DNA of 62,569 bases from Seison nebaliae (lineage: Eukaryota > Rotifera > Pararotatoria > Seisonacea > Seisonidae): positions 1 to 62,569 of the forward strand of contig JALJEE010000946.1 in the NCBI GenBank assembly GCA_023231475.1. The letters are read 5' to 3'. The number at the start of each line of letters is the position of its first letter. Position 1 is the stretch's first letter. The position numbers were made by a program, and so were the translations under genes. Below are positions 1 to 62,569 of the stretch, piece after piece. The notes beneath the pieces are model-generated. The model was given only the letters and a program-made list of their open reading frames with translations, made no database searches and was not told where the DNA came from.

Positions 1-360
1 ACTTTCTGCAACCAAATCTCCTCCCTCATCTTTCCAATGTCCGACATATGCTCGATCAAAACAAGTTTAGCAAGTTATCGGAGTTTCTGAACGGGAACAC
101 TTTGTATGATTATTAGATATATCTAATATTTCGTCATGAGTATTCGTGCTGTAAATTTATCTTTCTCTCTTCTTTCTTTTCTTTAATACTTTCTTTTTCT
201 GTTTCTTTTTTTTTTCTTCTTTAATTTAACTCATTTTTTATTTTATCCCTCATGGGAGTTTTCTTCACTTTTTGTGAGCAATAAATAATAATAATAATAA
301 TAATTGATTTGAATCCAAATTTTTGCCAATCGAGATTTCACAATATTGAGAATGTTGAGA

Positions 361-1714
361 CAATTTTTCGCGGTATTACAACAAATAACTATATCGTCCG
401 CATAAAAGTAAAGTACCGGAAAAACAAGACTCCCAATTTTGAAACAATAAGGATTATTTACATGACACAGAATTTCATCAACTAACTTACCGAAAATTCA
501 AGGAGCCAATATTGAACCTTGTCGCAAACCTTTGTTTTAATACCAAAAAATTCAGAGAAACAAGAATTCCATTTGACTACACCTTGAGCATTAGTCGATA
601 TGAGTTTGATGAAATTAATCGAATAAGAGTCGAGACCAGCCTCATCTAGAACTCATTGTGCCTCTTGTAAATTGACAGAATCGAAAGCCTTTGAGGCGTC
701 AATAAAGTAAAAAACGAACTTCGTATTAACGGAACGACATAATGAAATTAAGAACTTCAACAATAGAATTAGCGGAGGAGTACCTCTACTCACCTTACGA
801 TATGCGAATTGGTAGAACGAAGAGAACAGATTGAGGGAGTATCTATTCTTATAAGAATATTAAAAATATCTATTAAGCGGTTTTATAAGCGCTTAAAAAA
901 GAGCTTATGTATACATTCATTTTGAATAAGCATTTACATAAAGCGCTCACTATACAGTGTTTTAAGCGCTTATAAACAGTGTTTTAAAACTCTTTTCTTA
1001 CAGGGCGGCTACCCCAGAGAAGACTTGAGAAGTGAAAAGAAGACTTGTGCTTCATTTCGTCTTAACAGATCTCTTACGACATATTTGAATTGTTTTCTCG
1101 CAAATTTTTTTTCAGAGAAAGATACGACATCACTATGAACTAAATAATTACGATTTACTAATAATCATCTTCACTTTCAGATGTCTTTTTTCTTGGAAAT
1201 TGGGGATTTTTCTATTTTTCTGTGAATTATTAAGGGTTCTGTAGTATGAGTCAGATGCCTTCAGATACTTGAAGATCTCATCGAAAGAGACAAAACATCT
1301 ATTATCGATGTAGTTCATGGTTCTATCCAACAAACGATTATTCTTATATAAAGTAATTTTGATATTTCGCGACGGAACTTCACACACTTTATAAGATATA
1401 CGTAAGGTAAAACGAATAGCATAATGATCGGAAAGTAGAAACTCATCTGAGATATAACATTCATAAACATCTGAGAGAAGATTATTTGAGGCGAGAACAT
1501 GACCAATCCAAGAACTACCACTACTGGTTTTAAATGAAACAGATTTCTTATCGCACCACATCAAATCGACGAATGAACAACTGAATAGATTGCACACATC
1601 ACTACCACAACATACTAATAGTTCAATATCTAGGGAAGAAAGATTGAAATTATCGATTGAAATATTATTAGTATTATAATCATTATTACAACCTCTCATT
1701 AGTTGAAAATTCAA
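361..1714 (-). mobile_element. Decayed non-LTR (LINE-like) retrotransposon
   Basis: On the minus strand an endonuclease-like frame (1714 to 1148) contains LLSDHYAIRF, the SDH motif of the exonuclease-endonuclease-phosphatase fold. It is followed in the same orientation by reverse-transcriptase pieces. The block around 671-706 reads FIDASKAFDSVN (RT motif A) and that around 387-404 reads YADDIV (RT catalytic motif C). The order endonuclease then RT matches non-LTR elements. The frames are broken by stops and shifts, so the copy is dead. The 3' end probably lies at or beyond the left edge. An RT-like assignment is secure; the clade is not. Confidence 0.8.
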
Positions 1715-2388
1715 CGAGGAATCTTATCAATCACAAGTTGATTATACAATTATCATTTATGTATCAATAACATTCTGTATGGAAACATTTATAAGATCCA
1801 TCTTAAGAGCTTATATAGTATATAATATATACTTTTTTCATAGATGTTAATATTTCTCCATCAAACTAACAATATGTTGTGACATTATTTCTGACGTATT
1901 GTTTCGCAAGCCAGGACACAAAAGTCATTAAACTGTCTTGGTCGAACATGCAATAGGACATATAAGACAGACAAGCCTTCCAAGTGGACATTTATGTTCA
2001 GTCTGTGCAAGTTGGCAGCTCTATTACAGATATATTAATCTGAATTCTGTACAAAAATGTCATAGCATGGAGCCAACTTATAAAAAGGAATAGAGTTTCT
2101 ATCCTCCACTCCACTGCAAGGATTACTCACCTTTTGATACTGACAATCATATTGTGAATCATATTGGTCAGACGAATAAATAAAAAAAAATAAATTCAAT
2201 TCTGATTGAATTTTATTGAGCTTTTCTAAAACTTTCTATTAGAAAACTAAAATCTATTTGTTACTTTTTAACTTGAGTTACTTTTTTCTCGTCATTAAAA
2301 TTTTCAATAATGAAAAATTGAATGAAATAATTTTGGCAATTTCCGAAATATGATAAACATATTTCTGGTTAAGTGACAAATTTAATTA
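1715..2388. other. Intergenic, nothing recognised
   Basis: AT-rich sequence between the retrotransposon relic and the lectin-like gene. No coding frame, RNA gene or clear repeat could be supported on either strand. Confidence 0.5.
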
Positions 2389-3184
2389 TTAATTTAATCC
2401 GCATATATCATCTCGCATATAATGATACTGATTTAAAACGGTCGTTCCGACATTTCTAGCTATTTTCTCCAATACGGATCCATTGTAGTCTATTTCAAAG
2501 CGATAGACAAACATTCTACAATTTGAGTTATCGTAGCGAAAACCATAGCAAATCGACGAGCGGTATGTCATACATTGAACGGCACAATTCTGTAAAGAAG
2601 GACTCTTATGATCGACCATTACCATTTCATCCAAAACAAAAGATCTGTAAGCATTAAGTTTTTTCCGAACAAATTTATTCTAACCAGAAACAAAATATTT
2701 AATGAATATTAATTATCTTAAATAAATTAAACCGATACTTTAAGAGATTCGCAAGCATACCCCCTTTTATAATCTTCTCTAGATCGATAATCAATGTCAA
2801 TTTGACCATTGTGATATATTGTTAAGTAATATTTTTTGTTTTTCTTTTTAAAAACAACAAAAGTTAATCAAATTATAAAATTAACAAAGTTTCATATAAA
2901 AAATTAACCCTTTGGTGATGATAACACAACGTCGAGATACGAACAACGCTTTTTATGTATTGGAAACGAATTTTTGTTAATCCCAGGAATATAGTACTAA
3001 AGTTCTTTGGTAAGTTTTCGATATTTTCGAGAAGCATCATTCCTTTCGATCGACATACTTTCATCGCATTTTTGAAAGTTTCAGGTTGTGGGAAAAAATA
3101 TAATTCACAATCATTGGTACCAATGATGATGGATGGGAAATATAGGAGTAGGAAACAAACAAAAAATTTATGAAAAAATTTCAT
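2389..3184 (-). CDS. Secreted C-type-lectin/PAN-like protein, exon structure uncertain
   Basis: The first exon starts at 3184 with a clear signal peptide (Lys-Phe-rich start, then FFVCFLLLYFPSIIIG). A cysteine-bearing stretch with FKNAMKVCRSKGMMLLE follows, which resembles the first half of a C-type lectin fold. A GT (GTTAAT) after HHQRV and an AG near 2848 would join phase-0 to a second exon containing NGQIDIDYRSREDYKRGYACES. A third exon ending at 2389 has the cysteine spacing of a PAN/apple-like module (CAVQCMTYRSSICYGF, SNCRMF) and ends in a stop. The join from exon 2 to exon 3 is ambiguous, so this could be two small genes. Secretion is inferred from the signal peptide; the ligand is unknown. 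Confidence 0.45.
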
Positions 3185-3677
3185 TTCTTAACAAATGATT
3201 CAACGAATCGACAAACTATTATTCTGTTAAATTGTGTTAAAATCGATTACTGATAATAATTTATTTATTACCAATAAATCAATACATCTATGAATGTTGA
3301 TATAATGTATGACAATACGATTAATATATTTATTTTTGCATATACCTCATTACACCATTAATATTTATGATTTGGCAATAAATTATTTAATTTTTAAACT
3401 AACTATGAATACGTACAATTAAATAGTTTTTTTTTCATATTATCGATAATTTCTAATTTTAATCGATTTGTTTTTCTTTACTCGCTTAGTATACAATGTG
3501 ATAAGTTAAAAAGAAGTTTAAGAAGAAAAGTAATTGAGGCACCTTGAATTATTGATTGGTGCTTATTTACTTTCAAGGATCAATTCAAAATTGGAATTTT
3601 CCTGATTATGTGTAAGTTAATCTTATATTATAATAAATGAATAAATCAGAAAATGAAACAAATTCTTCATCATTATA

Positions 3678-3944
3678 CCACATCATTTTGGTGGTTTAAA
3701 AAAAATGAAGTAAATCCGTTAAGTTTGAAAATTGGGGAAAAAAATCACACGTCAACTTACTTTTTATTTTCTGAACAAGGACAAATAGGAATTATCATAT
3801 TCGTATTCATATATATAGGTTTTTGGTAATTCCTATTTGTCCTTGTTCAAAAAATAAAAAATAAGTTGAAGTGTGATTTTTTTCCCTAATTTTCAAACTT
3901 AACGGATTTCCTTAATTTTTTTTAAAAGCACCACAATGATGTGG
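3678..3944. mobile_element. Fold-back MITE with TA duplication
   Basis: Two arms of about 116 bp (3678-3793 and about 3828-3944) are near-perfect inverted complements separated by a loop of roughly 34 nt. The terminal inverted repeats begin CCACATCATT and the element is flanked on both sides by TA, the duplication left by Tc1/mariner-type transposases. There is no coding capacity. Transcribed, it would form one long hairpin. Confidence 0.85.
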
Positions 3945-6648
3945 TATAATCATAAAAAAAAATTGGAATTAATTGAAGCAATATAAGTACCCTTAATTCC
4001 GCTATCAATTCCAATTTTTCTAAAAATTGATAAATCATACTTACATTAGAAAGAAATACATTAAAATATTTTTAGAATATTGTTAACGTTAAAATCACTA
4101 TCTTGTAGAGAATTTGAAGCTCTTTCTAAAAATATTAAAATCAATCTGCAATTTTCCTACAATCATATCAGTTAGTTTTCTTCATTTAAAATATAAGAAA
4201 AGTTTATGAAAAATGATGTATCTCCCAACTTCATACTTTCTTATTTCATATTTGTCCTTTTCGTAGTTTCGCAATTCATATTTTCTCCCTTCATACGTAA
4301 AGTCCACCATAATTCGTTGAACTCGTACCTTCTCTCCCACCTCCGTATTGGTCGCGCAGAGAAGTTTTAGTTTTGAAAAAAAATTAATATCTACATAAAA
4401 TTGCTGAAAAGGATTACGCGTTGGTGAGCACTTGCTGGAATTTAATTGGATGAAATACATACTTTTTCGTCGACTGTCATATTTAAAATTTTCAATATAT
4501 TCGTTATAAACGCTAGAGTATATCTGTATATAATATATAGCATCAAATAAATAACTTATAACTGGTTAGATTAAACTTTAATTAACTACTTAACCGAAAT
4601 AACTTTATCAGATTTTGCACCTTTAATATGAAATTTGTTAAATGTTCCTTTAGTTGCAGTTAGAATGAATAGAAATTAGGTTATTGTTGAAAGTTACAAT
4701 TTGTTCAAACGGGACAAAAATCTTCCGGAAAAATGGACAATTGGCACTTGAAAAGTCGAGCTTAAATTTAAAATAATGTTTGACTGATAAAATGCAGATT
4801 AAAGTCTAATAAGTAGGTAAATGAGATGTGTGATGACGTTTCATCCATGTCTTCTAGAATGTGAAGTATAGATTCTAGAACATTCCATTCAATTGCCTAT
4901 ATAAGTCGTCCACACTATCCAAATATAACGAATATTTAAAAAAAGTTTTTTCAGTATTTTTTTTAGATTTTCTTCAGTCAGATAGTGGAAGAAATTAGGA
5001 AACGGAATTGATGATGATTCAAATTGGATCAATAATTATGTTCATCGATTATTGCTTCAGCTCAAAATGGTCCAAAGAGTAGTCAGCCTGTGTGCACCTC
5101 TTTGGTATCCAAATTGACTTAATAGAAATGATGTTGTACATCAGAACATCAGATGGAGCCAGACAATCAATCAGATGTCCATCAATTGGATTTCCTCGGA
5201 CTATTGGCATGGAGTTCTCATGTCGTCAATGTGGTTTTGGATTATCCAATTAAACTTCATTTTAATTGGTGTTTGGTCACTAAGCTTCATTCCCAATCAG
5301 TGGGTAGCCTCTTTGGTCCCCTGATTGGGAGCAACAATATCGATAATGGCAGAAATGACCAATTAGTCAACAACTGCCAATTATCTTCAACCAAGGAGAA
5401 TAGTCCAACGTCCTAGATTAGTTAAGGATATCAAGAAAGACAACCATGTCTTGTCTTGACGTTTATCTTTCAGGGTGGACTTACTATCTCTCTTCATAGC
5501 CACATTCAAGCAAAATGCAGTCAAAGTGCTTTTACTATTTTACAATTCCAAACTTGTCAATTCGCTACTAGAATCTCAAACAGGGTCTAACTAACTTATA
5601 TTTATTTATTTCATTCCATTTCTTCTAATTTATTCCTATATCTTTCTTAATTATTTATTAAGAAATCAAATATTCAATTTATTACCATTTTTAACTTTAT
5701 TTATTGGTCAATTAATAAACAACAAAATGTACACAAAGTTCACTAAAACTTAACTATTTTTCCTAACCTACATGTTAAGCAGAATAATATAAGTTCACAA
5801 CTTCAATTGTGGTAGAATCTCCGATAGGGTACACTCTAGGATTAGGGCTTTCAAATTGAGAGGAACAAGGGAACAATGTTGTTGTTTTGCTTTAGATTCT
5901 AGATTGAAGTTTCTAGAAGAACTATTTTATTACTCTTACTTTGAAGTGAATAGATGTAATGATATTTTCAATGGAAAGTGAATGTGTATATTTGATGCAT
6001 CATTAAATATAGTTTTCCCGGTTTGATAAAATATGAATTCTAATTAGATTATAAACCTAATTCGACTAATTTAATTACTTCCATCGAGAAAGAAAAATCA
6101 TTTAAAAGCTGAATTAGACCTCCAAAATCTGTAATAGGCTGGATATATGGATGTATTTAAAAGTAATTAGACAGAATTTATTTTTATTCTTCCTTTATTT
6201 ATATCTATAAAAAGCGTAAAAACCTTTTTTAGATTTTCAAGTCACTAAATAACTACTCTTACCAAACAATTCTTTCACGGACAAATAAGGATCACCTATA
6301 TCGTCGCGATGTGGAGATGTTTTTATTCATATTTCTTCACCATCTCTATTTTTCACTCATATATTCCAATCGGTAATTCCAAACATTTTATGTCATCATA
6401 CAATTTTATAAGATTTATACTGATTGATGGATAATCTCTTGAAGAGTTACATCTGATGAAAAGCGAAATTTAATTTTACTATTGATCATCTATTAGAAGA
6501 GGAAAATGTAAGGAATGAGAAGACATGGATGTCAATTGTAAGAGAATATATTTTAAGTTGAATAATATCTATAATGAATGAAAGGATTGAATGAATGTAG
6601 TTTAGAGAGATAATTATTTATTGAATAAATTATAAAAATTTTTTGTAT
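3945..6648. other. Intergenic region with no supported gene
   Basis: About 2.7 kb of AT-rich sequence. A minus frame at 4182-4460 shows degenerate roughly 15-nt repeats encoding KYE-like units and looks non-genic. A plus frame at 5153-5416 has no recognisable domain and overlaps small inverted repeats built on CCAATCA/TGATTGG (about 5290-5330). A hydrophobic frame beginning ATG at 6309 and ending in a GT (GTAATT) resembles a signal-peptide exon, but no downstream exon could be attached. Confidence 0.45.
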
Positions 6649-7245
6649 TTAGATTGACGATCGAATGATTTCGGAGAATTTCGATATTTTCGTCTTCACC
6701 GACATATCTAGATATTTATCTCCAATTTCCACAATCATTCCACCCATAATATTCTCGTCAGTCACAAATTGTACTTTGATATTTCCAGTAGTAACCACTT
6801 GTTTGAGCGCTCCTTGAATTTCAGTTTTCTGTTGTTGTCCTAGAGGTTTGGAGGTGGTGATCTTACATTCCACATCTCCTTTCAACGAAGCGGTGATCTG
6901 GTTATAGGCATTGACGATGTCATGCAACTTCTTCATTCGTCCATTCTCCGCCACTAAATCTAAAGCGTTCTTTGTCAATTGATTGACCTTATTCATTTGA
7001 CATAATTCCCCCATTAATCCTTTTCGTTCTTCTTTCGACAATAACGGATTGGAGAGAAGAGGACGAAGATTCTTATCTTCTTTAAATTGTTTCCCTAATG
7101 TCGACATATCATTGTTAACTTCGTTCAATTTATTATTCTTCTCAGCAGCTGCATATAGTGCATGTGCATAACGACCATGCAATCCATGAATTCTAATCTC
7201 ATTTTTCGTTGCTGTGGACGCTGCTCGACTGAATGTTTTCAACAT
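6649..7245 (-). CDS. ATP5PO: ATP synthase subunit O (OSCP), mitochondrial
   Basis: Oligomycin-sensitivity-conferring protein, the part of the F1Fo peripheral stalk that sits on the F1 head in the inner mitochondrial membrane. The match runs the whole length: HGRYAHALYAAAEKNNKL at the N-terminus, the LLSNPLLSKEER helix, and the C-terminal signature GGMIVEIGDKYLDMSVKTK. I chose the internal ATG at 7245, giving 198 residues, because it starts MLKTFSRAAST, a typical mitochondrial presequence. The frame continues open to an ATG at 7338, but those extra 31 residues do not look like family sequence. The gene is intronless and lies head-to-head with ATP6AP2, 313 bp away. Confidence 0.95.
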   Translation of the reverse strand: MLKTFSRAASTATKNEIRIHGLHGRYAHALYAAAEKNNKLNEVNNDMSTLGKQFKEDKNLRPLLSNPLLSKEERKGLMGELCQMNKVNQLTKNALDLVAENGRMKKLHDIVNAYNQITASLKGDVECKITTSKPLGQQQKTEIQGALKQVVTTGNIKVQFVTDENIMGGMIVEIGDKYLDMSVKTKISKFSEIIRSSI

Positions 7246-7558
7246 CTTCCGATTTTCTATCTGATTTATTTCTATTAATATCTTTGCTGCTGTTGATTTG
7301 ACAGAATTTCGAATATCATCTCTACCTCGATTCCACATCTAATACAAAGAATTTAACTAATTTTCATTTAGTTCAAAAATTTAAGCTTTCTCAACAACAA
7401 CAGTAGAACTTGGGACTTTCCATTTCATTTAAGCTAAAAATTTGAATTTTGTCAGAGTTAAATGAAACCTCTTCCATCATGTCGCCCATTTATTTTTTGC
7501 TCCTTTTCTGAGATATAAAAATAATTATTATCGGTTTATTTAAATTGATTAATTTATC
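7246..7558. promoter_or_regulatory. Putative shared promoter, OSCP/ATP6AP2
   Basis: The 313-bp gap between the start codons of two divergent genes must hold both 5' leaders and both promoters. No specific motif is claimed. Confidence 0.35.
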
Positions 7559-8379
7559 ATGATCAAACCAATATTTTTCCTGGCCTTCCTCATACTTTCA
7601 GGTTCGTTTCAATTTCCAAATATCCTTATCTATTATTTTAGCGGAAAGTTATCTGGTGAAATTTGCTAAATTGCCTTCATATTTAACAATTGGAAAAACG
7701 GATGAATTTTACGATTTTTCCAATCCTGCACTTAAATTTGTTTTTTCACGATTATTGAAAATGGAGGAAATGGTTCCATTCGAAGATATTCTCCCATCCA
7801 ATTTCCGCTTATCTACATCTGATGTGGTTGAGAGTCCGAATAAAATCATTATCGATACCAAATTGGTTGGAGATGTTCAGAAGGTTTTGGAGAGATATCT
7901 AAAAAATTATAAAAATGTTCCAAAAATTAATTTTGAAGTTAACATAATTTCTTTTATATAATTTGAACAACAATTTATTTGGTAGAATGATGAAAAGGAA
8001 ATCCAATTTACTAATGGAAATGTCATATCATTAATTCCGGAGAATTATGATAATTCTCTTATCGTGCAAATAAAGGAGAAAGAGAATTATCGTTCGAAAC
8101 GGTTTTACTCCCTTTCTCAATTTCCTTCTTTTTTAATTTCTCGAAATTTCTAGAGAAACTGCATCGACAACAACATCAACACCATCGAATCATTCCGTAA
8201 ATGCTGTAACCGAATTCTACACGGCTGAGTTTCCTGTGATGTTCAATCTGATTTTGTGGTTGTTCCTTCATTTGGCCATGGGCATTTTCGTTATTTGTTA
8301 CGAAATGTTATCGTCCAATTCGGGAGAGGATACAATTCTTTACAAATTAACAGGCATTAAAGCAAAGAAGAACCAATAA
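7559..8379 (+). CDS. ATP6AP2: V-ATPase accessory protein 2 (renin receptor), short form
   Basis: Exons 7559-7601, 7642-7937, 7986-8101 and 8154-8379 join in phase to 226 residues; the introns are 40, 48 and 52 nt. The protein has a signal peptide (FFLAFLILSG), a luminal domain, then YRSKRETAS, a basic site where the family is cut by furin. A single transmembrane helix follows (FNLILWLFLHLAMGIFVICYEM) and then a cytosolic tail with DTILYKLTGIKAKKN. The tail matches the ATP6AP2 signature (Y.S..GeD.I.Y.lT..K...), including a lysine-rich end in place of the usual KIRMD. Vertebrate ATP6AP2 has about 350 residues, so the luminal part is much shorter here. The family assembles the V-ATPase and acts in the ER and lysosome. 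Confidence 0.85.
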
Positions 8380-8783
8380 TTTCTTTTCCACATTCTATAA
8401 ATTTTATTATTCGTTTCATTGTCTAGTCGAAATAGAAAAAATTTTCTAAATTATTCAATTTAAATTTTGTCCAGAAATTACTATCAAATTCCCATTTCTT
8501 ATAAATAAATTTTCATCTTAATTCAACTTTATTTTACAATTTTCCATTTACTAACCTATAATTAAAAGTTTCTATATATTACAAATATAAATTGTTCTTC
8601 AAAAAAAATTTAAGGAGAATTTTATATTTTTATTTTACACTTATATTTTACGATATGTTCGATAATTCAAATTGAATAAATTTAATTTTCTCGATTTGTA
8701 AAAATAGTATTATAATAATTTTTGTGATTACAACGGACAAGTGATAGTTAAAGAGAAGATTTTCTATAAGAAGATTCTGAAAA
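8380..8783. other. Convergent 3' intergenic spacer
   Basis: AT-rich spacer between the convergent stop codons of ATP6AP2 and the Ig-domain gene. It should contain both polyadenylation sites; nothing else is visible. Confidence 0.5.
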
Positions 8784-10355
8784 TCAACGTCGTTTTATTA
8801 GACAAATGATGAAAAGAACGAATAGTATGAGGGCAATGATAAAAGTGAATAAAGAAGCGAAAATTAAAATTAAATTTGTTCTTTGCATAGTCTCATCGTT
8901 GAGAACGATTAATTTGTAAGTAGCCATCCGATTATTTTCATACAGGAAATAGTTACCATGTTCGATGGCTATTCGTTCAGTGTTCTCAAAAATTTTCGAA
9001 TATTTTACTTTCACCAATCGCTTCCATCGTCGTTTTGGCAACTTTAAAAGAAGTTTCGGTCTTTTATGTAAGAGATAACAACTGTAAATGCCTTCATCGT
9101 TGGCTGTTAAATTGAGAAGATAAAGACGGTTTTCAGAATGAAATTGTTTCATAGTGATGTTCGATTGAACAATTTTCGCATTCAATCGATCAATAAGACA
9201 TTTTTGATTATCGTTCTCATCCGAACATTTCAGTCTGTTATACGTCCACAAAATAACGTCGTTGTCAGGATTGAAGACATAAGGCAACGGACAAAGGAAT
9301 TCATGGTAATCGTGTTGATGAACGTATACCTTCTGAAGATGTTTTCCAACTTTCACTTCCGCTACGAATTTCCTTTCACCTGATAAATTAATTTCTTCAA
9401 TATTTTCGTTAAGATGATGATGATCGTCTTCTTTGCATTGTCTCATTTCGATATGAGAATGTGAATAGATGACTCGATGAAGAGCAATTCTATTTACGCT
9501 CGTATCCTCTCCATCCTCCAACAAAACTCGACACGGTAATTCCCCAGATAAGAGAAAATTATTGAAGAATGAATCACTTCCATTTCCTAATCCATATCGG
9601 ATTTTAGATGCTAAAGTTGGAAGAATTCGGAAGACACAACGTCCGATCAATTGTTGTTGAGTATGAGAGGAGGTGGCAGACCAAATAGGAACTTGACAAG
9701 AAGACCAACCTTCAAACAACGTTCCCAACCGAAAATTTAAATTCATCAAATGTCTCTCCATTTGCATGGTACTTCCACTTTTAACATAATTGATGAATTT
9801 CTTGTGCCATCGTTTCGTCTGGGAAAGTTGGAAGAAATGATGTCCTTTCATTGAATAAAAAAGCGGAATAATATGACTCTCCGAATTGTAGAGAAGGAAA
9901 GACGTCGTCACTTTGTCGTTATGGAGACAAATAAAATAAGAATTCTCCCGGAAATCTTTCTTGATGAAAAGGACATTGCTCATTTTAACGAAACGATTAT
10001 CATTCTCCTCGATATACTCCACTCCTTGAGATGTGATAGCTATCCATTTTAGTTCATGTTCTCTTAACGGATAAAGGGGATGAATACAAACAGAACAAAA
10101 TAATCTTGCATCATGACCCTTCTCCTTCCATATCATACGATATTTCACTAGGAACGTGGTAGACGCTACATTGGAGGTGGAGGTATCGATAGATAAATCA
10201 CCCAAACATGAATGATAATCGTCTATTGTATTTACATTTAAAATTTCTGATACATCATCTACAAACGAGACTCCGAGAATTGGAGTGATAATAAACATCA
10301 ACAACCGACAAACATGTTGAAAGTGGAAAAATCGATATTTTCCCATTTCACTCAA
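8784..10355 (-). CDS. Ig-domain single-pass membrane protein, FAM187-like
   Basis: An intronless 523-residue frame. It has an N-terminal hydrophobic signal (residues about 15-30) and a long extracellular part with many cysteines. Its C-terminal Ig domain is marked by LYLLNLTANDEGIYSCYL, the classic D.G.Y.C strand. A transmembrane helix near residues 497-520 and a short RR tail follow. The middle carries GWSSCQVPIW and GRCVF, a W..C ... G.C spacing like the segment between the two Ig modules of FAM187A/B. A first Ig domain around residues 85-145 (LFCSVCIHPL ... SYFICLHN) fits that layout. FAM187 function is poorly known. Other Ig-superfamily receptors remain possible. Confidence 0.5.
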   Translation of the reverse strand: MSEMGKYRFFHFQHVCRLLMFIITPILGVSFVDDVSEILNVNTIDDYHSCLGDLSIDTSTSNVASTTFLVKYRMIWKEKGHDARLFCSVCIHPLYPLREHELKWIAITSQGVEYIEENDNRFVKMSNVLFIKKDFRENSYFICLHNDKVTTSFLLYNSESHIIPLFYSMKGHHFFQLSQTKRWHKKFINYVKSGSTMQMERHLMNLNFRLGTLFEGWSSCQVPIWSATSSHTQQQLIGRCVFRILPTLASKIRYGLGNGSDSFFNNFLLSGELPCRVLLEDGEDTSVNRIALHRVIYSHSHIEMRQCKEDDHHHLNENIEEINLSGERKFVAEVKVGKHLQKVYVHQHDYHEFLCPLPYVFNPDNDVILWTYNRLKCSDENDNQKCLIDRLNAKIVQSNITMKQFHSENRLYLLNLTANDEGIYSCYLLHKRPKLLLKLPKRRWKRLVKVKYSKIFENTERIAIEHGNYFLYENNRMATYKLIVLNDETMQRTNLILIFASLFTFIIALILFVLFIICLIKRR

Positions 10356-10740
10356 AAATAAATAATGTCAAGAATTATTCTTCTACGATAACAAACACAG
10401 TTAGATATTCTTTCAATCCTACTGCATAACGGTAAATTAAAACCGTTAAATTATCAGGTGTCCGTTATAATCCTTTCAATCATCAAAATGATATTACCAT
10501 TCTCCCAAGATTCTGATATGATCATGTTCAATGATGTTTTAACATTAATAATTTGAGATCTCAAATCGTAATGCTCACATGACTGTGTTTTCTATATCCA
10601 ATTTTTATAAAAATTTGATAGAACTGATGTGATAATTTAATTCTGTCTATTAAACATTCTGTTTTAAACATAAAACAAATAGTTTTCTAAAAATACTCAA
10701 TAGTTACATACTTATTAGATATTAATAACAATTTTTTTCT

Positions 10741-10828
10741 CATAATTTGTCAGAATCAATTTTTCGTGTTAACACGAAATCATAATTTGTCAGAAATTAA
10801 AAATATTCGGTTAGAATTCTAACCGAAT
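10741..10828. repeat. Cluster of perfect palindromes with flanking direct repeats
   Basis: A 15-bp sequence (CATAATTTGTCAGAA) occurs at 10741-10755 and again at 10781-10795. Between them, 10763-10778 is a perfect 16-bp palindrome centred on GTTAAC. Just downstream, 10805-10828 is a perfect 24-bp palindrome centred on GAATTC. Confidence 0.8.
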
Positions 10829-11060
10829 CTTTTATCTAAATTTAGTTTTTTTTTAATATAATAATTTAAAATGCGATTTTCGAATCTCAAAAATAGAGAG
10901 AAATGAAGTTTGTTAATTAATCGAGCATTGGAGAACGAATTTAATTATCCATAAGTTCTAATTAATAGAAAGCGTTTGAATAGGACTATCTACCGATATG
11001 CACCCTTACGGATTAATTTTCTTGCTTACGCCTTCGTCTTGTTCACCAATACAAATAATA
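10829..11060 (+). repeat. Dispersed repeat, copy A
   Basis: The core at 10875-10924 matches the reverse complement of 61536-61585 at 48 of 50 positions. Weaker similarity continues for more than 100 bp on the right side, and the left side also aligns loosely. The two copies are therefore members of one family, probably a non-autonomous transposon. No open frame is present. Confidence 0.75.
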
Positions 11061-11280
11061 GTATTATATCTTGAATAAATATCAAACGTTATTTTACAAA
11101 CAAAATATTATTGTTAGAGTGTCAATTTTGTTTCGTCCAAAAATAAATAGATAGGCATTTGAAAGAATTCCAATTATGATAGTATTCTAAAAATTTCAAT
11201 TTTTAGAGTTTAAAGAATTCAAGTTAAAAAACATTCAGGATAAATTCATAATAAGGAAAACCGTCGAAGATTACATTAAA

Positions 11281-11484
11281 TCACTGACAATAGATGAGAT
11301 CTATGATTCTGTGAGATATCAATGATGAAAAACGAAGAAACGGAGAAGCATTAACCAGGAGCAAAGTTCTCCTATTTGGATCGATTGCGGTAATAGAGCA
11401 TAATTTAATCCATTCTTCCAAATGATATTTCGTCATCTTTCCGCTTTTGGAGGAACAAATAATAACATTATTAGGAATAATCAA
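11281..11484 (-). pseudogene. Degenerate pogo/Tigger-type transposase fragment
   Basis: The 67-codon minus frame reads SKSGKMTKYHLEEWIKLC then RTLLLVNASPF. This resembles the G.M....f..Wi ... llLD....H segment of DDE_1 (pogo/Tigger/jerky) transposases, with the catalytic aspartate position replaced by Asn. It is only a remnant and the family call rests on this short pattern. Confidence 0.35.
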
Positions 11485-11709
11485 TCGATCGTGGACCGTT
11501 GATGGTATTCTATTTGCAATATTATAATTGAAATATATTTATTGAAAAATTCTAATTATCCTATCTTCTTCAGCATCATCAATAGCCTAGAAATACAAAT
11601 TTTTATAAAAATGGGTTCCAATGCTTCGCCGCCTTGTTCGAGTGTCTACTTACTATCAGCTTGTCATCCGGACCGTATATCATTAGGCTTCCGTTTATCC
11701 TAAAGTAGT

Positions 11710-12298
11710 TTGTGGGTGGTTCAAGCGGAATTCACTCGACTGTTCCCCTTGTAAAATATTTTTCGGAGCGGAATTCACCCAAAAAGATGCTTTCGGAGAG
11801 GAATTCACCCAAAAGTAGTTTTTTGGAGAGGAATTCACCCAAATTTGAGGATTTCGGAGAGGATTTCACTCTATTTTTAGTTTTTCGGAGAGGATTTCAC
11901 CTTTTAATTTTACTTTTCTTTCGAAGCTATTTCGGTTTTAGCAGTATTTATAAAGTCACAACAATGCTCAAATGAGCGCTTGACATTGTCAACCAATTAT
12001 CAAATATTTTAACAGAATGATAGCCTTAATATGCCAATACAAGAGGATAAAAAATACTTTAAGAATATATGCTATTTTATGATGTTACATATGGTTTTAG
12101 AGTGAATTCCTCTCCGAAATCTAATAAAGTGGGTGAATTCCTCTCCGATATCGATCTAAATAGTGAATTCCTCTGCGAAATGGACTTCTCACTATTTTGA
12201 GAGTGAATTCCTCTCCGAAATTTTGGGTGAATTCCTCTCCGAAAACAAATAAGAGGGTGAATCAAAACACAGGGTAATTACCACTCCGCGACCCACTT
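11710..12298. mobile_element. Inverted arrays of a 30-bp repeat (candidate non-autonomous transposon)
   Basis: Six copies of a unit containing GGAGAGGAATTCACCC lie on the plus strand at about 30-bp spacing (11720-11900). Five to six copies lie in the opposite orientation at 12095-12265, with about 190 bp of unique sequence between the arrays. The extreme ends also look related: GTGGGTGGTT at 11713 on the left, and the reverse complement of CCACTCCGCGACCCAC at the right. Short frames across the arrays translate the unit as ERNSPK and are not genes. The structure resembles a DNA transposon with subterminal repeats. Confidence 0.65.
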
Positions 12299-12302
12299 AT
12301 AT

Positions 12303-12328
12303 GGTAACTATATGAGAGTATAGTTACC
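12303..12328. repeat. Perfect 10-bp stem-loop
   Basis: GGTAACTATA and its exact complement TATAGTTACC flank a 6-nt loop directly beside the right end of the 30-bp repeat island. Confidence 0.8.
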
Positions 12329-12808
12329 TTATATAGTATGTAACTGAAATCTTTAAAAGTTTTTTTTCGAGAAAAACTTTATAAGAATTTTTTATGAATC
12401 ACAATTGAAACTGAAAGAGAAAATTGAGAAAATTGAGAAAATTGTTCAACACAATTTCCAAAAATGAATCTGACATGCCAATGTCGGTAATTGTCCTGAT
12501 TATTATATATTGAAATAATATTATGATTACTAGTTCGAAGTATTACTAATGGAAAAATGAAATGGAAACGGTGGTGATATGAGATTGGAAGTAATTTGGA
12601 GACGTGCCCTAGAGAGACTTATGGGCCGAGAATTTTAAATTGGACAAGTGACGAACGAGAAGTGAAGGATGATGGAAGAAGATGTTGGGGTAGAGTTGTT
12701 GGCAGATTTGCCACGAAAACGACAAATCATTTTGGATAATATAATAAATAGGAAAGTAGAAAATTGAGTAGAGTTTTTAATTTCTTTTATTTTTATTTCG
12801 AAAAGAAA
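12329..12808. other. SSR1 upstream region, possible remnant frames
   Basis: Mostly AT-rich. 12570-12770 is less AT-biased and contains short frames on the plus strand (12669-12767, reading MMEEDVGVELLADLPRKR and ending at a stop, and a 19-codon frame just upstream). No family is recognisable, and a join between the two could not be found. Confidence 0.3.
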
Positions 12809-13951
12809 ATGTTCGGCAAATTTTGGTGTTTTCTCCTTATCATACTCATCTCCTCAATTCCATTCAGTCGATGCAGTTTAGTTTTCAATCCGACTTTCAT
12901 TCACTCCAAATCTCCCTTCACATCTAGATTCGATGAACGATGACATAATCAATGACATGGATAATCAGAATGAGAAAAACGATAATGATGGAGAGGTGCA
13001 GGACGAAATGGAAGAAACGGATCATGAAACGGAACCGATTCCTGACGATTCACCACCAACAGAAGATGTACCAGAAACGGATGAGGCAACGGGAATGAAA
13101 GCTAATGCTGATGTCACCACTTCTCTCCATTATACGAACACGGAGCATAGTAGTTAATTTGATGATATTTTATTCATTTTCATTTTATTCGAAAAGATTT
13201 CGTTGCGGGAGAATCAGTTGAAATGTTAATCGGTTTCCATAACAACGGAAGTAGCACATTCTTATTGAAAAATATTGATGCATCTTTCCATTATCCTACT
13301 CAATATTCCTTCCTCTTATACAACGTCAGTCTTCTTCTTTTTCTTCTCTTATTATCATCTCTTTTCCAGTTTACATCATTCCAAACGAATGTCATTATTC
13401 CTCCAGGACAAGAATCAACCATCGCCTATACCATCATCACGAACCATGACGATGTTGGTCGTCAATACACATTCACAATTCTCTTGGGTTATGAAACGAT
13501 CGAAACAGATGAAGATGTCGATTCTGGTGTGACGAAATATTATCGAAATGTTCTCTTTAACCAAACTATCAATATCGTCGATATCGATGCTCATATGGAC
13601 AAAGAAGCGTTAATAAATTATTTTATTATTTTATTATTTATTTCTTTTTCATAGTTTCTTCATGTATGTTCTCATCGTTACATTTACTATTCTCATTGCA
13701 TTGGTCGCACAACAAATGTTGAACAAATTCGGATATTGTCGAAACTTGTTCGGAGGATCGAAAAGTTTCATAGCGAAAAACGAAAACGTCGATGGTTTAA
13801 TTTCATTAAATTATATTTTGTTTTCCAACATATCCTTCCAGATTACGTTAGTCAATGGAACACTTTGAAAGTTAAACCGAAAAGAAAGAAACCTATCAAC
13901 AACAACAACAATAATAATAACGGATATGATATGTGTGACAAGACGAACTGA
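12809..13951 (+). CDS. SSR1: Translocon-associated protein subunit alpha (TRAP-alpha)
   Basis: Exons 12809-12875, 12928-13152, 13197-13324, 13370-13608, 13655-13794 and 13842-13951 join in phase; the introns are 44-52 nt. The protein has a signal peptide (FWCFLLIILISSIPFSRC), a strongly acidic luminal segment rich in Asp and Glu, then the conserved core. The core includes VEMLIGFHNNGSSTF, SFQTNVIIPPGQESTIAY and YRNVLFNQTINIVD. A transmembrane helix (FMYVLIVTFTILIALVAQQ) and a basic cytosolic tail follow, starting NVDDYVSQWNTLKVKPK, the counterpart of the D.sWIP..TL segment of SSR1. It is part of the TRAP complex that helps signal sequences enter the Sec61 channel at the ER. The tail has an eight-residue Asn run. 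Confidence 0.92.
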
Positions 13952-14159
13952 TGGAAGTGAAATGTGATGGAAAGTGACAATTTGTTTTCTTCTTTCGTTT
14001 ATTCTCTCCAATTTCATTGTTATATATCTATCTCTATGTTTTTATCGTCAATTTTAATGAAAAGAAAATGGAAATCTTCCTAAAATTTTTCTCGTTTTCT
14101 ATTTTAAAAAAGAATTTTTTGTTTAAATGAAATTTCGAGTTAGAAGAATTTGACGATTT
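13952..14159. other. Convergent 3' spacer, SSR1/PTPDC1
   Basis: The 208-bp gap between two convergent stop codons carries the 3' ends of both genes; no other element is seen. Confidence 0.5.
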
Positions 14160-15893
14160 CTATTCAGTGAGAAAATCGATAATCTCTTGAATGGTCTGAT
14201 AGTAGTTGGAATTTGTGTTGAGTTGATTATGTAGTTTTGATGGTTTCATTCGGATAATTATGGAAATTTGTCTCGAACCGTTCGTCTGATAAGATGAGGT
14301 GAGAGTTCTCAATAAATCGAGTGTGGATAAATGTTGGAAGTTGTTAACGGAGGCGGGGATGGATTGATCACAAATCAATTGTTGAGTCAATGACATCATA
14401 AGATTGGTATAAATCTGATTTTTCATTTGTCCATTTCGTTTATCACGATGATTGAGAAGAGAATAAAAAAATCGATAAATTATAAGAAATGTAGGATATT
14501 GATTGATGAGTCTCAAGAAAGAATGATATGTCTTATCATTCAATCTCTTTATATTTTGATTATTTTCTTGATAATTGGAGAAGATGGAACGATTAAATTT
14601 TTGGAGTAAATTATAAGTGAGATAAGGCTCTCGTAATTGTTCGAACCAATGCCAGAACAATCCCACCAACAAATCGTTATTTGTCATCTCTTCAATCTTC
14701 TCCTCTAGAAAAGTGATAGCAGAAAATTTCTCGTTCGTCAATTCATCTTTCTCATCATAAATCTCTTGTTTGATAATTCGTTTCAATTTTATGATACAAT
14801 TGAAATTATGATGTGACGTTGTCTGTTGAGCAAATAATGAGAGAAGTGAATCACATTCACCTTTCCTCAAATTCAGTCCATTGAGTTGATGTTGAAACGA
14901 TTGGAAATCGTCAACGAGAAATAATTGTCGAATTATCTTTTTGGATTTATGATTAAGATCGTTCGAATTTATTATCGATTTTAATAATTTCTTAATAATA
15001 AAATAAATAATATCTGGAATTGATGTCAATTCTGAACGAGATTGCTCTCCCAATAATCTCATTGATTGAAATTGGAGATATTGGGAAATGTTGAAGGAAG
15101 TGGAGGAAGTGAACGACGTGACCGGAATTAATAAAGGAAAAATGATGAAAGCATTTTGAATATAACGACTGAATGAAATGACTGAATCGATTTGACATTG
15201 ACTTTGGATAGTATTCGGTCGCTTCTTCCGAACCAATTCAACAGCAGCTCGAGCTGATAATCTGTATCGATAAATGAGATATACAGCAATGATCATTCCT
15301 GTCCGTCCACGTCCCGCATGACAATGAATTAGAATACGTTCTTTATAATTGAGAATACGATCACAAATCAATTTACAAATTGTGAGTAATCGTTTGTCGT
15401 TGGTCGTACCGAAATCCTTTATAGGATAATTATACATTTTACAATCCAATTCATCAGGTGTGTAAGTAAATCCTGTCGTCTTGAGAATGAATCCACAGAA
15501 CGCGTGTTCATTCGTCTCTTGTAAATTAATTATAGTTTTAATTTTGTGATGTTGGAATTTGGACTTAAGTTTATGTCGTTCAATTTCAGCGGAAGCTGGT
15601 CGAGATGACGCTATGATGTCGTCAGTTATCCAATTGGAATAAAGTCCTTTAATCTCCTGTTCTTTCTCCACATTCCAATTGTCACTTCTTTCATATTTGC
15701 ATTTGGTTGGAGAGCGACAACCCATTTTGCAAATCGTTTCACTCGATAACAATTTCCGACTGTTTTCAGTGAGTGCAGAATAAATTGGATATATGTCATC
15801 ATTCTTCTCCAAATTCTTCATAGACCGATTACTATAATTTCCATTACTATCGATATTAAGATTCCGATTTTTTATCATCGTTTCAATTCTCAC
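14160..15893 (-). CDS. PTPDC1: Protein tyrosine phosphatase domain-containing protein 1-like
   Basis: A single 577-residue exon. The N-terminal third is a dual-specificity/CDC14-like phosphatase domain. The active-site loop is IHCHAGRGRTGMIIAVYLIY, with nucleophile Cys191 and Arg197 in C-x5-R spacing. Upstream lie the SSRPASAEIERH segment and KTIINLQETNEHAFCG, both seen in PTPDC1. YPIKDFGT holds the expected general-acid Asp, and KKRPNTIQSQCQ follows the loop. The C-terminal half is a helical region without a named domain. PTPDC1 proteins are linked to centrosome and cilium length control in vertebrates; that role here is inferred. Its start is 353 bp from the divergent TMED2 start. Confidence 0.85.
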   Translation of the reverse strand: MRIETMIKNRNLNIDSNGNYSNRSMKNLEKNDDIYPIYSALTENSRKLLSSETICKMGCRSPTKCKYERSDNWNVEKEQEIKGLYSNWITDDIIASSRPASAEIERHKLKSKFQHHKIKTIINLQETNEHAFCGFILKTTGFTYTPDELDCKMYNYPIKDFGTTNDKRLLTICKLICDRILNYKERILIHCHAGRGRTGMIIAVYLIYRYRLSARAAVELVRKKRPNTIQSQCQIDSVISFSRYIQNAFIIFPLLIPVTSFTSSTSFNISQYLQFQSMRLLGEQSRSELTSIPDIIYFIIKKLLKSIINSNDLNHKSKKIIRQLFLVDDFQSFQHQLNGLNLRKGECDSLLSLFAQQTTSHHNFNCIIKLKRIIKQEIYDEKDELTNEKFSAITFLEEKIEEMTNNDLLVGLFWHWFEQLREPYLTYNLLQKFNRSIFSNYQENNQNIKRLNDKTYHSFLRLINQYPTFLIIYRFFYSLLNHRDKRNGQMKNQIYTNLMMSLTQQLICDQSIPASVNNFQHLSTLDLLRTLTSSYQTNGSRQISIIIRMKPSKLHNQLNTNSNYYQTIQEIIDFLTE

Positions 15894-16246
15894 TTTTTAG
15901 TTTTCTCATTTATGAACTTCATGTGTTTTCTCGTCGTTCGAATTGTAACTGAAAGAGAATGAAGGAACACCTGAATTAATTGAGGAGGTAAATGAAAGAG
16001 GACATTTCTATTTATCCCGTTTCCATCTTCATCCGATAATGAAAAGTGCAAATAAAGAAATTAGACTTCAATAACTAATACTTGTTTACCGTCACCATGA
16101 CAACGAGATGAATAAAATAAAAAAAAGAGAAATTTAATTTCTCCTTAAAATAACATTCAAATTTTTAGCTTTTTACTTGTCGCACTGAAATCTTGTGCCA
16201 ACGTGTAACGAATCGGCAGTCAAAATTCAATCAACTTTCGAGAAGG
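15894..16246. promoter_or_regulatory. Putative shared promoter, PTPDC1/TMED2
   Basis: A 353-bp intergenic gap between divergent start codons. It contains no supported frame and should hold both promoters and leaders. Confidence 0.35.
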
Positions 16247-16923
16247 ATGATGTATTCACATTTATCGATCCTCATCTTTCTACTCTATTGTATCAATCAG
16301 AATGAGAGTTTCTTCGTTACATTGGATGCGAACGGAGAGGAATGTTTCTTCGAACGAGTTGAACAAAATGTTAAATTATCCCTCAATTTCGAGGTTGTGG
16401 AAGGTGGTTTCCTCGACATCGATGTCAAAATAACTGGACCGGAGAAAAATGTGGTTTATGAAGGACAACGAGAGCCAAGTGGTCGTTACATGTTCACTTC
16501 GAAGACGAGCGGAGTTCACAATTTCTGCTTCTCCAACAAAATGAGTACAATGACTCCAAAAATCGTCATGTTCGATATTAGTGTGGGTGACGGTTTGATC
16601 GAATCGAAAAAAGGTTTTTCTCTTTTTCCTTCATTTTTATTTCATTCTTTTTTTCAGCTCTCGAAGGTGAAAATCCGGGAAATATAACCGATCATCAAGA
16701 GAAATTAATATCGATGGTGGCTGATCTCTCCAATCAAATGAGAACAGTGAAACATGAAAACGAATATATGGAAATTCGAGAGCGTCTTCATCGGATGGTG
16801 AACGAGAATACGAATCGACGTGTCGTCCTCTGGTCGGTGTTGGAGGCAATACTTCTCTTTTGTATGGCTATTGGTCAAGTGTATTATTTGAAACGATATT
16901 TCGAGATTCGCCGCGTCGTTTAA
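16247..16923 (+). CDS. TMED2: p24-family cargo receptor TMED2 (p24 beta)
   Basis: Exons 16247-16613 and 16658-16923 (44-nt intron) give 210 residues. The sequence has a signal peptide ([17 protein letters not shown]) and a GOLD domain with the paired cysteines in GEECFFERV and HNFCFSN. The conserved [11 protein letters not shown] and PSGRYMFT segments follow, then a coiled coil ([15 protein letters not shown] to [10 protein letters not shown]), a transmembrane helix and the tail [13 protein letters not shown]. That tail is almost the same as the COPI/COPII-sorting tail of animal TMED2. It cycles between ER and Golgi as a cargo receptor and coat recruiter. I started at the first of two adjacent ATGs; the 18 open upstream codons lack an ATG and family similarity. 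Confidence 0.95.
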
Positions 16924-17248
16924 AAGACGAAAAAAAAAATAGGAAGAATCATTCCAATTGTTGAAGAGAATTTGATTGTACTTAAAGTTTTTTCGAGATG
17001 TATTTCATCATAAATTTTCTAATATCATTATTTGATTTTTTCTTTCCTCAATCTTCTCCTTCCATCACATAATAATACACGCCTAATTCTTTTGTTTTTC
17101 ATTAATTTATTTCTGCTACACCCGGATAACTTTGAAATTCCCTCATCCTACCCCCCAATGACCTTCTCAATGGAATTTATCATTTATTTAAATTTTACTA
17201 ATCGATTTCGATAGAAGAATAAACGACTTGTTAAAAACACTCTCAAAA
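16924..17248. other. Convergent 3' spacer, TMED2/U2AF1
   Basis: 325 bp between convergent stop codons, T-rich on the plus strand. Small frames here are spurious. Confidence 0.5.
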
Positions 17249-17920
17249 TCAATGGTAGTGATGATAGGTCGATAATCGACTACACTTCCCACCACTGTTG
17301 CCGAAATAATTATCTGGAATATGCTTCCTCTTCTTGTCATTATGCCGTCGTCGACGATTATAGCGACGTTGTTGATTCTTAAATAATTTCCCTAACAATT
17401 TAATGGAAGGTTTGTGGAGATGCATAAAATTACAAAATCCACCTCTATCACATTGATTCAACTCATATTGACGACAACAAGCTTCCCCGAAATCAGTAAC
17501 TGGCGATAACTCCGCATAAATGACATTTCCATCAAACCAACGTTTATTTAACTCATTCACCGCTGTTAGAGCATCGGATTCATCTCTAAATTTCACATAT
17601 GCATTTCCATTCAAATGCTCTCCCAAATTATTACAGACATTCAATTCGACTATCTCACCATATTTCTTCGAAATCTCTTCGAATAATTCTTGATAAAATT
17701 GATTGAATTCTTTCTGTTGTTGAATGGTCGATTCCTTATGATTAACTTGGATATTATGATTAATGAAAAGATTCTTCATGAGAATGGAAGAGGAGAAAGC
17801 GGGAATATTATGAATACGGGCACATTTCATTCCATGGCGGCATGCTCCGATTTTGAAGAAGAAGGAACAATTGACCTTATCTTTCTCAGTTCCGAAAATA
17901 GCCGCCAAATGTTCTGCCAT
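17249..17920 (-). CDS. U2AF1: Splicing factor U2AF small subunit, lacking an RS tail
   Basis: Starts MAEHLAAIFGTEKDKVNCSF, nearly identical to U2AF35 from other animals, so the ATG at 17920 is preferred over the longer open frame to 18013. The first CCCH zinc finger has Cys18, Cys27, Cys33 and His37. The U2AF-homology RRM follows (YGEIVELNVCNNLGEHLNGN, then AYVKFRDESDALTAVNELN). The second CCCH finger is in CCRQYELNQCDRGGFCNFMHLH. The protein reads the AG of the 3' splice site within the U2AF dimer. After the second finger there is only a short basic, Arg/His/Lys-rich end (RRRRHNDKKRKH) instead of the Arg-Ser and Gly-rich tail of the vertebrate protein; total length is 223 residues. Confidence 0.95.
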   Translation of the reverse strand: MAEHLAAIFGTEKDKVNCSFFFKIGACRHGMKCARIHNIPAFSSSILMKNLFINHNIQVNHKESTIQQQKEFNQFYQELFEEISKKYGEIVELNVCNNLGEHLNGNAYVKFRDESDALTAVNELNKRWFDGNVIYAELSPVTDFGEACCRQYELNQCDRGGFCNFMHLHKPSIKLLGKLFKNQQRRYNRRRRHNDKKRKHIPDNYFGNSGGKCSRLSTYHHYH

Positions 17921-18097
17921 CACCAAATAATTAGAAACAAAATGAAAAATTGATTTGTAAAAAAAAATTGGTAAAAAACTATTTAGCGCAAAGAAGAAAA
18001 TATTTTGAGTCATTTTTATTTCTCATCTAATTCAATTCCATCTTTTTCTTTTCATAAATTCATTCAGCAATTCATTATTCGCTTATTCACATTCGTA
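17921..18097. promoter_or_regulatory. Putative shared promoter, U2AF1/small protein gene
   Basis: Only 177 bp separate the two divergent start codons, the tightest head-to-head pair in the window. Confidence 0.35.
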
Positions 18098-18579
18098 ATG
18101 GCCAACGTTAAAACGAGACGATGTAAATTCCCTTTGAATGAATCACATGTCGCCTTCAGCTATCAGACTGCTCAACCCATATCTGACACATTTCATCATA
18201 TGAATTTTAGAGATGAAAAACATTCCTCCGTCCTCCTCCAACAACGAACACTCATTGAACACAGTCCAGTTCTACAACAAATTCTCGCTGATACGCCCAA
18301 TGGTGATAGTCTCATAAAACGTATGGAAGCCAAAGACGAACATTTGAGTAAGCAAGCATTCACCACTTCCCATCACAGTAATAAAGTGAGGGAAGAGATC
18401 AACAAAAGTTTTATCACTTCATCATTTCAATTAAACAATTTTCTATTTCAGATCTACCCGATTACGAGAAAATGAAGGAGACAACTTTCACCACGACTTA
18501 TCAACACGATTTCATGAATCCCAACGACAAAATTGAGACGTGCGACGAAGTTATGTCGAAAGTATTTGGGAGTTATTAA
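18098..18579 (+). CDS. Small soluble protein, possibly a ciliary microtubule-inner protein
   Basis: Exons 18098-18407 and 18452-18579 join in phase (44-nt intron, donor GTTTTA) to 145 residues. A better-looking GTAAGC donor at about 18351 would also stay in frame but would make a roughly 100-nt intron. The protein is soluble and polar, with no signal peptide or membrane segment. I do not recognise the family. The C-terminal pattern ETTFTTTYQHDF, followed by a short polar end, is reminiscent of the T.Y..d motifs of small axonemal microtubule-inner proteins. That is a resemblance only. Confidence 0.55.
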
Positions 18580-19801
18580 ATCAACTCAATTTCCTCAAAT
18601 TTCTAATCGCAAATTAAGAAGGATAATTCGATTTATCTCCAAATCCTTTTCCTCAATAAACTTACAGAACCCATAAAAATCATCTCGTTTAGAACGAGAT
18701 ATTTTAAACAATTTTTTAATAGACAAATTGAAGTTCATTTTTAAAGAGTTTTAAAGGAAATAAAGATCATTGGATCGAACAAACCATTGATCAAACAGAG
18801 AGTTGTATATGTTTAGTGGTTACTAGTTGTGAGTAATAAGTGCTCGTATGGGAACAAGTTATTGTCTGAAGAATCAAGGAAATAGGTATTGGAAAGAAGT
18901 GTCTTTCAAAAATCGAAGTCCAGCTAGATAATCTAGCTAATGATTGTGGGAGGAGAACTGAGCTGAATGACGAAATTTAACTTAAGTGAATTAATTTATA
19001 CCAAATTGACGCCGGTCAACCTAAGGTAAATATGGATAGAAGAAAGAATGAGAAGTTTCTGTTGGAATTGTCTAAAATTAATAAATAAACAATGTGGAAA
19101 TGATTCATATGACTATATTGTTCGTTGGGAAAATATTGTTACTGAATATCTTCCTGATGAGTAGAGATGAAAGATGAGAGAGAGAAAGAAAGAGAAGAAG
19201 AAGATGGCAGATGGAGAGAGGAGAAGATTGTTTAAATGAATTTGTAGGAGAAGAAAGTTGAAAAGTTGGTGGAATAGAATGAGCAGTTTGTAATTTTTTA
19301 GTACGATCATTCGCTTCTTATTATTCTTATTAATTTATCGTTAGAATAGTTTTTCTTCGCTATCGATCAAAAAACGATTAATGTACGTTTGTGTGTTATT
19401 GTGTGAACATCAGTGAAGATTCCCACAGTATTGGGAGGACGTAAATAGAATGTTCCAATCCTGTCATCTTACCATGAGTAGGAAGAGTGTGATAATTGAT
19501 GGACTTTCACCGTCGTCCATTCCATTCTTTCCGAATGAGCAGTAGGATGATGTAAGGAATGAATTGGGGAAGATGTACGCTGATGTGGATTAAGAGAACA
19601 GAGATGGTGAGTGGTGAATGGGTGGGCAGTGAGTGTGTGTTCGAGTGAAAAATGGAGAAAATAATTTTATTTGAATCTTTAGTTTTTCCAGTGAATTTAA
19701 TTAATTTGTGGAGAAATAAATGAGTGTTCTTTTCCAATTTATAATAGAATGAATTATAATTATTTGGCTGGAACAGAAAATGGAAAAGATGATGAGATGA
19801 G
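18580..19801. other. Piezo upstream intergenic region
   Basis: 1.2 kb, AT-rich, with purine-rich (GA) stretches around 19160-19240. Minus-strand frames here are low-complexity translations of those stretches. The region presumably holds the Piezo promoter and leader. Confidence 0.4.
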
Positions 19802-20416
19802 ATGTTGAGGAATCATTTGTTTAATAGTTTGGGAGAGATGGACGGCAATTCGGAACACTCGAAATTAGTGACATTCTTCATTCGCATTTTGTTCCCATTG
19901 GCGTTACTCTTCGCTACCACCATTCGCTACAACATCCTCTCCCTCATGTACTTGATTAGTATGCTATTTCTGCCTTTACTCGGAACGATCACCAGTCGAA
20001 GTATGAGAGGATGTCACGGGAAATATCTAATTTTCATGTCGATTTATTCCATCTCCATTCTCGTCCTTCAATCCATCACGCAAGTGTTATGGGAAGTGGT
20101 AGATGTGCCCGATCTCATCACTTGTCGCAATCGAGCTCAATTGTTCAATCTATTTGGAATATATGATTTACGTTATGAAGGAATCAGTGGATTCAATAAA
20201 TTTCGGTTAGTTATTCCCGATATCGCCGTTTTGTTATCGTCGCTCGTCGTCTATTTCTCTTGTCGACATTACTTCCAATATTTGGAGAAAATGAATCCTG
20301 CAATTCGTCGTAATTCACAACATCATCTCCGATATCATTCCATCCATCACAATCATCATGACGACGAAGAAGATGATGACGATGATAGTGACAATGACAA
20401 GAATAACAAGAACAAC

Positions 20417-20462
<46 letters not shown>

Positions 20463-23400
20463 TGATAGTAGTGAGAAATGAGAATGAAGCGATTTTAGAG
20501 GAAGAAGAGATTATAATGAGAAGTGATAACAATGAATTGGAATTGGAGAGTATGTTAATGAATAATAATAATAATAAAGATATTAAATCAAATCGACGAT
20601 CATCAATAATCGATGCGGCTCAATATCGAATCATCTCCGAAACACTACGAATGGCCTTAGGCAAATGGAGTCGATTAACAGTATTAATTCTATTGTGTAT
20701 AAATGCATGCATCTCACCATCACTCATTTCATCTATTTATTTCATCATTTTCATTACCGTTCTAACCGTTCATGTTTCCACCACTTTCTCTTTACCCGTC
20801 GATGATGACGAGACGGTAATGGAGAAAGAGAATGGAAATAATCATGTCGCTCAAAAGAAACGAAGTGGATTCTTTTTTCGATTTAACATCTTCCCACACC
20901 ATTCCAACAGTCGATCGAATGACGATGACGATGGCGATCATGATGATGATGACGACGAAAATGAGATTGATGGCAATTTAGATGATGATCGAAGTTATTT
21001 AACAAAATTCGGTAAGTTCAGTAAAGGTAATCGACAGAAACATTATTATTATTATTTCTTTTATGATATCATCGTTCAAACATTCCTTCTCATCTTTTCT
21101 GCCATTCACATTCTCTCATTCTACATTTATCAATTTCCATTGATTGGTACTCTCGTTTATGATATGGAACCGGAACATCGAACTAATACCTCCACCATTT
21201 TCCAACAAATCTTCATTCCACTTCTCGGTTATCGTCGTCTCATATTTAACACTTGTCTCAATCATTCAATTATTCCATCAAATATCACAACATCTACCAG
21301 TTTCTTCGCCAATCTAACAACAACAACAACAACAACATCGACAATGATTAGTAAATTAATAAATGAGACAATGAATGATATTGTGAATGAAACGGAAATA
21401 TTCAATCGATTTATAGATCATTCTTCATCTATCGATTCTTTAATCAATAGTGATGGTATTATGATGAATCGACAACATTTGTCATTACAAAAAGATTTGA
21501 AATTTTATTGGCCATTCTATTTTCTCTTCTTTTCTCTCATTCTCTTCTATCACATTCTCGCCTACGAATTAGTCGTTGTTCGATGGAAAGAATATTATCC
21601 AAATAGTCGTCTTATCAATCATAATCGCACCAACAACAGTAACAACAATAATAATAAGAATGAAAGTCATTCGAGAAGGAAGAATTTATCACCTGATCAT
21701 CAATTATCTACTGTTAATTCATCTCATCGGAAAATGACATTGAATAAAATGAATCAATCACAAGATTATCCACAAACAATAACAACATCACTCTCACAAT
21801 CCACCGAATCTAGTCATCGTCCAATCGAACAGTTTTATTTTCTATTAATTCAAATTCACATTCAAATTCAAATTAATTTTTCTTTTAATCTCTTTAATCT
21901 TTTTCGAAAATTTAGATTATCAATCGATAAACAATCCAATTCTAATTTGATGATACAATTGAATAAAGTTCGTATTAAATTTCCATTTTTGACGCATTTC
22001 TTTCTGCTGATTCTATTCGTCTTCTCTTGCCATTCCTTCGCCTTTTTCCATGTCCCATTCTTCTTCTTCCTCCCTCTCATCTTCCTTCTTCTTTTTTCGC
22101 TACGAAGTTTTTGTTTTTTTAAGGAAAACTTTTTTTTTCTTTTCATATTCTTTTCAAGAATGGTAAGTTCGTTTCCAAATTATCCAATTCTCTTTCGCAT
22201 GTCAATGAACGAATGAATCAGAAAAGTGAGAATGAAGAAATGGAAAACCGTTCGAATCATCTCGAAGAGTCGGAGCAACTCCTCCCCAAAAAATTCTCGA
22301 ACAATCGTCTCCTTTCCGTCAATCGTCCGTCTCTCAACCAATCAAGAAATTCGACTGACATCGAACAGGTTCCAATCTTCATCCACCATCACTACTCGAC
22401 AAATCGTCTCTTTTATTTTGCTTCTGCTGATAATAATTTCTTTCCATTCTATCCGGAAATTAAACGATTTATTATTATTATTTTCATTTTATTATTATTA
22501 TTTATATTAAATTTATTAAATTTCATATCATAGAATCGAATGGGACAAAAATCGATGAAATTATTTGCCGATAAAATTCTGTTGATGAGACCGCTAATGG
22601 AATTACCATATGCCAAAGATAATAATCATGGTGTTGTCTGGCCGAAACATCGACGTATTATCGAGAAGAGTATTCGTATCAGAAGTGCCGTCGTCACTAC
22701 TTTAGTTCTCGTTACAAGACAATCATATCTCTTAACACTCATCAGTATGATGGCATGGGCTGTCACTTATCATTCCATTCTTACCGGCGTCTTATTAGCT
22801 GCTGCAATTCTCATGTGGTTATTACCAAATTCACGTGTTCATACATTGAGGACGTCGCCTTTCTTTGTCGCTTACGCCTTATGTCTACTCATTATTCAAT
22901 ATATTTATGGATTGGATCTTCCGGAAACCATCCTTCCTGAGAATGTAACGATTCTTGATATTTCATTGACAAAGTTTGGAATTAGTCGATGGGAGAACAT
23001 TTCCCAATATGCTTGTTTCCATCTCTTTCTCAAAATCATTTTTACTCTATTCTTTTGGATGACATTGAGAGAATTCATCAGAGAACGACATCAAACTGAT
23101 TCGAATCGAACTGTAACAAAAGACAACGAATTTATGCAACAAATTGGACGATATTTCTATTTGTTGTTAGCGAAGTATTGGCTCTTTATTTGTAGTACGA
23201 TGTTACTAATCATCAGTATTAAAAAGAATGATATCGTCGCTTATCGAGTCATTTATATGTTACTCTTCTTATTATTCATTATTCTCCTCCAAAGTAGTTA
23301 TATCGTTTGGCGACGAACATTAAAAGGATTTCTTATTCTTGTCATTCTTTATTCCATCATTGTTCTCATTCTGACATATGTCGTCCAATTCGATCTGGGA

Positions 23401-24139
23401 AAAAAATCGTTTTATTTCGTTGAGATTTTGAAAATGTTTGGAATTTATCAAGCGCCGGAAAACCAACAAACCGATTTAGCAATACGTCTTCTCATTCCCA
23501 CTACTTTCCTCATTGTCAACATCATTCAAATCCATTATTTTCATGCTCCATGGGTCGATCTCACTGAACATTACTTCCCTAACAAACAACAACGTGTAGC
23601 GACAAAAATCGAAGATGATCCAATTCATCATGTCAAATATCAAGAATCGAATCAAATGGCATCGATAAATATGAATAATAATGTTGGAGAAGAAACGAGA
23701 TTACCATTCATTCAAAAGATTTCCATGTCAACCACCTCCCGATCATCCACATCGTCAACAAGAACGATATCATCAGGAAAAAAGAATTTTGAATTGAATT
23801 CCAATTCGAATCTCATCACAAAATCATCGAATCATGTCTCTCAATTGATCGAGGCTCGTTTGACACATCGACGTAATGTCAGTTATCCCCAACAACAACA
23901 TTATGTACAACCACAACAACAACAGATAATGAATAAGAATGATGAATTGGAATATATTCCATCAAATGTCAATAATAATATTAATAATAATAATAATAAT
24001 GAATTAAATGATGATGCATCAATATCATCATGTGCTTCCGCCATGGATCTGAGTCGTCGTCGACCGAAAAAGAAACGACGTCCAAATTCTTATCTTCCCA
24101 TTAAATTGAAATCGATTAATGATTTCTATCAACATCGTC

Positions 24140-24173
<34 letters not shown>

Positions 24174-24383
24174 GATATCAGATCAATTGTATTTGAAGAA
24201 AGGAATGAATCAATATACAATTCCATCAACATTCGCTTCCTCCAACTCCATTACGACGATATCAGCCGTTCCTGCTAATTTATCAGTGACGTCAATCGTT
24301 CCAAACACTACCACCACTACCACCACTACAACGATGACGAGAGGTGGTAAATTAGTGGTGAGTGGCATATCTGTCGATACAAC

Positions 24384-24454
<71 letters not shown>

Positions 24455-27400
24455 GTAGCAATATTCAATATGACGAAAATAATCGATGGAGTCGATTCGG
24501 TTATAAATTGTTGGAGTATTTGAGTAGTTTCAGTCAGAAATGTGATAGATTAACAGTTTATTTGTGGCGATTGTTATATTTACATTTGAGTAAATTTATT
24601 TCATTCGCTATCGTTGTGGTGTGTGTGGAGAATCGATTGTCACATTCATCAGTCAATTTGTTGAATTTAGTTCTCTTATTATTCGTAGTTGTATTATTGC
24701 CGGGTGGACGATTGACACATCGAGCAATGAGCAGTCTCCTTCTCATTTGGATATCGGGTATCGTTTTAGCCAACATGTCTTTCAATGTCTATTGGAAGAT
24801 GATGAATACTCAGAATTATCTTCAATTCATCAATCCACATTATTCCTCTTATTATAAACTTCATCAATCTCATTATCAGAATTATTCCGTTGCTAATGAA
24901 ACATTATATCGATTCATCGGTATTCATGATATGATTGACAATGTCGACGATTTCTCTTTCATCACCAAATATATCGTCATCATTGTTTTTTTGGCATTGG
25001 AAGCGATTGTTCGCATCAAATCGTTATATGGAGGAATTTATAGTGACGAATCCATCTCCACTATTTTCCATACCATCAATTGGAAACGGGCTGATCAATG
25101 TCTCCAATATCTCTGTCAATATCTTATTAATTATTTCTTTCATCGATTTGGAGTTGAAATCACTTTGATTAGTATCGCCAATTTAATAGCAATTCGTATG
25201 GATATCCATTCCATTATTTATTCGTTATGGTTAGGCGTCCTCCTTTTCCTTCAACGACAACAACAAAAACGATTATGGAAATTCCTTATTATTTATACGT
25301 CCGTTTCAATTCTCTTTCAATATATCTTTTGTCTCGGTACAGGAATTAATAGAGAACAAAAATATTTTCCTTTTAGTCAATCAATGTGTCATTATCTTTT
25401 CATTCCATATTCGGATGGATATTGTACTTCTGTTACATCTCCAAATGTTCAAATGCCAAATATGTGGAAATTGTTAATGGATTTTCTTGTTCTCTTATCA
25501 GCATCAATGCAATGGCAAATATTCCGAATGGAATCAATTGACAAATTCAAAAATATCATCGGAAATAATACCGAACTCATCGATCACAACGACAACAACA
25601 GCAGTAACAGTAACAACAATAACAACAACAATTATAAGAATCCTTATCATAATTATGTGATAAAATTTCGATCATTTCTTGATAATATTAAATATTTCGT
25701 TTTCATGTATAGTTTCTGGATAACATTGGCTGGTGTTTTATTTATCGGTATTTGGAGAATTAGTATCACCGGTTTCGGATATGTGATGGCTGCTTTCATT
25801 CTATTATGGCAAGGACAAGATTTTTTGAAGAAATCGAGACGACAAATGAAACGATCATGGTCGTTATTGATGGCGTATAATTTCGCTGTTATTGTCATCA
25901 AATCATTTTTACAATTCTGTTCGTGTTATCTCGTCGATTATCCACAGATCTCGAGTATCTCTCAAATTCAATGTATTTATATACCGCAAACGAAACGGAA
26001 AGAAATTTCAGCTGATCTTCAACGAGACATCGTCTGTTTCATCTTTCTCATCTTTCAAAAACGTATTTTCTCCAGTTATTTGTTCGATCATGTCCGAAAA
26101 GAGATGTCTACTGAAAGTGCCATGGCATCATTAGGTGCCGATTTATTGAATGGTTTCCTTCGACAGAAAGCACGTGTCTTCCGAATTAAAGACAAAGTGG
26201 AATTGAGAAAAGTTGAAATTAATTTGTTCCGAATGGAAACCGATCAAATTACAATTGATGCTTATGTCGAACATTATGCCGCTATTCGATCTGGTGGCGA
26301 TTATATGTTTCCATCATTAGCTCTCCAATCATCAAAACGATTTCCCGATCAACAAAATTATCATTTTCCTAATAATCCTAATCAGGAATTCGTCGGAACA
26401 AATCCCTCCTTTCAACAACAACAACAAGATCGATTATATGAACAACAACATCAACAATATTATTATCAACAACAACAACAACAGCAGCAACAGCAAGAAC
26501 AACAAGAAGAAGAACAACAACAGCCAATACAACAATTTTCTGATAATCTTTTAAATTTTCATAATTCAACAAAACAACAACAATCACAAGAACAACAAGA
26601 ACAACAAGAACAACAAAAACAACAATTACAACAACAACAAACAGAAGAAAAACAACAAATTGAACAGTTTGGTATGAATAAAACTGAATTGAATTATGAT
26701 AATTGTGATGGAAAAAATTCATCGAATCATCGACTTGTTGTTGATACATCGAATCAATCGATTGGACCGACATCCACCACTTCCATCCGATGTCAGAAAT
26801 GTAATGAAAGATTGGGCTCATCGAATATATCTCTCGTTCCATATAAAACTCATTCATCAACTTCTACTACTCTTTCAACTACCACCACTACCACCACCAC
26901 CGACGACGACGACGATGACGATGATGATGATGATGATAATAATAATAATTTCCATCAAAATCATAACCATAGAGAATCATATGAATTGCGTCGTCGAAAA
27001 GGTTCATCACCATCTGCTCATCTTCCACCACTCCCACACGTACAACCATCAGCGATAATGAAAGAAAAAAAGATAAAGAAGAAATTGAAGAATGAGAATA
27101 AAATGAGATCGATGACAACGTCCGACGTTCATCAAGATCATATGACATCTTACACTCCCCAACATTTCGATCAGAAACGTCATCGTGACATTCAACAACT
27201 TTATTGTCGAACGTGTCGTCATTCCATTTCGTTCGAACATCAACAATGTGATTCGCCCGATGAAGATTTTAATATTCAATCGGTAAAAAAAGAAAGAAAT
27301 CCAGTAGGTCCAATGGAATTATTCTCTTCTTGGATCATTGGAGGAAAACGAGAAGTATTAAAAAGAGGTAAATCCATTGTTGATTGTGAACGTCATCGAC

Positions 27401-28789
27401 CTGAATTTAAATTCCTTAAGCCATTCAAAGAAGTTGACGATGAAGAAGATGGTGATGATTGGGAGAATGGAAATGATGATGAAGAAGAAGATGAAGATGA
27501 ACAAAATCCAGATATCCAATTAAAGAAAGAAGATATTAATGACAACAATAATAATAACAACAACAATCGAACAAAGAGAAGTTCGGTAGGAATGAACGAA
27601 AGAAGATTGAAGAAAAATCGATTTCTTTCTGAATCTCTTTCCTCCACCAATCTCACTACTACAACTTCGCCTATACATACGGAAAGACTTGTTGATTTGG
27701 ATGATGGGAAAGGAATGAAAACATCATCATCCGAACAACAGAAACGTCGAAGTATTTTCCATCGACGACGACCAAAGAAGAAAAATTTTGATGAAATTCA
27801 TTTATCGTTCGAAACATCATTACCACCGGCACCATTAGCTCAACAGGAAACTGCTCAAACGACTATTGACAATTTGAATAAATTGACGGAAGGTGGTGGG
27901 AATGAGAGAAAGAGATTAGATGAAGTGGATTGTGATAATATCGATATCAATATCATTAATAGATCGCCACTTTCTCAAGGAAAACGTTCGGAAGAATTCC
28001 TTTCAATTCCTGAAGAAATGACGAGTCAAATGGAAAAAGATCATCGACATTTATCGAAAGATTATTCGAAAAATTTAAATAAATTATTAGATAAATCATT
28101 TCATCAAACTATCGATATCGATGATAATGAACAATCGGGTGATGGAAATCGAAATAACAACAACAGTAATTTGAGACGACGACGAAAGAAAAAGGATCGT
28201 ATCATTCATCAACCCATTTCCACAGTAAAATATTCGACTAATCAAAATGATCCAATTCCGAATCATCAATTGACGACTACCGATAATGAATCGACGTCAT
28301 TATTGACATTATTCTTTTACGTCTACATTAATCATATCATCAAATTCTGTAATCGTGTATCTGCTGAATTTCGACGAGTCTCTCATTTGTTAGCTGAGAG
28401 AAAACAACTTCATCGAGATACAATACCGGAACAGGAGGAAGAAATAGAAAACGGTTTTGATGATGATTTCGATAACATCTCCAACATACTCAACAAAGAG
28501 GTCGAACAAGAGGGAGAAGATGAGAATGAAAAGAAATTGATGGGTGGACGAAGTGGAGATCATTTACGTCGTTCTGAGTCATTCTCTCCCATTTCCACTT
28601 CCGTCGAAAATATGACATCAGATGATGGTAATGAGAGTGATAATGAAATCGATTATTATGACGACGATTATTATGACGATGATGATGATGATGATGATGA
28701 TGATGTAGTGAATAATGAACAAGATAATTTCTATCAATATCAAATTAATTGTCGAGCAAATGATAATATATCAATAGATCATCATCATC

Positions 28790-28823
<34 letters not shown>

Positions 28824-31800
28824 GAAAATGGAATATGATGATAAGATATATCGACAGAAAGAGAGAAAAAGAAGAAAATCATTAAGATTAGATAATAAAT
28901 TTCAAAAAATAACAATGACATCCGAATCTATACCAATAACAACAACAGCAGCCAAAACAACAACAACAAAGAATATATCGACAACAATTGATAATGGAAC
29001 AACAATAGCAGAGAAAGCGACAGTTTCAATATTGACGAAATCATCATCTGTCATACCGATGACATCATTGAATGATAATAATAATCATCAAATAAATTAT
29101 CCTCCACCCGTCATCACAACGACGCCAATGAACAATTCGAATAAATATGGAAAAATCGAAAGTTTAAAGGAATTGAAACAACGATTAAAATTGGATGGAA
29201 AGAAATTTAATAAACATCTCAAGAACGTTGTCAAATCGAAAGATTATAAAAAAACTTATAATTTTATAGATGATGAATTGAATCGGATCGATGAACGATT
29301 CCATCAACAATCAATTATTCTCACCGAATCTAAAATGAATTTAGCTGTAAAAACCATATCAGATGAGAATTTATCTGATAACAATCAGAATAATAATCTA
29401 ATTCAACAACAACAACAACAACAACAACAACTACATCGAAGACATCATCGAACAACAACAACAACATCATCAATATCTTCTATTTCCAGAACGAAAAGAG
29501 AAAAACAACGAGAACAAGCGAAAAAGTTTGAAGATATTTCTCATGTTGAATGTCGTCATATGGAGAGGAAGATTCATCGTTTTATTTCATGTCTTAAATC
29601 TTCCGAATATAATGAGCAGGAAGAGCAGAAACGATGGAAACGAAAATATGGTGGAATTAATGGTCGTATATTTTGTCTTCTTTTAGCACTCTACCATATG
29701 TTTGAATCTAAAACTGAATTATTATGTTATTTCTTCATAATCGTTCAGAATATTTCATCCGCCAGCGTCCTCACCATTTTTCCAGCTCTCTCTGTTTTCT
29801 TGTGGGCAATGTTGGCTGCACCACGTCCTGGAAAACAATATTGGATTATCATGATCGCTTATGTTCAATTTAGTGTACTCTTGAAATATGTTATCGAGTA
29901 TGTTCTCGTTACTTTCTTCCATGGAGAAGAATCGAAAGCGATCAGTACAATTCTCAATGTTCGTCCTAATCACAATCGAATCGTTCTCGATTTGTTCGTT
30001 CTACTTACTTTATTCTTTCATCGTTCCATTCTCAAACGATATGGATTATGGAGAGATAATATGTATTCTGCTACTACCACCAATTCTTCCAGTTCTTCTT
30101 CAGTCTCTTCTCTCACTCATCGGAAGAAGAAGGAAAAATTAGAAAGGAATCCATCAATTTCTGTTCCTTCGTTAAAAACGGATAATGATACAATGCCAAA
30201 TTCCAAACGAATTCATTGGGGAACGGCATCATTTAATATGAAGAACAAAAATGAAAATAATCAATTACCATTATCTAAAACGGAAGATAACTTACATCAA
30301 TCGACACTTCAATATAATCAATTCTTCAAATCTGCCATCATTAACATCAACGGTAATTCTCAACATCCTTCATTAGTCTCTTTCCCTGACGAACATTACT
30401 CTCGACATCGTCACCATCACCAACATCGTCATCATCATCATCATCATCAACAACAACAACAACAACAGCAACAAGTACAATTGGAGGAGGAGGAAGAAGA
30501 AGATTACAAAAAGAATTATTTCTATCAGAAACTTATTTATCCGATCGAACATCGAATCAAACGATTATATTGGCGTCTTACTTCCTCCGATTTGTCGACA
30601 CCATTCGATCTTTATTCTTGTATGTTCGTTTGTGATTTCATCAATTTCTTCGTTATCATTTTTGGTTATTGGGCTTTCGGAGAGACAGATTCATCTGATG
30701 TTGTCGCCACCATCAAAGAGAATAAAGTCCCTGTTCCATTCATAACAATGTTGGCAATTCAATTCCTTCTCGTTCTCATCGATCGAGCATTATATCTGCG
30801 AAAGAATGTCGTTGGTAAATTCATATTTCAAGTGGCTCAAGTCATAATTGTTCATGTCTGGATATTTCTCGGATTACCACTCGTCACTAAACGGTTTCAC
30901 TTTCTTTCTTAAACAAAATATTGTTGTTATATCAATTTATTTTTAGAGCATTCACTGAGAATACGCCTGTGCAAGTCTATTATTTTTTCAAATGTATTTA
31001 TTTCGGATTGGCAGCTACTCAAATAAGAGCAGGATATCCTTCTCGAGTTCTCGGCAACATCTTCCAACGAACATACTCCTATGTCTATATGGTTCTTTTC
31101 AAAGGGTTCTCTTTTTTTTCATCTCTTCAATAAAACTTAAAATTAAATTTTTTTATTCTCTTTCCAGATTTCTAGCTATTCCTTTCCTTTGGGAATTACG
31201 CTGTCTCACCGATTGGATGTTCACTGACACCTGTCTCGGCTTTTTCCACTGGGTTCAAATTGAAGATATTCACGCTCATATGTTCGTTCTCAAATGTTGG
31301 CGATGGAGTGAATCGGTTCATCTCATTCTTTTTTTATTCAATTTCTTCATTAAATTTTTATCATTTCTAGAAATATCCAACGACTAGAGCAGTGAAAAGA
31401 AGAGCCGCCGTCAAATATGGATGTGGTGGACTGTTGTTGTTTCTCATCGTCATTGTCATTTGGTTCCCACTCATATTATTCTCGTTATCGAATGTTTATT
31501 TTACAACTGCTTTCCCACAAGACGTTACTGTTGAAGTTCAATTGGGAGGATATCAGGTATTTATATTTATTATTCCATATTATTTTATATTTATTTTATT
31601 CTCTCTATTTTATAGCCTCTCTATCGAATGAGTGCTCAACAACAATTCTTAGAACGACTAAACAAAACCGAATATAATCGACTACTCTCTTGTTTTAAAA
31701 ATAATCGAGAAGCAATGGCATTCATCGCTCAATATAAACCAGAAGATATTTGTAAAGTTTCACTCGTAGGTAATTCGACTGTCGTTTGGGGAATTACTCC

Positions 31801-33462
31801 TCCAAGTCGCAAGAGTTTATTAAATGATTTGAAATCCAATTCATCAATTCTCATGAAATTCTCTTATCAAATTACACGGTTAGTTCCATTTCAACTGTTT
31901 AATTTCAACCAAAAAATTATTTTTTCCTTCACTAACTAATTATCTCCCGATCAAATTCTTTCTAATAATCTCTAACTCTTATACGAAATAATTATCGAAA
32001 ACACATCGATTCCAATCACATCAGATCCAATATTCCCAAAGGGTGAGTCGATAAAACTAATCGATAAATATTTATTTTTTCGATTGCTTCTCCATCCAAT
32101 CATTCGATTATTTCCGAGGGGGAAAGTCTCATTCCATTCTCAACCAGTTCATTGCTGACTTTATTCCATCCATTCATCCAAAACTTTCTTTTCCATCAAT
32201 TTCCATTAATTATTTTCTTCTCTTCTTCTGCTCATGAAAATATAATTTCGATTATTCCAAATTATGATTCCGATAAATCTAGACCACATGTGAAAAGGTA
32301 AAATTCATTTTTTCTTTCTTAACATTTCTCTCTCTGTATCTCTCTGTCTCTCTCTCTCTCTCTCTGTTTGCTGTGTCGTAATGATTGTTGTTGTAATGAT
32401 TCGCTTTCTCTTATTATCATTTTCACTTTGACACAAGTTTTGTCATTGGAATATTTCTAGCTAATCACTTCCTCTTTCCTTTATCTCTCACTTTCACCCT
32501 CTCTCTCTCTCTTTTGTGTCTCTCTTACACTTCTACTTTTCTTCCATTTCAGTGAACCGAAAGGAACGATGATTTCCGAAATCATTTCTAACGATTATCT
32601 CATCGAATTACCACCAGCGTCAACCGCTAGACACAATTTAATCAAAATCCTCGAAACCGAATCATCCGACGTTCTCATTCCCAATCTAGTCCCAAATTAT
32701 ATTCAAGCACCACGAACTGGTCGATTGAGAGCAGTTCTCACTGATCCCGTTCACGTAACGGAACCCGAATCGAAATTCTATGTTGGATACAGTTCGTTAG
32801 ATATGACATTGAAAATTGACGACGATGAAGGCGGTAAAAGATTATCGGAAATATTTAATACAAATTCCTCTCTCGACAATTTGACGAATGAGAATCGATC
32901 GACTGAATCGTCGAACAAATCACCACCGATCCATCCCTCCATGTTCTCGGCGGCTTGGTGGGAGATGCGACAACAACGTGGCGAAAATCAAACGACTTGT
33001 TGGCCAAAATCCGACATGTTGGACAAGAACACGACACGTTCCATCATTCTCTACATTTTCAGTGACAAGATTGCACCGGACGAATTCTCATTCGTCACCG
33101 GTTATGGTATCATCGGTCTCTATGTCTCTCTCATTTTTGTGATTGGTCGATTTATTCGTGGATTCTTCTCAGACGTCTCCTACAAAATCATTTTCGAAGA
33201 GTTACCTGACGTAGATATTATATTAGGTCTAGTACAAGACATTTATCTGGCGAGAGAGACGAGATCTTATCGATTAGAGGAAGAATTGTTGGCGAAATTG
33301 ATATTCATTTATCGATGTCCAACCGCTCTCCATAAATTGACGAAATTAAACATCGATAAACTGAATGCACAAATTCGTGGATATGACGAAGATATTAATG
33401 TGCATAATCAACCACATAAACTGAACGGTCTAATAAGAGCCAATCGTCAGAAACATCAATAA
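19802..33462 (+). CDS. PIEZO: Piezo mechanosensitive ion channel, greatly expanded
   Basis: Exons 19802-21831, 21916-21967, 22159-22368, 22534-30893, 30947-31105, 31168-31315, 31371-31556, 31616-31878 and 32553-33462 join in phase to 4,105 residues, against about 2,100-2,900 usual. The N-terminus (FATTIRYNILSLMYLISMLF) and the many four-helix blade units match Piezo. The C-terminal pore module is clear: DLYSCMFVCDFINFFVIIFG, GLAATQIRAGYPSRVLGN, LTDWMFTDTCLGFFHWVQIE, the cap (MSAQQQF, AFIAQYKPEDI), ITPPSRKSLLNDLKS, TGYGIIGLYVSLIFVIGRFI, EELPDVDIILGLVQDIYLAR and LEEELLAKLIFIYR. The extra length lies in polar loops with runs of Gln, Asn, Asp and His. Family members form homotrimeric, mechanically gated cation channels. 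An ATG 12 codons downstream is an alternative start. Exons 2-3, inside a disordered loop, are the least certain. Confidence 0.93.
20412..20461 (+). repeat. In-frame (AAT)n, polyasparagine tract
   Basis: A nearly pure AAT run inside Piezo exon 1 encoding Asn residues, preceded by Asp/Asn-rich codons. Confidence 0.9.
24385..24453 (+). repeat. In-frame (AAT)23, polyasparagine tract
   Basis: Twenty-three uninterrupted AAT codons inside the large Piezo exon. The absence of AAC codons points to recent slippage expansion. Confidence 0.95.
26410..26660 (+). repeat. In-frame CAA-rich region, polyglutamine
   Basis: About 250 bp dominated by CAA codons with GAA, encoding Gln/Glu-rich low complexity in Piezo. 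Shorter CAA runs of the same kind occur near 24139-24172, 28794-28823, 29404-29431 and 30450-30475. Confidence 0.9.
28666..28706 (+). repeat. In-frame GAC/GAT run, polyaspartate
   Basis: An Asp tract within Piezo. A similar one lies at about 26903-26938. Confidence 0.85.
31879..32552 (+). other. Large last intron of Piezo with CT-rich tract and possible microexon
   Basis: At 674 nt this is more than three times longer than any other intron in the window. It contains CT-repeats (about 32330-32365 and 32490-32525). At 32283-32297 a 15-nt segment between TCTAG and GTAAAA would insert five codons (PHVKS-like) without changing frame. Confidence 0.6.
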
Positions 33463-34574
33463 AAGAAGAGTTATAACTATAATTATTCCATTCCAACTAC
33501 ATTCTTGTCAAATCATCAATCAGATCTAGTCGTTCAACCATTTTTTTTTTTCATAAATTATTTCCTCCATTCACGAGACTTTTATTTATATCCGTTCGTA
33601 CCAATTATTCGATCGAGATATGTCCATTCCTTTTTGCACCATCTCTCCAACTCCACCCCAATTTTTCCAAACCGTTGACATCTCCACAAATGTTATTCAA
33701 TTAAACTCATATTAATTCCCCGTCTATTTATGCACATTCAACTTTCCGTTCGATAATGAAATTATGAAGAGTTCAAATAAATCAAATTTAATTATTTTTC
33801 TCTTCTTCAACTACTTCATTTTACTTTCTTCAACTTCACATTTAACAACAACCACTATATTCTAGAATACTTCAAGATTAACATCACTCACTAACAATAA
33901 GAAAATGAAGAATGTGAAGATTTACGTATAGAAAGACGAAAAATTAGTCAAATTAAGAGAATTAGGTTCGATTATAGGAGAAATTCAGTAGATTCAGTAA
34001 GTCATATGAGCTATTTGTGAAGTTTTAAGAAGAATTTTAATTTAAAATTTTTAATTGAATTGAAAAATTGAGAAAGTTTTAATTAGTTGTCATGGCAACT
34101 AAATAGTAACGTTACTATTAGTTTGAGATGAATAACTAACGAATTGAAGGAAGAATGTGTAAAATTGAGAATTATTATTGAAATAAATTTATGGCTGATG
34201 GGGAGAAGAACGTTTTCCATGAACCTTCTCTAATCGTCCAACACTTGATTCCAATTTCAATCTAACAATTGTGACTGGAACTTCGTGTTCTGACGAATTC
34301 ATATGATTGCTAACGAATTTCTAAGATGAATAACGAGGAAATCTAGAAAGAATCGTGTGAAGAATGTATAAAAGTTTAGCTTGATTTCCAATCACGTTCA
34401 GTTCAATCGAATTTACTAGAACGATTTCCAGAAATTATTTTCAATTCGAATTAATTCGTACTCTCTTCCCTCTCATCGTCTTGTTGGAATGGTGTAATAT
34501 TTTCTTCAATTTATATCACAATTTCCTCTTCGATTTTTCCTTTTAGAACTCCTTGAAATTTTAGTTGACCGAGA
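33463..34574. other. Intergenic, Piezo to CCT2
   Basis: AT-rich spacer between two genes on the same strand. No coding frame, RNA gene or strong repeat was seen. Confidence 0.5.
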
Positions 34575-36191
34575 ATGTTACAATCGATGTCGATGTTGAA
34601 ACCGGGAGCGGAAGAGGACAAAGCAGAGAATGCGAGAACAACGGCATTTGTCGGAGCGATTGCCATTGGTGATCTCGTGAAGAGTACGTTGGGACCGAAA
34701 GGTATGGATAAAATCTTGTTGAATGCGAGTGAAAGAGAATTGGGAAAGATTCAAGTGACGAATGATGGTGCCACTATTCTCAGATCGATTGGTGTCGATA
34801 ATCCGATCGCAAAAGTTCTTATCGATATTTCTCGAGTTCAAGATGATGAAGTTGGAGATGGAACAACTTCCGTTACCATTTTCGCCTGCGAATTATTGCG
34901 AGGTGCCGAATCATTGGTCGCTCAACATATCCATCCACAAATCATCATTGAAGGATGGCGACGTGCTTCCAAAATTGCAGTTGATCAATTGAATAGTATT
35001 TGTGGTTCGTACAAGAACGAGGATAAAGATGATCTGGAATTTGAAAAGGAACGTCTTGCTCAAATTGCCATGACAACGTTGAGTTCGAAGATTCTTCAAC
35101 ATCTCAAAGAATTTTTCGCAAATTTGGCTGTTGACGCTATTCTGAGGTTGAAGGGAAGTGGGAATTTGGAAGCGATTCATATTATAAAAAAATTGGGAGG
35201 AAATTTACAAGATTCTTTTCTAGACGATGGTTTCTTACTCGATAAGAAAGTTGGATTGTATCAACCAAAACGAATGGAAAATTGTGACATTCTCATCGCC
35301 AATACACCGATGGACACGGACAAAATAAAAGTGTTTGGTTCGAGAGTGCGTGTAGATGGAATTAGTAAATTGGCAGAGATCGAGAAAGTGGAGAAAGTGA
35401 AAATGAGAGAGAAAGTGGAGAAGATTCTCAATCACAAATGTAATGTTTTTATTAACCGTCAATTGATTTATAATTATCCTGAACAATTGTTCGCTGACGC
35501 TAAAGTGATGGCAATCGAACATGCCGATTTCGAAGGTGTTGAACGTTTGGCATTGGTTACTGGTGGGGAAATCGTTTCCACCTTCGATCAACCCGACAAA
35601 GTACGTTTAGGTCATTGTGATGTGATTGAAGAGGTGATGATAGGAGAAGATAAACTTCTCAAATTTTCCGGAGTTAAATTAGGAGAAGCGTGCACTATCG
35701 TCATTCGAGGTGCTACTCAACAGATTCTCGATGAAGCAGAACGTGCACTTCATGACGCTTTGTGTGTCCTTCAACAAACCGTTAAAGATTCAAACGTCAT
35801 TTATGGCGGGGGTTGGGCTGAAGTTCGATTGGCTTTAGCGATTAAAGAAGAAGCGAAGAAATTGGCAAGTAAAGAAGCGATCGCTATGGAAAGTTTTGCG
35901 AACGCTCTTCTTCAACTCCCAACAACGATCGCTGATAACGGTGGTTATGATAGCGCTGAATTAATTACGAAATTAATAGCACAACATTCAAATAATAAAG
36001 ATTCTTTATTCGGACTCAATATGGATTGTGGTGATATTGGCGATATGAAAGAGTTGGGAATTCTCGAATGTCAGAAAGTGAAACGACAAATGATCGTTTC
36101 AGCAGCAGAAGCAGCTGAGATGATTCTCCGAGTTGACAACATCATCCGATGTGCTCCACGTCCACGTCAAAAAGACAATCGACCATGTTAA
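34575..36191 (+). CDS. CCT2: T-complex protein 1 subunit beta (CCT2)
   Basis: An intronless 538-residue frame, matching the family length. It is highly conserved from end to end. The ATP-site elements are [25 protein letters not shown] and [11 protein letters not shown]. The beta-subunit-specific stretches are [71 protein letters not shown] and [13 protein letters not shown]. It forms one of eight distinct subunits of the cytosolic TRiC/CCT ring that folds actin, tubulin and WD40 proteins. Family members usually have GGG followed by C in YGGGCSE; here it reads YGGGWAEVR. The start ATG gives [15 protein letters not shown]; a second in-frame ATG two codons before LKPG is possible. Confidence 0.97.
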
Positions 36192-36415
36192 TCTGAACTG
36201 ACAATGGAAATAAATTAAAGAATAAATTTATCAAATTCTTGTTTACCGTTCGGAATAATTTTTCTCATGAGAATAATAATTTATAAAAAGTAAAATTAAA
36301 ATTCTTTTTCTTTCTCCACTTTTTTTACTAATCGTTTTCCGTTTACTACTAATGGTGAAAGATGTTTGAATAAATTTTCTTCTTTATTTTATCAGACTCT
36401 TCTCTTTCTCTTCAT

Positions 36416-37817
36416 ATGTCGACGAAGGCCGAGAGGAAAGCAGCAAAATTGCTGCGACGGAAACAATTATTGGAACAGCGTCCTGAAACTCAACAGGTGA
36501 AGTTAGTAGATGGTAGTAATAATGGCGACATCAAAGACAAAAATGATGTTGGTGCATCTGGAAAGATGGTTGGGGAATTGGAGAAATCGTTAAACGATTC
36601 CACGACAGTTATGGAGATTGAGGATAATAAATTATTTTTGTTAAATTATTTTATTAGAAATTGAAGAATTATTTTATTTTTATTCTCTTTTCTCCAGTGG
36701 CGATGTCGAACATTGTTTTATTCAATTAACATTTTCGGATCGATGTGATGGAACGTTGTCACCGAATCATCGATGTCGATTATTACTTTCAGCCCTTTAT
36801 TTGGTTAGCAGATGAAGCGTTTGTTCCATTATTTCACTTTTCTAGTTTATTGATGTAGATCGGATCGAATCATATTCAGAAATCATTAAATTATTTCAGT
36901 TATCAATCAGGTTTTTTCCATTATAAATTTCGGTTATCTTATCACTTTGTAGTTATTACAAGAAATATGTTCAGTTGAATTCGGGTCAATTTAACATCCT
37001 TCACTTGTATCGACAAGAATTAGACATGAAAAAGAAAGATTCAATCAAATCCATTCAAACGCATATGAAGGAATGGATCAAACAATTTGCATCGATTCGA
37101 ATGCGACTTCCACAAACTGCCATTTCTAATTATGCAATTGATAATATTAAAATATATAAAACATTTCTCATATTTGGCAAGTTAAACTTCAATATATCAT
37201 CCACATTCCATCATTCCTTCTCTAATTTAGATCGTCGATTATTTTGGATATTATGAAAATGATGAACGAGGAATGTCTGGGAAAGATGAAACCAATTTGT
37301 TTATATATTGTCAATGCGGATGAATATGAAAACGAAAATAAACTGAAGGAACTAGTTGAAAAGTCGTACGGAATCGATATTATCAATTTGTCGTTGTCAG
37401 ATGTTCAGGATGTGTTACCCAGAGTGGACCGCATCTTAGTGGAAGTTGATGGTATTACAAATGATGGTTCGGTCATTGCTCCCACAGGAGTGGCCGTCTT
37501 GGCATTGGAAGCGAAGGAACAATCCAAATCTATAATATTCATTTGTGAAACTTTCAAATTTACAGAGGAGATAAATGAACGAAAGTCGAAAAATAGAAGG
37601 AAAAACGGTTTTTTTTCATAGTCATCTTCCTAGTCATTGAAGATTTTTAGGTGAAATCATCTCTCCTCAACTCACTACCAATTCATGTGTACTTTCTGAA
37701 GTCGGATTCCTTCCCGTCCACACCGCTGTCAATACCATTCGCTCCAAATCAAATGGACAACGCAAATTTGATGCTTACATCCATAACATGATATTTTGGG
37801 ACCAAGACGAAACTTGA
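36416..37817 (+). CDS. EIF2B4: Translation initiation factor eIF2B subunit delta, divergent
   Basis: Exons 36416-36639, 36698-36803, 36846-36910, 36953-37180, 37231-37607 and 37651-37817 join in phase to 388 residues (introns 42-58 nt). The N-terminus is basic (MSTKAERKAAKLLRRKQLLE), like the delta subunit. After a helical domain, the Rossmann-like half contains FGKSSIILDIM (for YGCSSLV..I), DRILVEVDGITNDGSVIAPTG, AVLALEAKEQSKSIIFICETFKF and a C-terminal LSEVGFLPVHTAVNTIRSK (for ITELGMIPcSSVPVVLR). eIF2B is the guanine-nucleotide exchange factor for eIF2 and the target of the integrated stress response. The sequence is poorly conserved and much shorter than the roughly 520 residues of the human protein. 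Delta fits better than alpha or beta because of CETFKF and the N-terminus. Confidence 0.78.
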
Positions 37818-38954
37818 AGAAAGAAGTTGGATCGCTTTGCAGAAAACTATTTTTTCCATTAGACAAATGAAAGAAAGTTTATCGTTCGTTACTTTACGAG
37901 AACAGACAGTTAATTATCGACGTCATCAGTGTAATCAAAATACATCAGTTTTCCGAAGGAATTTTAATTGATTCTTTAGAAGTGATAAACTATTGGAAAT
38001 TTTATTCTTTCACAAACTCTTTACATATAAGAACACTTGTTCTTAATGCTTCTTAATGGTAATGTAACATTTTTCCTATCTTCATGATTTTTTGCAGTCA
38101 AACTGAAGATGCGAATATGTGCCACCCCCTGGTAAGTTTTAAAATTATTTTACATTATCTGTCGATAATTTATCATCATTTATTGAATAACCAAAAATTT
38201 AGTGAGAACAATATAGTTATCAAACTTTATTCATAGAAAATTTTGCGCTTCAATTAATTTCTATGAGCAAGTTCCATCTGAAGACTAACATTTTTATATA
38301 TGTATATATTTAAAACATCTTTTCCCAATAAGAACAGGTTTGGTTATCCTTTGTTAACAAATTCTTGCTCACTCATGTGAAATAAGAACTGTCCTCCCAT
38401 ACATTTCATTCATCCATACTTCATCCATACAATTGCCATTTTAATAATAGTCTTTTATAGAGTTCTATTATAATAGTTATTTTAAATTCTTTGCACATTT
38501 ATGTTTTTTCTGTTTTTTATTTATTAATTATACGACAATATTCTCATAAACAATTAAGAAAAAAAATTCGAAATCAATCCGAACTGACTGACGATTCATG
38601 AAACTTAAAAAAAAAATTAGAGACAATCAGAAATTTCCACGTTTCACTTCCACTTTTGAGGAGTCTTATTATAATCTCCCTTCTTTTCTTTATTTACCTC
38701 GCTTAACTTATTCTACAGATAAGTAGATTAATTAGAACAGATTAATTCTTTAGAATGAAATTAAGGAAATTTTTTTTTGAATTTTTTATTTTTCAAATAT
38801 TGAATTTATATTTATTGAAATATTTACTGATGACGAAATATTAGAGTACTCTAATAATCACTGAATTTATTATGATCGAGCATATTTTTGGAATTGCAAT
38901 TGGAAAGATGGGGAAAGAGGTTTGATTGGTGAAAAATTGTAAATAAAATTCTTA
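37818..38954. other. Intergenic, nothing recognised
   Basis: AT-rich spacer after eIF2B delta. No supported feature. Confidence 0.45.
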
Positions 38955-39341
38955 ATGTTCTTTAAGTCAGAAAAATGTTTGGTGAGGACCGCATACCATA
39001 ATAATCTCGAACATGGTCCAGAATCGATCTTTCAGATTCAAGCATTTATACGATTAACGAATCCATTCCTTGCAACGAGGGAAACTCCATATAAAATTCC
39101 TACGATTCTATTTGCAAATATGATCGGAAAAGGAACCAGATCCGTAAGAGAAAAGAGAAACGATCTATTAAAGCGACGACAGCAACCGAAGAGGCGACGA
39201 ACGGTCGTAGAAAAATATCTATCCATTGCTAGGAAAGAGTTCGATGGAGCGACAAAAACACAATTGTGTTCGAATAGTGGCTGCACTAACATGGTGAATA
39301 AATTGATTTTTGTTCGAGGAGGAAAGAATTTGACTCGATAA
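38955..39341 (+). other. Unassigned open frame, arginine/lysine-rich
   Basis: A 128-codon open frame with a basic segment (KRRQQPKRRRT) and three cysteines near its end (CSNSGCTN). No family is recognised. It sits among retrotransposon debris, so it may be part of a decayed element rather than a host gene. Confidence 0.25.
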
Positions 39342-39454
39342 ACGAACAAGAAATAAGTATGACAAAAAGAAGACCGAATATTATCGAGAGAAGGAGACAA
39401 TTTGGTTGAAAGATTAGAAATTTGACTACATATTGTAGAAAGTGTTATGTTCTT

Positions 39455-40060
39455 CTACTGATTCACCGATATACGTAAGTTACCCAATGTTTCATTGGTG
39501 AATAATAACACATCCAATAGAGTCTGATTAGAAGTGGAAAACAACAGTATATCGTCGGCGTCCGCATGTGAAGCGTTTTGACGTATAGTCTTTATTTGTA
39601 TATAAATGGTCCTATGAAAAGAGGTCAACATGATGAAAACGGGGTTGAACGCGTAATAGAATATATACGCAAGTAGCCAATTACGCGAACCAGAGAAAAA
39701 GTATACAAACACCGAATTGGAAGCGTTAGCAGTACTTTTCGCCACGGAGTAAAACACTATATAGTCTTTATTTATATAAATGGTGAAATAGGAAATAAAT
39801 ATGAGAGGAAACGACTGTTACTTCCTAAGAAGTATAGAAAAGAATCATAGGTATGACTGTGTCTTCTTGATCAACTGAGTGAGGATCTATAGTCTGGTGA
39901 CTGCTTTTATAGTCGCTCCCCGATCGAAGTATATATATATAGCGATCGAAGTACATCGATGGAGTCAAACGCTCTTGATATGTCGACAAATGAAATATTA
40001 AAGGGGACGGTTCGTTGTTCTATGATAATAGATCAGCAAGGATGTACTCCTCTGGTGTTT
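39455..40060 (-). mobile_element. Non-LTR reverse-transcriptase relic
   Basis: On the minus strand, about 39954-39990 reads NISFVDISRAFDSID (RT motif A). About 39537-39568 reads ADADDILLFSTS (the F/YADD catalytic motif, preceded by His-Ala). It is followed by LLFTNETLGNLRISVNQ, the usual helix after motif C. The two parts lie in different frames with stops between them, so this is a dead fragment. Confidence 0.75.
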
Positions 40061-40437
40061 CTTTTGTAAGCACATTGAACTGTGGAGGAATAAATTTCAA
40101 ACTGAAATCTTCCTATAATTGCACGTTCAAAGTCCCGAAAGAAGAACGAATTAACACAGATGGGACGAAAGGAGCTAACCAGAGACGAATCCATTATTTG
40201 TTTCTTGAGGATTTGGATAATCCTAAACTGGAATAGATCATCCGGAAATTCATCATTCAGCAGACAATTGTTGGTGGAAGAAGAACTTACAATTTGTTAG
40301 CCATTGAGGAGGAGGATCAACGACGTCTCTTGACAAAGAATTACATCAAATTTGAGAAGTTTGGTCAACGAGGAGAGAAGATTCGAAGGACCATGACAAT
40401 TCGAAGAAATTATCGAAATACGAGCCCCAATTTTTGA
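40015..40437 (+). pseudogene. Open frame interrupted by one in-frame stop
   Basis: Codons run from 40015 to a TAG at 40234-40236 and then stay open in the same frame to a TGA at 40435-40437, about 140 codons in all. The second half is basic and polar (GGRRTYNLLAIEEEDQRRLL, KIRRTMTIRRNYRN). The product is not recognised. It overlaps the end of an RT relic on the other strand, so transposon origin is likely. Confidence 0.3.
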
Positions 40438-43400
40438 TTATATTTGGTCCCTGTGTCCAATGAACATCCTCATCTGAACATCCTCATCCCCCACAAAAAC
40501 CACCAAGGATTAATAACAATGTTATTAATGATGGTTTAATAACAATTTAGTTAATGTTATGACGTGACCACCATGTAGTCCACACTTAAATGTAATAAAA
40601 TAAGTCTGGGGTCGTCTTAATAATTTGGTGTTTGAAGAAAAAAAACAGTTCGATAACATTTCGGCCTTAAAAGCGGAAATTGTCCGGTCCTGGGAAAAAG
40701 TTTACCAGCATTTTATTAATAAACTGATTAAAACGTTTGAAAAAAGAATTTCTTACGTTTTAGAAAAGAAGGGAAATGCTTATGACCATTAATTTTAAAA
40801 AACTTATCTTTTTTTTTAAAGTTTTGAGAAAAATAAACCTGAATTTTCAATTGCCAATGCAAAATGATAGTATTTAAAGTTTTGAAGAAGAGTATGGTAG
40901 TATAAACAGAAGGAAATGAAATACAAGAGGAAGATGTCGGGATAATCAATTGACGAGTTATCTCCCATAGCGATTGTCTTCTTTCAGATGATGACGAACA
41001 ATCAAAGCCTTAGAATTGTGTCTTGACCTACAGCTCAATTTAGACCTGAAATGGTGTGGAAAAAAACACTGTGAACATGAAACAAAACATGAACCCAGCG
41101 GAATTGGAATTGAGGTAAACGAGAAATTTTAGACTTAGGAACACAATTTTACTGGTGTAAACCGAATGTAAAAATATTGTCGACAGGTCCGAAATGTATG
41201 ATCAATATGAAATAAAACATGAACTATTTAAACCTAATTGATGAATAATAGAATAAAAAAGTTTATTAATTTCAATTATTTCAGTTTATCACATTCACCG
41301 TTAAAAATTAGACTGGTGTGAGTTTTATGGTGATCAATATCTTTCCTCTACGAAATCTCAAAGTTATATTTTGATTAATTTGTCCACGTTTGAAATAATT
41401 TAAAGTTCTTCAAATTAGTGTAGACAATTTTATTTTTTTTCTTATTACATTAAAAATTAATTTCAGAAAAAAATGTTTAGGGGAATTATTAGGAAACTGA
41501 CTAGTTTTAAATGGAAATGTCAGGAAGTTGGAATGGAAACTAATATAATTTGAGAATAGTTTTAGGATACGAGAAGCAATTATACGTCAATCAGAGAGAA
41601 TTTAATTCGAAAATGATTAATGAATTTTATTGTAGGAAAATTATGTTATGGAAGGAATGATTTGAGAGTCCATAATGTAGTAATCTGAATAATGTAAGAT
41701 TCCACCGATTTTGGTGAGAGGAAATGGGATAGAAGATGAGAATAATTTTCCATTTTTCCTTCCATTCTATAATATCGTGTTAGTAGCAGGTTGGTATGAT
41801 AATGATAATATCCATGAATTGGATGAATGAATCGTGAATTATTCTTGAATATCATATATCGGATCTGCTAAACGGAAAATTATGTTTTTCGTCCATGAAG
41901 GTCCATCAAATTTCCAACAAATTTCCATCAGCATATTTTAGGGGGGAACTGAAGCGAGAATTTTGGAGAGAAATAGTTGCCTGGTCTGAAGGCGATAGTG
42001 TCCAGGATTTGAATGCTTCTTCTTCAAACTAGTTAGCGAACAGGATCAAAGTTGACAATTAATAGGGAATATGTCAAATGAAAAGGAGAGTTTGCTTATA
42101 CACAATATTGACTTTCAATCATCTTAATTTGTTCGTTAATTGGAGAATATTAGATTCCTGAAGCGCATCATACTCTAAGCAATAATTTATCATGTAATAA
42201 ATTGATTCTACTTTCGTTCATTATTCAATCATGTTGAAAAAAATGTATTATTTCAAATAGTCATCATGAATTCTTCATCGTTTGCATTTTAGGCCAAAAA
42301 TACTCTCAACTCACCCGTAGTATATTTCGTATTCAAATTAGAGAAAATTCAATAAGAATTTCTCTCCATCCTTTTTCTCATAAAAATTATTTTTTTTCAC
42401 TTTCTATTATTTGTCTATCTAATTTATTATAAACTTCAACTCCACCGATATCAACCGTGGAATAGATCGAACTGAATCTTTCTCGAAAGTAGGATTCGAA
42501 AGCAAATTGTGTTGGAAAGACTTGAAATTTTGTTCTATTTATCCATCACATTCTATCATAATTTATCCATCAAAATTCAACTACAGATATGTCTTCTGAA
42601 ACAGACATCCTCTCCAATAATCATTCTTCGTTCTCGCTACAATAATTATGTATCATCATATCGATTTTCTCCTCCAGTTCCAACAATTCCAACTTAGTCT
42701 CTCTCATTTCATAGACTCGTTATAATAATCGTATTGCCTCAAAACTATTTTTTATAATTGAGATTATTTACATTTGTCTTCAAAACATATACTGTAATTA
42801 TTAGAGAATAGAGGAAGCAATGTTATCCGGAACGGAACGGAATACAAGCCAAAATAAATCAATCACCAGATAAACAATCTTATCCGAATTCGCCAATTAC
42901 TTTCTAGTAGAATATTCTTAAGATAAGTTTGAAATTTTCAAGAATATTCTTTTCGATTCCAATACTCCTCATTCTCCCCGAGATTATCATTATCACTGTC
43001 ATTGGCTTTCGCTGTAGTTTTACAAAACTACTGTCTCAAGTAGTTGTATCAAATCAACTCCCACCAATTGATTTGTCTCGATGAGTGTCATATGAATTTA
43101 GTTACATCCTATATTTGATGAGAATATTTTGATAAGTTTACTTCTTTTTAAGTAAATGTATTATGTAATCTTCACCAATTATCGGGGAGATATAAGAGTT
43201 AGAATGAAGGCTGAATCAAATGGAAATGAATAAGTGATGAAGATATCGAGGTATCATGCATTAGGTATTATAAATTGATGTGGAAGATGAAATAAATCGA
43301 GAACTGAGCACTTGAAATAAAAGAAAGTTGAAGGAGTTTTAATAGTAAATGAACAGCAACTAAATTTCTTCAAAGTAATCAATTTGTCGGTGTTTGAAAA

Positions 43401-46400
43401 CAATCTTTTTCTTTGAAGAATACTTTAAGCATTTCATATGGGCGAGAAGAAGAGCATGAAAGTCTGTTAAAAAATAAATTATTTCAAAATTTTTTCCTCC
43501 TGTTTTATTTCTTTAGATTTCCTCCGACTATATATATAATTCTTCTCGAAAACGCAATATGTTTCAATTCGCCTAACATTATTGAGATGGTCCATGTATA
43601 GTGGAATGATTGTCTATATTTATTTTGAGAAACAAGTCTTTGCCCGGTTACTTGAGAGGAATATAATGAAAAATTTCATTCACCACGCAACCATAAAAAT
43701 AAATAAAATCAAGTTCCACTATTCGTATCGTCGGCGACAAGTTCGTGTAATACGAAGAATGATTAAAAAATAATATTATTCTTACAAAAAAAAGAGAACA
43801 TCATTTGTTTCCGATCAATGAAGGAGGTTGAAAAGTGTTTCTATGAAAAATTGGTTGACGGTTTTTTCTTCATCCTGCATAAATTTTTCCAAAAATGGCA
43901 ACAAAACCATGATTTCCTCCCCACTCAAACGGTGATTTCCTCGTCCACTTTTTTCATTATGGAATTTTCCTCATTGACTTTTTTCATTAATATCTGTCTC
44001 TATTTTTCTTTTTTCGTGAGGAAAAATTGCAAATCAGGACTTCCAGATAGCGGAAATATCATCGTGGAAGTTAAAGTTGTAGAATTTTCAGTAATATTCG
44101 ATATCGCAATTATGAGATAAAAACGAGAAAGGTTGAACTTCAACAGTTGAAGTTGAGATTAAACTGTGTTCTTCAAAATGACGAAAGAAGTTTGTGTATA
44201 TTTCAAAATGGTGGAAGGAAGTGAAATAGGTGAGAAGGTTAATGATAGACTGAACAAGGTGTAAATTAGTCTAATGTCGGAATAATTAAATTGTATTTTT
44301 GAGGAAAAAAAGTGATCGAGGAAAATTCGATTCAATAGGCTATTTTGTGAGGAACATTTAATAATGAAAAAAGTAGATGGGGAATCCGTAATGAAAGAAA
44401 TGAGTGAAGAAATCACCGTTTAACTCTGTTTAACTAAATTCTATATAGGGTGAGAAAATGTCCGTGATTCAAAAAATGTTCAAATCATCTAATAACAATC
44501 CTATATAATTGTATTTTCTTTTCAACAAAACTTTTCCCATAAATTTCTTTTGAAACTTTTACGAACAAACTAGTAATAAGAATAATGCACGAGATTTGAA
44601 AGAACAAGAAGGAATTAGCGAAAAGGAAAAAGAAGAAGAGATTAAGAAATGAATTCTCAAGAATCTTGGTTGTTGCTTTCGAATTTTTTATAATAACTCT
44701 AATGTTCATTATCGAAAGGTTTATAAAAGTAAAGTAATTGAAGTTATATGATAAGTCAATACTTTACAGATGAGTTAACTGATCAACGAGCAGTAGGAAG
44801 AATAGAAAACAGTCATCAATGACTGATGTGAATTGATCATATCGTTCTTTCAAGTGAGTTGTAGGGTAACAGTGAGGGGAGAATTGGGAGTAAGAACAAT
44901 TGAAGGAAAAGGGAGAAGTTGTTTATCTCACAATATTCTACAAAACATACTTCTTTTCTTCATGAACAAGTGAGAGAACGTGTTTTATGGTATTCTTCCT
45001 TCTTAAAGATTCGAAGAGATTGGGTCAATTGATGAGGTTGAAATACGAACATGTTCTTGTGCACTTTCAGAAATGATGTTGTTAGGCGAACGTTGATGGA
45101 ACACCCACTCATTTATACTACGAATTATAATAAGATTATTACAAAGGAATTAGTTGAACAGTTGGATAATTTGTGTCAGTAGGTGAAATTGTTTCATTTA
45201 CTTTCATGCAGATAAAGGAAGAAAACCCGAAAATTTCTTAAATCTATCTTCACATCTTTCAAGGTAATTATTAGATGTAGGAGAAATGAGAAGGGTAATA
45301 TCTGATTGATACTATGAAGTGCAAGAAAAACAATATCATTTGGATGTAACTGGATATTTATGTATGTTTTTCCTCTTCCCTTGTTGGTTATTGCAGTGCT
45401 GTTCATAACCATTATCTGGCTGATTGCCATAACCCGAAAAAAATTAAGCTATTACATCCTCTAAATTGGACATGTTGGGTTTTCGAGTGGATAGTCAGTT
45501 CGAAGTGATGTTACGTCAAAAAGGAAATAATCTTTTTCAAAGATAAGGAAACATGGACGAACATCATCAACTTCGCCCCATTCACCAATATACAATCATT
45601 CTTCATGAAAATTCGACTCCTTCTTCCTTCATTGACATTTCGAGTGACCATTTCCAACCAGAAAACAATTGGATCCAATTAGAAGATTGAATTATTTCAC
45701 TTTTATTTTTCCCCGGCCCAAACTGACACCACGACTAATTTTTAGTAGCATCCGATTAAGTTTAACTGTAATAATGTATATTAATTATTCCTAACAAACA
45801 AATCTAATAAAATTTCCACAGTAATGGAGCAAAATTTAATAAAGAAAAGTATCCTGCAACCAAATAAGAACAAAAATAAGAAGTTTAGGACACCTCTCTT
45901 CTGGTTACGATTGATTGACGAAGGAATGTTGCAAGGAATGATGGCTGTTTCTTCCATTCCATGTTATTCCTCGAAATAGAATACTTCGACTTGTTAATCG
46001 ACCTTGATAATTATCTATCACGACCGATATGCTTTCCAACATTCATGTCTTCCATATAAACGAAATATGAATTGAAAAAGATTTCAATAGTATTTTACGT
46101 TATAATTTATTATCATACAATCTTTTTCCGTTTTATCGAATGGAAAAATTTTCTTGAAAATATACAAAGTTTTTGGAAGAAGTTTTGGAGTAATTGTAAT
46201 TTTATAAAACAAAAAATTATGAAAGAATATGATTTTAATTTATCTAAAAATATTTCTTATTTTATCAATGTCTAATTATGTAATTATTAATTAGGTTAGA
46301 ATGAAAAAAAAGTACAAAAATTGACAAATGGACATGGAATTAGTTGAGGGAGAGAAGAAGAAGTAATAATAATAATTTATTTTTCCCGTCACCAAAATTG

Positions 46401-48275
46401 TAATAAGTAGAGGCTAAATGGATAATTGGATGTCCTCCATTGTAAGTTATTTTCAAGAGAAGAAATATATTTATCACATTGATAGTTACATTCTCACATT
46501 CGCATATTAGTTAGGGTTAAACATTTACACATAAAACTCATTATCTTCGTCCGTCAATTAACCGAAGATTACTTACAAAGAAATTTTTATATTTACTTTC
46601 AAGTGATGTGTTTAACATAGTAGTTGTGGTGTGAAGGGATGATATTGGCACTGATTATTTTCATGTTTGAAAATGTAAAAAATATTCAAGTGCAGTTGGG
46701 TCAACCAACTTGGTTGATGAAATGCGCCTCTTTCGTCTTGGATAATTGAGAGAACATTGTAAAAACACCTCCATGCATAAATATCAATCTCAGTATTTTG
46801 TGCAGGAATAATGGAGATGTTCCATCATTCGATTAATGAAATTAGTACCAAAAACTTCACATTGATGAACATTCATCTTCTGTTTGTTTAAATTTTCTGA
46901 GAATAATTAGTTAAAAGGAAACTGAATTATTTGGTCAATGCTTCATCTCTTGGTGCTTGCGAATACAACTGATTTTGAGAAAGATCTAATTTTAATTATA
47001 ATAATTCACGCCTAAGACGGCCAACCTTAACAGGTCGCCCATATCCTCCCAACTGACAATTGGGAAAGAAGAATACATGTAACTACTTTCTTATTCATGA
47101 AAGACCTCTTTAACTTTCACCCAACACATATGTATATTCGAATGTTATTCACTCGATAGAGTTAAGTGGGTGAATGCTTCTGGGTAATATCTGTATCAAT
47201 ACCATATCATGAGTTAAGTATGAGTTAAAATACATTGTATAATTTCATAACTGCTTTCTTTCTATATACGAATAAATTTGTAGTTTTCTAATTTGCTTTG
47301 TTTATTTGATGCTTTTTTTATCTACTTTTAAAAGTCATTATAAAGTCATTAAAATGTTATGTACCTCAGACTATAAATATCCTGTCTGTTTTCCAAACTC
47401 AAAATTTATTGTTTCTTTTCTCTCTTAAATGTTCTATTCTTTAACGAAATTTCTTTTGTATCTAAATCTGATGAGTTCTTTACTTATTATGTGTACAATC
47501 GCAGATTATTAGTCTAATTTCAAAATAGACTGTTAATTAATGGAAGACATCAATAAGAGACATCTAAGGGACATTCGACTGAGACATCCAACATAGACTT
47601 TTTAAGGTAATTTCTGATAATATATTGTTGAAAGGAATAATGTTTCGATTAGTCTATAAACGATTCCTTATATGCACAATATAGATATTGAATGAAATGT
47701 TTCGTAACAATTGAAGGAGGAGATTTTGTAAAGAAATCTTGTATTAAATAGACAATGATTGAGGTGTTCGTTGGAGAAATGGGAAGAATTTTTCTTTCAA
47801 TTCCTTCTTTATATCCTCCTTTTTATTAATCTCATATTTAGTTAATTAAGATTAGGATGTTTAATTAAATTGGGAAACTATAATATAGCGATCTAGTGAC
47901 TGAATATAGTGACTAGGAGTTTAGTAATGAGGTATGCTGATCAAATAGGAAAATACGAAATTTTTAATCGGAATTTTTTTCCTTCAAAATTTCCATTAAA
48001 TTAATTGTCACTAATTCTCGGTATTTAGGAGGCGGAAGTGTTTTAGGAACGGTCCCAAAATGAGAGTTTCGTATGGAAATTGACATTCCCATTACAATAG
48101 TATTAAAATAGATGAATTGCGTTCTGTTTTGTCCCAAATGAATCTGAAAAAACCACATGGCCATGACGATGTGTGCTTATGTATTACGTATATAGAAATT
48201 GAAGGATTCATCATTTTAACTGATAGTCCAATATATCAACGATGTTTTGAAGGGTAATCTCGATTATAGTAACAT
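40438..48275. other. Gene-poor region, about 7.8 kb
   Basis: AT-rich with many short frames, none longer than about 100 codons, none with a recognisable domain, and no join that builds a longer protein. No tRNA or rRNA was recognised by eye. Regulatory or non-coding RNA content cannot be excluded. Confidence 0.4.
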
Positions 48276-48730
48276 CAGAATATTCTCGATCATTCCAATC
48301 TATAAAGGACACGGTAAAGATACCAAGGAGGTAAACTCTTATCGTCCTATTTGGGTCGCTAGTCAAATTTAATGGGTTATTGGTTTCTATCTCGAATACG
48401 AAGAAATCATTACGATGTCTTGATCGTGCATACAATAGAACAGTTCGGAGGATGCTCGGTTGTCACAAACCTTTCAATAGAGCATTTATGTTCAGAGAAT
48501 CTGCGAATTGACTACTTTGGCGCTACTCCTGGTGCAGAGGTTTCTGAAAGTAGTTGATTCTGGTGGCAGGTCGACACTTTCAGTTCCGAAATTTTCACAA
48601 CGTGAGAGCTTCTCGTCCCCTCTCAAATTTTTCTGTCGATATTATTAAATTACGTATCCGACTTCACTGGACGATGCGTTAGTGTTTCAACATTATTTCC
48701 TATGTGCCTGAGTGACTCAAGAACCATATT
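48276..48730 (+). mobile_element. Non-LTR reverse-transcriptase relic, plus strand
   Basis: 48280-48360 translates to FSIIPIYKGHGKDTKEVNSY followed by RPI, the K.gd....NYRPI motif at the start of the RT domain. After a stop and a deletion, 48440-48640 gives RRMLGCHKPFNRAFMFRESA, then with a frameshift LALLLVQRFLKVV. That is the usual C-terminal region of LINE polyproteins. The palm domain between them is missing. Confidence 0.65.
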
Positions 48731-48755
48731 GCGACAGGCAAGAATCTTATTTTAA

Positions 48756-48785
48756 ATAACTCCTTTAAGGAGTTATCTTTTTTTC
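48756..48785 (+). repeat. Stem-loop followed by T-rich tract
   Basis: ATAACTCCTT, one T, AAGGAGTTAT forms a perfect 10-bp inverted repeat directly before a run of T. It lies about 125 bp upstream of the SOSS-B-like start. The role is unknown. Confidence 0.5.
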
Positions 48786-48907
48786 TTTTCAATTTACCCC
48801 ATGGGGATTTGATATGAATAAAAAAAAATGAGAGAAGTCATTCTAATTGATCTATTCAATTTCTCAGCTTTATTTTTCCTTTAAATAATTGTTCTCTGTG
48901 GAGTGAG

Positions 48908-49456
48908 ATGGCTGGATCACCGAAAGACAATAAGATGCACCATCTGCAACAACCGCCCCAACCAATTCAATCATTCCCAGGAATGGTGCCATCACCCGGC
49001 ACTCAACATCATCATCAACAAATGATTCATCATTATCAGCATATGACACAACAGCCGCCGTCCTTACAATATCCACCTCAGTCATTGAATAATGATGGAG
49101 TGATACCGATCAAGAATCTTCAGATCGATATGAAGAATATCAGTGTTCGTGGAATTGTGATACATTGTGAGAGAATAAAATTGACGAAAGATCAGAATCA
49201 AGTTAGGACGGTGAAACTAGCGGATTATAGTGGTTCCATCAATTTGGCACTATGGAATGAATATGCTGTGTCGGTACAACCGGCCGACGTGTTATTATTA
49301 AGCGGAGGAAATGTGGCCGTATGGCAAGGGGAACTCGTCCTCAAATTAGGAAAAGGTCAATTGATTAAAGAAAAGGAATTCTTTCATCCTTTCTCATTGA
49401 AGGTCAACATGAGTGAGAACAAACGAGGCATGATTATACCGAATAAAACACACTGA
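48908..49456 (+). CDS. NABP: SOSS complex subunit B-like single-strand DNA-binding protein
   Basis: An intronless 182-residue frame. The first 70 or so residues are rich in Pro, Gln and His (for example HHHQQMIHHYQHMTQQPP) and have no counterpart in the usual short SOSS-B proteins. They are followed by one OB fold. Characteristic segments are VIHCERIKLTKDQNQVRTVK, LADYSGSINLALWNEYAVSV, QPADVLLLSGGNVAVWQGEL and VLKLGKGQLIKEKEF. These match the VRT.kvaD.tGsI..s.Wd ... i.pGDiirl..gya.v..g.l.ly.G pattern of NABP1/2 (SSB1/2). The family binds single-stranded DNA in double-strand-break repair and in the Integrator-linked SOSS complex. Confidence 0.8.
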   Translation: MAGSPKDNKMHHLQQPPQPIQSFPGMVPSPGTQHHHQQMIHHYQHMTQQPPSLQYPPQSLNNDGVIPIKNLQIDMKNISVRGIVIHCERIKLTKDQNQVRTVKLADYSGSINLALWNEYAVSVQPADVLLLSGGNVAVWQGELVLKLGKGQLIKEKEFFHPFSLKVNMSENKRGMIIPNKTH

Positions 49457-50161
49457 ACATTTTCTTCACTTCGTAAATAATCATATATAAACAGGTAAAA
49501 TTAGTTCTGTTCTTTTTTGTGAAATGGATAAAGATTTCTCTTCTTCGTTGAGATTTGTGTATTGCGGGCAAGAATCTCTCAGATTTTTCACCTTGAACTC
49601 AAGTAGTTTGTTTGGATCTTTTATTATGTTTACTGTTTTCTTCTAAATATCGTTTGCTAATAAATAAAACTACTAAATTCGATGTCTAGCACATCTTTTT
49701 GACGCGTGGGAGAGACAGACGAATCAATATCACCTCCAACAATTCGGAGGGGGAGATGTGAGACAATTGTCAAGACAATTGAATAAGAGTAGAATGTCAT
49801 GGTGTTAAATAAAATAGTCAGATGAGAAGTCATCCGAACGACGTAGCTTGAACAGTTGGGAATTTTAGATAAAGTTTAAATCTGTTCTTCTTCATTTCCC
49901 TCTAATCTAGCCATTCACAGTAAGAATTGATAATTTTATCCTAATACAATTTCCTTCTGATTGATGTCTATTCAATATTTTCATTTATTCAATGTTTAAT
50001 TCAGTCGTCTCCTCTATCTTATTTATCGGCCTTGGGGTATGGGACTTCATTGTTCGATGTGCCTAGTTCCAATCCTTTTCTATTTATCTCACACTTAATC
50101 GACTCGAACAGTAATCTCTTTCTTCATTCATTCATTCATTCATTCTGCCTTCGATAGATTG
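49457..50161. other. Intergenic, SOSS-B-like to GPCR
   Basis: About 700 bp. It contains a short ATTC tandem repeat just before the GPCR start (about 50123-50146). No gene is supported. Confidence 0.5.
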
Positions 50162-51798
50162 ATGGATAATAATTATACAGTCAATCCCGAAATCAATTAC
50201 AATCCCCACCTCACCAAACAAAACTTTATTCAATCCATCATCTTATTCTGCATTTTCGCCGTATCATTCATCGCTAACTCGACAGTCGTCGTATTGATAT
50301 CGACGAAGAGTTGTCGAAAGAATTCCCATCAGATCTGTAAGAATAATGCCATACGAATTTTTGTTCGTCAATTAGCCATCTCCGATTTGGCCGTAACGAC
50401 ATTCGGCATTCTCGGAGAGGCCATATGGAAAGTTCCATTCTCTTCCTTCATCTTCACCTCATATTCTCTCTGACAGTTGACAGTCATGTTCTACGGTAGT
50501 AACTTCCTGTGCAAATGGTTGAAAACAATGCAGATCTTCGCATTCTATCTCTCCATTATTAGTACCATATTAATCAGTGCTGATCGGTATGTCGCCGTTC
50601 AACATCCTCTTTCTCTCCACAACTGGCACCAACATCTAACATCAGTCATATCATTCGGATGGTTCCTCTCCCTACTTCTCTCACTCCCACAAGTTACTCC
50701 TCCTTTCTACATTCTCCTCATTCACTTTCATTTTTCAGTGTTTCATTTTCAAATTAGCTACGCCATCAGTCTCCTCACACTTCTGGCAATGTGTCAGTTT
50801 CTTTTTCCTCGAACAATCGTTCCTAAACGGGGAAATATTAAAAAATAATTTGACGAACGTAGACGAAGCGATTAAAGAGAAACATTCAATTTTCATTCGA
50901 TTGAAAGATGTACAACTTCATGATTTCTGCTATCGAATTTACGCATTACTTTCCTTATTCATCATTCCTCTTCTAATCATCGCTTACTTCTATTGGCGTA
51001 TTTCCAAATGTCTATTCGATCGTCGACATCATTCCTACGTATCAAACTTCTCTCACAAACGACCCAAATCCTCGAACAAACACAGTGACAAGAATCAGCA
51101 TTCACAAATCTCAATTCAAAATAACGGTTCCGTTAGCAGTTTCTCCAGAGGCGTTCATCGCATCTCCACAACATCTTTCATCGATACACTCAAATACAAA
51201 AAAAGTCAATCGATAACAAGTTCATTTTTTTTTCTCCAAGCAATCATTCCATCTTTTATTAGCCGTCGATTCCCGTAATATTCCTGGTGACTTAATGGAA
51301 TTCGATTGTCCGTCAACTTCACGTTGGAAATATTCGACCAATTCCAGTCGTACTACAAGGAAATCAGATTTACGACGAAAATCTACAGGCAAATGTTATG
51401 GTAATCGAGGAACATCAAAAGCCTTAAAAAAGTCTCTGTTGTTAAGTATTTCCATTGTTCTATTATTCATTCTATTTCACGCTCCTTATTACATACGAAT
51501 GTTGATTCATATGACTTTCTCCAATCAGACAGAGTCGAAAACTCAAAAACTTTTTGCCGAATATATTTTCTTTTCAGTTCTCATCAACTCCGCTCTCAAT
51601 CCGGTTATTTATGGAGTTTTCTCATCTCGAATTTGTTAAAAATATAAGAATTCTTTTTCCACATTCATATCTCAACATACAATGTATGATAAACACATTC
51701 TTTTACATTTATTTCTTTTTTCAGTCATATTTCGTGAGAAATCATTAAATGGAATTTTCCTTTTCTATCGACTTTTATTTAGGATTAGATATGGATAA
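50162..51798 (+). CDS. Class A GPCR, GnRH/AKH/corazonin-receptor-like
   Basis: Exons 50162-50431, 50477-50692, 50739-51219, 51263-51634 and 51725-51798 join in phase to 470 residues. Seven membrane helices are visible. Landmarks are VRQLAISDLAVTTFG in TM2, WKLTVMFYGSNFLCKWLKT with the TM3 cysteine, ISADRYVAVQHPLSL (DRY), SLPQCFIFK in TM4 and HFWQCVSFF with the loop-2 cysteine. TM6 has LFILFHAPYYI and TM7 has NSALNPVIYG. The W..TV.F.G..LCK and QC.SF patterns, together with the HPL after DRY, place it with the GnRH/AKH/corazonin/vasopressin group. The third intracellular loop is long and Ser/Lys-rich. Exon 5 rests only on splice signals; otherwise the protein ends at a TAA at 51637. Confidence 0.82.

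Positions 51799-51800
<2 letters not shown>

Positions 51801-51834
<34 letters not shown>
51801..51834. repeat. (AT)n microsatellite
   Basis: Seventeen AT units between the convergent ends of the GPCR and transporter genes. Confidence 0.95.
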
Positions 51835-51837
<3 letters not shown>

Positions 51838-51879
51838 ATGATATCATTTGTTTATCGTTAATTTACTCAATCGTTTCCA

Positions 51880-54800
51880 TTATGCTTCGTTCTGACTGTT
51901 AATTAATTTTTGAATTCGTCGTTTTCGAACTTTCATTCTCTTCCTCACTTTCGTCGTTCCACTCTCGTTCTTTTTAGGGATTTGTTCAATCTCCTCAATC
52001 TTCTCTTCTGTCGTCACCAATTTCGATCCTTCACCATCTACCAATTTCCCATTTTCTGACGGTAACTTGTAATTGTGTAATTCTACCGAATTCTTCAAAT
52101 AATAATTCGATGGTGTTACTTCGCTAAAGAACTTATCCTTCTCATTCGTCTCGTCGAGTGTTGTCGCCTTTGAACTGAAACTTCTCAATGATTTCTTCTT
52201 TGACAAGTTACTGGCACTTCGAGATGAATCGGGACCATTCACCAGTTTGATATCAGAATAAGATTTAAATACTTTCGAATTCTTCTGTGGTGTTATCGTA
52301 TCAGGTGATTTATTTTGACCGAACTCTAAAAATTTCCCACGAACAATACTTGATGATTCACCACCAGCTACATTCCCTTGAACTGTCTCTTTTTTTTTCT
52401 CCCCTTTCTCTTCCTCCGAACCTTTACGAGCTGAATTAAATCGATAATATTCACTTCCCATACTTGGCAGTGTATCGGATTCACCCGATTTCGCTAAAAT
52501 TCGTCGCGACGTAATAATTTTCTTCGAATAATAAGTTGACGGTTGTTCATTATCCGAAATATCTGCCTTGGATTTATCAGCTTTCCATTTTTTATTTGTT
52601 TTTCGTTTCTTTTCTTTAGGACGGACTTGTTTGTCCGAACTCGATTTACCACGAACTGATCTTCCCCAACTCGATTTTCCATGACTTGTTTTACCTCGGC
52701 TCGATTTACCTCGACTCGTTTTTCCTCGACTCGATTTTCCACGACTCGATTTCCCACGAATTGATCTACTATGAACTGATTTACCATATGTTGATCTTCC
52801 TTTACTACGTTTTCTGTTACTTCGAACTTTACGAGATTTCATTTTCTTTGAACTACCTTTACTCGGTCGATTATGTTCTCCTAACGTATATCCACTCGGT
52901 CGATCAGGAAAAGTAGCGTCTTGAGTTTTTCTATCTCCCATGGATTTGGTGTCACTCGGTCGTTCTAAAATCGGCCCACTAGACCGATCGTTATGAACAT
53001 TGTCATGAGTTGGTCGAATAACACTACTTCTCAGTACACTCGTTCGAACTTTACTCGTTCGTATATGTTTCGATTTATCGTGTTTCGATTTATCTGGTTT
53101 CGATTTGTCGCGATTCTGTTTATCTACTTTCGATTTATCTACTTTTGATTTATCTACTTTCGATTTATCTACTTTTGACTTTTCTGCTTTGGATTTTTCT
53201 GGTTTCGGTTTTTCCGCTTTCGATTTTTCTGAATGAACATTGCTTGGTGGACCCTGATGTTGAGTTGGAGCTGGATGATGATTTACGACCAATGTTTTAT
53301 TCGACGGAATCTGACTCAGCTTACTAAATCGTTTCGAACTGACTTTATTGACGGAAGCGGAATATAACGGATTTAGGGATGATCGGTTTGAATAAGCAAT
53401 ATTTTTGTAGTATTTATAACCGGTGAGTGAAGAGGAGGTGGATGAGTCACGTTCTGAAATGGCATTAACAACGAACTTACTTACAGACGCTGTTCCAGTG
53501 GACATGGATCTTGATGGAACATAAGTACTAGGTCGTGGATAAATTTTTAATGGGGTCGAATCATTCTTATAATCTCCAACGAATAAATATGTTTTTCTCG
53601 TGGCTTCTTCCTTCTCTGATTTTTCGATGTCTTCCGTGGGAATTGGTTGGAATGATTCGGATGAATTAGAAGCAGATATTGCAGTTTCTGGATCAATTTC
53701 TTCCGTCTCATAAAAACTCGAACCATTCATATGATACATACTACTATATTTATTATAACTGACTTTGACAGCTTCTTGTGATTCTCCTCCTTCAACATCT
53801 TCTTCCGATTGAGCTCGTACTTCAGTGTTCCTATCACGTTCAATTATTATTCGTCGCACTGGCATATGTAGCAAATAAACGATAAGAATGATAAATAAGA
53901 TGAAAAAGAAAATGGAGAGTTGGAGTATGGTGAATTGGGAACCGATGAGTATTGAAGCACCAGTAACAAATACGACCAATAACGGTGCATAAGTGATTCG
54001 ACGACTAACGTAATCTTCATTCATTAATCGTGTACAATTATATCGAAGGTGAAAAGAAGTAATTAGTGTCACTAACAAATAACACAAGACGACCACACTC
54101 GCCAACAATATATAAATGGTGTTGTTGGATCGGAGGGAACCGGAAAAGAACCCTAAAAGAAATAAAGTACCGTTACCAAGACTGAAGGACCAAATAGTTA
54201 ATTTAGTATAAGGTGAGTCATATGCGGCGCATTTCTTTCCACTTTCACATTGACACACATGATTTGCATGAGGTTCACTTAGTCGACTGTAAAGTAATAG
54301 GTAACAGTGAGTTACAGCTCGAAATAAGAATGAGAGAATGATGAAAGAAACCATCACATGTGTTTGGATCCATAATCCCAATCCAATGCAAGCTGCTAAA
54401 CAAAGAAAAATGAAAGCAAATCGTATTTTCAAAGAGGTACGATAGCCGGCCAAAAGAAATATCAATTGTTTCCTCCCAATATTCTTCAACAGTTCATCGA
54501 TATAATTCGCCATCCATACTTGTTGAATGACTAAGGACAAATATGGGAAAAGAAAGCCAACGAATGCTCCTCGGTATAAAGATTTCTTATAAAGAAAAGC
54601 CCAAATTACGGGCGTCGTCGAATTAGTCAATATCCAGGGACACGTTACGGTCATTGAGACGATGAAGATCCCGTACAACGAAGTAGCGATAAGAATAGTG
54701 ACATTAACGGCAGCCCATTCGCCAATTTTCGCTTTCTGAACATAAACATGCTCATAGTCGACAAAGGCGTAGAGTGCTAGACCGACACTCGCCAACATAT

Positions 54801-55527
54801 TCGAATTGTCGTCAGGAAATGTGACACTCTTCGTCGGTTCTATCGTACTGCTGTAAATGAAAGTGAATGACAAGGACAAAATGACGACGATATTGATGGA
54901 GGAGAGTATTTTGGTGGAGTAGCATTTCAAATGATAATGGATGATGGAAAAGAATACCATGATGAGGAGGGTGAGGAAGAGCCACCAATTGACGAAATCC
55001 ATAATGAGAAATCGGAAGAGGTAAGGCAATTGTTTCCACTTGGCTTTGATATAGATCGATTTCCTCTCCACATAATTATTCATGTACATGTCAAACATTA
55101 GTGCACCAATCTGAATACTGACGATAATGACTAAAACTAAGCCTACAAATATTGAGTTGAATGGGATATTGTTATAGTCGAGAATGAAACTTATCAATGT
55201 CGTCCACATGAGAATGAATGATACGAGAGCTGAGACTGACCGTTGGAAGATTTTAAAGTGACATCTCTGGTCGTAAATAGCAAGCAGTTCGGAATGTATC
55301 GAATTTATGAGAATAACAAGAATACCAGCAATAATAAAAGCGATGAATGCGGATGAACCTAAAGGAAGTTATTGTAGTTTTAGAGGAACATAGTTTTAAT
55401 TGATGTATTAGTTGATGAATTAACCGGCATAATTAGCGATAATCTCTCCAGATAGCGAATAAATACCGACGCCAAACATCAGATTAATGACGTTGGAGAA
55501 GATATCGTAATTCTCCATCATCGACAT
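51880..55527 (-). CDS. SLC7/APC-type amino-acid transporter-like protein with long repeat tail
   Basis: Exons 55527-55425 and 55358-51880 (66-nt intron) join to 1,193 residues. TM1 carries NLMFGVGIYSLSGEIIANYA, the unwound GxG helix of CAT-type (SLC7) transporters. GSSAFIAFIIAGILVILINS and a later LALYAFVDYEHVYVQKAKIG align with CAT TM2 and with the LYAFvGFd.i.t..eE segment of TM6. About a dozen helices fill residues 10-540. The remaining 650 residues are cytosolic, polar and very basic, with two tandem pentapeptide arrays: KSKVD units at about residues 743-794 and RGKSS units at about 897-941. The acidic substrate-site residue of the CAT TM6 motif is poorly conserved, so transport activity is uncertain. 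The first ATG was chosen because it directly precedes TM1. Confidence 0.65.
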
Positions 55528-55772
55528 TCTCGACACAATTCTCTTTGCAAAATTTCGGACGAATATTGATTTTAATTTGATTTCTGATTTCCATTTCAAA
55601 CTTTACATAGTCAAATATTCCCACTAATTCACTTCCGTCAAATGGAAATTTTCATTTTTCCTTTTCGATTTTCCCCGTCTACCACTCACCCCCTATTCGA
55701 ATCATTAGTTTTATTGGAACATTTTTATTAATCATTTTTATTAATCGCTCATCCAAATATTTCATTAACAGA
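55528..55772. promoter_or_regulatory. Putative shared promoter, SLC7-like/NDRG
   Basis: A 245-bp gap between divergent start codons. No specific motif is claimed. Confidence 0.35.
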
Positions 55773-56959
55773 ATGACAGAAAATCACGATTCAGTTCAAC
55801 CTCTCTTGAATTTGGTGAATTCGAACAAATCCGTGAAACATTCGGATGATGATGTTCATTTTCTTTTTCTTCTCCTCATCCTCATTCTTTCGAATTAGGC
55901 CGATTTCATAATGAAACGTATCGACAATCTCTCCCTCTGTATTCAAGGAGACGAGAGTAGTCGGAAATCCATCATCACTCTCCACGATTTAGGTGCCAAC
56001 GGGCTCAATCAGATGTTGCCCTTCTTTCTTCATCAAGATCTCGCCGTCATCACTCGACATCAATTCTCCATTATTCATGTGACGGCACCAGGTCAAGAAA
56101 ATAAGACGAGAACAATTTCCGAATTTCCGACGATGGATCAATTATCATCGAACATCTTCAAACTCATTCGAACGATGAAGTTCTCTCTCTTTCTCTTTCT
56201 CTCTTAAATTTTTGATTGAATTTTGAGTATTCAACAATATGTTGTTTTTGGGGTTGGGTTTGGTGCAAATGTTCTCGCACGTTTAGCTGTTAATATATTT
56301 TTTTTTATTTATTCAATTTATAATTTAAAAATTTTTTTTCATTTTTAGAAATACGACAACGAACGTTGTGTCGGTGCCGTTCTCTTTAACATCTCGTCGA
56401 GTAAATGTGGCTGGTTGGAATGGTACTATCAGAAATGGAATATTTGGTATCTCTTATCACACACATATACGGATGCCATCCATCAATACATTCTCTGGCA
56501 TCATTTCGGTAGTGTTGGAATTTTTGAAATTTCATTTTTCCAATTAAATTAATTTCACACATTTCTAGAGAACGATGAATGACAATCCGGAATTAGTGGA
56601 AGATTATGGATCAATTATTAACAACGAAATCAATCCCTACAATCTCGGACTTCTCATTCAAACCTATACACAGTTTTCCATTCGAATTATGCGAGAAATT
56701 ATCAATTATTTTTTAAAGACGGACCGATCTCAATATCGTTCGAGAAATGAAAGAAAACAACATCAAATGTCCCTCTCTCTTCATTATCGGCAATTTCTCC
56801 GATCATGAAGACGACACGGAATACTCATTCTCCCGAGTACCGTCTAATGAGGCGTCATTCATGAAAATACAAGATTGTGGAGGTGCTCCATTACTTGAAC
56901 AACCGGAACAAGTGGCCGAAGCATTCCGACTCTTCTTACAAGGACTGGGATTCCGTTAG
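55773..56959 (+). CDS. NDRG: NDRG-family protein
   Basis: Exons 55773-55853, 55899-56179, 56228-56288, 56349-56513, 56569-56672 and 56719-56959 join in phase to 310 residues (introns 45-60 nt). The alpha/beta-hydrolase core is recognisable: SIITLHDLGANGLNQMLPFF, FSIIHVTAPGQE, FPTMDQLSSNIFKLI, YVVFGVGFGANVLARLA (the G.G.Ga nucleophile elbow, with Gly where a hydrolase has Ser), RTDLNIVREMKENNIKCPSL, and a C-terminal DCGGAPLLEQPEQVAEAF then FLQGLGFR. NDRG proteins are catalytically inactive hydrolase relatives involved in stress response, differentiation and membrane trafficking. The tail beyond FLQG is absent, as in the shorter family members. Confidence 0.92.
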
Positions 56960-57393
56960 TTTTTCTTTCTTTTCTCATTCCATCAGTCTTACGATAGTGA
57001 CTAAAATGAGTGTGACGGAACATACCATTCCTCATCGACGGGGGACCATACCAGAAATAAGTACCGACCATCAATCCTCATCGAAGTCGGGCGAAAAAGA
57101 GATTTCTGTTTGAAGTTCGAAAAAATGGAAAAGATCGTTGTCATGGCAATGGAGAATGATTGACTGATTTCCATGAAGAGAATTGTTCACATATAACTCG
57201 ACTACTCTTCTCGCACTATCGAACAGAAGAAAATTCTTTTTCAATAAATTTTCTACTTTTCTTTAATTATGAATTGGACTTGATACTATATTCCATCGGA
57301 AAACAAATAAAATTTCGTTATTCTTTTCTCTTCATTTTCCATCCATTTCATTCACTAATTCGATAAGGAGAATTGTAATATATTGTGTCTGTA

Positions 57394-57401
<8 letters not shown>

Positions 57402-57428
<27 letters not shown>
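57402..57428. repeat. (TA)n microsatellite
   Basis: A pure TA run preceded by a TGTG stretch. Confidence 0.9.
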
Positions 57429-57929
57429 GTCATTTATTGACGATAATAGATGTGTGTAATGTTCTTTTAATAGTTGAGTAATGGGAATAGATGTGGCTTG
57501 AATGTCCGATCGAAGTTGAGTGGTGAAGTAAATAGGAAAAGAAAATAGAACAAATTAAAATCGATAATTTCTCAGTGGGAGATCAATTGATGTGTTCCCA
57601 TCAATAACAATAAACAAATTAAATTGTTATCGAGTGACAGTTGAAAACGTCGTCAACTCGCAAGACGAGGATGAGTGCTACATGTGGTGTGATCGCCTTT
57701 AGGAAATTTCCAGTCTATTGATATTCGTTTTATGAAATTGACAGAAAAAATATGAATTTTGTTGATTGAATAAACCTTGAGTGGGAGGAAAGCAACGAAA
57801 TAACAATCGCTCTTTCACATTCCACTATTGATCTATCAATTTTCTTAGTTAGTTTTAAAAAATTGTTAAGAAAAAATTTGAAACACGATTTCTTCTTTCC
57901 TCCCCGACAATTCTTTCCAGGAGCTATTT

Positions 57930-57932
<3 letters not shown>

Positions 57933-57962
<30 letters not shown>
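57933..57962. repeat. (CT)n microsatellite
   Basis: A pure CT dinucleotide run. Confidence 0.9.
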
Positions 57963-57971
<9 letters not shown>

Positions 57972-58249
57972 TGAATGGAATTATTATATTATTTCTCATA
58001 AGAAAAGAAGAAGTTGTTTAATTTTTGAACGGAAAAGTGTTGTCTCCTCCTTCTCCTTCTCCTCACATACTTCCACCTCTTTCCTTTCCATCCGATCATA
58101 GAGAGTCTAAATTTCACTCCTTCCAGATGTTCCTTATCAGATAATCATTCCAATCTGCTCTTTCTCCTCATGATGACGATGATGAGTTGGAGAGCGTTGC
58201 ACACTGATTAAGTGGAGGCATTGCAAACGAAGAATGTGAAGAAGAAGAA

Positions 58250-61200
58250 ATGGGAAAAATAAAGAAAGTGCATCGTCGATCGAGTGCTCGTCGCTACAGT
58301 TCTCTCACCGTTGCGACCGATGACGAAATGCCGAATCGATTTCAATTATCAATTTCACTTCATCCACATCATTTACTCTTCGTCATCTTCATTCTAATTG
58401 GCGTCACAATTTCCTTCTCTTCCAATCTCTTATTTCGATCCATCGACTTCTGCTCAATCGACGTTTATTCAACTCTTCCAACTATCGACGGCACCGACGA
58501 TAATAACAATCGACTCATATCAAAATTTAACGAGAGAATTCAAGCCGTCAGAAATCAATATCTTCGACAATCAAAACAATTCATCAAAAAAGAATTTATT
58601 CATCCCGAAATACGGAAACATCGTGCATTCATTCAACGAATACATAATAAACCGATTCACATATCACACAAATCATCTCAATCAACATCGATCAATGCGC
58701 CATCGTCTCAAGGAAAATTGGGGAAATCCAAATCGATTTTCGAAGGAATTCGTCAAGAAGATTTCGTTCCTCGCATTGTTCCACTACCGAAAATTCCCAA
58801 TGATTCCAATAAGAAACCGGTAGCACGTCCCAGATATTTCGCCGACGAATTTCACATTCGACACACATTATTAATTGGAATTATGATGGATGTGAATCAA
58901 TTGTCGACATATGGAATCGCTCTCAATTTGACTTTGAGTCCGTTCGTCGATCGACTTATCTTTTTCGTGAAGAAACAAACATCCATCGATCAATTTCCTT
59001 CATCGTTGAATATCGTTCAATCGAAAGATGAAACGAAAACTTACGATCCGTTATCACTCATCGAATATTTATCAGAGAAGGCAGTGAGAGAATATCGATA
59101 TATTATGATAGCTCCATATAAAACCTTCATTAACGGTGAACGAGTTCCACTTTCTTGTCATGAAATATTTTTTAATTTTTTTTAAAGATTTATTCGATTT
59201 TACAGAAAACCAGTATCGCTTACAACGTTTATATTGGAAGTGGAATCAAATCATCATGTAATTTCCAGAATGGAATTATTTTTAGTTCGGTTAGAACACT
59301 TAATAAATTCGAATCATTAATTTCTTTTAAGAATTTGATACAAACAATTCAAGGGAATCTGGAGAAATGTCGACCAATAAATCAATCGACCGATTTTTCA
59401 TCAATAATCTATCGATGTCTCCGATTATCAGCACCGATGATGAAGTCATGTCAATCGTCGACTACCACCCCCTCCAATTTCCAATTCCTCGATTTTTCAT
59501 CTCTCAAAACTGATCAGATTAGTGAGAATCTCTTCTCTGTCAGCAATATGGGCAATGCAACGGAAATTTTAAAAATATTCAGGTTTTTCTCATTTGACTT
59601 CCACAAAAAACTTATTGTTAATAGAATGACAGCGAATTTACATCATGAACATGATAAAAATGAAAAAGAATTGTTAATTCGGACGATCGATAATGATATC
59701 GTTTGTTTCACTCCTGGTGGTTGTAATAGTTTCGACTGGCCACATTCTGTGAATTGGATGATGAAATCAGATAATCGTTTCGACATCCTCCGCTACCATT
59801 ATGTGAATGAAACGAATTATTTCTTTAACAATGAAAATAAGAATACGAACCTTCATGAACATTCGAATGTTTTTGATTTTCAAGAAATTATCGAATATGG
59901 AATTTCTAAGATTTATATGGAATATGTTCATCTTCCCAATTCGTCAGTTGTTCAATTTAATCGATTATCGAACTTGTTCCACAAATTCGACGTGTTACGA
60001 GGGAGCGAATATATTATCGATCTATTATTCGATTTGAAGAGCGACGAATTTATTCAACCGATTAACCGACGTCTACATCTATTCCGTCCACTTCAACAAC
60101 AACAGTATGTCACTCATATGCCTCTGTCGTCGGAGCAGGAACGTTTGTTCATCATTCTTCCAGTCCATCATGACGAGATCACACGAGCTCTCCAATTCGC
60201 TAAATCAATTTGTAATAATTTAATGGAATCGTTACGAGAGGAAAGTAGTAGTTTATCAATTCTTTTCGTTCTCGTCAATAGACAAACGACCGATGGGAAA
60301 CAATTCGAAAGATTCCGTCAAATACTTCCGGAAATGCAAAAGGATTGTCAACATGAATATGAGAATCGAACATTCGCCTATTTGCGACGAACGAAGAAGA
60401 ATCTGAAGAAATTGGACATAAAATTCCGTTTACATTTCCATCATCTCTCCATCGAAACGACGACGGAAAAATATCGTTTGGATAACGATTTCATTCTCAT
60501 CGATGCCGTCTCTAATTATTTCTCACTGAAATTCTCCAAATCTAAATTGAACTCGGATGAATTGAGAAAAGAAAAAGAGAAAATAATTTTGTTCTATATG
60601 AGAAGTAGCGCGACTCGTTTCCATTTAGAATTGATCGAACGAATCAAAAGTCACATCGTACCAAATCAAGTGGTCTATGTTCCTATTGCATTCTATTCAT
60701 TCTCACCATATGTCACTCAAATGGCGGGCGGAAATGATGACATGAATCCACAAACTCTACAAATGCAACAAGACGAATTGAGAATTGATAGTCGTTCAGG
60801 TCGTTATTTCTCCGAAGTCGCTTATCATTCAGCATTCACTCTTAATGACTATCTGGATGCAAAGATTCACTGTTCCGCCTCAAATTACACATTCGATGGT
60901 TTCGTTTATGGTCAGAAGCGAATTCGTGATTTTCTCGATTTCTTCCTAATTTGTGCTCCAAATCTACATGTGATGCGATCGAATGACGAACTCATCGTAC
61001 AATGGCCTCATTTCGGTCGACCTCTCTACTTCGATGCGAACCAATTATTCTTCAAAACTAATCGCCAGTCCTTCCTCTACAATCGATATCTAACGACAAG
61101 TTTCGATATGATCGACCACGATTCTACATTCATTTGCGACAGACAACGTCCGTGGATCGACGAAGACGAACGAGAAGCATGTAATCAACTACATCTAAAA

Positions 61201-61257
61201 TCTTTGGGGACGAAAACCCAGCTAGGTATGGCTATGTTTCGCAATCGTCTACTCTGA
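58250..61257 (+). CDS. CHPF: Chondroitin polymerising factor-like protein
   Basis: Exons 58250-59143, 59188-59289, 59332-59582 and 59625-61257 join to 959 residues; the third intron (42 nt) is in frame and could be retained. It is a type II membrane protein: a basic N-terminus, then an anchor near residues 40-60. The first glycosyltransferase half has YKTFINGER and, after the first join, VYIGSGIKSS then NGIIFSSNLIQTIQGNLEKC. These match the TDDTYIN ... dVYmG ... GivlS..l...L..C pattern of chondroitin synthases. The second half ends APNLHVMRSNDELIVQW, then CNQLHLKSLGTKTQLGMAMF, the C-terminal signature of CHPF. The Asp pairs of both catalytic sites are missing, in line with CHPF acting as a non-catalytic partner in Golgi chondroitin polymerisation. 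Confidence 0.82.
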
Positions 61258-61385
61258 TCTCTTCAATCGACCACCCACTTCCTTCAACATCAACCAATTT
61301 TTCTTTTTTTTACAATAAAAACATAGTTTAAATATAAATGTATAATCAATTTCATAATCAAGTAGTACAGCTCTATTCAAGAGTA
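61258..61385. other. CHPF-like 3' region
   Basis: Contains an AATAAA polyadenylation-type signal near 61314. Confidence 0.4.
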
Positions 61386-61665
61386 ATTGGACAAAATTCG
61401 ATTTTTTAAATGCTCATAACTTATTTCAAATAGAATTTTATGCGTAAAAGAGCATAGCCTTCGATAGCCCTGTTCAAGCTCTTTCTAATAGTCGTAACTT
61501 CCGGAAACATAAATGTAAAATTCGGTCTCAAATAATCGATTAATCAACAAACTTCATTGCTCTCTATTTTTGAGATTCGAAAATCACATTTTAAGTGGTT
61601 AAGGTTAAACAAAATTTTGATCTAACAATTGTACTTGTTATTTGTAAGGAAAATATTCGGTTTCA
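61386..61665 (-). repeat. Dispersed repeat, copy B
   Basis: The reverse complement of this segment aligns with the repeat at 10829-11060. The best core is 61536-61585 (48 of 50 identical), and similarity extends to both sides with gaps. Confidence 0.75.
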
Positions 61666-61777
61666 GCATGAAACATCGGTACAGCATATTAAAAAAAAAT
61701 TTTTAAATGCCCAATAATTACATAATTATTGTTTGTCTATAGCATGTGTAAGTGAGGGCTTACAAGAAGGATGTTAG

Positions 61778-62569
61778 GTCGAACGTGGTTCTTACGTTAG
61801 TTCAAATATATTCTATCCAGAAAACTACGGAAATATATACAATCCATTGGATGTAGCAAAAAGAGAGAATTGTTTCACTTTCGTTCTCTTCATTGATCAT
61901 ATTACGAATATTCCTGAAATAGCCACCGTATTGAAGGTGACGGGCACCATTTTGAATGGTGGAAATGATTTCAATGCGATTAAAGCGAATAATAATCAAA
62001 CGTCCTTCATTTCTACCTTTCCTAATTTAGAAAACAGTTCCGTTACCCAACAATCATTCGGCTATCGTCAATTTATCAATATCAATGGAACTGAAATGAA
62101 CGAAAAATCCTTGTTACTTCTCCGAGTATACACTAGACATCGGTTTACGAAAAAGTTGATTGTTCTTGGTACAACATTAATGTCGATATTTACTACGGAT
62201 GAAAATTGTCGTGATATATTTGGTGATATATTTGATAATGTAAATGGAAATTATCGATTTGGGCTATTTCCAACATTCATCAAAAATCTCCCGTCAATCT
62301 CGCATATGAACGAATTAAATATTTCAAAATTCCTTCTAAATCAGACACGTCCTATCCCATTAACACAACTATTCCTTCAATTATACAGCATCGATGAAAG
62401 TAAAAAAATATTGACAGATTATCCAAAGAAATCAAATACCATTTCCGATTTTTCCAAATTACCACCGTTTGACGGCGATGTCTATAGTCGACGAGCATTC
62501 ACCTCATCGTTTGACACGAGACTATACGACGATTATACTATTTGGATGGAGAAAAATGAAAATTTTATC
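61778..62569 (+). CDS. Unrecognised protein, internal exon running off the window
   Basis: The frame stays open for 264 codons from a GTTAG (candidate acceptor at 61776-61777) to the last base, with normal codon texture. It begins VERGSYVSSNIFYPENYG and includes KRENCFTFVLFIDHITNIPE, SLLLLRVYTRHRFTKKLIVL and RPIPLTQLFLQLYSIDESKK. Hydrophobic beta-strand alternation around LLLLRVYT...LIVLGTTLMSIF is compatible with a C2-like or similar beta-sandwich domain, but I do not recognise the family. No upstream exon could be assigned. The 3' end lies outside the window. Confidence 0.6.

What the first reader, a model, noticed from the sequence alone, without database searches (positions are those of the whole stretch)
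7602..59624. Splice donors almost always GTT, with no GTRAGT sites
Across 36 hand-joined introns in ten genes, 34 donors begin GTT (GTTAAT, GTTCGT, GTTTTT, GTTCCA and so on). The exceptions are GTC and GTA, and none is GTAAGT or GTGAGT. The base at +3 is normally purine in animals and pairs with U1 and U6 snRNA. Most introns are only 40-66 nt. A switch to +3 T suggests altered 5' splice-site recognition in this lineage. Caveat: in three or four cases (18408, 59144, 59583, 56514) the GTT preference helped choose between alternatives; most others are forced by homology on both sides.
Basis: partly seen in the sequence, partly recalled or inferred. Interest (0 to 1): 0.8.

Follow-up and report, generated by a model that had tools for sequence, protein, structure and literature searches.

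The report
Rewritten splice-start signal with matching U1
In the small epizoic rotifer Seison nebaliae nearly every intron examined starts with GTT instead of the usual GTA or GTG, and most of the gene copies found for the RNA that reads this signal carry the one matching letter change, which looks like a natural rewriting of part of the splicing code.

Summary
The window is Seison nebaliae, an epizoic rotifer. A gene finder of mine with no donor preference, run on 262 kb, gave +3 T at 72% of 165 introns of 35-75 nt (T follows GT 40% of the time); 15 other "donor" dinucleotides stayed within 9 points of background. Self-trained, it gave 235 GTT of 248 introns and no GTRAGT. Started from a human GTRAGT matrix it moved to 91% +3 T in eight rounds. 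Two public gene models support 16 of 16 GTT introns. +5 G is also lost (18%).

Of four U1 genes found, three (64-67% identical to one another, cloverleaf kept) begin AUACUAAC: U1 position 6, facing donor +3, is A instead of U and pairs with +3 U. One also has C9U, which pairs with the now common -1 A. The fourth keeps the canonical 5' end but lost the U1A loop. The U6, U5 and U2 boxes are unchanged. I read this as co-evolution of U1 and its donors in an animal. Expression of the U1 genes and their use in splicing are not shown.

The parts
9042..9082 (-). predicted intron, donor GTTGTT
   Evidence: no in-frame stop, not 3n; lies inside an open frame of 527 aa, less certain
9692..9994 (-). predicted intron, donor GTTTCG
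   Evidence: stop-free and 3n, could be exon
13153..13196 (+). intron, donor GTTAAT
   Evidence: in-frame stop inside
13217..13369 (+). predicted intron, donor GTTGAA
   Evidence: stop-free and 3n, could be exon
13609..13654 (+). intron, donor GTTAAT
   Evidence: in-frame stop inside
13795..13841 (+). intron, donor GTTTAA
   Evidence: not 3n
16614..16657 (+). intron, donor GTTTTT
   Evidence: not 3n
   Evidence: not 3n
18550..18746 (+). intron, donor GTTATG
   Evidence: in-frame stop inside; long, less certain
22974..23081 (+). predicted intron, donor GTTTGG
   Evidence: stop-free and 3n, could be exon
29726..29785 (+). predicted intron, donor GTTATT
   Evidence: stop-free and 3n, could be exon
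30092..30142 (+). predicted intron, donor GTTCTT
   Evidence: stop-free and 3n, could be exon
30894..30946 (+). intron, donor GTTTCA
   Evidence: in-frame stop inside
31106..31167 (+). intron, donor GTTCTC
   Evidence: in-frame stop inside
31316..31370 (+). intron, donor GTTCAT
   Evidence: not 3n
31536..31615 (+). intron, donor GTTCAA
   Evidence: not 3n
31757..31806 (+). intron, donor GTTTCA
   Evidence: not 3n
33018..33062 (+). predicted intron, donor GTTGGA
   Evidence: stop-free and 3n, could be exon
36187..36395 (+). intron of public model SNEBB_000737, donor GTTAAT; it joins CCT2 to the next gene and may be an annotation fusion
   Evidence: the only junction tried that reproduces the protein; not in my model
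36640..36697 (+). intron, donor GTTAAA
   Evidence: searches agree
36804..36845 (+). intron, donor GTTAGC
   Evidence: searches agree
36911..36952 (+). intron, donor GTTTTT
   Evidence: searches agree
37181..37230 (+). intron, donor GTTAAA
   Evidence: searches agree
37608..37650 (+). intron of the public model, donor GTTTTT; my model had 37585-37633 GTC here, taken as an error
38920..38966 (+). intron, donor GTTTGA
   Evidence: in-frame stop inside
39239..39588 (+). intron, donor GTTCGA
   Evidence: in-frame stop inside; long, less certain
48540..48769 (+). intron, donor GTTTCT
   Evidence: in-frame stop inside; long, less certain
48772..48903 (+). predicted intron, donor GTTATC
   Evidence: leaves a 2-nt exon before it, doubtful
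51085..51148 (+). predicted intron with exceptional donor GTGACA
   Evidence: in-frame stop inside; not checked by homology
51220..51262 (+). intron, donor GTTCAT
   Evidence: not 3n
51432..51724 (+). predicted intron with exceptional donor GTCTCT
   Evidence: long, less certain
52093..52132 (-). predicted intron, donor GTTCTT
   Evidence: not 3n but inside an open frame of 1162 aa, less certain
54851..55039 (-). predicted intron with exceptional donor GTGGAA
   Evidence: stop-free and 3n, inside an open frame of 1162 aa, doubtful
55143..55190 (-). predicted intron, donor GTTTCA
   Evidence: stop-free and 3n, could be exon
55359..55424 (-). intron, donor GTTAAT
   Evidence: in-frame stop inside
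56673..56718 (+). intron, donor GTTTTC
   Evidence: not 3n
   Evidence: in-frame stop inside
59290..59331 (+). predicted intron, donor GTTAGA
   Evidence: stop-free and 3n, could be exon
   Evidence: stop-free and 3n, could be exon

Best explanation
Seison nebaliae has shifted its 5' splice-site code. The donor is GTT with a weak exonic A, then A or G, before it, and the usual +3 purine, +4 A and +5 G are no longer visibly selected. The shift is matched by the RNA that reads donors: three of the four U1 snRNA genes found carry A instead of U at position 6, so the U1-donor helix has an A6:U+3 pair where U1 normally offers pseudouridine 6 to A or G at +3. One of these U1s also carries U9 and can pair with the now common -1 A. 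Shown: the donor pattern, the U1 substitutions, and unchanged U6, U5 and U2 boxes and U1C zinc finger. Inferred: that the A6 U1s are expressed and are the ones that select GTT donors; that the change came through U1 duplication followed by replacement of donors, with the canonical U1 copy a remnant or a minor player; and that the hand-over to U6 tolerates +3 U, possibly as a wobble with a G of the ACAGAGA box.
For: Neutral gene finding gives GTT, with 15 negative-control dinucleotides near background. Training moves to GTT from a neutral start (95%) and from a human matrix (91% after eight rounds), the neutral start fitting better. 235 of 248 introns are GTT and 0 are GTRAGT; among introns with an in-frame stop, 142 of 152. 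Two public annotated proteins support 6 of 6 and 10 of 10 GTT introns. In two actin genes the only GT-AG junction among the six best shown is GTT. U1 A6 is in 3 of 4 genes; these three are only 64-67% identical to one another, yet share positions 1-8. The four genes keep the cloverleaf, with 15 of 41 predicted pairs showing a two-sided change. The three A6 U1s keep the U1A loop CAUUGCAC and are followed by the box AATTAAACT that also follows U2a and U5 (10 occurrences in 525 kb counting both strands, U1 sites included). The stretches that carry U1 have GTT introns themselves (L006 21 of 22, L007 3 of 3, L008 13 of 13). By number of pairs, canonical U1 does not tell real donors from decoy GTs (5.31 v 5.32), A6 does (6.22 v 5.32) and A6U9 more so (6.74 v 5.58).
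Against: No transcript data: neither U1 expression nor the junctions are shown directly, and I do not know whether the public gene models used RNA-seq. A U1 gene with the canonical 5' end exists and keeps its fold (42 of 46 pairs). By duplex energy canonical U1 also does slightly better on real donors than on decoys (-2.00 v -1.69 kcal/mol), against -2.65 v -1.92 for A6 and -2.93 v -1.84 for A6U9; all these helices are weak, so other factors must help. The donor set for this comparison came from the trained model, so it is partly circular. Loss of +5 G weakens pairing with U1 C4 and with U6, which the A6 change does not explain. No upstream promoter motif clearly shared by all copies was secured.
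Confidence: 0.85

Rival explanations
1. The donors are GTT, but recognition no longer depends on U1 pairing; U5, U6, U1C or other proteins select GTT, and the U1 change is drift under relaxed constraint.
For: +4 and +5 carry almost no signal and the helix is short. Entamoeba has GUUUGUU donors and is reported to lack a detectable U1 snRNA (PMC6085484 and PMC13292270, passages read). The loss of +5 G is unexplained by A6.
Against: Drift should hit other positions of the U1 5' end; in three U1 genes that differ at a third of their sites, positions 1-5, 7, 8, 10 and 11 are intact and both changed positions (6 and 9) match the donor shift. The U6 and U5 boxes are unchanged.
Confidence: 0.1
2. The GTT preference is an artefact of gene finding in an AT-rich genome.
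For: T is the commonest base after GT (39.7%); flat-donor runs give 70-78% overall, not 95%; and at least one false intron of my model starts GTT.
Against: 15 control dinucleotides show no such bias. A human donor start moves to GTT. Public proteins need exactly these junctions in 16 of 16 cases. The matching U1 change is independent of gene finding.
Confidence: 0.02
3. The A6 U1 genes are minor variant U1s like those of humans, or pseudogenes, and the canonical U1d does most of the work by tolerating a +3 mismatch.
For: Human variant U1 genes with changed 5' ends exist (PMC5159530, passages). U1d is intact at its 5' end and folds, and by energy it favours real donors slightly.
Against: The A6 genes outnumber it 3 to 1 among the genes found and keep the U1A loop and 3' box, while U1d has CAGAGCAC in place of CAUUGCAC and a one-base-off 3' box (U2b is one base off too). 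By pair count canonical U1 fits the donors no better than decoys.
Confidence: 0.08

Closest known systems
Canonical metazoan U2-type spliceosome with U1 AUACUUACCUG and MAG|GTRAGT donors
   Same: GT-AG introns; U1, U2, U5 and U6 genes found with canonical U2, U5 and U6 boxes; U1C zinc finger and SNRNP27 domain present. U4 was not searched
   Different: U1 position 6 is A in 3 of 4 genes; donors have +3 T and no +4 A or +5 G signal
Saccharomycotina switches from +4 A to +4 U donors (PMC10581693, passages read)
   Same: A lineage-wide switch of one donor base from A to U
   Different: There U1 ACUUACC was invariant in all species in which U1 was found and the switch tracks METTL16 and SNRNP27K; here the base is +3 and U1 itself has changed
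Fritillaria borealis non-canonical introns (PMC13326754, passages read)
   Same: An animal with lineage-wide donor change
   Different: There the U1 5' end is strictly kept and U2AF duplication and m6A are invoked; here introns stay GT-AG and U1 changed
Diplonemid S. specki alternative U1 with a C stretch at its 5' end (PMC12621601, passages read)
   Same: A U1 gene with a changed 5' end beside a conventional one
   Different: There the two U1s show comparable complementarity to the species' donor logo; here both changes improve the match
Human variant U1 snRNAs (PMC5159530, passages read)
   Same: U1 paralogs with base changes in the donor-pairing 5' end
   Different: Reported for selected target genes beside a canonical main U1; that human donors did not shift with them is my own knowledge
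Entamoeba GUUUGUU donors (PMC6085484, PMC13292270, passages read)
   Same: +3 U donors, short introns, canonical U6 box
   Different: Entamoeba keeps a G at +5 and is reported to lack U1 snRNA; Seison has U1 with a matching base

Membership tests
U2-type (major) spliceosomal introns | GT-AG ends | tested here: met
   GT-AG gives the best likelihood of 16 donor dinucleotides with AG, and of three acceptors (AG, TG, AC) with GT
U2-type (major) spliceosomal introns | Donor consensus GTRAGT complementary to canonical U1 | tested here: not met
   +3 T 235 of 248, no GTRAGT; +5 G 18%
U2-type (major) spliceosomal introns | Canonical U6 ACAGAGA, U5 loop and U2 branch-pairing box | tested here: met
   Rfam alignments
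U12-type introns | U12 snRNA in the genome | tested here: inconclusive
   No match to RF00007, but no control genome rang either
U1 snRNA (RF00003) | Score above gathering threshold and cloverleaf fold | tested here: met
   4 genes, 97-113 bits against 69.5; 37-43 of 46 pairs standard
U1 snRNA (RF00003) | 5' end AUACUUACCUG | tested here: not met
   1 of 4 genes has it; 3 have A6, one of those also U9
Functional U1 snRNA | Transcribed, capped, in Sm particles | not testable with these tools
   No RNA data held

The most novel reading that the evidence does not exclude
A natural, genome-wide reassignment of part of the 5' splice-site code in an animal. U1 was duplicated and mutated at position 6 (and once at 9), donors genome-wide followed from GTR to GTT, and the organism now carries several diverged U1s with different reading letters (A6C9, A6U9 and canonical U6C9) that may divide the donors between them, much as tRNAs do in codon reassignment.
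Probability: 0.6. Interest if true: 0.93.

Novelty: new variant of a known kind. Interest (0 to 1): 0.88.

Why it matters
The donor-pairing end of U1 is treated as fixed. A survey of yeast-clade genomes (U1 found in 227 of 230, and in 9 of 10 outgroups) considered that a U1 change from pseudouridine to A could compensate an A-to-U donor switch and found none (PMC10581693, passages), and a highly derived tunicate kept its U1 end (PMC13326754, passages). Seison would be a natural counterpart of the laboratory experiments in which a changed U1 rescues a changed donor. It lets one ask in a real genome how splicing codes change, how much U1 rather than U6 sets donor choice, and why +5 G became dispensable. 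It also matters practically: gene finders set to GTRAGT donors may misjudge this genome, as mine did before retraining.

Tried and rejected
C629:103997 matches the 5' pattern ATACTAACTTGGC but has no Rfam U1 match; rejected as a chance hit. A bdelloid spliced-leader sequence recalled from memory was not found with up to 3 mismatches, so a U1-independent donor could not be used as a test. No strong branch-point motif in 209 intron tails. Exonic GTT is not avoided (observed/expected 1.05). The idea that the reported loss of conserved genes in Seison is a splice-model artefact was dropped: the transcriptomes show nearly the same share missing (34.3 and 35.2%) as the genome assemblies (35.4 and 36.5%) (PMC8351084, passages). 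A shared promoter motif was only slightly above shuffles (101.9 bits against 87-94, the null being less exhaustively searched). The third actin-like gene (C557) gave no usable junction, probably because its alignment has a gap; not counted. Ras and tubulin hits were listed but their loci could not be cut out, so those genes gave no introns. Part used a cut that is wrong for minus-strand introns; redone, and the base tallies of 88 are not used. Copy numbers of snRNAs are lower bounds: for U1 only 41 of 293 first-look candidates were scored, for U6 47 of 5404.

Rows dropped: introns without enough flank for a 10- or 12-base context were left out of some counts: tallies 97 of 99 introns, tally 245 of 248 in the logos, tallies 247. 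The decoy energies rest on 1000 of 3000 sampled decoys. In one search wrong acceptors with GT donors gave 61% (TG, 124 introns) and 44% (AC, 104 introns) +3 T.
Full report
What the window is. An ORF of the window matches SNEBB_000737 of Seison nebaliae (100% identity over 99% of the query). Seison is an epizoic rotifer. The assembly searched has 36.0 Mb in 846 contigs and the window is contig C649.

The observation. I wrote a two-strand semi-Markov gene finder (coding by codon usage, non-coding and intron content from the same DNA) and ran it on the window plus 20 stretches of 10 kb from 20 other contigs, 262 kb or 0.7% of the assembly. Four of those stretches were chosen from contigs carrying U1 or U6, the other 16 by contig number. 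70% of 97 introns had T at +3, against 39.7% T after all GTs. Limited to 35-75 nt, 72% of 165 introns had +3 T. The same run with each of the 15 other dinucleotides as a fake donor gave a third-base composition within 9 points of its own background, and GT-AG had the best likelihood. With GT donors and wrong acceptors, +3 T fell to 61% (TG) and 44% (AC). Iterated training from the neutral start ended with 248 introns; of the 245 with full context 233 are GTT, 7 GTG, 4 GTC, 1 GTA. Over all 248 it is 235 GTT and no GTAAGT or GTGAGT. Started from a human-like GTRAGT matrix (frequencies recalled), the training moved to 91% +3 T in eight rounds, still rising, with lower likelihood than the neutral start. 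With the donor matrix flattened but acceptor and lengths trained, 178 of 229 introns have +3 T; with only +3 flattened, 198 of 233. Of 247 introns sorted by need, 152 contain an in-frame stop if read through (142 GTT), 58 have none but are not 3n (57 GTT), and 37 are stop-free and 3n and could be exon (36 GTT). In the window I find 38 introns, 34 of them GTT.

Independent support for the introns. The public protein SNEBB_000737 can be rebuilt from the window at 6 junctions, each with a single GT-AG solution in the range tried, all GTT; one of the six joins what look like two genes and may be a fusion. The public protein SNEBB_010580 (guanylate cyclase domains) has 10 junctions, each with a single GT-AG solution, all GTT. 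My model of that gene differs from it only by a 17-residue piece wrongly removed; that false intron also starts GTT, so some of my stop-free 3n introns are false and training can inflate the share. In two actin genes, 95-96% identical to an intronless actin, the only GT-AG junction among the six best shown is GTTCAT and GTTACC. I do not know whether the public models used RNA-seq.

The rest of the donor. -1 is A 52%, G 29%; -2 is A 53%; +4 is T 36%, A 33%, C 24%, G 7%; +5 is A 39%, T 23%, C 20%, G 18%. Beyond GT, +3 carries 1.28 bits, -1 0.29 and -2 0.18; +8 and +7 carry 0.17 and 0.12, from T; +4, +5 and +6 carry under 0.1.

The snRNAs. Rfam models find one U6 with an unchanged ACAGAGA box, three U2 genes with unchanged GUGUAGUAUCUGUUCU and one U5 with GCCUUUUACU. 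U1 has four genes above threshold. Three begin AUACUAAC: U1a (C208:8280-8439-), U1b (C647:4426-4585-) and U1c (C762:47440-47598-); U1c reads AUACUAACUUG. U1d (C208:6576-6739+) reads AUACUUACCUG. In the standard register U1 position 6 faces donor +3 and position 9 faces -1 (established knowledge; PMC10581693 places position 5 opposite +4). So A6 pairs with U+3 and U9 pairs with A-1. The four copies are 62-67% identical and keep the cloverleaf; 15 of 41 predicted pairs have two-sided changes, 23 of 46 when the Rfam structure is imposed. All four therefore look like old, selected genes and not fresh pseudogenes. U1a-c keep the U1A loop CAUUGCAC, and U1d has CAGAGCAC. U1a-c are followed by AATTAAACT, the same box as after U2a and U5; U1d has AATTCAACT and U2b AATTTAACT. 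The box occurs 10 times in 525 kb, both strands counted and these U1 sites included. The stretches that carry U1 have GTT introns, so they are not contamination.

Fit of U1 to donors. Over 245 donors canonical U1 makes 5.31 pairs on average against 5.32 for decoy GTs; A6 makes 6.22 against 5.32; A6U9 makes 6.74 against 5.58. Duplex energies are -2.00 against -1.69, -2.65 against -1.92 and -2.93 against -1.84 kcal/mol, so canonical U1 keeps a slight preference by energy. The donors come from the trained model, so this comparison is partly circular. The U1C zinc finger, the protein part that touches the U1-donor helix (established knowledge), is identical over 20 residues to the U1C chain 2vrd_A (gene C664), and a SNRNP27 domain is present.

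Mechanism. Most likely the A6 U1 snRNPs select GTT donors through an A6:U+3 pair next to A7:U+2 and C8:G+1. Exon bases -2 and -1 then pair with U10 and with C9 or U9 of U1, and later with the U loop of U5. Hand-over to the unchanged U6 box must tolerate +3 U and no +5 G. Shown: sequences and statistics. Inferred: expression, use and history. The simplest history is a U1 duplication with A6, a period with both kinds (both still present), replacement of donors, and decay of the canonical copy's U1A site.

Known work. In a study of Saccharomycotina, U1 was found in 227 of 230 genomes and 9 of 10 outgroups, and ACUUACC was invariant in all of them, although the authors considered that a U1 change could compensate a donor switch (PMC10581693, passages). 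Fritillaria keeps its U1 5' end (PMC13326754, passages). A diplonemid has an alternative U1 with a C stretch and comparable fit (PMC12621601, passages). Human variant U1s have 5' changes and act on selected genes (PMC5159530, passages). Entamoeba has GUUUGUU donors and no known U1 (PMC6085484 and PMC13292270, passages). In the Seison genome paper the word intron occurs twice, both about gene compactness, and splice once, on homeodomain exons (PMC8351084, term search). My full-text searches for Seison nebaliae with intron (4 papers) and Seison with snRNA (none), and more general ones, listed no report of this by title or abstract start; the library holds only openly licensed papers.

What is not explained: the loss of +5 G, the role of U1d, the 13 of 248 non-GTT donors (several in doubtful models), and whether other rotifers share the change (the collections on hand are described as viral, prokaryote, plasmid and metagenome, and I searched none of them for rotifer DNA).

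Noticed in passing
G000:C208:8280-8439(-), C647:4426-4585(-), C762:47440-47598(-): The variant U1 5' end AUACUAAC contains UACUAAC, the yeast-type branch-point box (recalled), complementary to U2 GUAGUA, so free U1 could in principle pair with U2.
   Followed up: no
G000:C208:6576-8439: The canonical-end U1d and the A6 U1a lie head to head on one contig, about 1.5 kb apart, yet are only 62% identical; the four U1 copies are strongly diverged for one genome.
   Followed up: partly
introns sampled: +5 G and +4 A, normally among the strongest donor signals after GT, are near background level, which should weaken pairing with U6 as well as U1.
   Followed up: partly
window 34575-37814: Public protein SNEBB_000737 joins a CCT2 chaperonin gene and a second gene with an IF-2B (eIF2B-like) domain into one product; probably an annotation fusion, though a shared transcript is not excluded.
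   Followed up: partly
downstream of U1a-c, U2a and U5: AATTAAACT looks like this animal's snRNA 3' box.
   Followed up: partly
L028 (C796:78598-78799): A third U2 copy scores 79 bits against 135-139, has many broken pairs and lacks the 3' box; probably a pseudogene.
   Followed up: no
window 22534-31827: A long gene rich in poly-N and poly-Q stretches that resembles the channel Piezo (from the look of the sequence, not searched).
   Followed up: no
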